Below are positions 1 to 64,000 of a stretch of DNA of 64,000 nucleotides, piece by piece (position 1 is the first letter of the stretch; each line of letters opens with the position of its first letter). Location of the stretch: contig NC_134850.1 in the NCBI RefSeq assembly GCF_965363235.1, forward strand, positions 34,507,102 to 34,571,101, written 5' to 3'. The notes beneath the pieces are model-generated. The model was given only the letters and a program-made list of their open reading frames with translations. It was not told where the DNA came from and did no database searches. Source of the DNA: Mytilus galloprovincialis (lineage: Eukaryota; Mollusca; Bivalvia; Mytilida; Mytilidae). Made by a program: the position numbers and the translations under genes.

Positions 1-723
1 TATTTATTTACGTGCTATTTTTATATAGCTTCTAATGTTGTTATTTCACATTTTTATTTCAAATTGTTCTTACATTTTGTTGACCGTTCCATCTCTACTG
101 TTTCTTTCTCGTTGATGTCACAAACAATATCTACCGAAAAAAAAACAGCAATGAATTTCAAATGCAACATGGAAAAGGGGCATTCAGTTTAGTTTTTATT
201 ATCACAATGTTAAAGGATACAAGAAAAAAAGTGTATACTCGTTTCCAATTGTTTCAAATTGAGATATCGAAACAGTACTTATAAAAAGTATATAATATCA
301 GCTTGATTTATCCTTTCACTTCACTTGCTGCTAAGTTTTTTTTTTTAATACATGTTAAAATTTAGATCTTGTCTAGATGAACTGATTATATGATTGCAGT
401 ATACAATCTTAGAAAACCTACAGACATCAGTGTATGAATTGAAGACATTGTTTAGCTAAGTGTCCTATTACCTCATTTAGAAGTTGATTCTTAATTCGAG
501 CTTTTTTAACACTTCATAGTGTTAATTTGTTTTGATAACCATTTAGGTCAACAGTTGACTCAGAGTGATACACGGTGTACCAATACCTTCATGATGCTAA
601 TTATCGGTAAACGAAGTATACTAAGTCTTGTTGTTTTGTCTATTCTTTATATCATTGTCCTCGGTTGTTATTCATTCTTCTAAAAGTATTTTTATACTAC
701 ATTTCATATCAGTTGATTCTCAC
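1..723. other. Left-edge stretch, no exon recognised
   Basis: Expected to be gene A intron between exon k and the counterpart of B exon 19. AT-rich; no further exon, repeat or RNA gene could be supported. Confidence 0.4.
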
Positions 724-784
724 CTGGGTGTTCTGAAAGTTTGTATGCCAATCTGGAGAAAGCACCTTGGTTTCGACATAATTT
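724..784 (-). CDS. Gene A exon k (LAYKLSEHP)
   Basis: 61 nt, acceptor taaag and donor gtgaga. Encodes KLCRNQGAFSRLAYKLSEHP. It aligns weakly with the end of B exon 18 and has the same exit phase. Last gene A exon I can place before the left edge. Confidence 0.55.
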
Positions 785-3700
785 CTTTATAAATTCAGAA
801 GTCACAATCTTAAACACACAAAGTAGAAAATGTTCACTTGGTTTTGACAGTTCTTAGATTGCGCACCCATCAATTGAGTTAAACCACGCTTAAATCTTAA
901 TCGTCAACTAAAAGTTGTATACATATTGTAGATGTGGTTGTTTTGTTTTTCATTTTGTTAATTTGAAGACTGTTTTTATTTTGTATCTAATTTACCTAAG
1001 ACTTCAATTTGACGACAATGTTTTATATAAAATACACAAAGCAGTGTATATCGACATTATGTACTTTCCCTACAGATTTCAGTTCAGCTCATTTAAAGTT
1101 ACATCAACAAAATGATAATAAACATACAGTATCAGAGCGAGCGTATTAACCCTATGGTAATCAAAATATCGACGGATAATTTTTACGACACCAGATACCT
1201 ACGTTGACAATACATTTCTGGTTAGTGATGCTGGAGGCAATATCACTTGATAATTTAAAATTTAATATAAATAACGGACATATAAACGAAAGAGCACAAA
1301 TATCTTAGCCTAATAAAAAAGAAGGAATATGACCTTTGCTTCGAGAGATTCATGCCTAAATATTAAAGTATTTCCAAAACTGTAGAATAGCAGAGTTTGA
1401 AAAAACATTGTCCATATGTGTATACCGGTACCAACGTTTTGCTAGTAGGCTGGTGATTTCCTCGGTGACTTATTATTCCTTAAAGTATTATCAAATAATT
1501 GACTATTAAATTAAAGTAAAATACATATCATCATTGATGAGTCTTTACACGTGTGCATTTTTGTTGCTGTTTAATTCATTCGGACCTTGTATATATTCAA
1601 GTCTTGCAAAACTGAAGGCGAATGCTCTGCTATAAAATGTATTCATGCATGTACATTTAAGTATATACTTCAATTATCCTGGATAATTAGTTTGGCTTTC
1701 CATATTTTCTTAATTGTAACTGCGTTAATGTCATTTCTGCATATAGCTAGAATGTTAATATTTCAAATCATTTGTCAACAACAATCGAACTCTTACCTCC
1801 TCGTAGATGTATTCCAAAGATTTCTGACTAAACAGTTTTTTCATATCTTTTTTGGAAATAGTCCACTTTCCTTTTTTCAAAAGGTACATCGACAATGCAG
1901 TGCCATAGTCATTAGTGTATTTATCCTTAAATTAAGAGTTATATATCAATAAGTATCTATATGTCGAACTGACAAATCATAATTTAAAACTAATAAATGG
2001 TATACCGTTTTAAGAACAAATACATCCCAACTAATTTTTTTGTCTTTTCATCAGGCTTTGCGATATATACATAATGGCAATTATAAAACACAGGGATCTC
2101 GATTCCTACTTCCAATAAGACACGTGCACAATACAATAAGTGTCTTTACAACTTTACTTCCCGTTTCTTATAATTCAGGCAGCGACAAAGAATATGTCAA
2201 AAAAGTGAACACAATCATGACATTTGTAAACTCAAAAGTCATACTCCTCTTAGTATGTGGCTTGTAAAGTGTTTGCTTTTGTTTTATAAAGTATTGTGTT
2301 TTTGTTTTTTTTTAATCAATAACGCAACCTTGGAGAAATATAAAGACTGCTATAAATCGATAATTCGATGTTATGTCCGTCTTTCTCTTGTCTTCTCTAT
2401 TCCTATTTTCTGTAACTTTTTCAGGTAAAAATATATATGAATCGAATTATGTAAGTATGTGACTGTCCAAGGAGCATGTAATTCAGTAGTTTTCGTTTGT
2501 TAATGTGTTCTACTTATTTTTCGTTCCATTTATTGTACATGAAATAGGCCGTTAGTTTCCTCGTTTGAATGGTTTTACATTTGCCATTTCGGAACCTGTA
2601 TAGGTGACATGCAGTATGGGCTTTATATGTTATATTGTCGGGTTGGTGTCTCTTTGACACATTCCCCATTTTCATTCTCAATTTTATTTGCTCATTGTTG
2701 AAGGCCGTAAGGTGACCTACAGTTGTTAATGTATGTTTCAGTTTGTCTGCTTGAAGAGTTGTCTTATTGACATTCAAACCACATCAGTTTATTTAAATAA
2801 TCCCAAAAATGTTACGAACTTATGTTTATAATTTTATAAATCTTTTTAAAATACATAATTGGTATAACTTACAGCTTTTCTCTCTGTCGATGATCTTTCC
2901 TTAAAACACACTACAAATATCACATACAAACATTTCAATATCATAGATGAATAAAACTAGGTAATATGCAATGGCTGTAAAAAAAAACCTTCTGCTGTTA
3001 AAATAAATCAACGACTTTGGTTTTAAAGTATGATCAAATTATGCTTAATTTCTCTTTTTTTCTGCTTTTCAACGTGCTTATTATAATAAGTTTGAATGGA
3101 TTTTGTCTTAATTTTTTTCAAATTGTTTTCAAAATCGATATCAATGACCATTTTGAATTTTCGTTTTGTCTATAATAATTAATTCTGAACACATGGTTTC
3201 TGGACATTCGTGTCTAACAAAATATCCTTAATTTATTCGATATTTTAATTATCTATACTTTGTACATACCTCCGACGAGAATATGGGAAATTAGAATATC
3301 AAGGTCACAACGGATCTCGGATAGAAGTACAATGCCATCTGACGATGAATTCTTCTGTGTGCTTTTCTCTTTTATTTTTTTAACGCGCCAAGGCTTTGTA
3401 GAATCTGTTTTGTATTCTGTGACGACTGCATTGTTTTGGTCATCGCCGTCTGAAGGCCATAGTAAATTTACATCCTGTGTATGTTTCTGTGGCTGATAAA
3501 AACAGTTTGTATGTATAATGTAACGTAAAAAACCATTGCAGAGTTAACATATTCATACATTTTAACGTTTTTATAGGTGTTTTTTAGTAACGTTAAAATA
3601 ACAAAATCATTGTTATTATGCATATTTAGGGAAATTGTTTCATGATTCATATACACAAAATTAACAGATAACAAACAATTTAAATATACATCAATCTGCT

Positions 3701-6700
3701 TAATTTGAAGAAAATAAATATGAGTTAATTTGACTACACATATGTCAAACACATTTTTGGAGGGAATAATTTCATTGGACTTTTTATTCATGTGTATGGA
3801 CACCATTCACCTTTAAAAAAAAACGCAAATAAAAAAAAAGTAAAATCACAAAAATACTGAACTCATTGGAGAATCCAATCGAAAAGTTCATAATCACATT
3901 GCAAAATCTAATGACAAAACACATAAAAAAACGAATGGACAAGAACTGTCATATTCCTGACTTGGTACAGGCATTTTCAAATGTAGAAATGGTGGATTAA
4001 ACCTGGTTTTAAAGCGCTAAACCTCTCACTTTGATGACAGTCTCATCAAACTCCGTTATATTTAAAATGATGCGTGAACTAAACAGACATAATAAATAAA
4101 ATAATCAAACTATGGGTACAGCAGTCATCATCGTGCAACAATAAAATACTTTACCTTGAAGTAAATGACAGGTATTTGGTAGCTTCGTGCTGTGTTTTGT
4201 ACTTCTTGTTTGATTACAGCGTTTCTTTTTAAGGATATAATAATTGGCAACACTTCCTCTCCAATTGCATCTTGTATCAGAACAAACAAAATAAAATAGC
4301 ATACAAAACAACAACATTATCTTGCTACTGTCACACGTGGCAATCTTAAAAACAAATGATTGGAGGCATATCTACGGCAGAACCATATAAACATGGATTG
4401 TTCGATTCAACAATTAAATATATACCACGTTTTTCAATATAAACATGGATTATTCTATTCAACAATTAAATATATACCACTTTTTCAATAATATAACATT
4501 GAACCCTTCAAATACAACATATATAAACTCATCACATATACCATAATTCAATTTTGTATGCGCCAGTTTCGAGATAAAAGCCAAAAAATCAGTTATTGTG
4601 TATCGTATTTGTTTTGCGTTGAAGATCCCTTTTTTGTTATCAAGGAATATTTTTGTTATAAGTAGTTCTCATTGCGTCATGTTCGTCAATAGTACTGAAA
4701 GATCACGACGCTATTTTGTATAAACACCCATGCACGGAAATGTAAAGTTAAGTAGTCAATTTAGTTGTAAGTAGTAAATTTGTTAATGACTCACACTCTG
4801 CCATTCGTCTGAAGTAATGAATTTCGTCTTCTATATTCTCGTCCAATTTTTCAAATTCATTGAATCCTTTCTTTATAAGTTCCTAGAAAATGTTTAATTC
4901 AAAATTGTAAAGATAAAAGTAAAGCAATACAGCATATCTATAAAGTGATCATTTATTTTTGATAACTGCTTGGTTTTTTTTTTAAAGTTCATTGAGTCTT
5001 TATAAGTTTTCAAAATAAAATATGGTTTTGTGAAATTTGTCTTTTGGATAAAGATATGGCAATTCAACGTACCTCAACAGTATCCTTGTCTGTTTTATAG
5101 TGAAAACTAACAGTCTTTTTATAACCACTGTGGAACAAAACTCTCTGTTTTACAATGTGGCACGGCAATTTAGTCTTTTCTGTAAGATCATAAACCAAAG
5201 ATTTTTAAATCAAATCAAATCAAAATTTGAGACAAGGTATTTGTTCTCTAATAGAAAACCCAAAGTGTCGATGTATGTACACACATGCATACTTTCCGAA
5301 TAATCCTCATCAGCTTATATCACCAAAAACAAATATGTAAGACAGAAAAATATACCTAATCGTTTATCAGTTCTTTAATTTATATATGGAAACATTCCTA
5401 TTGTTTTACATTTCAGTATCAAAAGACGTCTATTGCATGTTTTTGTATTGGGAGCTATAAAAAAGGATAAACAGGTTTAATTCAAAGGATTCTTGTAACA
5501 CTTAGTAATCATTTGTCTATTCATGTATTTTCCAGTATTACTTAATCACTTGTACGTTTGACTTCGTCAATCTGTAATTTTAAACATGTGATGGAAAATG
5601 TCTCCGTTTATTTTTCGGTTTATAATGAATTCAGTTGATTCGTTTCGATATAGAGGAAAATGATATTGTTTATATTGGCATCGTTTGAGTTTTTGGCTAA
5701 ATCATTTATACCTGACGACAATGTTGTTTTTTTAAAGTTTTTTTATTTATATATTTATTGCTATGAAAGATAAACTGAGGCGTGACTATTTTTGTTAACT
5801 AATTACTTGATGAACATTATCTTAGTAATTAGTAATTAGTTTAACAAATGTTTCAAAACCAGAAACATCATCACAAAGTTTTTGTTTCCTTTACGTTAAA
5901 AAAGTACTAACTCGCAAAATCAATTATCTCTTCCATAAGTGAAATTGTATTAACGGTTTCGTCTTCTTTGGGACTGTCAAAAATAAGATACAAGGATGGT
6001 TTAAATGGCACTTCCTTTTTCTGCTGATCATCCTGTAATGGTCGCCAAATAAACACTTTGATCTATTGAAAAAAAAAGTATCAAATGATAAGCTGACGGT
6101 TGAACTATTTAAGGCGCAAGGTCCATACCATGAAAACTATCTCTAAAAACATCAATAAGATAATTAAGTATTCATATAAAAATTATCATAACAATTGAAG
6201 TAACGACTACATACTATGGTCAATGTCCGTTTAGCTCTCATTGGTATAAGAGATACGTTATTATAGTTTTTTTATAGTTTTTATAAGTTTTTATAGGCTA
6301 CGGATACATATCAAATAGTTGATGGTAAAAGGTAACTGAGCAGGAAAATGTTCATCTCTGCTCAACATGTGGCCTTTTACTTATAAATATATTGATTTGT
6401 AAATTTACTGCATACAACTATTTGTGTACAACTGGGGTTAAATATCTCATTTACCTACATATGACAATCTTTATTTCCCCCCTGTGGTGTTGTGACTTGC
6501 TTATATATGAATGTCATTATTAAAACATTTTTTGTGAATATAACATTTTTCAGTTAAAAAAAAAGGTTTTATATACAACCGATGTTGAATTTTCAAATTA
6601 TTTTCCAGTTATGGCGAGGTTTGATCTTAAATCAATATCTGCCCTATTTAACTTCAAAGTTCGTGTTATGCATATAATTGCGTTGATTTCATAGTAGGAT

Positions 6701-9700
6701 GTTCTGTCACATTCGACTAGATCTTTGATAAACAGTTCACCAAAAATTCATTCATTCTATTTACAAAAAAAAAGCCAAAGACAGGCACTGTAATATATTT
6801 CTATTGATATTTCAGTTATTGAAAGTGTTACGTTATTTCTGTGTAATTTTTCTGAGTAGTTGATACACTTTATTGTTACCATGTCAACACTGAGGTTGTA
6901 AGTTCGAATCATACATGTTTCAGGGTGTTTTGACTCAAAAATTAATTGCCTAGAACTTTTTTCTACGGAAGGTCAGTAGTTCTGTCTGAGCACTCCTCTT
7001 TTCGATACCAATAAAAACCGACCACCAAAATAAAACAAAAAGTAGTGCTGAAAAATGCAACAAACAACAATCATTCAACCAATCTTAGTCAAAATCGAAT
7101 GTTCAACAATCCCTTACGTCAGTTTATGTCAAACGGTTTGTCAAATTGTTTTTAATAATTACATTTAGAAAACGAACCTTAAAAAATTGTCTTATGTTTA
7201 ATTTCTTCAAGCACTATTTTTTTTCTAGCTTGTCAAACTAGAAACATGATATTTTACCTTTTTGTTTGCTGATTTACTTCCACGAATGTTAACTTCAAAA
7301 TAACCATCAGTACCTAATACATATAAAATAAAGAAAAAGTAAAATTACAATAATAATGTAATCTGAGTATAATTCGAAACAGAAAGTTCCTAATCAAATG
7401 GCAAAATCAAAAGATCAAACACAGCACACGAATGTATTATATTAGGTGTTATATTTGACTATGGATACAAATAAATATGCAATTCAACTACTTTAATAAA
7501 ACTTCCGAAATCGAAATTTATTGACGGACTGACTGACGACAGGGGGATAAAACATATATAAACCTTTACATTGATGCTTCGTCGTCTTTCAATACATATA
7601 TCATGTATATATTGAATAAACAGACTTAAAAAATCACATTAATAAAACACATACTTTGTATTATCAGAACTTCAAGCGTAACATTATGTTGTAATTAAAA
7701 TCTCTAAATTTCCCTTACATTCCGCAGCAGTTAGAAGCAATCATTATACCCTGGTATTTATTTTCTTTGTACAATTATAGACGAATAAATTTACGACTTA
7801 TATGAAATTTTCAAAAAGACTATTTATATAAGCCGTATACTGGATAAGAACAAGTAGTGGCAAAATCGATTTTACCGTTCTTCTTGTGTCAATTGAATTG
7901 ACTTGTTCTCGAAACTTCCAAATGATTTTTTTTTATCGCAACTCTTCTATTTACCGGATTTGTAATCACATAAGCAACACGACGGGTGCCACTTGTGGAG
8001 CAGGATCTGCTTACCCTTCCGGAGCACCTGAGATCACCCCTAGTTTTTGGTGGTGTTGTTTATTCTTTAATTTTCTATGTTGTGTCGTGTGTACTATTGT
8101 CTTTCTGTTTGTCTTTTTCATTTTTAGCCATGGCGTTGTCAGTTTGTTTTGGATTTGTGAGTTTGACTGTCCCTTTGGTATCTTTCGTCCCTCTTTCTAT
8201 TATCGCATTGAAAATGCTTTGACCTAATATTCATTTACGATAAAGAGTCATTGATCGTCATTTGCCTGGTTTTTGAAGGGCTCAATATGTTTGCATAGAG
8301 TATTATTAAATGACGTCAATAAAGAATATACTTTTGCATTCTTATGCATTCTTCTTCAAATTTGAAATTTTGTCACTGGACGTTAATCAACCAGCAATCA
8401 ATCAATCAATCAAATTAGAAAACAATCATTTGGATTCATTAATTCTCGTGAGTACCAATTTTCGTGCTTTGATAAAAGCTTGCATATTCGTGGATATTTT
8501 ATTTCGTGGTTTTGGCAAAGTCGGCATACATTCCATTAACAAATTGTAGTTCGTTGAACATTCAAATTCGTTGTTCCCCTATACCAACGAAATCCACAAA
8601 AAACGGTATCTAACAAATATTAATGAATCCTAAGTAGGCATATATACAAGTATATACCAGTTTCCATTTTGCATTATTACAAGTTTTTACTGGCTATATA
8701 TTGAAACAATAACAAGTGTACTGACCCCTTTATATGCATTTTGTATCGGGAAATAGTTGATGTCCAAGCGGATAAAAGACTAGCTGTTGTCATCACACTT
8801 ATAATTAGACTACAATAAAGTTTTCCAAAAACAGTCGGCGTTAAACGTCAATATTTGCAATGGTGCGTAATATCAATGTGTTTACTCCTAATCAACAACA
8901 GAATACGCAAAACTTAAAGTTATAAGAAGGCAACATACCGTACCTGTTTGTTCATCATCATACAATACTAAATCATCTTTTCTTATTGTTTCATATCTGT
9001 CCCTATCATTTTCCAGCTCTACGACAACTTGATCTGTTTTCAACTCGTTGATGGCGGTGCTAAGATCTTCAGATTTAGTTGTGTCATCCTTATTCACACC
9101 ATCTTTTACTGTGATGAAAATTGTATTTAAGAATAAAAAAAGTTTATAAGAGTGTTGATTGAAAAAGGAACATACATTCCAGGTTTTGGATATTTTGAAC
9201 TGATTTTAAAGCTGTTATGCTATACTTGAACATTATACAAGGTAACATTTTAGAAATAATGTTTAACAGTTTGTTTAAGTGTAAAATCCAAATAAACTAT
9301 ATACTAAACTCATTGGCATGTGTAAAGCATCACGGGACCTATAAATAATATTATGCATACCTACGTCAGGTATATATGAAGCACTGTAACCGTAGAATGT
9401 TGTATAATCTGAGAGCCTTCTGGTTAATATTGCATGTCCTTGAATATCCTGTTCATAAAACTAATGTATGTAAATATTTATAGTTATCAAATAACTAATG
9501 TTGCTATTGGAATAAATATGGTGAAAACTGCATAATTTATGCAATTCAAAAGTTTAAACTCGGCCAATACAGAATTACTCAGTCAATATTGATTTGTTTC
9601 TGTATTGGCCAAGTTTTGATCCAGCCAATGCAGAATTTCAGAATATCACGGATATTTACATCGGAAGTCATGATGAAAACAACCAGAAAGGTAGCCTGGA

Positions 9701-10248
9701 AACCTGGCTCGCTGCTCGACGAAACTCATTTGGATGTCCCTTTTGATGTATTTAGTTGATATAAAAATGAATATCAATATCCAGGTCATCACCTCTCATG
9801 GGAGAGACTCTCCTTAAATCGAGATAGTTTGCAAGTCTGTTGTCATATTCTATACGTTGTGTCTAAATATTTATTGGTAAACTATACAGTGACCGGATAG
9901 TGTTAATACTCATAAAAAATAACACTCCCAGACAGCACCAGATTATTTGACATTAAAGCTTTATAAAAAAAAATGAGTCACTCAGATTTGAATAGTTCAA
10001 TTTCAAGGTAAACATGTAAAATATATGGCTTGATAATATCGAACTGGTTCATTCTTTTAACATATACCAGCAACATGTTGATTCCCCATAGATTATACAA
10101 TTATTGTCTTGTTTGATTCAAAAATAATATAATTATGGATGTTACATTAGTAAAAAAGTAAATAAAAATATGTATTATACCTGATTCTCGATATGTTCTG
10201 AATTAATTGAATCCGCCATCATTGACGATAATTCTGTAGTTATAACAT
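724..10248 (-). CDS. Gene A: tandem paralogue of gene B, partial at both ends
   Basis: Gene-level entry for at least eleven exons on the same strand as B. Order, phases and several lengths match B exons 7-18 (56, 107 and 129 nt are identical). It covers the cytoplasmic TRPM-type region; the channel half would lie left of the window. The 5' end is uncertain: the most upstream exon I can support (10248..10181) contains a Met-Met pair that could be the start, but an open frame and an acceptor precede it. I found no ZZ or full MIB/HERC2 exon between 10.2 and 18.7 kb, so A may lack those modules, unlike B. Confidence 0.68.
1797..1925 (-). CDS. Gene A exon j (ALSMYLLKKGKW)
   Basis: 129 nt, phase 0-0, the same length as B exon 17. 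Encodes DKYTNDYGTALSMYLLKKGK, then KDMKKLFSQKSLEYIYEE. Acceptor ttaag and donor gtaaga. Confidence 0.84.
2873..2899 (-). CDS. Gene A possible micro-exon
   Basis: 27 nt between acceptor ttaag and donor gtaagt, coding GKIIDREKS if joined to exon i. It leaves one base, which does not fit the phase-0 start of the next exon, so another exon would be needed. Tentative. Confidence 0.25.
3270..3492 (-). CDS. Gene A exon i (acidic segment)
   Basis: 223 nt, acceptor tatcag and donor gtatgt. Encodes KHTQDVNLLWPSDGDD, KPWRVKK and a C-terminal LDILISHILVG. Counterpart of B exon 14 with the same exit phase. Confidence 0.8.
3836..4040 (+). repeat. Dispersed repeat (CATATTCCTGACTTGGTACAGG family)
   Basis: Copy of a family also at 15528-15668, 42240-42440 and 62850-63060, and inverted at 55630-55835. 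Shared landmarks: AAAATCACAAAAATACTGAA, GTCATATTCCTGACTTGG and GGTGGATTAAACCTGG. Non-coding; superfamily unknown to me. Confidence 0.6.
4155..4270 (-). CDS. Gene A exon h (EEVLPIIISLKRN)
   Basis: 116 nt, acceptor acaag and donor gtaaag. The phase left by exon g selects AIGEEVLPIIISLKRNAV ... IPVIYFK, matching B exon 13. Confidence 0.78.
4387..4490. repeat. Two-copy tandem repeat, 52-bp unit
   Basis: ATAAACATGGATTGTTCGAT unit repeated at 4439 with few changes; adjacent to gene A exon h. Confidence 0.75.
4795..4882 (-). CDS. Gene A exon g (EDEIHYFRRMAE)
   Basis: 88 nt, acceptor tctag and donor gtgagt. Encodes ELIKKGFNEFEKLDENIEDE and IHYFRRMAE. Three codons shorter than B exon 12. Confidence 0.83.
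5073..5179 (-). CDS. Gene A exon f (KTKLPCHIV)
   Basis: 107 nt like B exon 11, acceptor ttacag and donor gtacgt. Encodes KTKLPCHIVKQRVLFHSG and HYKTDKDTVE. Confidence 0.85.
5912..6062 (-). CDS. Gene A exon e (IWRPLQ, KPSLYLIF)
   Basis: 151 nt, acceptor aatag and donor gttagt. Encodes IKVFIWRPLQDDQQKKEV, KPSLYLIFDSPKED and SLMEEIIDFA. The KPSLYLIF and MEE-x-x-DFA blocks are shared with B exon 10. Confidence 0.82.
6870..7040 (+). mobile_element. Degraded SINE of the same family as 25.2-25.4 kb
   Basis: Contains GTCAACACTGAGGTTGTAAG then TTCGAATCATAC (B box side of the tRNA head), and GAGCACTCCTCTTTTCGATA and ACCAATAAAAACCGACCACC, matching the 25-kb SINE body in the opposite orientation. The A-box end is lost. 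Confidence 0.62.
7258..7313 (-). CDS. Gene A exon d (GYFEVN)
   Basis: 56 nt, the same length as B exon 9. Encodes TDGYFEVNIRGSKSANKK between acceptor attag and donor gtaaaa. Confidence 0.75.
7980..8225 (+). repeat. Dispersed repeat (GAGTTTGACTGTCCCTTTGG family)
   Basis: Shares CAGGATCTGCTTACCCTTCC, AGCCATGGCGTTGTCAGTTT and GTTTGACTGTCCCTTTGGTA with inverted copies at 25680-26000 and 35090-35290 and a fragment near 21900. Its apparent open frames are repeat sequence, not genes. Confidence 0.62.
8944..9108 (-). CDS. Gene A exon c
   Basis: 165 nt, acceptor tcacag and donor gtacgg. Encodes an acidic segment with DQVVVELENDRDRYETIRKD and LVLYDDEQT. It is the positional counterpart of B exon 8, with the same entry and exit phases but no tryptophan strand. 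Confidence 0.7.
9361..9448 (-). CDS. Gene A exon b
   Basis: 88 nt, acceptor gaacag and donor gtatgc. Encodes DIQGHAILTRRLSDYTTFYG and YSASYIPDV; leaves G. It sits where B has its second linker exon (56384..56278) with the same exit phase, but similarity is weak. Confidence 0.6.
10181..10248 (-). CDS. Gene A exon a: most upstream supported exon
   Basis: 68 nt, acceptor ttaag and donor gtataa. Encodes VITTELSSMMADSINSEHIE NQ in phase with the next exon. It takes two bases after the acceptor, so a further upstream exon is expected unless translation starts at one of the two internal methionines. Confidence 0.5.
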
Positions 10249-13200
10249 CTTAAATAAATGAAAACGCATTGGATTATTGTAAGTAGTCATCATTTTTCTT
10301 GTCAAACCCATTTCTAATACCGTGTTCTTCGCTGAAACATTTAGAAGTACAACAAAACAAACACTTAAATGATTTAAAAATAAAATAATTCTGAATGTTG
10401 TTTTTTTTTAAATCATCTTTGTGTATCTTTTAAGATATTGAAATTTCAGTGTGTAAAGTTGTATTCCTAGTTCGAAATATGGCACCAGAAATATTCTGGC
10501 GAGAAACAATTTGCCTTACTGGATCAAAACATTCTCAAAGATTACTTTTTAATTTTCCATAGCAAATTTTGATAATGATAATTAGTATAGTATAGTATAA
10601 CCAAATGAGTCCCTTTAAATGATTTTTCGGGTGTCACAAAACTTTAAATGATCCTAAACGTAAGATTTACCTTTTATGAAGTCATGAAATAAAATTAACA
10701 GATAGTATGGCAAAACATACGGGATATGGTACATGAAGTTATATGTAATATAAAATAGTAGATGTCGAACTAATATGCTGTTGAGACAACTATTAACCAA
10801 ATTTCAAATAAAGGGAATATATTTAACTATAGGCCACAAAACGGACATATAAAAATGAGAAAACTCATATTTTAAAGTTAACTATAAAAGGCCCGAATAT
10901 TAACCAATTTAATTGAGAAAACTAACTAAGTTGAAGAGTGTTGTAGTCCCAAAATTCAATGTAATTACAAATTTTCTATATTTCGTGGTAGATGATGACT
11001 CACGAATTTTCTATAGGTGTGTATTTAGACTGTAAAGAAGCCACAAAGTTTCACGAACAAGGATCCGATCCTCAATTCACGTAAAAGCTTTTCACAAACT
11101 CAAAACTGATAAAATGATAGTGTATTCAAGCGTAAAATGTAAAAGCTCAAGCAATCTGTTTTAATAGATGTATTGATAAGAGTCAAAATAACCATTAAAG
11201 TTGTAATTCATAAATTGGGTATTTACCTGTGCGTACATTTACCTTGAAACTATGTTATTAGGCGAAACAAGCCGCTAAGTAACATCACTTACATTGGTAA
11301 TAGTATACAACTACAGTTTTATACTCATATGAAAGATTGATTAATTTTTTTATCACAATTTATCAAGATTAATTTCGTCACATACACTTATTAAGACATT
11401 TGTGGTCGTTTTAGTTAGTATATACAGGTTTATTCTATCATTTTGTGACACTTGAAAGCTTTTAAATACTTGTATCGTATAACACTTTTAACGTACTGTT
11501 TTTATATTTATTTCATATGCTAACATAGTTAATGGTAAAGTGATAAATTGTTTTTCGTTTCTAATATTTGCAGCATTAACCTTTTCCCCATTTTTCAATC
11601 GTTTATGATCGATCCGTCATGTCAATTAAAGTGGGAAAGTAGTATTCATTTCAGTCATTACAATATGTAAATATAATAATTAATTCATCCTTTTGATATC
11701 TAATTTCTTTTCCCAGGTTAACTAACACGGTCTTTGGATATATGAAATTGAAAATGAGAATAACGCCAATAACAAAATATCGTCTTGATGCTTATTTTAT
11801 ATATTCTGTTCACTTGATTTTTATCTTGTGGTGAATCTATGGATATATATTTTCAACACTGTAACTTTATCCATGTGAACACTTTATGTTTTTTTTATTT
11901 CTATTGAATGGCATTTGATTTTAAAAATAGTTCAAAACATGAAATATAAGAACAGAATATTAACATACATTCATGTCAATCAAGTTAAACAAAATTTTAA
12001 TTGCTTTTCGGTTTGTCGGTCAAATTTACACACGAGAAACTTTAAAAAACATTTCTTATACATATATACTATACTAAGACTTGTAAACCGATTTTGTATT
12101 AACTATTCATTTCATCATAACATCTTTAAACGTTGAGAAACTGAAAAAAGGTTAGTCAGGTTCTGCCTTTTAAATAAATGTTCAGACCCATCCATCATCG
12201 GGAAATTCAGAACAATACCAGTGCTGTTAATTAAGATCTGTTAAGCTTAATAGTTGTATATGCCTAGGACGACTAGTAAACCGGTATTAGAAAGGCATTG
12301 ATGTTCATAGTATTAAGCATTTTTACATTTGACGATATACACCGGTATTTAGCAGAATACCAGACATTGACGACAAAGTCAGCCTGCACATACTTAACTA
12401 ATGGTAGATACACTTTGTTCATTGCGGGTCTCCACACAGTTTCCCGAATACTATAGAACACTATGATGCGCAAATGTGTATGTTATACCTGAACACGGTA
12501 TTCAACAATGTTCAATTAAAAATCTATTGATTTTTTTTCTTTTTTCTTTAGACAGGTGCTTTACGATTGATCTGTTATTGTGTATATGATGACGTTATAA
12601 GATAGATACATGTTTGGATTAACCAATGCTTTTCCTACGTATTACACAATGCAAATTGAAGAGTCTTGTTGAGTTGTTCGAGGAAACAAGATTGTACTAT
12701 ATGTACTTTACAAATTCCCAAAAAGGCAGAAATCGACTTGTCATTGAGTGTATATACAGCGAAAATGACATTAACTGGGAGAAGTAGATGTGACGGATAA
12801 GTTGCCGGACGATTTACCTCTGTAGATGTCCCATCAATCGCACTACCTGCAAACGGTTATTTTAAACATTTCTCTGAAACTCCTCCCATTTATTGGCCAT
12901 GTACATGAACTAATGGAATAAGTGTTCTCCTTAAAAACTGGATAAACTCAAATAAAAATGATCATCAACGATTGAAGACATAGAAATCAAAAGTCATACT
13001 CTTTAATTGGAAACAATACGAAAAGAACAGACAACCAAATAGAATATCCCAAAATCATCACTTACAAATTTCTGCAACTAAAAAGATGAGCACTACGTGT
13101 TTCAAGTACTGATTCTAAATACAAAAGTTATATTCAGATCTGGCACTGCATTTATTATTCTTTCCTCTGACTTATTACATACAATGCCTTTATTTGTTAG

Positions 13201-16200
13201 TCAGTGTAGGTATCTGTGGCAGTGGCTCTGTCTGTGTAGACGGCATTCTTATATTCACTAATTACCTGTACACAACAACAACATGATACAGTATCTGAAC
13301 AGCTACTATATCATGTATATAGTGCTATAATAATACAGATATACCATGCAGGGATATGTGATGGTTAGCCTTAACATAGCGTTTGTTGTCGGTTGTTGTA
13401 TATTTTTCATAAAAATATTCGCTAAAAGAGGGACGAAAAGGAGAAATATACCAGGGGACAACCAAACTTATCAATCGCAAATAAACTAAACATTTGTGAA
13501 AAAACTCAATCAAACTTAGCCTTACTTATTCATTGGGTTTTGACAATACAATTTATAAATGAATGACAGGTTTTATGTCCGGCATATAACCAATCCTTAA
13601 TATATATGCTATCAACCACCGTTAAAAGTAGTTATCAAAATATAAAAGGACTGAATATTTTTAGGTCTTTTGACCTGTGTATTTCGAAATGGTTGAAAAG
13701 GCACAGTTTACTAAAATATAATATGTCTTATTATTTCGAACAAATATGCAGTAAAACAAAATGGTCCTAGCAAAGACTTCAAACTCTAAAATGAATATAT
13801 AACTGTTAATACTTACAACTTCTTCGTTGTCGTTGTCAGTTACAAAGTACACATCATTAAATTTTCATGTGAGAGGATAATCGATTTACTGAAATGATGC
13901 ATGGTAAAACATGTAGAAAGGTAATTCCACGTAATGAGTAATATGATACTTTTAAGGAACTAGTATTGATATTGGATGTATTTAAAATATCTAGAAATAA
14001 GTTGATCCGGTATTGACAAATAACTAGCGTTCGGATAATAATATTTACAATTTTGTTTAAATCTTTCGATTTTAGTTAATAACACCATGAGTTATGAATG
14101 CCAACATAATGTAAAAAACATCAATAGAATAAATTTTCTACCCAATTGAATTAAGTGATCTCTTATGAATTGATGTTGCAAACTTCATTGTAGATTTATG
14201 AGAGAATGAAATACAATAACAAATATCTGAGACACAGTTTTGGAGGTCAAACTGTGTTGTGCAAGAATCTATAAAATATTTTGGGATGCTATGAATAACA
14301 AAGAAGCTAAATTCATTCAAGTATAGACATCACAATATGGCAACTAATTACATAACAATTAATGACGTAATAATTATGTCATAATGAAATTATCACAATT
14401 TGAAAGGTTAATCCTTCTTCTTTCTGTTGGTACCTCATTTATAAAATTTACAGAAAGATGAGTGGAATTACATCAGTTTAAAGATGTCTGATTGGAGATG
14501 AAAAATCTTTGTATTGTGCTATCTTAATTAGCACAATTTATTAAGCTTTGTAAAAACTCATTTACGTCGTTCGTGGCTAAATTATAACGTTTGTTAGCTC
14601 CAGTTCAAAGTTATTTCGGCTGGGTCAGCATATTTGGCATCTCAAAATCATTGAAATGCAATGCATGCAAGTAAAGGTAGAATCAATTTATACACATATA
14701 TTGATAAATGAAATTATTGGTACATTTAAATCAACGGATGTAAACATTAGATGATTGCCTATTTTTAAACGTAACGAAACATATTCATTGAAGTTGAATG
14801 TTTCAGACGTTTCCTTTCTAAGGTTTCTGTTATTTATTTGAAAATATTTGGGTTTTTTTAAGCTAGTTGAAACATATATCAGCTTTCTTGTAGATTGTTT
14901 GAATCCTTAACAAAACGGTACTTTTTACTCGAATATCCTATTAATTATTTTTATAACAAACTGTGCGTGTTAAAGACCGTACCTTGACCCATGATTATCA
15001 ACTTTGGTAAATTGTGACTTGGATGGAGAGTGGTCTCATTGGCACTCATACTACATCTCCCTATATCTTTTTACATAGGTAATTTACATTTTGAATATAA
15101 AGTACATACATTCACAGAATTTATGCATGGTAATCATCTATAGTAACAAAACAAACATTGCCATTGGTAGCGTCACATTAAATACATACTACACAATAAA
15201 GGGATGTAACGTTGTAAATTAAATGTTCTTACTTAAACATTAAGTCTTGGTAAAGGGTTACTAAAGAACTTAATTAATATTTTTAATTAATATCTATTTT
15301 CTAAAAATACATTTCTCCCCTAAATGTATATGATAAACATCGTGTTTGAATACATTGTTTTGTGTACAGTTAACCCACGGATACACAAGGCCTACTTTGA
15401 CTATCGACTGCATGTAGACAAAACCTGACTTACACTGCATGTAAACATTTTGTTTTATCAATGGAACACAATTGTGTTTAGTCTACGTGTGAATAACACT
15501 GACACAACACCGAATATATGGCAGTGTAAAAAGTAAAATCACAAAAATACTGAACTCAGAGGAAAATCAATTCGGAAAGTCCATAATCACATGGCAAAAT
15601 CAAATAACAAAACGCATCAAAAACGAATGGACAAGAACTGTCATATTCCTGACTTGGTACAGGTATTGGTGTAAGCACGTCTAAAAGTTCATTCAATATT
15701 TGAGGACATTGGTTTATCATTCATTTTTTGCTATAGAGTTGCTGCATACAAGAATGCTTTGAACCAATGTTTCATATTTGTAAATTGCTTGCAACTCTTT
15801 AAACGTTTTCCTAATATGGTAATCATTTTGCATCGTGCTGCTTGATCTCCGGTTTTCCATGTATAAGATATAAACTGTTTTCTTGTTGGCAACACTGTAT
15901 CATGATGCTATATTAGGTTTTTTCCCTTCTTTTTTTTTGGGCTGTCGTAGTGTGATTAGTTAGTTTGGTTATCGAAGGGAAAGCTTTTTTTTATATTGGT
16001 AAATATTTATTAGTGGGACTTTTGTGGTGTTTGTTTTTCATCTTGATTAATATATCTGATTTTCTCATTTGCTTTTATATTAAGTCTAAAATCAATGATA
16101 CACTTATGATTCCACAATTTGTTTTTGGAGTATATCTTTATTAAAAGCAAAAATATGGCAATGTATCTCTGATAGGCATTATAAAATAAATTTAAAAAAT

Positions 16201-18767
16201 AAAAAATAAAAAAAAACTATGAAAATACTACAACAATTCCCTCGATATGTTTGACATCCGGAGAAATATTGTAAACATTCATGATAGTATGTATACAAAG
16301 TATAACCCATAAAAGAAGAAAAATATAAAAACAAATGGCAATGATAAAAACGACTAAGCTATAATAATAGTTGATTCAAAATTTGCATAAAAACAATGAA
16401 AATGTATTGAACTGTTGTTTGATCATGTTGATTTGATGATAGCCGGCAAATTAACAAATTGCATTGTTTGAAAAAAGTATGAGTAAAATAAAGTAATCAT
16501 TTTAGATACTGTTAATTTATTATTGTTCGTTGAATATAAATTATTGTGGATATCGTGGTTTCTCAGTAATCACGAATTACAATGTACCATGAAATATAAA
16601 ATTTCTATTAAATTGTAAGCAGACTTCGGCAAAAAACACGAAATCAAATATCCACTTAACTGAAAGTTTAACTTAATCTAGTCAAATTTGTACCCACGCA
16701 AACAAATCCTACACAGTACAAACCAAATAGTAACAGCCATCCTTCAAATTATCTAAAGTAACAATTTTTTGTAAGCCATATTAAAGGGGAATAAGCTTCC
16801 AAATTCATGATCACCTATTCCACTCAAAAACATTATAAAACGTCAATCCAAAATGCAAAAAAGTCGTTAAGAAAAAAATTACAAATCATGGACTCGCTAT
16901 AATCATAATGTATAAAAACTTCCTTTGTATTCAAAGTCATAATAAACGAGTGACCGGTGAAAAATAATATTATTCCAATTCCTGAACCAATGCATACAAA
17001 CATCATAAACTTAGTCTTCTGTGCACGATTTTGTTATTTTTTTCGCATAAATTTCGTAGAATCGTCAATTTTTTTTCAATCGGTCAGTGTTGTTGTGAAC
17101 ATATGGCAGGTAATTAAAGTTCGTGTTTTGAAGCCGAAGTTTAACGATTGTCACCCGTTGTCAACAATCAACAAAGCATGGATATTGAGCACGTGTTTAA
17201 CATGTACAATCAGATAATAGTTTATTTTTAGAACATCCATGCTGATAACAAATGTATTAATGATTTTGTTACACTCAAAGTTGAATAAAAAAAATTAAAA
17301 CAACAATGTTAATATGCTGCGTGTATGTTTAAGAAAATTACAGCTATCACAAAGCTGAACAAAAAAAAACAAGAAAAGCATATAAGAAACACGAATATGA
17401 ATACAATAAAACCAACATTATAACTACAGACCTTAGGCTAATAAGTTCATCCATCTATCTCGTCATTTAGTTATATAAATTGATCAAACGTCAAAGAAAA
17501 AACATATACATACATACATATTATCAGCAATCTTGAATTAAAAAAAGTATGGAAATATCGATCAACATTGCTTTTTTTTATATTTCTGATAATGAAAACA
17601 TAAACAAACGCAAAATATAACACACTATTTTATGTGTGAACAAAATAATTAAAACCCATCTTATTTCTCTTCAACATTATACTTGCATATCATGCTAATG
17701 TTTTATCGATGAAAATATTTCAGTTTGATAAAAACATGAATGACAGTTTAACATTTTTTTTTGCAATGGTTGAGGGTCTCAGCAAGCAAACACAATTACA
17801 TATCTCACATTCGGAATAATTATCAAGATTATAACTACAATTCTTTATCATAACAGGGATTACAGCTTTAACTTGTTGTTTTTATTTTCCGTATTATTGT
17901 CATTCATTTGACATTCTTTTTTTCATTTCATTTTTGGCTTAAGTCGTCATTATATTGTACATATTTATTTCTTCGAACTTGAATAATTTTTTTTCCTTTG
18001 TGCATTTTACTATGTTTGTTGATTAATTGTGTTTCAAATTCTTCATTTTTTTTCACGTTTCTCAATACATTATGACAAATCATCTAAAATGATGTATTGA
18101 CACTCCAATGCAAATTCAATACGGGAAATCCATAAAAACATCAAATGCTATCAATCAACAAAATAACTGCCATATTCCTTATTTAGTACAGAGTAAATAG
18201 TTCGTGAAAACTTGTTTAACAGGTAAATAAATCTCCGACGTATGTGGTTTGTATATCAAGATGAATAAGTTCACAAATAAGGATCCGGAGGTCTCATGGC
18301 AATAAAAAAAAGACAATTTTTAATCTATCATTTGGGGAAGGGAAAATTGAAAGATTGATACATATTACTGTTCTAGACTATATATTTGTGATCACAAAAG
18401 ATCACCTTCCAACGAACGACGTCTACAAAAATTGGTCTGATTTCAGAATCGTAAATCAATCGTTATTATATGCATTTATATGATTACCAAAATTAAGTAT
18501 CGGCCATGCTTATGTTTAAAAAGTTGTTAAATAGTAAAATGTGAGATAAAATTCAATTCAGTCTTTAAGATACAGCTTGGAGTACATTGACTATTTACCA
18601 ACTATTTAATTTAATTGGTGAGAACAATCTTTAAACTGCTTAAACTACTTAAAAAGAAAAACAACATGTAATGATTACTTCAAATGCAGTTATGTTTACA
18701 CATACAATAATATGTTTTTATAGGCATTGTTAATTGTAAATCAGTAGAATCCAGAACTTGGTATACA
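10249..18767. other. Region between genes B and A
   Basis: About 8.5 kb separate the stop of gene B from the first supported exon of gene A. It holds one dispersed repeat copy (15528..15668) and AT-rich sequence. Any missing 5' exons, UTR exons or promoter of gene A should lie here. I saw no ZZ-type cysteine pattern on the minus strand and no convincing plus-strand gene. Confidence 0.45.
15528..15668 (+). repeat. Dispersed repeat, same family as 3836-4040
   Basis: Shares AAAATCACAAAAATACTGAAC and ACAAGAACTGTCATATTCCT; truncated after TTGGTACAGG. Confidence 0.6.
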
Positions 18768-18851
18768 TTAAACGTTAGTACTGGCAACAAAATATGTAAG
18801 TGCATAAAGAATTTGATTTGAACTCTGTGCTTCACCAGTTAATATTTGGTC
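18768..18851 (-). CDS. Gene B exon 36: terminal exon with stop
   Basis: 84 coding nt after acceptor tttcag, encoding DQILTGEAQSSNQILYALTY and FVASTNV, then TAA at 18770..18768. No clear polyadenylation signal could be chosen among the many AT-rich hexamers downstream. Confidence 0.68.
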   Translation of the reverse strand, partial: DQILTGEAQSSNQILYALTYFVASTNV

Positions 18852-21800
18852 CTGAAATATCAAAATAAAAATATGTGACAATGAACAATACGTTTATTGA
18901 AACATATGTTAGAACATTTGCACATCTTATAATTATAATTCTTGTGAATAGTTTTTTTTAATGTTTAATATCCAAATGTAGGTTCCTTTTGATGAAGGAT
19001 TATGACGTCGTATAGCGTATGGCGTTGTTAAATTGAACATAATGCATAAATCCTACAAAAATGGATGTTTGATCTGAAATATATCCACAACTTAACTGTG
19101 CAGAACAAAAAGATAATTTCAAAATGTTAATTATCAATATTCAATTAATTATTGACATCAATGCATTAAAACAAAAATACCGTCGAACAAGTTAATACGC
19201 CCGAACAATATGGCTTATGGCAGACAGTGAATTAGGTTTATTTAGGTTAAAATTATATTGCATTCAATGTTATAGGATTTAATAACTTATTTGCATTTAT
19301 TGTTCAAAAGTTACCGTTTGCAAATGTATATTTGTCGCTGTATCGATATCAATGAATGCATAGTTTCTTATGTTTGCTGCAATAGAATGAAATAAAATTA
19401 GTCAACATAATTTAACTTACTTCTAACATAATCATCTGATGACACAGACTGACTGTCAGAATCATTCTTATCCGACGATAAAAATCCAAATTGATAATCA
19501 TCGTCCTCATCTTCCGTTTGGTCTTCAAAATTCTCCAGAGTCTTGGCAATTTTTGATAACTGGAGTAAAAGAAAACACATATATTACATACAAAATTATC
19601 AGTTAAACAGCGAAATTATAATACCGAGTGATTTTTAAAACATGTTGCATGTAGACAAGCGGCCTATCGAAGTGATCAGGTCGTCATTAATAAGACACTT
19701 CATCCTCTGGTCTATGGTCTATACAAAACAAAACGCCAACAGTACCAACTTGTAAACTTTCATGTGTTTTCTGCATTTCCCTATCTGTAGACTGGGTGAA
19801 ACGTTTCAGACCTTTTGCATCGTCATTATGTTTGACGGAGTGACGTTACACTGCTGCTTAACCATTATGGAAAAAAAGTCGCTTACTAACCTAATTTAAA
19901 TTCGCAGAGTCTTCACGCAGTCCTGTTTGACCATCATAATTCTTAAAATGTTTAGGAAGTACGAAGTATAAGTATACTCCACAACATGTATGAAGCATTT
20001 ATTGAAAGATTAACGGTATTATTCAGTGTTATTTCATATCAGTAAAAAATTAGCTTCTCTTATTGGATAAAAAAGGGCCACATGACATTCAATATTCTTC
20101 AGTTATATATTTCATCGGTCATTAACAGAACAGACATACTAGAAAACCGGTCATAAACGGACTTGTTAACATGTTAATGCCCGGCGTGGTTTCTCTTGTA
20201 ATGACCAGTGGGGCGTGGTTTCTCTGTTCAGTGAGATATCCCCTTACTAACACATTTTCCTATTTAATTTTTTATTTAAGTTGAACTATCTACCATATGT
20301 TTTTGTAAACTACAAAATTATAGGAAACTTGATTTAGTGTTCATTTACTGAAAAATTGCACTTAAATGAATGGCAGTTACTTGTAGTTACATGTATTACT
20401 TCGACTAGTCTTCACTCTTTATAGAAACCGTACAATAACTCGATTTGGAATTTGTAAAAACAGGGTTCCTCCATGAAATAAACATAATAGTAACTGAAGA
20501 ACTGGTCGTAATCGTGATAAATAGACTACCCATAGGACAGTGGCATTGATCATGACTTCGCCTACAACATTATCACTGTCTAAGTCAATACCACTATACT
20601 GTGGGCAGTCCATTAATCACGATAATGACAAGTTGTTCAATAACTTTTATGCAATTTACAAGTAGGTTGTCTTTATATATACATGGTAAATGCAGAAATA
20701 AATATCTATATTATGTTTGAGTGAGGAATATCAAAACTTCATCAGTTAAAACAAATTTCATTTACGGAGGAAAACAACGATCAAGTATGTAAAGGGTTGA
20801 TTGCCGGATTTTTTTCGGAAATGCATTTTTTTTCGTGCACACTTTGTTGTGTAATTACATGTATGTATAACTAAATCATTTTTATAAAATAGTAGTATAC
20901 ATTGTCAAGTATTATATCAAATGTCAGAGTGTTATTACACTTAACGTTGATGTAAACACAATGTCAGATTAAGGGTGACATATTTTCCATTTCGAAATAG
21001 AAACATTTTTTCACATCACAGGATTGTGCATGTAACTACATCTATTATACTTAAAGTAGGTGTTATGCCATTTTTCCTTTAAAGAATCGGCTCCCTCGGT
21101 ATAGATCTTTACACAAAATGTCATTGTGCATTAACATATTTAATTAGAATTGTGATCACCTTGGCTTCCAATTTATTTGAATTAACTATCCAATGAACTT
21201 TTATGAATAATGTGGAGTCTCAAAAATCCTTAAAGGATTTTAGATGAGTAAACTTGCGTATGAAATATCAGACATGTATTAAACTACAAAATTGTCGACG
21301 GTCATATAACATTTGGGGTTCATCATTTAAATATAAACATTTTATATATATATGCGTTTGAACTGAATTAAAGATATATATATTATGAATATATTGCTAA
21401 CAAAAAATGCATGTATGTAAATATGTCTGAAATGTACTAAATTATAATCCTGTTACATTTGATAACTATGTTTCCATGTTGTCAAAATTAAAAAAAAAAT
21501 AATATTAAAAAATGAAATGTGTCAGTTGTTTTATCAAATAGATGGAATTTTATCCTTCAAAAAGTAGTATTTCTAAAACTATATTCAAACCATTATTGCG
21601 ATAAAACTAGCCCATATCTTATTTCGAATTCCTCAGTTGTTTTATCAATATGATTTGTTGATTCGTAAGGGATTCATACAATTTTGACAACATCACGAAC
21701 ATGTCATATGTCAGTTTTTTACCCTCAAATGTATGCCTGTCAAATATTTTCTTTATAATAAATAAATTGTACGCCTTTCAATATGTTGTGATACAATGTC

Positions 21801-24800
21801 AACTTACGTTGATAAAGAATTGTGCGCTAAAAACAGGAAAAAAATAGTTTTCAGAAACTACTAATTTGCTACACATGTGTTAATAATAAAATAGAGGTTG
21901 TGATAAAGACTTTGCGTTGTCAGTTTATTTTCGATTTATGAGTTTGACTGTCCCTTTGGTATCTTTCGTCCCTCTTTTAAAATGTATAAAATATCTATAC
22001 TTTTTAGAAATAAATGCCTGCTAACGTTCTCGGTTGGTGAAAATAAAAGGTTGTCATATACTTTTTTTTTAAATATTGACTTTCATTTAGTTTATGTATA
22101 CATTTAGAAGAAAAAAGACCAAACGAAAAATAGAATGTAATACCAACCATTGTCTTTATTCCTTTCAACTTTTTATCCACATGCTGCATGTTTTCCATTA
22201 TCTGAAAGAAGAGAAAACTATTGTGGCATATTTTTCTTTTGCTGATAACTTCCATTTAATTTTTTTCAAAGAATATTGTTTAAAGATTTAAATGAAATAT
22301 TTCGTCACATTAACACATAAGTTTGTAGTTACTGTCATTCATACGGGAATCGTAACATCCATTGAAATTACCAAACTGTATTTATGGAAGTAGACCTTAA
22401 ACAGAAAAATAACTCTAAAATCATCAGTACGTTAATGTCACCTGTTTTCATCAATATATACTAAGCTTCTCGGTTGCATAGATTATTTTAATCTGTTTAA
22501 GGTAAATGCTTTAAATTCATTGATGAAATTACAAAAGCATCATTGAATTAAAGAGTTATCTCCCTGAACCATTGTCTGCCCCCTTAATACAAATTATGAT
22601 CAGTATAGAGAAGGCAAATTATTAATACTGTATGTTTTAAATTATTTGCAGCGATATACCCTGATTGTGTTGAAGCGATTGAAAACACAGACTGATTAAT
22701 CAATTTAAGCATATTAATGTAATAATTTTGATTTGGTATAAATTAAAATTTAGAATTCAAGAGTGCTATCATACAAAGGCAATTGTTACAAAGTATCAAG
22801 CAGTACCATCGCAAACTATTATAAAATGCAACCGACAATTTTCCGATTTGTTTTAGTAGAATTTGTACTTTATCATACAAACATCAAAAAATAGTTAAGT
22901 TCTTAAATAATCCTTGCATTGATTTTATATTACAATATATGTTTTCAAACAAGATATGAATAATAAAAATCTAAAAAAATAATTATTTTATGACGTATCT
23001 GTTCCAGTAACCACATGTTCATATTGCAAAATATTAAAAATAGAAAGGTGAGATTCTCAACCAATTTACATACATGGCATGATACTAAGAGATCCAAGTA
23101 ATTATACACCGTGTGATGAACAAGAATATGTTTAGTTTACCTTCTCATTTTGTTTGCCATTTTTTTCGTTCTGTTTGTCTTGTTTTTCGTTCTGTTTGTC
23201 TTGTTTTTTGCTGTTTGTATCCATTTGTCTCTGCAACATCTGTACGATAGAAATTGTCAAGTTTACTTTTTAAAATGTTATTGGATTTAGAACATATGCA
23301 CAATCTTTTACAATTGAATTGCGTCACACAATGACATAAAAATTGAAGTTGAAGTAGAAAAAAATAAAAAGCTTGGAGTCAACTTGCATGCTAAAATGAT
23401 AAATAATGAAAAATAAACAACAAAACTAAAAAGCATGTAAACGCTACTGTTGACATATCTCATCATCCTCATAGCTCGCCTTAGTTATATCAACAGTCAC
23501 ATTGTCTTCATTTAGATATAAGAAGATGTGGTGTTTGTGTTTGTACTGTTTATGTCTAGAAGCTATCTGTTATTGATGCTGATGAGTGAAGCTTATTTGA
23601 ACTGTTATTGTTCTGTATGTCATGAAGTTGAACCCTTTTCTAAGCTTATCGGAGGGTTTGGCTCTATCAAATATGTTTAACCCGAGACAGTCTGTATGTT
23701 TGATTTTAAAGTCAGGAACCTATATTTCTGTTCATCATATTTAATATTCGTTCGCTTATTTTAATACACCTCAGACCTTTGATTTTCTTGTTTGAATTGT
23801 TTTACATTAAGAATTGTCAATATCTTTTCTAAAAAAGCTTTCTATCAGTTCATAAATATAACAGTATACATATCAGTTTAAAACATGGCTAAGATTATAC
23901 ATATCAGTTTAAAACATGGCTAAGATTATACATTGGATATATATCATAGTCCTAAAAAGAGTTGTGCTATTTAATCTAACATTTTGTGATAATTAATCTA
24001 CATAAATTGTCCTCAAGAACGTTTTTTTTTTTGTAAACACCGAGTGAAGAATGAAGGGTTTGGTTGAAAACTTTGAGCAAAGCCTATATCCAATATTGGT
24101 TTTCAAAATATCGTTCTCTCTTTATCTCTCCTTCTTTGTTTATAGATAAAGGAAGATGTGGTATGAGTGCCAATGACACAACTCTCATTCCAAGTCACAA
24201 TTTATATAAATGAACCATTATAGGTCAAGGTTCTGTCTTCAACACGGAGCCTAGGCTCACACCAAACAGCAAACTATAAAGGGTTCCAAAATTACTAGTG
24301 TAAAACCATTCAAACAGTTAAACCAACGATTCAATCTATATAAAAAACGAGAAACGAGAAACATTTATGAACCACATCAACAAACGACAACTACGGAATC
24401 AGATGTCCGACATAGGACATGTGCAAACAATTGCAGCGGGATCAAACGTTTTATGGTACCAAACCTTCTCCCGTTTCTAAAACGCTAACAGTAGCATAAC
24501 ATCACAACATAGAAATACACACTATAAAATATCAATTGAAATGACTTAACTCAATCAAAAAACGCAGTGACACAAATAAATTATAATTCATGTTTACCGT
24601 AATTCTGTCAACTTCAGAAAGGTCTATTTCCCTGAAAATGAATGTTATAGTAATCAGTCCTTCGTGATATCATCATAAACGTATCAAATTGGAACACTAA
24701 AAGAAATTCCCGGTTTGCTTGTAAAATTATGGAAATTCGACTATAGTTCCATAAATCAACGAGTGTATTTAATCTTAAGTGTATTTAATCTTAAAAAGGA

Positions 24801-27800
24801 ACGTTTGTCAGTTGATATATATGCTATGTCGGGCATGTTGGTTGGTAGATGGGTTCATCGGACACACTTTTTAAACTAGGTACCCTAATAATGCTAGTGA
24901 CCAAACTTCGTTGAATTTGTCTTGGCAGCTTCAGAAAAGAAGTTGTTTTTAAGATTACCATGTGAACGAAAAATTCGAAAACCATTTCAAATCATTACTA
25001 TTGAAATAATATTTTGTAGATGAATGCTTGATCGTTTCATAATTCAAGGATATTTGAAGCTCGCCTTTTTATTTATATTTTGATGATTTAAATCATGCAA
25101 CGGTCATTGAATGAACAGTAAGCTAAATATATGCGTCCGATGCAACCCCTGAGTGTCTCCCCATCAACACGAACGATTTTTTTTATTTTTTTTGGTGTTT
25201 TAACGAAACTTTTAAGCACCGGATTTAGACTATTTCATGGCGGCCAGTTATTATTGGTAGAGAAAGCTGGAGTGCCCGGAGAAAACCACAAACCTTCGAT
25301 AAGAAAACTGACACTCCTAGTCAATAAAGATTAGAGTCGAGTGCACCCGCACAAGCGAGGTTCGAAATTACAAACTCAGTGTTGACTACTTAGACCACTC
25401 GGCCACAGAGGCCCTTCAACACAAACGATAAAGAGTCGTAGTATGTTTTTTTTAAATGTATTTAGTTGCTTTATTTGTCAAAGAAAAAATTATGAAAATT
25501 GTTTTAAATCGTGAAAAAGCTGAGTGCAACATGACATTTGTGTGTACTCTCGGGAACTAACAGTCCACTAGAAATGCTATCTTCATAAAGCCAATTAATT
25601 GGAAAATAACAGTAGATATTTAGCGCTTCTGAAGCGATTTCTTAAACAAACGCATAACAACACATTTTAAAGTTGATGATGCATAAGACCAGAAACAAGC
25701 TCTATGATGAAATGAAACCTAACACATGGCGACAGACATGTTGAATTATTTTCAGCATCAGCAATCAGAAAAAGAGGGGCGAAATATACCTGAGGAACAG
25801 TCAAACTCACAGATAAAAAATAAACTGACAACGCCATGGCTAGCAAAGGAAAAGACAAACGAACCAATAATAGTACAAAAGACACAACATAGAAAACTAA
25901 ATAGTGAGCAACATGAACCCACCGAAAAAGCTGGGGCCGATTTAAGGTGCTCCGGAATTGTTACCAGATCCTGCTACACAAGTGGTACCCGTCGTGTTTC
26001 TCGTGCTACTACAAACCCGGTAAATAATCTAATCTAATATGCTACTGGAATACTCAAGTGATGACATGTGCAACCATTAATAGATGATGGTCAGGTATAT
26101 ATATATATATATATAGGCATTGTGTCAAATATTAATTCGAAAACTGGGATCAAAAAGTTAAGCTCGTTCAACATGTTAAAAATGTTTAAAGTCTCGACAA
26201 ATAGAGTATATGTATCTAACAAGTTGATTTCAACTTAGTCCTCTCAAGAGTTAAATATTAACGTGTGAAAAAGTAACGCTTTACTGAATATCAGAAGGCT
26301 GATGTTCGTTAGAGTGATGATAGTATTTTATTTTTGTATTTCAATGACTAAAAATTAATAAGAAATGTACAGGTCATCTGTCATTGAAGAGTGTTCGTTG
26401 CTGTCTACGAATGTGTATATTATATGAGTAACTTTCTGTAACTGTCCTTTCGACGTTAATTAAATATTCTTGATAACAAAAGATAAAAACATAAAGAGGA
26501 GTCATACAAAAAATCAAAACATATTCTCATTTGTGTCCGTCGGTATCATTTTGTTTTTGTTTCTGTAATTAGTAATTACTTCAGTTTCATCATGCATATC
26601 TTTTATATCGTCATGTTATTAAATTTACTGTTTGCAGAAGTATAAAATGTTCTAAATAATAAGGATATTCTTATCCCAAGCAGAAATCACTAGCCGTATT
26701 TGGCACAACTTTTTTGAACCTTTGATTATCAGTGCTGTAAAACTTTGTACTTGTTTTGACTTTCATACTTATGTATCTGGGCGTCACTTGTAAGTTTTGT
26801 GTGGACGACACGCACTTTTAACGTATCAAATTTTAAATCTGTGCCTTTTGTTAGCTATTATTTGTGTGTTTCTTTGTTTAATATGTTCTCCTATGTATTT
26901 GTCTAACATGTTCTTCTATGTATTTGTATTGTATTCCTGTAATGTCATGTTGTCATTTTAATGTTATATTTAACATTGTCATAAAAAGCGGGAGGTTTGG
27001 CATGCAACAACACCAGGTTCAACCAACCATTTGTTTCTTTTTAAAAAAAATGTCCTGTACCAAGTCAGGAATATGGCCATTGTTATCATGTTTTACAAAT
27101 TTCCTGTTTACAAAACTTTGAATTTTTCGAAAAACTAAGGATTTTCTTATCCCAGGCATAGATAACCTTAGCCGTATTTGGAACAACTTTTTGGAAATTT
27201 TGGACCCTCAATGCTCTTCAACTTTGAACTTGTTTGGTTTTACACATATTTTGATATGAGCGTCACAGATGAGTCTTATGTAGACGAAACGCGCGTCTGG
27301 CGTACTAAATTATAATCCTGGTACCTTTCATAATTATGTACACCACTGGGTCAATGCCACTGCTGGTGGACGTTTCGTATCGAGGGTATCACCAGCCATG
27401 TAGTCAACATTTCGGTGTTGACATGAATATCAATAATGTGATCATTTTTTTACAAATTTCCTGTTTACAAAACTTTGCATTTTTCGAAAAACTAAGGATT
27501 TTCTTATCACAAGCATAGATAACCTTCGCCATATTTGGCACAACGTTTTGGAAATTTTGTACCCTCAATGCTCTTCAACTTTGAACTTGTTTGGCTTGAT
27601 ACATATTTTGATATGAGCGTCACTGATGAGTCTTATGTAGACTAAACGCGCGTCTGGCGTACTAAATTATAATCCTGGTACCTTTGATAACCAATTATAT
27701 TATAGTTCGTTACTATGAGTGTTATATTTTAACGTTGTGTTTCTGTTGTGTCGTTTGTTTTCTCTTATATTTGTGTTTGAATTGACATTGCTATAAGACG

Positions 27801-30800
27801 TGTCACGGTACTTTTCTACCCAAAATTCATGTATTTGGTTTTGATGTTATATTTGTTATTCTTATCGGATTTTGTCTAATGCTTAGGTCGTTTTTGTGTG
27901 TGTTACATGTTAATGTTGTGTGTCGTTGTTCTTCTCTTATATTTGATGCATTTCCCTCAGTTCCAGATTTAGTTTTTTCCATCGATTTACGAGTTTTGAA
28001 CAGCGATATACTACTGTTGCCTTTATTTACCCGGATTGTTTTTTTTTTTTTTTTTTTTTTTTTATCTCAATCGGTTTCTGAACAACGATATACTTATGTT
28101 GCCTTTATCTAATTAAAAACTCATTAGAAGAATACTTTATTTTTTTTGGTAGTATTTATTCATTTAAAATTTAAAAAAAAATAGTAATTGTTTATTTACC
28201 CTTTTGCTTTTAGTGCTCCATTGCCCTCTGCTTCTTTTGTTGTTTTCAGCTTCAAATCAAAATTTGTATTGTACAAAAAAACTGAAATTATATAAAGCAA
28301 GTGCATTTAAATATAAACTACTTGTGTGTTTTATAGTTTCATATATTTCCAAAATGATAAACAAAATAATGATGCATTGTGAATCAAATCGCACTTATTA
28401 ACTAGACATACTTATAACCTTGGATAACTTGCATTAGATATGCATGAACTAGATTTTAACTGTGTCAGTATTTTCTTCAATATCAAAGAGTATATTTCAA
28501 AACGATTGCAACAATTTACATATTACCTCTAACAAACATAGGGCGATGATTAAGGGTTATTGTATCCCTTTTTCCAGAACCCTGGTCCCGAAATATTTTA
28601 TAAATTTTTCCACACAAATGGGGACAACTGAACCAAAATATGGCATGCACGATTGTTGCTGGCAGTACAAGTAGTTGAAGATGTACTGGAAAAACTGTCT
28701 TGATGCTGTATTCTTCAAGGAAGTCAGTCTGAATTTGCGCCCAGTAAAACTCAGATTCTTTATGAACTTTTTGAAATGTATCACTGAAAGAAAGAAAAAA
28801 GTTAGCATTTTTGTGTAACAACTCGTCAATCTGTTCGTACGTTCAAATGAGTTTCCGTCTCTAACAAAACGTTGCCGCACTTTAATTCTTTGAAACTGCT
28901 ATCCCAACTGCTAATAATTATAAAGCACAGATGTAACTTAAAATTTAATTGCGTAATTTCTACTGTTCTTCATGTTACCCCTATGTACTAGTATATACAA
29001 GCGGTGACATTATATATATATGTTCAATGCGCAAATTCTCTTTTTATTTCATAATGGAGAAAATAACGTATGTTTTCTTTTTTTTCGAAACGTTAGTTTA
29101 ACAGAAATAAACGATAATCATAGGTTTTATAAGGAAACAAAATACTCATATATTTTATAAAATCATAATTGATGTTTAGAAGATATAAATAGTGAAATCA
29201 ATGTGTGTTTGTGTTTAATCATATATCACTTGCAGCCTTCAACATGTTCAAGACATATTGACTCTACATTAAGTTTTCTTCAAATCAGAAGACAAGGGTT
29301 ATTTCTGATCCTACAAGCTTTTTTATAATTCATCAGTAAATAAAGGCAACAGTAGTATACCGCTGTTCAAACTCATAAATCCATGGACAAAAAACAAAAT
29401 CGGGTAACAAACTTAAACTGAGGGAAACGCTTTAAATATAAGAGGAGAACAACGACACAACACTACAATGTAACACACACAAAAACGGACCAAGCATCAG
29501 ACAAAATCCCACGAGAATAAAAAAAATAACATCAAAACCAAATAGATGAATTTGGGATAGACAAGTAGCGTGACACGTCTTATCGCAATGTGAATGTACA
29601 CTCAAAAATAAGAGAAAACAAACGACGCAACTTTAAAATGTAAAATGTTAAAATTACGTTCTTTTTATTCGCTGTATATTACAATTGTTATTTGATAATT
29701 GTTTTGTAATGCCAAACCATGTTATGTAAAGACAACCTATCATCAAGTAAAAATAAACCTACAGAACGTTATATCAGTTTTTGGTATAAGGCAGCGGTGG
29801 CGCTCCATACTCTGGTGGAAGTTTGTTCTATTTGTAATCATACCACATCTTCCTGTGTTGATATTGGAAAAATCTATCATCCTTGATAAAACACACTGCC
29901 TAAATAATTTTTAATTAAAATAAACAAATCAACTTGATTCTTTGGCACTTTTAATATATTTAAATTAAGTAGTGCGTTATACATTTACCTGTACATAGCT
30001 ATCAACAGATTCAGGAGTAAGATTACTGCTATTAATCCGTAGAGGGCTTTCAAGTAAGGCGTAAGGTATACACCAAGCTTTGCAGGACATCTCGGTACAT
30101 CAGTATTTTCATAAACTGTTCGGTTAAATGTGCAGTGCGGTTCAGATACTGAAATAAATTAAATGAATTGTTAAAGGCATTCATAAGAAGCCATCATATT
30201 TGGTAATTGTTTGGTAATACAGTCCAAAATAATGTGTGCTTCTTAAAATTCTGTATTGGATCTTATTATTGTACTTTTTTTTTAAAAGTTATATGAATTG
30301 ATACCAGTTGTTCCCCAACCGTCTTACGAAGACATACTTGTGGTTTGTTTCCCTTAGGTATAGTATGATTGTAAAGAAGAGCAAATTGAATGTACACAAG
30401 ATATCAGACAGGAGATGTTTGTAATGTTTGAAATTTTATAGGAATAAGTCAGTTTTCGACCCTTCCCTATTTTTCTGAAAGATAACCATTTGTTGATTAT
30501 ATCCCATGTAAGTTTACGAGAAAATGATCCACATGGCACCTTTACACATTTATCAATTGAGATGTACACTTTAGTCATTGATTGAATATCACTAAATACT
30601 ATTAAACACAAATAATATTTTATATATGCAATATGCAAATGTTTTCTTCATATAACATAATACCAATTGATCTATTCCACTGAAATAGTGAAATAGTAAT
30701 ATATAATGTCAATATTTTAAGTGAAATTGAAAACGATGTGCGAAAACGGCAAATTATGCGAAAGACTATCTTTTTTTCCTCAAGTGTTTCGAGTGATAGA

Positions 30801-33800
30801 TTGTTAAAATGAGGATGTTTCTTCAAATACGAAATACTGTTTCTAGCTTAATGCTGTTCGATTTTAATTTTAATACTTTTGTTCACAACAATAATACATT
30901 GTAGAAAAGCTAGCCTCAACTGAGGTTCAACCCACCATATATTCTTAAAGTGTCCTGTACCAATTCAGGAAAATGGCAGTTGTTATTTTATAGTTCGTTT
31001 CTGTGTGTTGAATTGTTGTTTTTAGTTAACTTCATTGTTTCTGTTGCTTCGTTGTTTTCCTCTTATAGTTGACGTGTTTCCCTCGGTTTAAGTTTGAAAT
31101 CCGGATTTGTTTTTTTCTTAATCGATTTATGACTTTCGAACAGCAGTGTACTACTTTTGCCTTTATTTTGTAATGAAGTTGAATTCATTTCTATAGGTTA
31201 TGATCTTTGATGGCATCGAAAGTATTGTTTTCTTATTGTTCTTATGCTTCGATTTATTTCTAGAACACGCAATTGCTTAATTTTTGTTCATTATCATGTT
31301 ATTTCAAAGTAGAGGCAACATAATGACCGATGGTTAAATTTGTGCAAATACTGGCTGTAAAACCAGTTTTTCGCCTTTATAGATCAACACATACTTGTTA
31401 TCATCACTTACGTGTGACACTATCTAGATTAAGTTCTCCAAATAACATCCAGTAACCATTTTGTATTATCTTTTCAATCTGAAGCCAGCTTAACTCAGAA
31501 TTAGGATACAAAAGTGCATAAAAAGATATGTTGTAACACATCATTATGACTGCCATTATAATCATGAAGGAAACAGTATCTCGAGCCTGCAATAAAGACG
31601 ATACTGTAAAATATATCATGGCACATTTTTTTAACCATTGTCTTGTGCTAAAGATAGTACAATGTATTTAGAGCTCGGAAGAATGTGTACCCAAACATTC
31701 CTTCTACATGAACCTGTCCAATGACAAAAGCTCGCTAACCAATATATGTCATTGTTCGCTCTTAACAAAATATTGTAATTGCTTGTTTTTTTGTTTATTC
31801 TTTGAAAAACAAATGGAGCCGTTGATGAACTCTTTCAGAAAGTTTAAAAAACTGTATATATTGAAGTGTTTTGTAGCTTACTATACGATACAGATTGTGC
31901 ACACTGTTGCGGTAATACGAATATTTGTAGTTGCTTATATCGGCATCATTTAGTCTGTGGAAGAACACTTTTTTCAACATAAGGTAGAGTGTTCTTTTTG
32001 ACAACTCCGGTAGACTCCACACTCATATACTTAAAACACTGCAAAATTAACAAAGTGCTGAAAACTACGTCAAACAGTTATCAATAAGTCAATGAATGGT
32101 ATGGAACCGATGAAAATGTACCTCTGACAAATAGAGAAGAGTACATCACGTGTGTTATATACTTTAGTTTGAACACATACATCTTTTCTATTGGGCATTG
32201 TTTCACCTAATTAGTGAGTTAAGGTGAATGAAACAAAGAAAGCATTATAACACAATTTTGAATTACTATTACCTTTTGACTGTGTGTCGGAAATCAACAA
32301 AATGTGTGCATCGAAATTTAAAAAGAGGAAAACGATATCTTCCTCCACAAGCTAACCGCCGGATTAGCATAGCCAATTGACAACACCAGTGTTAGTTAAA
32401 ACATCAAAATATAAATTGCAAAAGCTAGAATATAGCTAGAATTGTTAGAATTGATATTATAAGTGCACTGTCAGATTTGTACAATAACTAAAGCAGCTTT
32501 GATGAGTGTAAAACACAATCGAGTAGTACTTTTTCGTATGGTATAAGATTGAACAATTTGAAGTGTCATTATATATCAATTGAAATCCATACCATTTTTC
32601 GTATCATGACTAACTTTGGTCCTAACATTGCTGACATGCAGAACAGATTTAAAATTCTTATTGATAAGAAAATAAATGCTGCCACCAACAAAACTTTGGA
32701 TGCATCTCGACACCGGGGTCCTTGGCATGACTTTATCAACATTCCAGAAGCATAAACTATTATTGACAGCCAATCTAATTGGTTCCAACAATCACTAGCA
32801 TAACTCTTCCATTTTTTTCTTATTATAGAAACGATGAGCTTAAATAACATAAAAAAAAACATTCAACATTTATTATTTTTTTCAAATACATAGACATGGT
32901 TTTATTTTCCTACCAAACATTTATTTCAATACATTTTTGTTTACATTACCGTGAAATCAATATATCTAGTGTCAGTTTCTTGTCATGTGAGAGAAGAATG
33001 ACGTCCAACATGAACGCAATTGCCTGGTACAAGTAGAACACACACAATATGTATGAAAAAGTTGTGATTAAAAGAGTAAAAACATATTCAAATGGCGAAT
33101 TTCAGAAAAAAAAACTTTCAACATGAATATATAAAATTTTAAGAACATAGAAATAGAACATGTTTTAATTCGAGTCTATATTAAACGTCCATTTGAATAT
33201 ATCAGAACTGGATAGTTTAATGGTATTATTATGTTGCATTTCGTATACCAGTAGCCAATAAAAGTAAAATAACAACAATACCGAACTCCAAGGACAATTC
33301 TAAACAGTAAGTCCCTGAGAAAAAAAGTGCATTCTATAAACAAAAACAAAAAACAAGAAAAATCAAAACAAGAAGCACCTTGAGAAAGTAAATGCTTCCG
33401 AAAAAGAATCCATGACAAACATACACACGTATAGCATCAACAGAAGGAGGATCTTCAAACTATGTACAACAAGGCTTTTCCATCAAAAGTTCATTTTACA
33501 ATACATGAATATGCTGGCGTAGACTAAAGAATAAACTATTCACATTTCAAATCCTGTGTCCAACTACGAGTAGATTAATCATGTTACATAGAATATAAGC
33601 ATATATAGGGGCTTAAACACATACAATACATGTATATCAAGGGACATTATACAGACCACAAAGGTTCAAAATGTATCGTCTGTATACATATTTATGTAAC
33701 GTTCAATGTTCCCGAATTATAAGTTGTCACTACACCGTTTCGGCTTATAAATGAATCGTTCAAAAACACAACAAATATTAGTTTATTTTATATGTATTTT

Positions 33801-36800
33801 TTTCGACAATTGCACAGCATTTTGCAATGAGTGAAAAATGACAAAATTACGTTTACAATTCAGTGTAGTACACCATTTTCATTTAATAAATGCATTTCAC
33901 CCTTGTAGAAGTCACGTGTCCAAAGGGACACTGAACCGAATGTTGGTTTACGGAAATTATACTGTACGTTAAACCAAATTATACATTATTTAACAACAGA
34001 AGTCGGTTTTACAAAAAAACCTTACGACTAAGATTGATCGTTAGTCATGGACAATTCAGTATGCTATCGACCAATCTTTGTGAAATCGACTCCAGAATTT
34101 TAATGTAAACGATGTTTCTAATATCATATGAACATATTTATTGAGACTACATATATGTGAGGAAATTAGTTACTCCGTGAGATTAATTCATTTATCTAGT
34201 CGAATTTAAAACAGGTAGGATCGCTTCATATCTTCTTTTTATAGTCGACATCAACGAATATTTTGATATTCCAAACTATGAAGCCTTTCTCCTCATCCGT
34301 ACAGAGCATCAATACTAACCTCGGTTCGGTGGCATTTACATGTGCTTCGTATGTCTGAAATTAGTATTGTGAGCAATTGTTTGTTGACTTTTGTTTGTCT
34401 TTTCTGTATTTTGTTTTAGGCGTTATTGGTCGTGTTTCTGAATGTTATTTTTTTCGAATTACATATTTAAAAAAAAAGCTTTCTATTTTCTCTTTCGAGT
34501 TTTCATTCTAATATACTTTTGTTTTTTTAGAAACCGTCTACCAATATTTTTCGCTGAATAACGTAGAATTGCTGAAGCATAGATGAGTTATAAAAATAAG
34601 TATTTAACAAATAACCTGCTTGGTTTCATCCACAAAGAAGCTGACCATCCATACTATTATAAAATAGTCCGAATAGGTAATTCTGTCATCACTGTAGTCA
34701 AACAACAGCATGTATGCATATGCAGTATTGAGCGTTAAGAAGCCAAACTGCAACATAAATCAAGAGATAAATCTGAATGCAGAACATGTAAATCCTGTCA
34801 ATCATTACCATAATTATAACATACGAATCCAACTAAGTAATGTGTGTTACAAATGATAACGTTCTACTTTTCCACTACAAATGCTTAATGAGAACAAAAA
34901 CCACTAACACGACCAGAAGACATTATCATGATTATAAGGCAATGTTAAAACAGCATAAAAGCTCAAATCCTTTTTTTAATTTAGAGTCGTATTGGATAAA
35001 AGCATTGAAAGATGTGATTGATTTGCTCTAGTGTTATACAGTCTGTGGAATGTAAGTTCGATCAATCCCAGACAAAAATACAAGAAACTAAAACAGGGGC
35101 CAAAGATACCAGAGGGAAAGTCAAACTCATAGATTGAAAATAAACTGACAATGCCATGGCTACAAAATTTTGCAGAAAACAACAGACAAATAATAGTACA
35201 GAAGAAAAAACTAAAGACTAAGCAACACGAACCCTATCAAAAACTGGGGTATATCTCAGGTGCTCCTGAAGAATAAGTAGATCCTGCACTACAAACGACT
35301 GAAAATAGCACAGTTACTTTAAAATATAAGAGAGCCATAGTGTAGTTGTTAGCGCATCGGACTTCTAACACAAAGGCTCCTGCTTCGATCCCCGTTCCGT
35401 TGAGAAAATGTCAGGTTCTTAATTTTCGGTTGTCTCTTGACACAATTTGCGAGTATGATCTTGAGAAACGTTGATTGTCCGCCAAATGAGGACGATAAAT
35501 GGCTGACTCGTATAAAGAGTGAGCCATATCTCTTGCACGTAAAATACACCCTTGTAGATTTCGAAAGAGAGCAGGCTAAAACTCATACCCGGAAAGTCGA
35601 AATAGGTTAATCGAAGTTGCAATAACTTGTTTCCGAATCCATTATAAATAAATATTTTTGAACTAAAGGTAATGCTTTAAAGTACTGAATTGGTCTACAG
35701 AAATGTAAAATATGAATTGTCATACCATTTGCAAGGACACTTTCATGAACGGAAGGTTATACTTCTTGTAAAACCTGAAATAATTAAATGACAGTGTTAA
35801 TCTTTCTTATAATTGTTAAACAATAAGTCGAAAACAAACTGACAACGCCATCCAAAGCAAAAAGAAAAACACAGAGATAAACAACATTATATATATCACA
35901 ACTGTGAAAACCTAAGATTGAGAATTGAGAAAAACGAAACCCTTCCCTCCGAGAGAAACCTGCTTCACAAATGAAACCCGAGATATTGTTCTTGCAAGTA
36001 CAAATCTGATGATTTGTTTAAAAATAAACAAAGAATGTTCAAAATTAGAAAGATCATACCATAGGGAACATGTGTAGTAAGTTTCAAGTTTATTGGACTT
36101 CAACTTCATCAAAAACTACCTTGACCAAAAACTTGTAACCTGAAGCGGGACGGACGGACGAACGAACGAAAGAATGGACGGAACCAAGAACGAACGAACG
36201 AACGGATGCACATACCAGAAAACATAATGTCCCTAAATGGGTCAAAAAAGGAAGAGACCAAAGGAAATAAAGAACAATCATTCAGTGAGTCCAACGGGTA
36301 AAGGAGTAAATATCTTTTGCATTTCTCAGTGTTCTGACTTGTTTGACAAAATTTGTGTTTGTCTTTCTAATTTGAATGAACCGATTCACGAAAGCAGCCA
36401 TTTTTTGAAGGTGTATTGTGATTTGGTAGTGTTAACCTTTCTTATAAAATTACTAATGATTATTTTTTTCTGATCTCAAATATTCTTTTTGTTTCATCAA
36501 AATTTTGCAACTTGCAAGTTCCACTAGGTTGCTAATGTGTTGGTGATAGTTTTTAAGTTTCTAATTGTTTACATCGCTTTCAATGGGTGAGAAGTTGGTT
36601 TATATTATAAAATGAATAATAATACAACACACACTCACCTAATTAAAGGACCTGCTTCCATACTTATCATTAATAAAGGCAACACAATTATGTGTACAAC
36701 AGCAAGACCGAAGAAGCGCACACTCTAGATAACAAATATGAATACTTAAAGTTAAGAAAAAATACAATCATTGGTACAGTTGGGTGCAGACCAAGCATTA

Positions 36801-39800
36801 CATGTAAACGGGCCTAAAAAGTTGACGCGGCGTTTACTCGCGTGCACTTCATGTAAACGCCGCGTTAACTCTGCGTTAACTACGAAATTTTAGTAGACAT
36901 AAATAGAAAACGGGCGTTTACTTTCGCGTTTACCTCCGCGAAAACCGCGTGTCTTCTAATTTTGTAAAAAGTAAACGGGCGTTTACTTTCTCGTTTCGTC
37001 GCGTTAACGCGAAAAAGGCGTATCTTCTATTTTTGTAAAAAAAAGTAAACGCCCGTTTACTGTTTGTAGTAAACGCGCGTAACGTAGATTGTACTCGTAT
37101 CCTTGATACACTGACCTAATATATCACATGATAAGGTACATCAAAATATCCATCTGTCCATTTTCGATCAACATATTGACGATTGCATTTAATGAAATGA
37201 CACTTCTTTAATTAATCTATTGATTTTTTTTTTAAATATGCCAGTTTAATTGTGAGTCGATATTTGTACATGTAAATTTTGAACAGAAAAATAGAAAATC
37301 CGCTGTTGAAAGTTTTTGGAACTGACTTTTTTTGCAATTAATAAATGTTATTATTTCTAATAAAAAGTATTTTTGATTGTTAAGGTTCAAAACACATATA
37401 CGTAAAATATTAAGTCATTTCAACAACGTAAATAAATGTACAAATGCATCCGACAATTATTTTATAATATACACAATTAGTTAACGCGAAAAGTAAACGC
37501 GCGTCTACTCTCAAGTGCATGTAAAAATACAATTAAGAAATCTGTAGTAAACGCCCGTTTACTTTTACGTGCACGTAAAATTAAACTAGTGAAATCTGAA
37601 GTAAACGGCCGTTTACTACTGACTAAACGGACACAGAGTAAACGCGCGTTTACTCGAGTAGACATTATAAATTTCCATTTTGACCGCGTTAACGTAAATA
37701 AAGTAAACGGGCGTTTACTAGTAAACGCGAAATTTAAAGTCAACTAACGAAATATGTGCACGCCACGTTAACTTGCGTTTACTTTATGTAATGCTTGGTC
37801 TGCACCCAACTGTATGTTCACTTACTTTAACGTCATTTGTTTTAATTATTATATTTTTCAAATTAGTAACTTCATGCAACTCAGAAGAGCTAACAAAGTT
37901 CACATAACTCATACAACTATCTGCAAATTCACCACATTGTCACTTGTCAAATGTGTGTATTTCTATAATTTCGAAATGAAGTTGTCTTATTCTTATCGTT
38001 TTGTTGCATGAAACCAAATACCTTTACATAAGTTTTTACATTCTATTCCTCTTGTAAATGTTATTAATGTTTATTTTCAATAGATAGGCGAAAAACAGCC
38101 ATATAAAGACGAACTTCTCTTCTACTTTTTCTTTATTTTTATTTTAAAATCCAGGAAATAAAATTTTGTATTTACGACGGACGCACGTTTCGTTTACAAA
38201 AGACTCACCAGTGGCGCTCGAATAAAAAAAAATGCAAAAATATAAACACTTAATTTATTATGTGAATCTGTTTTACAACTGCTTTAATCAAGTCTAGACT
38301 TAAAGTAAGCGTTATAACATATATTCTGTCACACGATGTAGTCCTTATACATCTACAAATAGATGTGATAATCTTAAACTAACCGTTCGCTTATCTAACT
38401 TCTCAGTACCGTACCACATTTCATTTAGGATATTCCTCACTGTGCTGTTGTCAAGAAAAGTCTTGTTTTGAGTCTTGATAGCATCCTCTATGTATCCATG
38501 ATTTACCAATAGCCGTCCAGCATGGTTAATATGCTCTCCCAATTGTTGTTCTTCTTTTTTTTCTGAATCTTTATTAGAACTTTGTAATTTGTTCTTTTTT
38601 ATTTTCGCGGATACGTCCTTTATTTTGGCGGATACGTCCTTTTTTTTCTTGTCAGCCTCGTTAATACAGCTTGTTATTCGAATTGCTCGCTGAGTAATTG
38701 CACTTTGAAAAAAAGAGGGATACAATGCTTACAGAAAAACAGATTTGATAAGATTTTTCGTAGATCTCAAATTGAAGAGTTATTATACATGACATATGGA
38801 TCGATTAACATTAACTTTACGAGACTCAAAAAATGTTTAGTCATTTGTGGTTTTAATGTACATTGTAAACAGTCATGACAGTTATTACAGTCTTCGCTCG
38901 TGAATCAACGTTGGTACAATATTAATGTAATTCATGAAGCAAACTCATGAAAGGAAGTAAACTACGTCAAAGATATTTAGAACATGGAAGAATATTTATG
39001 TTAATGAAAGAATAAACGATACGACCCAATACTGTTAAAGATTGAATTATAATTACCTTTTCAATCGTTGCAATTTTTCCTTTAGGAATGAATTTGTTCT
39101 CCAGTTACTGATTTCATCTTCTAAGATGACACAACCGATAAGAATATAACGAATCCTAATCTGAATTGTAAAACATATCAATGCAAAAAACGTTTAGTTG
39201 GTAAGTTGTCTTAATATGCACAACTCTTCATTGGAAGAAATGTTTTTTTCTAAACAGATTAATAGATTAAGGACATCATTCGTAAATATAGATTGTTATA
39301 TAGACGTATTTTACATTCAATATGTTATGGTGATATTATATACAAATCACAAAAAAATGGCCATAACCACAAAAGCAAACCAATGGGATATAGCTACGAT
39401 GCTGTCAGGTCATTAAGAATTATATATTTTGGTCTTGACAATGATTCATTCATAGATTCGTCTGATATAGTTTATGATGGTATGACTAAACTCCTACCGG
39501 GAGGGATTGTGTTTGATCTTCATATGACGAAGGCATAATCTTTTATTCAGTATAATTAAGGGTTGTAACTAGCATGTCTTTGCTAACTTATGTAACATTG
39601 TAATTTTGCGTAGTTGCTTCTGTTACTAATTCTGACTGTGTGTTTTGCCGTGTGTTTTTTTAGTCGAAATTTGCTAGAGGTAAATGGGGATATCTAACAA
39701 ATATGTTTAACCCAACCGCATTTTTACGTCTGTCACAAGTCAAGAGCTCCTAACAGTTGTAAGTTTTGTATGATTTTTTTTCTGTTAAAATTATACATAA

Positions 39801-42800
39801 CTTTCGTAATACTTTGAACTTACACATCCTGTTTCTATCAGTTGTTGTGCACCATTCCAATACTGTTTTTTCAACAGGGCGTATAAAATTAGACCGTACA
39901 ACTCAGACGTTGAAACCTTGAGTTCTAGTTGTTTGCGTTCTGTGTAAAAATGTGAATACACTAAGTTCATTTATATGTGTTTTCCAATCGAAATAAGAAA
40001 AACGAGCATATCAAAATTAATGAATAATAACATTTAAGTATTCTAAACCACTAGAAAAAAAAATAAAAATAATATTGTTTAAATAACAGTACATAAAAAA
40101 ATCATGATTTATCAGCATTAACCCTGTTCGAGTTCTGAACTGTCCAGGCAGTGATCCCATATAAAACGCGGCAAAAATCTTGTTTTCAAGTAAAACAAGA
40201 TAGTGAAGATAGTTTTAATATTTGGTCCTGTCTACGTATGAAGACAAAACATGAACGAAGCTCCTGATTGTCCTGATAGTCGTGCATGTACATGTATGTA
40301 TCTTGTTTCAGTGGCAAGATGTATATTCATCTAGCACTCTTAAATCTTTTCATGTGCCATATGCCAAATATAAACAATCAATTATGTTTTCCAACAGATG
40401 CATTGACTCTTTGACAGAAAACAAATACATTCGCAGTAAATAGTTCAAAGGTACCAGGATTATAATTAAGTACGCCAGACGCGCGTTTCGTCTACATAAG
40501 ACTCATCAGTGACGCTCATATCAAAATATTTATAAAGCCAAACAAGTACAAAGTTGAAGAGCATTGAGGATCCAAAATTTCAAAAAGTTGTGCCAAATAC
40601 GGCTAAGGTAATCTATGCCTGGGATAAGAAAATCCTTAATTTTTCGAAAAAATAAAAGTTTTGTACACGGGAAATTTATAAAAATGACCACATTATTGAT
40701 ATTCATGTCAATACCGAAGTGTTGACTACTTGGCTGGTAATACCCTCGGGGACGAAACGTCCACCAGCAGTGGCATCGACCCAGTGGTGTAAATAGTTAT
40801 CAAAGGTACCAGGATTATAATTTAGTAGCCCAGACGCGCGTTTCGTCTACATAAGACTCATCAGTGACGCTCATATCAAAATATCATGTGACATTTGTTG
40901 TGATTTCCGTATACAGTAATTTACATCGAAATGTATAAAATAAAAAATGTGTATCTGGAAAAACTTCGCACTTACTTTTTTTCTTTGGTTTATCCTTTTT
41001 GAAGTTCAAAAATATTTTTGTTTTGGCTATTTTGCTAGTTATTTTGTTATCTTCATCTGTTTTGCTGGCTTTTGCTGATTCGTCTTCATCTTTTGAATCG
41101 TCTACTTTTTTTACTTTGAGAAAAACAAAGATGTTTCATATGTGTTTAAAGGGGTTATCAGCAATGTGTACATATTAGCTTTGATCCTACTGCCTCATAT
41201 GTTTATGATCATCGCCATGACTTGATCCTCAAAAATATTAGACAATGACGTCATACATCAGTAAATAAACGTCAGGTGTTCCAGTCTGTTCACGTCAATT
41301 TAAAAATTAATTGCTTCTTACCAATTATTCATGTATGATAGCATGCATTCATGTGAGACTTGTTGTTTCTGTTTTCTTTTAATTGCCATTGTTCAATAGT
41401 AAAGTGCAATATATAAATCTCTCTCTTAAATTTGGTTAGTTTAAATATGGCTTTGGATCAATGCTTTACAAAAAAAGACAACAGATACCTAAGGGACATT
41501 CACACTCAAAAGTCGAAAATTAACGATAAACAACAACAGTCAAAAAATACTTAAACAAGTATCATTATTTAGAACACAACATAAGGAGCAATAGAGTAAG
41601 CATCACGAACCCCACGATAAACGAAGACTGGTCGTATGTTGTCCATAGGTAGGTAGACCCTGTTTCACATGTGTCAGCTAGTGTCTTGCTCATGTTGATA
41701 CGTGCACAATCATAATTTAATTGTGTATTCACATTCAAATAAAAAAGGACGTTATAGTGGCTACAATGTTTAGAACTTATCCGTCGTTATCTGTGATAAG
41801 GTGTTTTTTATGTAGTAAAAATTGTTAACTGATCACATCCTTATTGATATAGTCGAAGTCTCTTTTTTATATACTGTGGTTTTCAAAGTTTTACTGTAAA
41901 TATGTTTATATGTATACACTCAACACAGAATCAACTCAATAACTATATAGATACCTCGAAAATCAGGAGTTTTGTATGCCATATTGGTCATGGATTGTAG
42001 ATAAGACCATAGGCCGTTTTTAATTTCTGCTGTCATATCCTTTAATTAAAAAACCAACATATGTTTAACTATAATAATAAAATATGAAGATCTTTTGTGT
42101 AATCATTGTATCTGGAATAAGTAAAACAAATCCAAATAAATCATCATCCGTAATAGAAATAAGAATACCATTTCTCAATGTATGATTCTTTTTAATTCTA
42201 TAAAACTGTTTTCTTTAATAAAATAAAAGATATTTTCTGCAAAAAGTAAAGTAAAACAAATACGGATCTCCGAGGAAAATTCAAAACAGAAAGTCCCAAA
42301 TCAAATTGCAAAATCAAAAGCTCAACCGCATTACACGAATTGATAACAATTGTCATATTCCTGACTTGGTCGAGGCATTGTTCTGTGTTAACAATGGTCG
42401 ATTAATCTGGTGTTAGAGCTAGCTAAACCTCTCAATTGTACTACAGCATATTTGTGTGTAAAAGTTTAATACTGCGTAGATATGGTGGCTCATTATCATA
42501 TCAAACTTGAATACCCTAGTTGCAAAGGTAAGTAAAGATCAAATGATTCACACGACAATCTATGGTGCTATTTCTTAAGAAATCACCCTGTACACATACG
42601 TTCAGTATTTGTCTTACGTTCTTGTTAATTTTGTAGACAAATAATCACACAACACTCCACTTGACGACTTTGTTGTACTCTTCTTTGTCATTTATTTTGA
42701 TAATGGTGGATAATAAGACATTTAATTTATACGTGTTTCTCGTTTCTCGTTTTTTTATATAGATTAGACCGTTGGTTTTCCCGTTTAAATGGTTTTACAC

Positions 42801-45800
42801 TAGTAATTTTGGTGAAGGCCGTACTTTGACCTATAATGGTTTACTTTTTTCAAATTGTTATTTGGATGGAAAGTTGTCTCATTGGCACTCACACCACATC
42901 TTCCTATATCTATTTAACCTAAATATTTACTTATATTCGTACCTGTTCAAATATGTATTCGAGTGATCTATAATCAAAAGACGTTTTGATATTCTCTTTT
43001 GGTATTCTCCATTTTCCTTCTTTTAAAAGGTACATCGACAAGGCGTTCGGATACACTTTTGTATATGATCCCTGAAATTTTATTTACATTCTACTTTCTT
43101 AATTTTTGTCATTTCAATATATATATGTAGATGTAAAAAAAAAAGAAATTAACGTGTTCATCAAAATCATTCCGTTCCACGATTTCACCTGCATATACTA
43201 AATGTTAACTGTTGTACTCCAAATGATATTAAAGAAATCAACATCAAAAGCAATACAGATATCCAAGATATTGTCCATTACTAAAAGACAAATTGAAGGT
43301 AACACTGGTGTATTAAATGTATAACCTACATCAATATTTCTAAAGAGACGGTTTCGAAGAAAAACTACTATGTTTGTTTGTTTCAAAATCAATAACTGTT
43401 AAAAGCTGAATGTGATTTACTATTTCTATTTAATTTTGCATGTGGACACATACTATTTAAAAGAGTTTGTTTTTAGCAAAATATTTAACCAAAGTATGAA
43501 AGGTTTCGCCCTGCTGTTAACTTGCCTCGTAAGGAAATTATCACTTCAAATCTACTGAGAACTTAAACCTTTACAAGAAGAAGCCAACATGTCCTTGACA
43601 ATAAACGAAGATAATATAAGAAGTTGTATTGTTTATAATCATTTTGTGAATGATTTTGACACTTTAAAATTTAAAAATCACTTTCTTAAAAGTAAAAAGA
43701 TCAACATTGGTGTTTAATTTAGTTCTCTTTTGTAATTGATACCGGAACTTCAAACACATTCTCATTAACTGGGTCGTCAATATGTTTTACTTCGATTTTC
43801 TAAATAGATATCAAAGAAATCAGAATTACAGTTTTATACGCTAGACGCGCGTTTCATTTATATAAGACTCATCAGTGACGTTCATATAAAATTAGTTAAT
43901 GAGCCAAACAAGTACAAAGATGGAGAGCTTTGATGACTCAAAATTCCAAAACGTTGTGCCAAATACGGCTACCGTTATCTATGCCTAGGATGAGAAAATC
44001 CTTAGTATTTTTCGACTAATTTATACTTTTGCAAACAGTGAATTTATAAAATAATGACCATACAATTGATATTCGTGTCAACAACAAAGTGCTGACTACT
44101 GTGCTGGTTATACCCTCGGGGATAAAAGCCAGACAATAACACATTTCATACCAATGTCTGTGTGACTGTTGTTTTATTTTTATTTTTTCTGAATTATATT
44201 GATGATGCAGATATATCTAGAAAAGCGTTTTGGAATTATATCATTCATTTAATGGTATGTTCATGTACTTACAAATATTTCTTTTTCAATTGACCCCTCT
44301 ACCATTGACACTGCAAATATTAGAGTTACTAACATAAATATTGCTTTAATTGACGAAATGAAAATTTACATTCTCAATTTTTAAGGAATTATTAAACGAC
44401 ATTTTTATCTATATGAGGATCATGGAAATTCCTGTTGACGTATTAATACCAGATCAAACAGCATGTTCTCATTTCTAGTACAGTAGCACATGTATATATT
44501 GTTAAGCCATAAAAACAGCTTCATTTGGTTTCAGTATTGAAAAGTATTACTATAACTGAGGCATAAAAATTAAAGAATTTCTGATGATATTTTTGCATTT
44601 ATGTATCATTTTTCGGAAAGATCCATACCCCCGATTAACAGACAGCAAACTAAAGCGTCTAAATTGTCTGGAAATTCCGACTGAATCTTGGAAATAACAG
44701 CTATTTCATCTGGATCGTCTTTTCCGTCATATTTTCCTAGTGTGTAATCCCTTGGTTTGGATGTCTTGATGCTCCATGGATTTTTTATATCTGTTATGTG
44801 TTCTGTCATCTGTACAGAATCATCATCTATGCTCTGATGGGTTAAAATACTTACATCCAAGCTGTGTTTCTGTGATATTTAAAAAAATATATATACATAT
44901 TAAAAGTCTTAATTAAGGTTGTTAAATTTGATATATGTCTTTTTGTGCTTCTGTAAACATCCGTATGAACGTTAAATATATTAATAAATAAGTCTGTATT
45001 TCTGTAGATCAAATTATTATATTATTACAAAGTTAAAAAAAAAAAAAGCTCTTTCAAAAATCGAAGTATAGGGATAAGTTACGAAAACACATTGTTTGTA
45101 GTGAAGAGTTCGATCTCAAAACGGGCGGCGTTATAAATTTATGTTACAAAATATCAAAATACTTTTCATAAAATTGAAAATGGAAATGAGGAATATGTCA
45201 AAGTGAAAACAACCCGACCATAGAGCAGACGACAGCCGAAGGCCAACATTGAGTCTGCAATGTAGCGAGAAATGTTATTCGAAATTTCAATATTATTTTT
45301 TTTGTCAAATTCAAATACATCTGATATTATGTTTTTCATTTTGATTTAAAATGTTTCCACTATTAACAATGATTAACTAAAGAAAAACACATCATAGTAA
45401 GATTTGCCCAGAGAATTACTCTTTAGGGTCATTTTTTGAAAAAAAAGCCTTAGTAAATAAACACAAAGACGAAATTTGATTTCATGTATATACATATATA
45501 TCTTAAAGTTTAAATCATATTCTTTACCTTTAATCGAATTATAGGAATTTTTGATTTTGCTGTATATGTCATCACTTCTGTTGTCATTCCACCATTTCGC
45601 AAGGATATGACGACTGGCAACACAGCTTCTCCACTGACGTCTATTTATTAGAAACATGTAAGTTTGAGTTTAAGTACATATTGCATATAAGAAAATGACA
45701 AACTGGCAAATTATAACTGGAACAATAAATACTATGTAATGTTAGTTTGTGAAATCTTTTATATCCAGATTCCAAGTGTTTGAAAAATTTGTCAACTGTA

Positions 45801-48800
45801 TTAACTAAATTATTAATCCTTAAAGAAGGGCTTAACAGCATAAAAAGAATACACACATGACAAACAGTTCAGATCTGAAAAAAAACTCTCAATTTAAAGC
45901 AAAAAGCAACTATTAATACAATCATGGTTCAAATACATCAGTATCAATCAGTACACAGATAACAATCAAATGTATGTATTGTAAACACATATATATATTA
46001 CCAGTCAAAGACAAATATCACCTTGGTCAATGTCCATATTTAGGTATCAATGGATTGTAGAGCAATTAATGTACATGAAAGCAAAAACAATATTCAAAGA
46101 CTTTATCAGATTGTTGATTTGGTAACCATTATAGTTATTTAAAGTGTATTTAAAGTCAGTGAAATTAACTATAATCGTATCTAAATTTACAGTTTCGGCA
46201 ATCAACATAATAGTTATCAAAAGTACCAGGATTATAATTTTATACGCCAGACGCGCGTTTCGTCTACATAAGACTCATCAGTGACGCTCAGATCAAAATA
46301 GTTAAAAAGCCAAATAAATACAAAGTTGAAGAGCATTGAGGACCCAAAATTCCAAAAAGTTGTGCCAAATACGGCTAAGGTAATCTACTCCTGGGGTAAG
46401 AAAATCCTTAGTTTTTCGAAAAATTCAAAGTTTTGTAAACAGAAAATTTATAAAAATGACCATATAATGATATTCATGTCAACACCGAAGTGCTGACTAC
46501 TGGGCTGGCACCATCGAAATTAAAATATGCTGTCCTATTTGTAAGAAGCCGTACTTCATATGTCCTAAATCTAGAAATAACTTAAACTTCAAGTAAAAGC
46601 AAATCGGTTTGAACAGTTGAAAAGCTACTTGACAAATAGGAACTATTTGTTAACAGAATTATTAGTTTTGGCTCTATCACTTTGTAGTGAGATACTACAA
46701 CATATATACCAAAACAAGTGTACATTTATAAGTTTTGATTTACCCATCATATGAGTTGCAGACTGCTCATTGCTATGCATAGGGACCAACAAAATCTGAC
46801 TATGTAAGTGTACTAATACCATTAAACAAGGAATATTTCTGATATTCTTTGTTTTGTTAAATGAACGATAATTTATTACTTATATGCACATGATGCAGTT
46901 CTAGTGAAATTTAATCAACTGAACAGAAATAATAGTTACATTTTGCCATTCGTAGGAAGTAATGAATCTCGTCTTCTCCATTTTCTTCATCCATGTCACC
47001 CCTTTCGAATTTACGGAAGCCTTTCTCTACAAGTTCCTGAAACAGCGAGTAAGCCATTGTAGTATCAATAAAGTTATGTGTAATGAAGTCAAACTGAGTA
47101 TTGAGAGCTAACAAAATGTGTATGAATTTGGTGATGATAACAAATCTAAATGATTATAACTCCTGGTAAAACAAATAGACTTAAACAGTCATGTTGACCT
47201 GATCCGACTGTACAAAGCAGTTATGTGTGATATTAGTACTTTACTGTTATGTTTTAGAATTTGAGGTCAAATAGTGTCATAACCTACTTTCAACGGAGTT
47301 TGTTTATGGTATCCATGTCCACCGTTCGTTCACACCAAAGTTATAAACATTAGAGAGTCTTTTAGAATATTTCTCATGAATATGTTTCAAAAGATCTTAA
47401 AAATTATATTATAAATATACACACTGCAAAAAAAAGAAGTCAATTTAGAAAATGTTTTAATTGTCAGCTTTGATAGAATAAATACTACAATTTTCCAAAA
47501 ACAAATTAACCTAATGTGAATGTTTAAATACAAATATAATTAAAAAGATTAATAACAGATCTCGAAAATGAAATTCAAATACCTTAACAGTATCCTTCTC
47601 TGTCTTATAGTGTATAAAGACAGCATGATTGGAACCGCTGTGGAATAGAACTTTTTGTCCTACAACGTGACATGGAAGTTTGGTCTTCTCTGTAAAGTCA
47701 TAAACACCATATTTGTTACATATATGTATGTTTACTAGGATGCGTAAAAAATATTGACGTATTTGATAGAAACATCTTAATTTCTTGGATAAACATGTGC
47801 TCCTTTTGTAGACGACATGTTATGCAATATGTTTTACAAAACAGTTGACATTCGCTTTAGGCTCCCCGGTCCGTGATCAAAATGAGGTTTTTTTTAAAAG
47901 CTTTGTTCGTATAGACAACGTGTTATCTATTTGTTTGAAAGGAAGCTGTCAGTATCATTCAACTTCAAGTTCAATTTTTAAAAAATAGGTCCTGTTTAAA
48001 GTGCAGCGCCTTTGATGATCGATTAATTTTCAAGTAAAGCGAACATGAGCATGCCGTAGTTCATTAGTTTTATAATGTGATGTTTATAAGCCTTGAATTG
48101 ATGGTTGAAATCTCCACCAATATTGAAACAGCGATGCTTAACAATTTTTTCATTTTGAACTTTCAGTTTCTTTGTTGCAATAGAACATTATTATATTCAT
48201 AACGAGAATTTATCGTTTCAAATGATAAATTTTTGTAATTCCTTTATAGTTTCGAAAGTTGCATTTGCTGATCCGATATTTTTGTTAGATGCCTTACACC
48301 TTATATTATTGCTAAGTCTTGTTTTGTGCAAAAAAGATTCGGTAATGTGTTTTCTTTTTATTTTATTTTCGGTAAATTGTTAAATGATTCTTCAAAACGT
48401 GTCATAAGAATTCGAAAGTGCATCATTTGTATACAGAAGTTAGTTAAATATTGATTTGACACATTTACATGTTTATCTAGTAATAAATCTGTATCATTTC
48501 TAATGTTAAAACAATAGATATAGTACTAACTTGCAAAATCAAGTACTTCTTCCATAAGAACCATGTCCAACTTGTCATTTTTATCGCCTTTTGATTCTTT
48601 TTTGTCTAAATCTGTATGATTTGCAAATATCAGATACAAGCTTGGTTTATATATGTCTTTCTTGACTTGCTGGATAGTACGCCATATATCAACCTGAATC
48701 TATAAGCATATATAAAATTAAAAAAACAATAGCAATAAGACATGATCCTTTAATCAGTTTAATTGAGGTCTATAGCTGGCATGTCAGTTACTACTAGTAT

Positions 48801-51800
48801 TATTTTATTAATTTGTGTATCATTGTCATTTTGCTTAGTTTCTTTTGTGACATTTTACATCGGACTCGGACTTCATTTTTGTTGAGCTTGCGACTTTTGT
48901 CGCAAAAAAGGGAATAGTGATTTGGCATTCCGTTTATGTCGTCGGCGGTGGCAGCAGCGTCCAAAAATATTCGCTCTGTTCTTAAAGTTTTTGACATGTT
49001 AACAACTTTCTTAAACTAATCTTGATGTTAATCAAACTTGGACAGAATCTTGTTTATAATCATAATATAGTATATATATAAAGATCACTATATTAGATAT
49101 TCTTGTGTATAGAAATATATATAGATTACTATTAAATCCAACATTTCCGGTATAAATAGTTTGACTTCACAAGTACAAGTCTGAATCCATTATCTCTATA
49201 GCTCCATTTTTATCGGCCTGTTTAATTACTATGCTTTTATCGTTTCTTATATTTTGGTGTGCTGTCTTCCTGCATTAAGTTAATTGTAGTTGACTTTGTT
49301 TCATGTGTGTCAAAATGTCGAGATAGTCGTTGTGGAGCATGTCCGTATATCCATGTCGGCAAGGAAATGAACATACCAAATGGACATCTAATTTTCACTA
49401 ACGAGAACATTACTTGTTAATCCGAGAATTTGATCTATTGTATAAAATGTCATGGTTGCCAGGAAATTTATATCGGTCAAACACCGAAAGGGTGAGAATT
49501 CATCGACTACACATAAGGCAACCAGAATACAGAAAAATCCCCCTTAGCAAACATTGAGACGAATGTGTCGGGGGATTTTTTTTTAAATAATCCCATTTTA
49601 TAAAATGAATATGGACTGTGACATTACACGGGAAGTAAAGAAGAATTATTTTATTTCAAAATTTAAATCACGACTGAATGCCAAGTATGCATTTTCTATT
49701 GTGTGATAATGACGTTAGTGTGATACGATTTATCTCCCTTAATATACTGAACAACAACTATGACGTTACATACCTACCGTTACACAGTTACCTTGTATAG
49801 TTTCACCTGAAGATTGTTAAAAACATGAGAGTACTTGTGAAGTAAAACTATTTATACCGGAAATGTTGGATTTAATAGTAATCTATATAAAATAATATGT
49901 ATATATATATATATATAAGTAATACAATTCTAAGTTAATGCAAATATAACCAGAATCATTATAATCTTTTTTAAACTCAAGAACCAACTATCAGAAAGAT
50001 TACCTTTTTTGTAGCTTGATTAGCAAGATCAAAATTTACTGCAAAGTAGCCCTGGGAGTCTACAAATATATAAGACAATAACTATTTGATATAAATGTTA
50101 GTGTCAAAACACACACATAAAGATGATGTTTATATATAATTTATAAACCTATCGTACATACGGCTGAATCCTATACCATTCGTCAACTATTTGTAAATTC
50201 ATATGTCTGTCAAAGCAGGCTCAAATGTCAACGGTCGCACTTATGTTATATTCAAAGTTATCTGCATGATTACGTATTTTGTTTTCAAAATAATAAAATA
50301 ATGTGCATACAAACATAAATAAAATGTAGATATCGAACATTTTAGTAAATAACACTGTACAACCAAACGTGAATTGCTAGCGATCGTGATTTTCTTGTGC
50401 CTATTTAGACATTATTTGTATGGTCAAAAATTTACGTAACATACAGATCATGCATCGCTCAAGTGGCTAAAGATTTTTTTTAAACCCGGAAGGTATGATC
50501 GCGAGACGGATTTCTATTGTAGACATATACGACATGGAAATTCAACACCGCAAGGTTTTATTGCATACAAACGCAGATTGTTTATCGCGTTCACCAAAAA
50601 AAAATGCAAACAAACTAATTGTCTAGACTGTACAGAAATGAAAACAGATATAGAACATTTGGAAAATGTCAACACAACGCATTGTATTGATGACCTGAAT
50701 ACCGTCAAGGATGGTCATGCCTCTTGCTTAAGTGTTCAATCAGTTTTCACTGACAAGGAAACTGACGGCGATACTGATAGAGGTTGTCTTGCAACCCATT
50801 TACCTATCAGACCGGTCAATGTCAATACGGAAGAAATTAGTTTTGACACAATATCAAACTGGCTCAGTTATTGGTCGAATTACCAATTGAGAGAAATGCA
50901 AGAGAACGACCAAAATAAAACTACAGCGAACATGATAAACATTACCAAAAACCAAAATCCTCCTTATAGTGTAACTGTTAATCGTATACAAACTTATTCA
51001 AGATCTGGTATACATTTCACACTATAGTTTTATGTTCAATACTACAAACGCAATTGACTTATTTACTTTCACAGATACAGTTCAGCTTGCCTCATATCTT
51101 GACGTACATTTATAAATAACTATGATGGATGGTTGAGAAAAATAAAATCATAAGCAACGTGATTATTACACAGTTTTCCATTAATGAGATTTCCATTTTT
51201 ATGTAGCATAAATCCTACAACGCAAATATTCGAATCATATATGTCCCGTTGATTCGGTTTCGATTGCAGCGGTTTATTTGATGAAGTCATCTTGCTGACT
51301 ACAAGGAAGTTGTTCAACTACAAAAATGTAAGTGTTATAAATCGTTAAGCTGTGATCAGCTTTGTGAGATTCCTAGATGGCTATATGGATTCTATCACGA
51401 GCTGTTTGACCGGAGTGAAAAGTCTGACGCACACATGACATCGGAAATGATTCTATCGTGGCAATTGTTATGAGACTTTTTACCAAATGTGTACATGTGC
51501 ATGATGATGTGAGCCATAATTGCTAGCAGATATGTTCACATTTCCAAAGAAACGGTGTTCTTGAAAGTGATAGTTTTTGTGTTTTTGTAATGTTTGAGGA
51601 CTCAATTTGCTTTTTTTGTCGTCGTTGGAATTGTCAGTTTCTTTTCGATTTCGGTGATGCAGAGTGCTCCTATAAAATGCCTCTTTGTCGAGACGTAAAC
51701 AAAACTCGGGTCTATCTCGGATTGAAAATTTTACTTGATAGATATAGGACAATACAAAATATAAACTAAGATTAAGAATATTTTTGGAAGGGTTGGTGAT

Positions 51801-54800
51801 TTTCGAACGAAAAAAGGTCGGAATGTGTCACATATGATTTTGTTTTAACAGGTATGGCAAGTCTATCTCGGATTGCAAATTTTATTAACGTATCTCTCTC
51901 ATGCAAAGCTCTGATTCCTTTCACGGATTTGGCTTTACTTTTTGGACCTTTTTGATTATAGCTCTTCATCTTTTATATAAGCTTTGAATTTCAAATATTT
52001 TGACCATAAGCATCACTGAAGAGACATGTTTTGTCGAAATGCGCATCTGGTGCAGGAAAATTGGTACCGATAATGTTATTACTTGATAACTAGTACAATA
52101 ACAAATATAAACTAAGATTAAGAACTATGGGTATGGAGCGTGTTTTGCGAACGAAAACAGGTCGGAATATGTCACAGATGACTTTGTTTAAACAGGTAGA
52201 GCAAATGAATGTTACGGTGATTTGTGATAATGCATAACATATAACATTTTTTAACACATTTTCTTTGATCTAAGCTCGGATCTGACCTATGTTTTTCCAA
52301 CATAACTTTGAGAAATGGAAACCCATTTGAAAAAATATTGCTATGTTTGAAATTTCCTCAGAGTTTTTTTTTAAATTTTATTATTTAGTATTGAACCAAA
52401 AAAAAAGTAAAAATAATGTTTTAGATGTTTTAGATAGTGCATGTTGGTTCGAATATGATAAACATTGTCCATATTAATTTTTTTTTTAAATAGGTTTAAC
52501 TTGCTACCCACTATATTTTTAGATCATGCATGTTGGTTGGAATATGATACTGCACATAAGAGAACTGTATTTAGAAGGTTAGACTTCAGATACTTGCTCT
52601 CTTATAATTTTAGAAAAATATGACTCTCAATTGTTGTATAAAAGTTTCATTTCATTAGTTTCCTTGTCAAGTTCGTCTTGTACTGAGTTTTCCGAAAGTA
52701 ATGGATAAAACTAATTCCTAAATTTGATCATGGAGGATACGCGATTTTTAAGAAATCGTTAAGAAATAGTTGCGAACAACCTTTCAATCTACAAATTGGT
52801 TGCATTTAATGGTTGAAGAAGCGTCACCGGTGTCATTCAAAGTTATGTATCGATGTACTGAATCGATAGTCATTGTTGACTTGACGATTCATTCAGAGTA
52901 CAGGTCTCGTTTAATGAAATTGTATATAAAAGTATATATTCTTATGTGTCAATACATATTTTTTTTTATAAGACCCATTGCATCATTTGATAATTTAATT
53001 AAATATTTACCTCTTCCTAAAGCAGGCAGATGATCATAGTAATAGAAAAAAGCCCCTCCACTAAGATATTTTAAATCGAGAATCCGGTGTGAACTTTTTG
53101 ATCTATCCTTGAACCACATAACTTCCACTTCGCTTCGACCTGTGTCTACCTTACAGTCGCAAATGTCTTTAACGGTGCCTGTTTTCTCATCTGTTATAGA
53201 AACTAAAAATGTAAAAATGTAACAGCGTATATTTCTGAGCCAGTATTACACTAATAGATGTACAACATCATCATATACAGACTGTGAAAGGATTGATGAT
53301 TATTGTTTTGTTGAGACTTCGGTGCTATTTATCGTAACGTGTAGTTTTATCAAATATTCTTTTCTTTTGTTACCGAATTCGTCCAATTAAATGTTTGGAT
53401 TTTTTTTTTTTTATATAGAAATAGCATTTTATTATTTATCATGAAAATGTGGCGTACATTTACAAAAATGTTGAAAACCCATACCAATACCATGAACATT
53501 ATACACATTAGTTTTTAGCGGCTTTTATTCAATGTATGTTGGTTTGTTGTTGTCTTTGTTTACACCATGCATTGTAGGATTACATTATGTACTGCAAACC
53601 AAAGACTGGTATAAAATAAGAAATGTTGAAGTACGATTGACGATAGCTACTTGAAGCATACCTGTCTTCCAATTATCTATAATACTAAAATTACGAGGTC
53701 CAATTTGTCAGCCGTCATCGGGTAAAAACGACAAATCAAAGAATTCAACTCTATATATAACTAATATAGGACAATGGTGTAGATTAAAAATTACACCACT
53801 TCAGACCCTTTTGTTTTCCACATAATTAATATTGCCAATAATTAACAAGTTCCGGGTCGAATCCGATACCGATACCAATAGTATATTCACCTGTTAGCTA
53901 TTACCTTATCTGTACGTTCCGCATTTGACAGGCGCACCACCAAACGGTGTATTTAGGATTTTGCTATATACACGGGTCATAATCAAAGGGACACTACTAA
54001 ATTCAATCATTGTCAAATTGTTCCCTATTGTAGTTTTATTCAGCAATCAGCAAGACTTTCTAAGATAACTAATATAGGACAATGCTGTTGATTAAAAAAT
54101 ACTCCATTCCTGGATAGCCAGGACCTTTGTTTTCCAAATAATTAATATTACCAATAATTGATAAGTTCCAGGTCGACGGGTTCAAACAGAAAGATTTGAA
54201 AGCAGAGAAAACTTTGTATCTTATAATCGACATGACTTTATCAGATGACAATACTAATTACTTAAATAAGGCTTAGGCATAGTTATATACTTTAATTCAG
54301 TCACGCCCCCGACTATATCACGGGTGTGTACTTGTATAATTTAAAATGAATCAGGAAAAAAATTAACAAATGGTATGGACACGGAACTCCTTTTTGCTTA
54401 ATTAATGTATATATCCACTTTTGTTGATCTTCATACTCCACGACTTCCTAGATATAATAACCACATAAGTTGTGTTTTGGTCTTGTATCATCGAGTGCAT
54501 ATATGATTGTGGAGTTGAGCAACACCCAAGTCAAACCAAAAAAAACCCTGATAGTTGTTGCTTCTTTACCCAGCAATCAGTATTAAGGACTAAGACAAAA
54601 TACTGGTTAAGCATGTACAGTCTCACTTTGACGAAATCCGTGAGTCAGTTTTGTAAAAGCAGGACCGTGTTCTTACTAAATTAGCATGTCCGCGCCTTGA
54701 AGATGCATTTAATGGAAATTTTTCAGCCATTTACCTATCTATCTACCCTTTTGTGTTGTACTTAGAATTCGCTAAAAAAAAGTCCTTTTGTTTTGTCCTC

Positions 54801-57800
54801 AGCTGTTGTTAAAGTAAGCTGTTCGGTGTTAATCTGCGGTTTACATATTTAAACATTTATTATAATATTCAAATATATTTGTGCTGAGTGTTCTGTTGTT
54901 TATAAGTGCTGCATTTCTGTCACGTAGTGATTATATTTTAGAACTATACACCTTAACATTGCCATATAAGGGGTCGGTGTAGCTAGACATATCAATAGGT
55001 TTAACCATGCATGTTTTCTTAAAATGTCCAATTCCAAATCAGAAATACGGCAGTTGTTCTCTCTATGTATGTTTCATTGGCGTTTGTGTTTGTTGCACTG
55101 CGGTGTTTCTGTTTTTCTGGGTTTTTTTTCTCTTATTGTTGATATGCTTCCTTCAGATTGAGTTTGTTACCGGATTTGTGTTATATCTATCGATTTACGA
55201 CCTTTAAATGGCGGAACACTATTGTTTCATTTATTTTTCCCTATTTTTACACAATATATATTTTATTGAAAAAAGCACATTTGTTTTAAACTTAAAAAGG
55301 ACCTTATGAAAATAAGTTGAATATTACTAATGCTTATTCAGAATTAAAACAATTATTCGTTGGTATATATATATTTTTTTTATGTCGTATTTACTTTCAC
55401 TTAACAATGTGGTAGGCATTCATATGCGTATCAAAACAATATCGAATTAAAAATATCCAACCAATTGTTAAATAGAAATAAATCCCCTCACATGTCATGA
55501 GTTTGTCCAATTAGACGGTTAAACAGTTGATGTTTATATACAACGTCAAAAGTATTTTCACCCATTATGTCTGTTTGTTTAGTTCACAAATCGTTGTCAA
55601 TTAAATCGAAATTGATGAGACTGTCGTACAAGTGAGAGGTTTTGCGCTATCAACCCAGGTTTTGTCCCCCATTTTCTACATAAGAAAATGTCTGTACCAA
55701 GTCAGGAATATTATAGTTGTTATCCTTTCGTTTGATGTGTTTTTTTTTGTTTTTTTTTTGCCCTTTGATTACTAGGGACTTTCCGTTTTGATTTTTCCAC
55801 GGAGTATTTTTGTGATTTTAGTTTTTATCATTACATTAATAATACGATGTATGAAAGTTTATTATGACATCCTTAAATTGATCTCTCTGTTTCCGCGAGT
55901 GACTGCTGGTGTATAAACAAAAACTTTTGTTTAACAATTCTTTATAATCAGCATTTCGTGGAATGCATACGTCTTATATTTTACAAATTATATGTCCACT
56001 CAATGTTAAAATTACAGCGAAATAAAGAATTAAATCATGGACATTTGTTAGCTGACAATTGTTTTGTTAGGACCTGATTGTCAATAGTTCTAAGTAGTTC
56101 ACATTCAGTATCGTTACGTTAAATTGTCAAAATATAAAGCCAAAAAAAAAACCGAAATATTAAAATTTGAAAAATGTTAAGAATCAAATATACATACGTT
56201 AAATTATAATAGTACAATTAAATGCCTACTGAATCGGTATATCGGCAATATCATTTTAATTATAGAAATTAAATTACCATCTTTGTCGGGGTCTACTTCA
56301 ACAACTGTTGCATCTTTAAATATACCGTAGGACTGCCTTTTAACTGCTGACCTCGGATGTTCTCTTGGTGTCGGCATATTGTCTCTAAAAAAAGTAAGGC
56401 ATTTAATTCAATTGGTTTGTTATGACAAAAAAACATGTTAGTATTGTAATCACTTTATTTTTAATAGATACTTGATCAAAACTCATTAATGGCAATATTT
56501 AAATAAGAGTTTATCAAAACTCGCATTGCAAGACTGTAAGAGAAGCCATATCTAAATGGCATATGGAAATAAAGTATAAAATGCTCAAAACAAGTATTCT
56601 TTATCAATACACTTCTAAGATTATAAAAAAAATATTAATGAATTTCTGCTACTCATGGCAAAACTCTAACCTTACATTTGCAGTAACTATTCTTTGAAAT
56701 ATATGACCAAGATCGTGTTCGTCGGACATGTAGCAAATATTACACAAATCAAAATCATGACACGTTTTACATTTCCATCTGATGCCACGTATATACTCTT
56801 TAGGACGGCAACAATCACAAACATAACCCTCATGATAAACTCCTGTTAACAAAACATTAAGCATTCGATTAAGAGTATCTAAGTTTAGATAAAAAGTTGA
56901 AGGTTCATACTTGTAGTTTATGAAATATTAGTTATTATCTAAAGTTGTAAACCGATACTGCATTTAAGGGTAGCAACTAATATAAAGCTTTTCAAATAAT
57001 CGTAACGAATCTTTGAAAAGAAGAGCATCTTGATAAACTTGCTTGATTTTAAATAATATAGGCGACCATTAAGCATATTAAGTAATCTTAACGCTTTGGT
57101 ATTTATAATGTTTTATAAATAAGACGATTTTGTAACAACAAATGGAATAAAACGTTTCCTTATTTCTTTTATTAATACACGCATTTGATAAGGAAGTGTC
57201 TCTGTACGTTTACAGTTCTTATTAAATTGTTTAACGTATTTAATCGAAACTACTATTCTATTTCTTAAACTTTAACATGTCCCCATCAATTGCTTTATAT
57301 GTATTGTTTTCAGTTTTCATGATCCAATCGGTTGTTGTTAAGGTTTTTTTATTTTATATTGGCAATGCACAGGATCATGCATGCCAACAGCAGTGTTGAC
57401 GTCTTTCGAAGCAATTCCTTGAATGTATACTGATTGATACGAAGTCTTAAAGATCAGGGTTTATTTATTATATATTCGTATATTAAATAACTTTGAACTA
57501 GCTTTCAGTAGCTGCGAGGACTCGTATATGGATATTGCATTATTAATTGTTGTGTGTGTGTTTCCTATCTTTCTAGATCAGTCACGATCCACTTTGCTCA
57601 TATGTTGTTTCAAAACCTTACCTTACAATGCAATACGAGTATTACTCCTAAACGACAAATGTTAAAATTAGTTAAAGTGAGAATGGAAACGAGGAATGTG
57701 TAAAAAAGGATCAACACAGAATTTAGTTACTTTCGACAGGTTTTGATTTTCATCATCATATGTGCATACATTGCCGATGAAAGCTTTTTAAAATAGTGTA

Positions 57801-60800
57801 TCTCATTTTGTTTTATATTCAATATTTTTTTGTCAATTTTATTTGAAATTCGTGTATCGTTTCTTTTGTTGACTAGTATATTAGGCACAATCCTTCCCGT
57901 TGTGGGTTTAGTGTCACACTGTCATAAAGTTACAGAAATGTTTATTTCTGATGCAAAGACCTTACAAGTGAAACAATAATAAAGCAAAAGTATACCATCT
58001 TTAATGATAAACTACAAAGTATCTATTGGAGGAAAATTATAAGTTTGGGAAAAAGAAGTACTTCGATGTAATTATGTAGACAAACATGTATACTAGCAGT
58101 GTTATAGTAAGCTATACAAGTCGCCGTAGTGAAAACATGTGAAAAAAAATCTATAACGAGAAACAAACAACTCTATTTATTATGAAACAATAACTGAACA
58201 AAAACATAGTAAATTAATTTAAGATCAAATCAAAACGAAAATAAAATTAAAATAAAAACTATGTGTTCTACTAATAACTGTTTAGGAAGGCCATCACATT
58301 ATTAATGTGATCATTATCATATGCTCAAAAAGCTTAAGTTAAACATGCTATTAAGAAGTATGTTACATTTGTAAAATAACAGTACCTGATGGTCCATTGT
58401 CAAACAGTCGTAAACAATTACTAGACAAACTGTAATCCTCTATATTACCATTATCCCATTGTACTTTTACATCTAGTTTAAGTGTTACCATGTCGAGTTT
58501 TGACATGCGCTTGCTGTGTTTGTTTTTTACTGATTCTTCTTGTGCTGTTATATTGTATTTCCCTTTGAAATCTCCAACCTAATGCAAATAGAAAGTATTG
58601 CATATGGTTTATTTTGGAATTATCAGTATTGGTGAATTCATCTTGACAGACAATTTATCCTATGTCTTTCAAAACAAAAACTATCAAATGATTCGTCGTT
58701 AACAATGTAACATAATAGAGGCAAACGATACTTCAGAAATATTTAATCTTATTCATCATAAACGAACTGACAACATCACAGAACAACAAAAATAAAAACC
58801 ATACCAAACAACATATAAAAGTTAAGTAAACACAAATCAGAAAAAAAACACAAGAACCCAAATAAATCCAGAGAGTATGTCAGGTGTTCTCCAAGATTCA
58901 GTTATTATAATAGTTGCTTTATCAGTATAAATTAGACCAATCCTAAATATAATAGTTCATGCCACGTCACTTTCAATTTTAAAGTAAAATCGGAGACGTT
59001 CTCTGTTGACCACTTACTTCAACAAAACCATAAACATACATATAGTTTCTTTTATATCCGGGAAAATAAAAGCTATATTACAAGAAACAATTTGCTTGAT
59101 TAAATCTTACATGTGTAACTGTTCCTAAATATCCTAGTCCACCATCACACACGTTATCGTCATCCCATCCAGGACCTCTTACAACTCTTGCGCCTTTCTG
59201 TAAATTTTCTGCATTACAAATTACACAACAAAGTATTACATGTGTTCAAAAACATGTTAAACCCCGCTGCATTTTTTCGCCTGTCCCAAATCAGGAGCCT
59301 TTGGTCTTTGTTAGCTTGTATGATGTTGACATTACGTTTCTTGTGTTAAGTATGACGTCCAATATCACTAAACTAGTATACATGTTTGTACAGGGGGCAC
59401 ATGAAGCACACCTCCGTTTGCGGGATATTCTCGCTGAATTGAAGACCCATTGATGGCCTTCGGCTGTTGTTTACATTTTTGTCGGGTTGTTTTTGTCTTT
59501 GATACATTCCCCGTAGCCATTGTCAACTTTATATTCACGTGGTAATAAAGATATGCATCATGACCTTTCTATAATGGCCATATCGTATCATCCTAATATC
59601 CTGTCATAACCCAAGACGTTATTCGAAAAAAGAATATGTATTAATCATTTTATAATATACCAATTGTTTTTCATATGACAATGTATGAGGCAAATAATAC
59701 GTATAAATAACGTTTTATGAGCCGATGCAAATTCATGTTATATTTCGAGACAATAGATATAAGAGGATGTGATATGAGACAACTATCCATCACAGTCATA
59801 ATATGCGAAAGCAAACAAACAATAATAGGTCAAAGTACGGTCTTCAATATTGAGCATTGGCTCACATCGAATAGTATATTAGGTTGATCTGTATATCTTT
59901 CAACTTTTTCAACTGTTACAAGAAATGTATATTTGTGATTCAAACTTTTTTTTTAATTTGAAGCGGCTGATTTTCAAAATCCGGGAAACTTGTATTCTGA
60001 TTTTTCGTTTTAAATAAAACTACACGGAAACGCTTTGCCAACGTCATCAATAAGGCAGTATATGATACGTGACTGTAAATTACGTATGATTTGTTTCACC
60101 AATTAAATTCTAAACTTGCAGCATTTATAAACGGAATACCATCTGTTATGTCTTGTTGTGTCATTTGTTATTTGCAAACGGAAGCCGCCGTAAAATACTG
60201 AGTCACAGTAGTGGATTATTTGCACGCACGAGACGCCCCTGATACGGGTTATCAGATTTTGTATGTATCAATGGCTGCCTTACTTCTGCGCGTTACATAT
60301 GTGACAAAAACTATTATGTTAATGGCAAGTATCTAAAAAATGTATATTTAATCTGAGAAACTATATCTGAAATGAAAACAAAAGTAATCAGATTTTAAAA
60401 TTGTAAGCTCAAGTATTTTCGCCAAGACCTGTCTCGTTCAGGTGAACACAGTTTTTAAATGTTCGGTAATAGGTTTTGAACTAGACATGTACATGTATAT
60501 CGGAAAGAACGACAAGATGGAATGGCTTTAATGACGACATAAATTTCGTTTAGGTGAAAACAGTTTTCAAATGTTCGGTAATGGGTTTTGAACTAGACAT
60601 ATACATTTACAAAAAATGTATATTGGAAAGAACGACAAGATGGAATGGCTTTAATGACGACAGAAAATACGATCGAATGCTTCACTTCTGAAAAAAATGT
60701 GTTTCTAATAGGTAAAAAAGATAAACCGACTAATACAAATGATTTTGAGATGTGCCCTTTCATTACTGATTTTTTCACAAGTGTTAAATATGGTGTCTCT

Positions 60801-63800
60801 TTTGGTTTTATATTTATTCAACTAATGTCCACATATTCTATCATACATACTGTTTATGCATGCTCAACAGTATTAAAAAGATAGAGTAAAAATATAAAAA
60901 AAGGAAATTTAAGCAAGGGAATCAACCATGTATATGCAATAACTGTGACTACTTCTTATGATTTAAATTTACTCACCAACTGTTGCAATAGGCAAATGTT
61001 GTTCGTAATACATAGGGCCTTTTGTTGCTACTGTAAATTTTAAATCACACTGTCCATTCCTACCTACGCGATAGCTTCCTTCGAAATTGTCGTGCCAGTG
61101 TACTTTTGCATCAGACCTGTATGTTTCAATAGCGTTTTCAAGGAATTTTTTTACTCGCCCTGAAAAGACACATCCGGTGTGTTTGTAAATCAAATACAGT
61201 TAGCTCTCATTGTCTCGAACTCGATTGACTCGAAATTTTGGATGAGTCGAAATTTTCACGTGGTCCCGAACTTGTTCCATATAAATGTATGTAATTCGAC
61301 TCCTGATGAGTGAAAATTGAATGAGTTGAAATTTTGGTTGAGTTGAACTAAATTTACGATCCCAAGGTTAACAAAAGCATTCAAAATTCATTATTTTCTC
61401 GGACTAATACACATATGTCAAAACATGACCTTCGGCAATTAAATGGATTGAAGAGTTAATCTGACAATACACGTGTAATTAAATTTCCAGTCACTGACCA
61501 CTGTATTGATTTATGACATGCTATTTCCACGAGTGTTTACCTAAGATTATCTTTTATAGAATTTTTATAAATAATTAGTGAAACATTGTTAATGTTCATG
61601 AAAAAGTATTTAAAATGTTTACAAAACAATTAATTGTGATTTACACTGATGAGCTTGGGTGTGTATAAAGTAAGGATTATGACTTCTGTTGATGATCACC
61701 TAAAAACCACTCAATCGGCGTTTCTATTCCAGTTGTATTTACTTTTGAAAAGAAAGATTGAGATAAAACAAAATGAAGAGGAATCTAAATTTTCTAAAGT
61801 CTCTTGTATCCGAGAATAAACAATTTTGTCAACTATAAACGACCTGAATAACGAAACTATTGATTGGAAATTACTCTCTCGGATAAAAGCCATAGGAGAA
61901 AATTGTACCTGAAACAATTGAATATTAAGTAAAAATAATGTTATTATAATAATGAAAGACCATGATATACAAATACATCGATCTGATACCAGAATATCGA
62001 CCCCCTTCCCATATTCTCCCGGATTTATTTTAGCTTTACCAAGCTAAGCAAGAGTTGTGTCCCTTGTTCTGTCAAACTTCCGGTTTTCGTTTGAGTCAAA
62101 CTACGTGTATCTCGAAATATTTCTCTGGTCCGGCTGACTTCGAGATAACGAGAGTCGACTGTATATTGCAACCGGAACATGTTTCACTATGCTAAGATAA
62201 TACTAGATGATTTTACATAATGACGATCGTTTACCTTTATGTTTATGGTCCCCATACAGGTAGACAATTGCATTTGGTTGAATTCCTAAGGCATGTGTGA
62301 TTTTCTGATTTTCTCGTGGTGGCATTTGTTCACTAAAATTAAATATAAAGTATCTCTTTTAACCGTATATAGAATACAAAAGAAATTATTATTTATTGTG
62401 CAAAAATCCGATAGAAAAACATGGCAGAGTCATATATGCCTTTTTTTCTATGAAAAAAAACCATGGCAAATGTTTAGAATTTGCTAATGCTACATTATAT
62501 CTGTTAAGAAAACCCTTTTGCTAACAGTCTGTGTTATGCTTTAAGCATTTATATATACGAAGTAAATGGCCGATAAATTGCTACATAAGGAGATGTTGAG
62601 AAAAAACAAAAGAAAGGGAATCTCTAAAATGTCCTTTCAGACTATAATATGTTTATAAAAGTTTCACTGGTAAACATTATTTTTAATGTTGCCAGCTGAA
62701 GATTACAAACACATTATTTAAAGAAACTAGTAATATATTTTAACTTAATGTTCTGCAATAAACATGTTCTCTTATTAGATATTTCACCACTAGGTGACTA
62801 TTTTGTAAAAAAACTAAGTAAATCAAAAGGATACCACAGATACAGTTAAGTTTGTCTAACAAAAAGTTACAAAAATATCGAACGCTAAGGAAAGTTCATA
62901 TCGGAGAGTCCCTTTTCAAATGGCAGAATCAAAAGCTCAAACAGATAAAACGAACATAAAGCAGTAGTCATAATTCATATATCTGACTAGGTTTAGCCAT
63001 GCTTTATACATTGTGAATTAAACCTAGTTGTATAACTAGCTAAAGCTCTCACTAAATAGGAGAGTTGAATAAATGTTCAATTTCAGGAAAAGGTGTAGGA
63101 ATTCAGACAGCTGGAGAAAACATCATAGAAAATGGGAATAAATTAACCGTTACACAATATCAACCAGGAAAACAAAAAGAAAACATCGGACTGGGTACAG
63201 TCATGATCTAAAGAGATATAGAATTATCGCTTAAATCTTGTTTCATGACTAGCGCATATTCAACTTGTTTATAGATTCGTTATATTGGCAAATGAAGTTG
63301 AGCTATTCAAACAGATTATATGTTAATCAATGTTAAATAATAATAAGTGTGCCCCATTTGTATACACATACAGGTAAACAACATTACTGAGATCAAAATT
63401 CACACAATATTTGCGTACTACGATCAACAGAACTGATAAAACTAGTTCAGCCTTTATAAACACATAGAATTACAAAAAAAAAGAAATGGTAAGACTCGTG
63501 TGGCTGTATGTGTTTTTTGCCATTGGTTATTTGTTTGCCCTTCTTTTGCTGGCAAATGGCTTTGTTGCAATTTGTTTCCGTTTCTATTTCCGACTTATCG
63601 TAGTTTGATGTTTTCTTTCTTCTTTTTTTTTTGTTTTTAACAAATACCTACTTTTTTTCATATTCAAATGTGTATGCTATCGTGTATAAGTTCGGGATAT
63701 TATCAACTAACCCTTTTGAATCAGTACTGAGAATTCTTTTGAATATATGTGAACGATCATGCTCATTGTTCATGTAGCAGTCGGTACAAAGATCATAATC

Positions 63801-63883
63801 CCCACAGATTTTACACTTCCATCTAATTCCTCGTAAAGGGTACACGTCGCATCCATCGCATTTGACATAGGGATGAATGACAC
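18768..63883 (-). CDS. Gene B: ZZ/MIB-TRPM-like channel, 36-exon model, 5' partial
   Basis: Gene-level entry for the spliced model; each exon is listed separately. The first visible exon begins with the last two bases of a split glycine codon, so the true start lies beyond the window. The stop is TAA at 18770..18768. The assembled fragment is about 1,530 residues: ZZ finger (about 1-58), MIB/HERC2-like module (90-248), second ZZ (249-305), second MIB/HERC2-like module (306-405), TRPM-type cytoplasmic region (405-995), S1-S6 channel core (about 1000-1280), TRP-box-like helix (1280-1340), coiled coil and acidic tail. All junctions keep frame. The channel call rests on S1-S6 order, the pore Phe-Gly-Glu and the S6 motif LLLNLLIAM. 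It would act as a membrane cation channel; the ligase-type N-terminal modules suggest protein binding. The alternative, two adjacent genes, is disfavoured by phase continuity and by the duplicate gene A. Confidence 0.68.
19315..19376 (-). CDS. Gene B exon 35: penultimate small exon
   Basis: 62 nt, acceptor ttgcag and donor gtaact. Encodes NIRNYAFIDIDTATNIHLQT. Joining exon 34 straight to the last exon gives an early stop; this exon restores frame. Confidence 0.7.
19421..19559 (-). CDS. Gene B exon 34: coiled coil, second half, and acidic tail
   Basis: 139 nt, acceptor ctccag and donor gtaagt. Encodes LSKIAKTLENFEDQ, an acidic run (EDEDDD), then a serine-rich stretch SDSQSVSSDDYVR, a likely phosphorylation-prone tail. 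Confidence 0.8.
19560..22147. other. Gene B intron, AT-rich
   Basis: A 2.6-kb intron splitting the coiled coil. A fragment of a dispersed repeat (about 21900-21985, with the GTTTGACTGTCCCTTTGGTAT stretch also seen at 8160-8195) is the only recognisable content. Confidence 0.5.
22148..22201 (-). CDS. Gene B exon 33: C-terminal coiled coil, first half
   Basis: 54 nt, acceptor tttcag. The donor gttggt (not gtatta four bases on) keeps phase 0 and gives an unbroken heptad across the junction: VDKKLKGIKTM followed by LSKIAKTLENF places V, L, I, L, I, L, F at a/d positions. TRPM channels use a C-terminal coiled coil for tetramer assembly. Confidence 0.72.
23141..23239 (-). CDS. Gene B exon 32: Lys/Gln-rich KQDKQNE repeats
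   Basis: 99 nt, phase 0-0, acceptor gtacag and donor gtaaac. Encodes MLQRQMDTNSK followed by two exact KQDKQNE units and a third diverged one. Strongly charged, probably helical. Confidence 0.7.
23865..23930. repeat. Two-copy tandem repeat, 31-bp unit
   Basis: ATACATATCAGTTTAAAACA then TGGCTAAGATT occurs twice in a row without mismatch. Confidence 0.8.
24140..24590 (+). repeat. Dispersed repeat (GGTATGAGTGCCAATGACAC family)
   Basis: Contains GATGTGGTATGAGTGCCAAT, AAAGGGTTCCAAAATTACTA, AACGAGAAACGAGAAACATT and TAAAACGCTAACAG. Inverted and shorter copies at 42740-42930, a fragment at 15005-15070 and a diverged copy at 59750-59900. Confidence 0.58.
24598..24631 (-). CDS. Gene B exon 31: micro-exon EIDLSEVDRIT
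   Basis: 34 nt, acceptor ttttcag and donor gtaaac. Only one of its three frames is open, and that frame needs two bases from upstream, as exon 30 supplies. Probably the lead-in to the C-terminal coiled coil. Confidence 0.6.
25165..25414 (-). mobile_element. tRNA-derived SINE
   Basis: The minus strand begins GGGCCTCTGTGGCCGAGTGG then TCTAAG, a tRNA-like head with an A box, and a B box-like TTTCGAACCTCG near 25355-25367. The body carries CTCCGGGCACTCCAGCTTTC and CTGGCCGCCATGAAATAG, shared with the copy at 6.9-7.0 kb. Not a functional tRNA, because it does not fold over its full length. Confidence 0.72.
25680..26000 (-). repeat. Dispersed repeat, inverted copy of the 8.0-kb family
   Basis: Plus strand shows GAACAGTCAAACTCACAGAT and GACAACGCCATGGCTAGCAA, complementary to 8100-8200. 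The end AGATCCTGCTACACAAGTGG mirrors the start of the 8.0-kb copy. Confidence 0.62.
26094..26117. repeat. (AT)n microsatellite
   Basis: About eleven TA units in the gene B intron upstream of exon 31. Confidence 0.85.
26640..26845 (+). repeat. Degenerate copy of the hammerhead-bearing repeat
   Basis: Shares GGATATTCTTATCCCAAGCA, GCCGTATTTGGCACAACTTT and GGGCGTCACTTGTAAG with the 27-kb units, but the ribozyme core is destroyed. Confidence 0.6.
27261..27302 (+). ncRNA. Hammerhead ribozyme motif, core mutated (CAGATGA)
   Basis: Stem I CGTCA/TGGCG, core CAGATGA (consensus CTGATGA, so U4 is changed), stem II GTCT/AGAC with loop TATGT, GAAA, minimal stem III ACGCGCGT, cleavage triplet GTC. Probably inactive because of the core change. 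Confidence 0.65.
27618..27659 (+). ncRNA. Hammerhead ribozyme motif, GAAA changed to TAAA
   Basis: Stem I CGTCA/TGGCG, intact CTGATGA, stem II GTCT/AGAC, but TAAA in place of GAAA. The rest is as in the 40.4-kb copy. Probably inactive. Confidence 0.65.
27700..28100 (+). repeat. Dispersed repeat (TTCGTTTCTGTGTGTT / TCTTATATTTG family) with long poly-T
   Basis: Two overlapping partial copies of a sequence also at 30945-31175 and 55005-55230 and inverted at 29330-29640. Landmarks: GTCGTTGTTCTTCTCTTATA, CATTTCCCTCAGTTCCAGAT and CGATATACTACTGTTGCCTT. Contains a run of more than 20 T near 28040. Confidence 0.55.
28200..28249 (-). CDS. Gene B exon 30: small linker exon
   Basis: 50 nt, acceptor ttgaag and donor gtaaat. 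Encodes LKTTKEAEGNGALKAK and leaves GG, which the G of the next exon completes as Gly. It resolves the phase gap between exons 29 and 31. Confidence 0.55.
28534..28783 (-). CDS. Gene B exon 29: post-S6 TRP helix region
   Basis: 250 nt, acceptor tttcag. Encodes SDTFQKVHKESEFYWAQIQT, equivalent to the TRPM post-S6 motif (F-x-x-V ... W-x-x-Q), then a hydrophobic helix (LQLLVLPATIVHAIFWF) and basic residues. Two donors are possible: gtaata, five codons' worth of frame apart from a coding join, and gttaga at 28533. Only gttaga keeps frame with the next exons. Confidence 0.85.
29330..29640 (-). repeat. Dispersed repeat, inverted copy of the 27.7-28.1-kb family
   Basis: Plus strand reads AAGGCAACAGTAGTATACCG, AACTGAGGGAAACGCTTTAA and AAGAGGAGAACAACGACACA, complementary to the 27.9-28.0-kb copy. 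Fills part of the intron between S6 and the post-S6 exon. Confidence 0.6.
29989..30148 (-). CDS. Gene B exon 28: outer pore and S6
   Basis: 160 nt, acceptor ttcag and donor gtaaat. Begins with the outer-pore cysteines (PHC and VPRCP), the conserved TRPM disulphide position, then YLKALYGLIAVILLLNLLIA and MYR. The LLLNLLIAM S6 motif is the strongest single TRPM indicator in the window. Confidence 0.92.
30945..31175 (+). repeat. Dispersed repeat, copy of the 27.7-28.1-kb family
   Basis: Contains AGTGTCCTGTACCAATTCAG, TCCTCTTATAGTTGACGTGT and GTGTACTACTTTTGCCTTTA, in the gene B intron between pore and S6 exons. Confidence 0.55.
31412..31586 (-). CDS. Gene B exon 27: S5 and pore loop
   Basis: 175 nt, acceptor ttgcag and donor gtaagt. 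Encodes ARDTVSFMIIMAVIMMCYN (S5), a short turret and NGYWMLFGELNLDSVT. The FGE triplet sits where TRPM1/3/6/7 have YGE and TRPM2/8 have FGQ, so a selectivity-filter glutamate is retained. The filter region is otherwise diverged. Confidence 0.88.
32593..32838 (-). CDS. Gene B exon 26: S3, S4 and S4-S5 linker start
   Basis: 246 nt, phase 0-0, acceptor ttaag and donor gtatgg. Contains WNQLDWLSIIVYASGM (TRPM S3 signature WN-x-x-D), a CxxxxC loop, FIFLSIRILNLFCMSAMLG (S4) and GPKLVMIRKM (TRPM LGPKI-x-x-I-x-x-M before S5). Confidence 0.9.
34616..34747 (-). CDS. Gene B exon 25: S2 helix and S2-S3 approach
   Basis: 132 nt, phase 0-0. Encodes FGFLTLNTAYAYMLLFDYSD, then YFIIVWMVSFFVDETKQ. This matches TRPM S2 (FLxLFAYVLL-x-D) and the following helix ending in E-x-x-Q. 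Confidence 0.88.
35090..35295 (-). repeat. Dispersed repeat, inverted copy of the 8.0-kb family
   Basis: Shows GGGAAAGTCAAACTCATAGA, GACAATGCCATGGCTACAAA and AGGTGCTCCTGAAGAATAAG, complementary to the 8.0-kb copy. Confidence 0.6.
35325..35615 (+). mobile_element. tRNA-derived SINE, second family
   Basis: Head GAGCCATAGTGTAGTTGTTA then GCGCATCGGACTTCTAAC with B box GCTTCGATCCCC, followed by a conserved body (TGGCTGACTCGTATAAAG, GAGCCATATCTCTTGCACGT). The A box and B box are spaced as in a tRNA. Inserted in the gene B intron between S1-S2 linker and S2. Confidence 0.7.
35726..35774 (-). CDS. Gene B exon 24: S1-S2 linker FYKKYNLPFMKVSLQM
   Basis: 49 nt, acceptor ttcag and donor gtatga. Encodes RFYKKYNLPFMKVSLQM; TRPM channels have FY-x-x-P-x-x-K-F just before S2. 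A micro-exon, but phase and family pattern both fit. Confidence 0.82.
36150..36210. repeat. GAAC/GGAC-rich simple repeat
   Basis: Imperfect (GGAC)n and (GAAC)n run; it produces the arginine/serine-rich open frames seen on the minus strand. Confidence 0.75.
36639..36724 (-). CDS. Gene B exon 23: S1 transmembrane helix
   Basis: 86 nt, acceptor tctag and donor gtgagt. Encodes VRFFGLAVVHIIVLPLLMIS, a hydrophobic helix matching TRPM S1 with its conserved proline. A 1,036-bp TIR element begins 52 bp upstream of the acceptor. Confidence 0.85.
36777..37812. mobile_element. TA-flanked TIR element (Tc1/mariner-like MITE) full of palindromes
   Basis: Perfect 27-bp terminal inverted repeats beginning CAGTTGGGTGCAGACC, flanked by TA on both sides (36775-36776 and 37813-37814), the target-site signature of the Tc1/mariner superfamily. 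1,036 bp with no transposase. Both arms carry about ten copies of a 16-18-bp near-palindrome of the form AGTAAACGnnCGTTTACT around an AT-rich centre. Inserted in the gene B intron just before S1. Confidence 0.82.
38172..38220 (-). repeat. Hammerhead-like fragment, degenerate
   Basis: Minus strand reads CGCCACTGGTGAGTCTTTTG then TAAACGAAACGTGCGTC. Core CTGGTGA and unpaired stem I; a decayed fragment of the same family. Confidence 0.5.
38384..38702 (-). CDS. Gene B exon 22: charged insertion and pre-S1 motif
   Basis: Largest exon (319 nt), acceptor tcaaag and donor gttagt. An insertion with a perfect tandem KDVSAKI repeat is followed by GEHINHAGRLLVNHGYIEDA and then VRNILNEMWYGTEK. The last block corresponds to the TRPM pre-S1 motif (LN-x-x-W-Y/W-G) that joins the cytoplasmic repeats to the channel. 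Confidence 0.85.
39057..39160 (-). CDS. Gene B exon 21: helical segment
   Basis: 104 nt, acceptor ttcag and donor gtaatt. Encodes IRIRYILIGCVILEDE and a lysine-rich helix ending KEKLQRLKR. Consistent with the TRPM helical homology region before S1. Confidence 0.72.
39824..39939 (-). CDS. Gene B exon 20: LYALLKKQYWNGAQQLIETG repeat-like helix pair
   Basis: 116 nt, acceptor acacag and donor gtaagt. Encodes ELYGLILYALLKKQYWNG and AQQLIETGC. It matches the TRPM helical-repeat pattern in which a leucine-rich helix (LxWAVLL...) precedes a second helix with a tryptophan at the turn. Confidence 0.75.
40473..40514 (-). ncRNA. Intact-looking hammerhead ribozyme motif
   Basis: Read on the minus strand: CGTCA (stem I), CTGATGA, GTCT-TATGT-AGAC (stem II), GAAA, ACGCGCGT (very short stem III), cleavage site after GTC, then TGGCG pairing back to CGTCA (with one G-U). 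All conserved core positions are present. Hammerheads with such short stem III generally work better as dimers. Confidence 0.78.
40828..40869 (-). ncRNA. Hammerhead ribozyme motif, weakened stem I
   Basis: Core CTGATGA, stem II, GAAA and GTC are intact, but the 3' arm of stem I reads TGGGC instead of TGGCG, losing pairs. Confidence 0.68.
40976..41113 (-). CDS. Gene B exon 19: lysine-rich low-complexity linker
   Basis: 138 nt, acceptor tcaaag and donor gtaagt. Encodes VKKVDDSKDEDESAKASK, then KTKIFLNFKKDKPKKK. Low complexity; its place in the frame chain (two bases in, one out) supports it as an exon. Confidence 0.7.
41955..42039 (-). CDS. Gene B exon 18: DMTAEIKNGLWSYLQ
   Basis: 85 nt, acceptor taaag and donor gtatct; ends MAYKTPDFR plus one base. 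Gene A exon 784..724 ends LAYKLSEHP with the same one-base overhang. Confidence 0.75.
42240..42440 (+). repeat. Dispersed repeat, same family as 3836-4040
   Basis: Contains GTCATATTCCTGACTTGGTC and AGAGCTAGCTAAACCTCTCA, in a gene B intron. Confidence 0.58.
42725..42930 (-). repeat. Dispersed repeat, inverted copy of the 24.1-kb family
   Basis: Plus strand shows TTTCTCGTTTCTCGTTTTTT, AATGGTTTTACACTAGTAAT and CACACCACATCTTCCTATAT, complementary to 24140-24360. It accounts for the apparent plus-strand open frame there. Confidence 0.6.
42943..43071 (-). CDS. Gene B exon 17: ALSMYLLKEGKW block
   Basis: 129 nt, phase 0-0, acceptor tttcag and donor gtacga. Encodes NALSMYLLKEGKWRIPKE and SLEYIFEQ. 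Gene A exon 1925..1797 is also 129 nt, with ALSMYLLKKGKW and SLEYIYEE. This is one of the most conserved blocks between the paralogues. Confidence 0.85.
43743..43799 (-). CDS. Gene B exon 16: tentative 57-nt exon
   Basis: Acceptor atttag and donor gtatca enclose 57 nt in phase 0-0 coding KIEVKHIDDPVNENVFEVP. It can be included or skipped without changing frame. An open frame continues past the donor for seven codons to a TAA. No gene A counterpart was found, so it may be alternative or spurious. Confidence 0.45.
43815..44130 (-). repeat. Hammerhead-bearing repeat, single diverged copy
   Basis: Same family, in a gene B intron. The ribozyme segment (43839..43880) keeps CTGATGA, GAAA and GTC, but stem II is GTCT/AAAT and does not pair fully. 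Confidence 0.68.
44273..44310 (-). CDS. Gene B exon 15: small exon VSMVEGSIEKEIF
   Basis: 38 nt, acceptor tttgcag and donor gtaagt. It takes two bases to complete the codon left by exon 14 and ends in phase 0. Without it exon 14 cannot be joined in frame to the exons that follow. Confidence 0.6.
44629..44869 (-). CDS. Gene B exon 14: acidic cytoplasmic segment
   Basis: 241 nt, acceptor tcacag and donor gtatgg; the open frame runs only ten codons into the intron before a stop. Encodes KHSLDVSILTHQS, NPWSIK and a C-terminal LDALVCCLLIG. Gene A's exon 3492..3270 shares the HxxDV ... PW ... LLxGG layout. Confidence 0.8.
45528..45640 (-). CDS. Gene B exon 13: VLPVVISLRNGG block
   Basis: 113 nt, acceptor aatag and donor gtaaag. 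The phase left by exon 12 selects the frame VSGEAVLPVVISLRNGGM ... KIPIIRLK, not the longer open frame that overlaps it. Gene A (4270..4155) reads EEVLPIIISLKRN in the same phase. It resembles the TRPM strand-turn-strand that ends the SLOG-like domain (IPIV-x-V-x-x-GG). Confidence 0.78.
46211..46515 (-). repeat. Hammerhead-bearing repeat, single copy
   Basis: Starts AGTTATCAAAAGTACCAGGA and ends near CTGACTACTGGGCTGG. Same family as 40.4 kb, truncated to about 300 bp, in a gene B intron. Confidence 0.72.
46245..46286 (-). ncRNA. Intact-looking hammerhead ribozyme motif
   Basis: Identical over the 42-nt core to the 40473..40514 copy: stem I CGTCA/TGGCG, CTGATGA, stem II GTCT/AGAC, GAAA, ACGCGCGT and GTC cleavage triplet. 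Confidence 0.76.
46940..47036 (-). CDS. Gene B exon 12: charged helix and EDEIHYF motif
   Basis: 97 nt, acceptor tttcag and donor gtaact. Encodes ELVEKGFRKFERGD, an acidic stretch, then EDEIHYFLRMAK. Gene A keeps the EDEIHYF-x-RMA motif in exon 4882..4795. Confidence 0.82.
47583..47689 (-). CDS. Gene B exon 11: KTKLPCHVV block
   Basis: 107 nt, acceptor ttacag and donor gtattt. Encodes KTKLPCHVVGQKVLFHSG and HYKTEKDTVK. Gene A's exon 5179..5073 is also 107 nt and about two thirds identical, which indicates selection on the protein. Confidence 0.82.
48531..48699 (-). CDS. Gene B exon 10: conserved IWR...KPSLYLIF block
   Basis: 169 nt, acceptor ttatag and donor gttagt. Contains IWRTIQQVKK, KPSLYLIF and a C-terminal MEEVLDFA. 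The last two blocks are nearly identical in gene A exon 6062..5912. It occupies the place where TRPMs carry the first strand of their SLOG domain, but the glycine-rich loop is not seen. An acidic/lysine-rich insertion separates the two blocks. Confidence 0.78.
49118..49889 (+). mobile_element. Inverted-repeat-flanked Penelope-like remnant
   Basis: 59-bp inverted repeats at 49118-49176 and 49831-49889 differ at one position. Between them lies a decayed plus-strand reading frame with the zinc-knuckle-plus-GIY-YIG layout typical of Penelope-like elements: CRDSRCGACPYIHVGKE near 49320, then ENLIYCIKCHGCQEIYIGQT near 49420-49480. It has in-frame stops, so it is not functional. No reverse transcriptase is present. 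Confidence 0.65.
49318..49570 (+). pseudogene. GIY-YIG endonuclease fragment, Penelope-like
   Basis: CxxxxCxxC followed about 30 codons later by IYCIKCxGC and YIGQT, the catalytic start of the GIY-YIG fold. Stop codons interrupt it after NITC and after QTPKG, and the downstream part is frameshifted. Confidence 0.6.
50004..50059 (-). CDS. Gene B exon 9: start of TRPM-type cytoplasmic region
   Basis: 56 nt, acceptor tttgtag and donor gtaatc; encodes DSQGYFAVNFDLANQATKK. Gene A has a 56-nt counterpart at 7313..7258 with GYFEVN. Position and pattern resemble the strand that opens the TRPM homology region before the SLOG-type fold; this is inference. Confidence 0.75.
50450..51040 (+). pseudogene. 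Ty3/gypsy-type pol fragment (RNase H end and spacer)
   Basis: The plus strand reads DMEIQHRKVLLHTNADCLSR around 50530-50595, the RNase H C-terminal motif of Ty3/gypsy pol (QHR-x-G ... NADALSR). A frameshift at a run of nine A (50595-50603) leads into KKKCKQTNCLDCTEMKTD and a 140-codon frame ending at 51027. Integrase is not seen. Lies in a gene B intron, antisense to the gene. Confidence 0.62.
51740..52200. repeat. Direct duplication, ~355-bp spacing
   Basis: AAATATAAACTAAGATTAAG followed by GAACGAAAAxAGGTCGGAAT occurs at about 51755-51845 and again at 52100-52195. The two copies flank the second hammerhead-like motif (52010-52053), so this may be a tandem pair of a ribozyme-bearing unit, as at 27 and 40 kb. 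Confidence 0.6.
52010..52053 (+). ncRNA. Second hammerhead-like motif, different family
   Basis: Six-bp stem I GCATCA/TGGTGC, core CTGAAGA (consensus CTGATGA), stem II GACA/TGTC with loop TGTTT, GAAA, TGCGCA as short stem III, GTC-like ATC triplet. The layout is the same as the 40-kb family but the sequence differs; the U7-to-A change probably weakens it. Confidence 0.5.
53011..53202 (-). CDS. Gene B exon 8: second MIB/HERC2-like segment
   Basis: 192 nt, acceptor tttttag and donor gtaaat. Encodes SEVEVMWFKD followed by a strand-rich stretch ending FFYYYDHLPALGRG, a diverged counterpart of exon 3. Gene A has an exon at the same position (9108..8944) with the same entry and exit phases. This shows that exon 8 and the channel-type exons after it belong to one transcription unit. 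Confidence 0.78.
53762..54175. repeat. Direct repeat, two copies ~310 bp apart
   Basis: TAATATAGGACAATGxTGT and CCAATAATTxAxAAGTTCC landmarks occur at 53762-53860 and 54069-54175; gene B intron, function unknown. Confidence 0.62.
54240..56277. other. Gene B intron, mostly unique AT-rich sequence
   Basis: Apart from repeat copies at 55005-55230 and 55630-55835, nothing is recognisable in this part of the 3.1-kb intron between exons 8 and 7. Confidence 0.45.
55630..55835 (-). repeat. Dispersed repeat, same family, inverted
   Basis: Minus strand of CCAAGTCAGGAATATTATAG and of TTACTAGGGACTTTCCGTTT matches the family; in the 3.1-kb gene B intron. Confidence 0.52.
56278..56384 (-). CDS. Gene B exon 7: linker after ZZ 2
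   Basis: 107 nt, acceptor ttttag and donor gtaatt. Begins DNMPTPREHPRS, paralogous to exon 2. Phase 0 after the acceptor would hit a stop; the frame used takes one base to complete Arg from exon 6. Confidence 0.75.
56671..56842 (-). CDS. Gene B exon 6: ZZ zinc finger 2
   Basis: 172 nt. Second intact ZZ finger: CDCC, then RGIRWKCKTC, LCNIC, and EHDLGH with both histidines. The donor is gttaga rather than the nearer gtaagg, because only that choice keeps exon 7 open and it mirrors exon 1's gttagt. All eight predicted zinc ligands are present. Confidence 0.85.
58386..58578 (-). CDS. Gene B exon 5: end of MIB/HERC2 domain
   Basis: 193 nt, acceptor ttag and donor gtactg. After a lysine-rich insertion it encodes VKVQWDNGNIEDYSLSSNCL, the second half of a MIB/HERC2 domain (V-x-WDNG ... 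Y). The domain is longer than usual because of the charged insertion. It leaves one base, completed by GA of exon 6 as Gly. Confidence 0.82.
59111..59208 (-). CDS. Gene B exon 4: start of MIB/HERC2 domain
   Basis: 98 nt, acceptor tgcag and donor gtaaga. Encodes KGARVVRGPGWDDDNVCDGG then LGYLGTVTH, the classic opening of a MIB/HERC2 domain (G-x-RVVRGPxW ... DGG ... G-x-V). It ends in phase 0 and continues directly into exon 5. Confidence 0.85.
60436..60663. repeat. Two-copy tandem repeat, ~115-bp unit
   Basis: GTTCGGTAATxGGTTTTGAA and GAAAGAACGACAAGATGGAA, then TGGCTTTAATGACGACA, occur twice. The second copy has gained a small inverted repeat (ATACATTTACAAAAAATGTAT). Confidence 0.8.
60977..61159 (-). 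CDS. Gene B exon 3: MIB/HERC2-like strand-rich segment
   Basis: 183 nt with acceptor ttttcag and donor gtgagt. It carries VHWHDNFEGSYRVGRNGQCD, matching the MIB/HERC2 pattern of a tryptophan strand followed by YRVG, a short turn and DLK. It ends with one base that joins exon 4 to make Glu. Exon 8 is a diverged copy (VEVMW ... YYYDHLP against VHWHD ... YYEQHLP). Confidence 0.75.
61197..62161. mobile_element. pogo/Tigger-like MITE filling a gene B intron
   Basis: Ends CAGTTAGCTCTCATTGTCTCGAA and (minus strand) CAGTCGACTCTCGTTATCTCGAA, the pogo/Tigger-type terminal repeat, with TA on both sides. 965 bp; no transposase reading frame survives. The host intron is 1,075 bp, so the element is about 90% of it. 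Confidence 0.78.
62235..62332 (-). CDS. Gene B exon 2: linker between ZZ 1 and MIB-like module
   Basis: 98 nt encoding a linker with MPPREN near its start, after acceptor tttag and before donor gtaaac. Its T completes the glycine codon left by exon 1. Exon 7 is its counterpart after the second ZZ, with MPTPREH at the same place. Confidence 0.75.
62850..63060 (+). repeat. Dispersed repeat, same family, diverged
   Basis: Carries AAATGGCAGAATCAAAAGCT and TAACTAGCTAAAGCTCTCAC; lies between gene B exons 2 and 1. Confidence 0.52.
63712..63883 (-). CDS. Gene B exon 1 (visible): ZZ zinc finger 1
   Basis: Encodes a complete ZZ-type zinc finger: CDGC, CKIC, LCTDC and the pair in EHDRSH, with the RGIRWKCK stretch typical of the mind bomb and HERC2 ZZ class. 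Acceptor atag and donor gttagt; it enters with two bases and leaves two, 172 nt. Exon 6 has the same length and phases and codes for the second ZZ finger. ZZ fingers bind peptides such as histone tails or degrons; the ligand here is unknown. Confidence 0.85.
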
Positions 63884-64000
63884 CTATATTGAATAATAAT
63901 TACATTAGATGTATGTTTCATTGTTATACGTTACTCTGATTGACTACACTGCAATCTCGCGTTATTCCTTAGTCAATTGCATTACACAACAACATCAATC

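Follow-up and report, generated by a model that had tools for sequence, protein, structure and literature searches.

A predicted TRPM-type channel with tandem Mind bomb MZM units at its N-terminus in Mytilus galloprovincialis

Does this locus encode a single protein in which ZZ and MIB/HERC2 modules precede a TRPM-type ion channel, and of what kind are these modules? The question goes back to a sequence-only reading of the window, by which we mean the whole stretch of 64,000 nucleotides of Mytilus galloprovincialis DNA that was analysed. That reading had described a chain of 36 minus-strand exons ending at 18768. In-frame joining with GT-AG ends was borne out, whereas the number of exons was reduced to 34 and the gene was found to end with a stop codon at 18832.

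Gene model and N-terminal modules

The spliced window model comprises 34 minus-strand exons (63883..18832, here E1 to E34), which were chosen by hand and checked against relatives, and encodes 1,481 residues up to the stop codon. All 33 junctions display GT-AG ends and compatible phases. Since the exons were picked partly by phase compatibility, phase is not counted as proof, and collinear homology provides the independent proof. A tblastn search with the M. edulis protein P0002 matched 24 window exons in order, and the model is 91.7% identical to P0002 over 1,131 columns, 89.6% identical to M. galloprovincialis P0035 over 346 columns, and collinear with M. edulis P0003 (1,602 residues; 68% over 1,454 columns). 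In a single alignment, P0003 from residue 138 onward matches the model from its first residue through window residue 1440. The 5' end of the gene lies beyond the window; P0003 starts 137 residues ahead of the model, which suggests that a leader and a further MIB-like part are encoded upstream. Several exons have weak acceptor scores. Automatic gene prediction with generic splice tables produced poor chains, in which copies of the second repeat family described below were taken for exons, and an Rfam scan of the window, which has a G+C content of 31%, gave no match.

By sequence, the N-terminal modules are two tandem MZM units of the Mind bomb type (MIB_HERC2-ZZ-MIB_HERC2) without ankyrins or RING. 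Exons E1 to E8 follow each other in the order ZZ, MIB, MIB, ZZ, MIB, which together with the upstream part gives two complete units. In unit 1, whose first MIB_HERC2 lies beyond the window, E1 (63712..63883) encodes ZZ finger 1, E2 (62235..62332) a linker placed by phase and by 27 of 30 residues identical to P0035, and E3 (60977..61159) the second MIB_HERC2 (Pfam 2.7e-05, below cut-off; P0003 residues 227-286). Unit 2 starts with a MIB_HERC2 divided between E4 (59111..59208; Pfam 4.2e-04, below cut-off) and E5 (58386..58578; P0003 residues 321-387), continues with ZZ finger 2 in E6 (56671..56842) and a linker in E7 (56278..56384; homology to P0002 and P0003, spliced model), and ends, as does the MZM region, with the second MIB_HERC2-like part in E8 (53011..53190), where 57 of 60 residues are identical to P0035 and 46 of 46 to P0002. 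MIB_HERC2 scores in the raw window remain below the Pfam cut-off because the domain is split by exons; in the relative P0003 the whole E4-E5 domain passes (residues 293-373). Both the two intact ZZ fingers (63883-63712 and 56842-56671; Pfam ZZ 1.4e-14, two stretches) and the MIB/HERC2 motifs at 59.2-58.4 kb, as noticed by the sequence-only reading, were thus recovered, and additional MIB-like exons are located at 62332-60977 and 56384-53011. The modules that it had listed are present, not as loose pieces but as two tandem Mind bomb MZM units.

The two units appear as duplicates of one another, window residues 220-402 aligning with residues 106-289 of P0003 (37%, 193 columns, 1e-25), and in M. 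trossulus P0021 Pfam detects ZZ twice and MIB_HERC2 three times. Among PDB sequences, P0035 matches MIB1 best (4.4e-29). Residues 165-396 of the family profile A2, which also matches TRPM3 (7e-52), align in one stretch with residues 9-231 of human MIB1 (6.1e-44). Structure models were those of the relatives P0021 and P0002 (mean pLDDT 59.0 and 62.7). A Foldseek search with the AlphaFold model of P0021, which is weak in the MZM part (mostly below pLDDT 75), returned the MIB1 MZM-REP structures 4xi6 and 4xi7 as the top two. In comparison with the Mind bomb 1/2 E3 ligases (4xi6, 4xi7), the MIB_HERC2-ZZ-MIB_HERC2 order is shared. The mussel protein differs in having two units followed by a channel, and neither Mib repeats nor ankyrins nor RING were found by Pfam in seven fused relatives (P0002, P0003, P0006, P0009, P0010, P0017, and P0021). 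The earlier suggestion that the N-terminus recruits ubiquitin machinery therefore finds no support.

ZZ finger 1 is closest to the ZZ domain of HERC2 (8.8e-15), for which crystal structures with SUMO1 and histone H3 tails exist, and ZZ finger 2 is closest to MIB1 (9.2e-14). In both fingers the C/H zinc ligands are retained, together with the Asp of CD..C and the two Asp of the D-x-D that precedes the fifth cysteine. According to PMC6098011, Asp129 and Asp149 of p62 hold the free amino group and Asp147 holds the first peptide bond, while the four-residue set including Asn132 is described there as not kept in other ZZ proteins. Alignment of ZZ 1 with p62 and HERC2, and of ZZ 2 with HERC2, reveals that the positions of Asp129/147/149 are kept in both mussel fingers, which by sequence are predicted to be of the N-terminus-binding type. 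Asn132 is replaced by Asp in ZZ 1 and by Arg in ZZ 2, and MIB1 has N at the position of the second Asp of the mussel fingers. The likeness to the ZZ domains of HERC2 and p62 hence consists in the proximity of ZZ 1 to HERC2 and in the N-terminus-pocket Asp kept in both fingers; the mussel protein differs by the replacement of Asn132 and by the embedding of each ZZ in an MZM.

The channel part

Judged from sequence, the channel is assigned to the TRPM family by its membrane part. Since profile A3 contained frog TRPM6, which inflates its scores, profile A4 was used as sequence evidence; it includes no TRPM from outside bivalves and matches TRPM3 at 2.5e-52, the best 60 of 100 PDB rows being all TRPM. 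For the channel structure model, which was built from alignment A3 (including frog TRPM6), all 50 structure matches listed were TRPM as well. Pfam Ion_trans was detected in five of the seven relatives of the first scan (not in P0024 and P0017), and in addition in P0002 and P0013 but not in P0020.

The channel part begins with E9 (50004..50059; 17 of 19 residues identical to P0002) and E10 (48531..48699), which encodes the N-terminal cytosolic domain at the place of SLOG. E11 (47583..47689), E12 (46940..47036), E13 (45528..45640), E14 (44629..44869), E15 (44273..44310), and E18 (40976..41113) were placed by the spliced model, whereas homology contributed in addition to E16 (42943..43071), E17 (41955..42039), E19 (39824..39939), which by position covers the melastatin homology region, and E21 (38384..38702), the region before S1; between the latter two, E20 (39057..39160) is identical to P0002 in 34 of 34 residues. 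E22 (36639..36724) encodes a pre-S1 hydrophobic segment and E23 (35726..35774) the start of S1, both from the spliced model.

The TRPM core proposed by the sequence-only reading was recovered at S1-S2 (E24, 34747-34616), S3-S4 (E25, 32838-32593), S5 and pore with FGEL (E26, 31586-31412; 57 of 58 residues identical to P0002), and the pore loop and S6 with LLLNLLIAMY (E27, 30148-29989; 52 of 53). The pore GE, the pore-loop cysteine, the LLLNLLIA-like S6 and the TRP region align with TRPM3, and E-x2-Q in S2 (E24) and N-x2-D in S3 (E25) align with TRPM2. Downstream, the spliced model places the TRP helix region in E28 (28527..28783), followed by E29 (28200..28281; 27 of 27 residues identical to P0003) and E30 (24598..24631). 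A C-terminal helix at the coiled-coil position is predicted for E31 (23141..23239) and E32 (22148..22201) by the structure model of P0002 (helix 1015-1077, pLDDT about 56-71). The window model ends shortly thereafter with E33 (19421..19559) and the last exon E34 (18832..18851), which contains the stop codon TGA.

As to SLOG, PF18139 was not detected by Pfam in the relatives scanned, hhalign of A5 against frog TRPM6 gave no credible match at this position with profiles that are thin, and five of the 50 structure matches listed reach model residues 79-89, with an rmsd of 11.8-26.4. PF23317 is listed for many relatives and for frog TRPM6. No Pfam match to a C-terminal NUDT9-H or alpha-kinase domain was obtained in P0002, P0003, P0006, P0009, P0010, and P0013. 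Placement in the alpha or beta clade of TRPM gave conflicting results, with the single-sequence search favouring TRPM2 and the profile favouring TRPM3. Compared with TRPM channels of known structure (Nematostella TRPM2, TRPM3, and TRPM8; PDB 6co7, 9n1g, 8bdc), the mussel protein shares the membrane part, the pore, S6, the TRP region and the structure matches; it differs by the two added N-terminal MZM units and by the lack of NUDT9-H or kinase in the relatives scanned, and SLOG was not detected by sequence. Like the 'chanzymes' TRPM2, TRPM6, and TRPM7, it adds a functional domain to a TRPM core, but here the addition is N-terminal and of a binding type rather than an enzyme, and a C-terminal enzyme was not found.

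Possible role of the MZM units

With moderate confidence, we read the locus as a single gene for a tetrameric cation channel that would be gated or positioned by peptide or partner binding at its MZM units. The protein would run from two tandem MZM docking units through a diverged TRPM-type cytosolic part and six transmembrane helices with a TRPM-like pore to the TRP helix region and the C-terminal helix, and four subunits would place eight MZM units on the cytosolic side. These units may bind a peptide or partner, either an N-box-like segment or, via the ZZ fingers, a free N-terminus; binding would then gate the channel or bring it to its partner, and would thereby replace the regulation by ADP-ribose or an enzyme that occurs in some other TRPM channels. 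A ligase part of its own was not found in the MZM-TRPM protein. The sequence-only reading had proposed that the N-terminus senses peptides. This is plausible, given that the MIB1 MZM binds the N-box of the Notch ligands Jagged1 and Delta (PMC11887331) and that both ZZ fingers keep the aspartates with which p62 holds a free N-terminus (PMC6098011).

That binding gates the channel, rather than only tethering it, is a tentative proposal to which we give a little less than an even chance. Since some paralogs lack the MZM yet have an open channel frame, the MZM may be a separable control unit. The same models (P0013, P0020, and perhaps P0019), which keep a long open channel frame, would also be compatible with units that tether only and leave gating unaffected, fixing the channel near a membrane partner such as a Notch-ligand-like protein; the binding of MIB1 MZM to membrane-protein tails, reported in PMC11887331, points in the same direction, and we regard pure tethering as possible but somewhat unlikely.

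If true, the fusion would place a receptor-like docking module in front of a TRPM-type channel, and would provide a third way to add function to the TRPM core besides NUDT9-H and kinase domains. Gating of such a channel by a peptide or partner in the cytosol thereby becomes a testable possibility. In agreement with the sequence-only reading, which knew of no described TRPM with ZZ/MIB modules, no description of the MZM-TRPM architecture was found in the openly licensed PMC literature, among the matches listed. A survey of TRPM evolution published in 2026 treats the melastatin, cysteine-rich, channel, NUDT9-H, and kinase domains, and the molluscs in its species table are Pecten and Octopus; its main text contains none of the terms 'mind bomb', 'HERC2', 'ZZ-type', 'zinc finger' and 'Mytilus' (PMC13143021). 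The first three terms are likewise absent from the available portions of scallop and oyster TRP surveys (PMC8539334, PMC8004665). The sequences of the relatives are already public, filed for instance as 'uncharacterized protein' or 'TRPM1-like', and the fused P0001 is named 'MIB'. The family bears on the reported oyster TRPM expansion, for which 21 'TRPM2' copies are given for Crassostrea gigas in PMC8004665, a set in which MZM remains may be looked for. It is a doubtful, clearly speculative extension that bivalves possess an expanded family of cation channels gated directly by proteins or peptides via grafted Mind bomb docking units. Such channels might perhaps be integrated baits in innate defence or act in cell-surface signalling, with a Notch-ligand-type tail or an exposed N-terminus as ligand.

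The join between MZM and channel, and related copies

MZM and channel parts are joined across intron 8 (50060..53010; 2,951 bases), where E8, ending at 53011, is in phase with E9, starting at 50059, by itself a 1-in-3 event. The fusion itself, as put forward by the sequence-only reading, is well supported by related gene models. Relatives were searched with a 1,391-residue version of the model lacking E15-E17 and E34, and, in a further search, with short fragments. Because the 42 proteins from both searches were found with the fused model, shares among them are not a census: in 16 a single chain runs from the last MZM part to the N-terminus of the channel, 12 contain the channel only and four the MZM only, while the others are P0015 (ZZ and channel), P0024 (channel and decayed MZM), and eight proteins that do not belong to the family, among them a beetle MIB2. 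After merging of the isoforms of LOC127712112, the 16 fused proteins represent 14 gene models from five Mytilus species, and in M. edulis P0002 itself the chain continues from the end of the MZM to the channel. A short link, LP..G[RKQ] followed after 3-4 residues by G[YH], is common to 14 of the 16; in P0001 and P0037 exons are skipped at the join. Gnomon isoforms such as X1-X27 presumably rest on RNA reads. Among the nine proteins (P0034-P0042) found in a short-fragment search for cDNA pieces, on contigs of at least 51,819 bases throughout, none was transcript-like; P0034 crosses the join. P0008, a cDNA-like record of 4,043 bases, begins after it.

Further evidence comes from a leader resembling EIQ..P.V...LS.YSTFHGY. 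It precedes the ZZ/MIB part in P0001, P0003, P0009, P0010, P0012, P0017, P0021, P0025, and P0042, and a similar leader precedes the MZM-less channel in P0013 and P0039, with some 60 residues in between, and in P0020, with about 10. When the 18 leader pairs across both groups were compared with 1,000 shuffles, 10 beat all of them and two were matched by one; the remaining six are weak, with 11 to 144 of the 1,000 shuffles equally good. In a tree of 22 rows the MZM changes at least two times, and the MZM-less rows stand beside P0016, which keeps part of the MZM. No single branch separates these rows from the others, as would be expected if the MZM was lost; the direction of change is read from a tree with a midpoint root, four unlabelled family rows, a perhaps truncated P0019 and two long branches that meet. 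The tree leaves out the isoforms P0011 and P0014, the partial P0007, P0021, P0034, and P0037-P0041, the MZM-only P0025, P0035, P0036, and P0042, the first half of P0001, and P0026-P0033, which lie outside the family. On these grounds a single gene with a fused product is very probable.

The database models P0035 (M. galloprovincialis) and P0036 (M. coruscus) end by read-through of the E8 donor, and in the window the frame after E8 is open for 20 residues. Such tails would fit a locus making both forms, the fused channel and, via early polyadenylation in intron 8, a shorter MZM-only protein that possibly competes for ligand. Beyond the donor, however, identity falls from 57/60 to 13/20 in P0035 and from 48/60 to 10/17 in P0036, so that the tails look like intron; being poorly conserved, they may be annotation errors, and production of both forms is considered unlikely.

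The same models, stopping just past E8, could instead reflect two neighbouring genes merged by gene prediction, one for the MZM alone, which would end after E8, and a separate TRPM-like one with its start near E9. P0025 and P0042, which have the MZM without the channel, and the 12 of 42 channel-only models, several of which are perhaps merely truncated, agree with this, as do four AATAAA and three ATTAAA in intron 8, although AATAAA may be common by chance at 31% G+C. The intron-like tails argue against two genes, and so does the occurrence of a similar leader before the MZM and before the MZM-less channel. Moreover, the same link recurs in models from five Mytilus species, whose identity to the window ranges from about 40 to 92%, and, in M. 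edulis as well as in M. californianus, on two different chromosome-size contigs. A pair of separate genes is thus very improbable. That the locus is a decaying pseudogene copy, as might be suspected of a tandem family with module content varying from model to model, is scarcely credible: all 34 exons are open and uninterrupted by stops or frame breaks, the product is 91.7% identical to M. edulis P0002 (1,131 columns), and both the ZZ zinc ligands and the pore motif are present.

Next to the fused gene, a tandem paralog (copy 2) with approximate limits 69..10222 on the minus strand was recognised by homology and runs off the window. A probable ATG exon near 10222-10181 (14-residue match, E 0.65) is followed by a leader exon at 9448-9361 and an exon at 9108-8944. 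Homologs of E9 to E14 lie at about 7313-7258, at 6062-5913, 5179-5073, 4882-4795, and 4268-4155, and at about 3490-3270, those of E16 and E17 at 1925-1794 and 811-728, and a further stretch at 131-69. No MZM was seen between the leader and the E9 homolog. Copy 2 is thus of the MZM-less kind, and its nearest relatives are M. galloprovincialis P0039 and M. californianus P0013. Its donor at 8944 and an intron phase ahead of the E9 homolog that equals that of the fused gene were assigned by reading of the frames; together with the leader, this copy likewise favours a single fused gene. P0001 and P0018 are database models that apparently merge two neighbouring family members.

A profile-type protein search with alignment A1 returned only frog TRPM6 and P0024 of Saccostrea cucullata. 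The latter aligns in the same order and keeps the channel part; from its decayed ZZ-like stretch the second pair of cysteines is missing, as are the histidines. Its MZM is seen only in the multiple alignment: P0024 gave no Pfam family and no BLAST match to MZM segments.

Intron 8 contains on the plus strand (50440-51027) an open frame of 195 residues starting with HTDHASLKWL, which has no Pfam match and which we take to resemble a decayed element of the Ty3/gypsy type at its RNase H end. Two interspersed repeat families were also observed. Members of the first lie within introns on both strands at 26.6-27.7, 40.4-40.9, 43.8-44.1, and 46.2-46.6 kb, the pieces being mostly 60-90% alike at the protein level, and those of the second at 7.9-8.2, 21.9-22.1, 25.7-26.0, and 35.0-35.3 kb.
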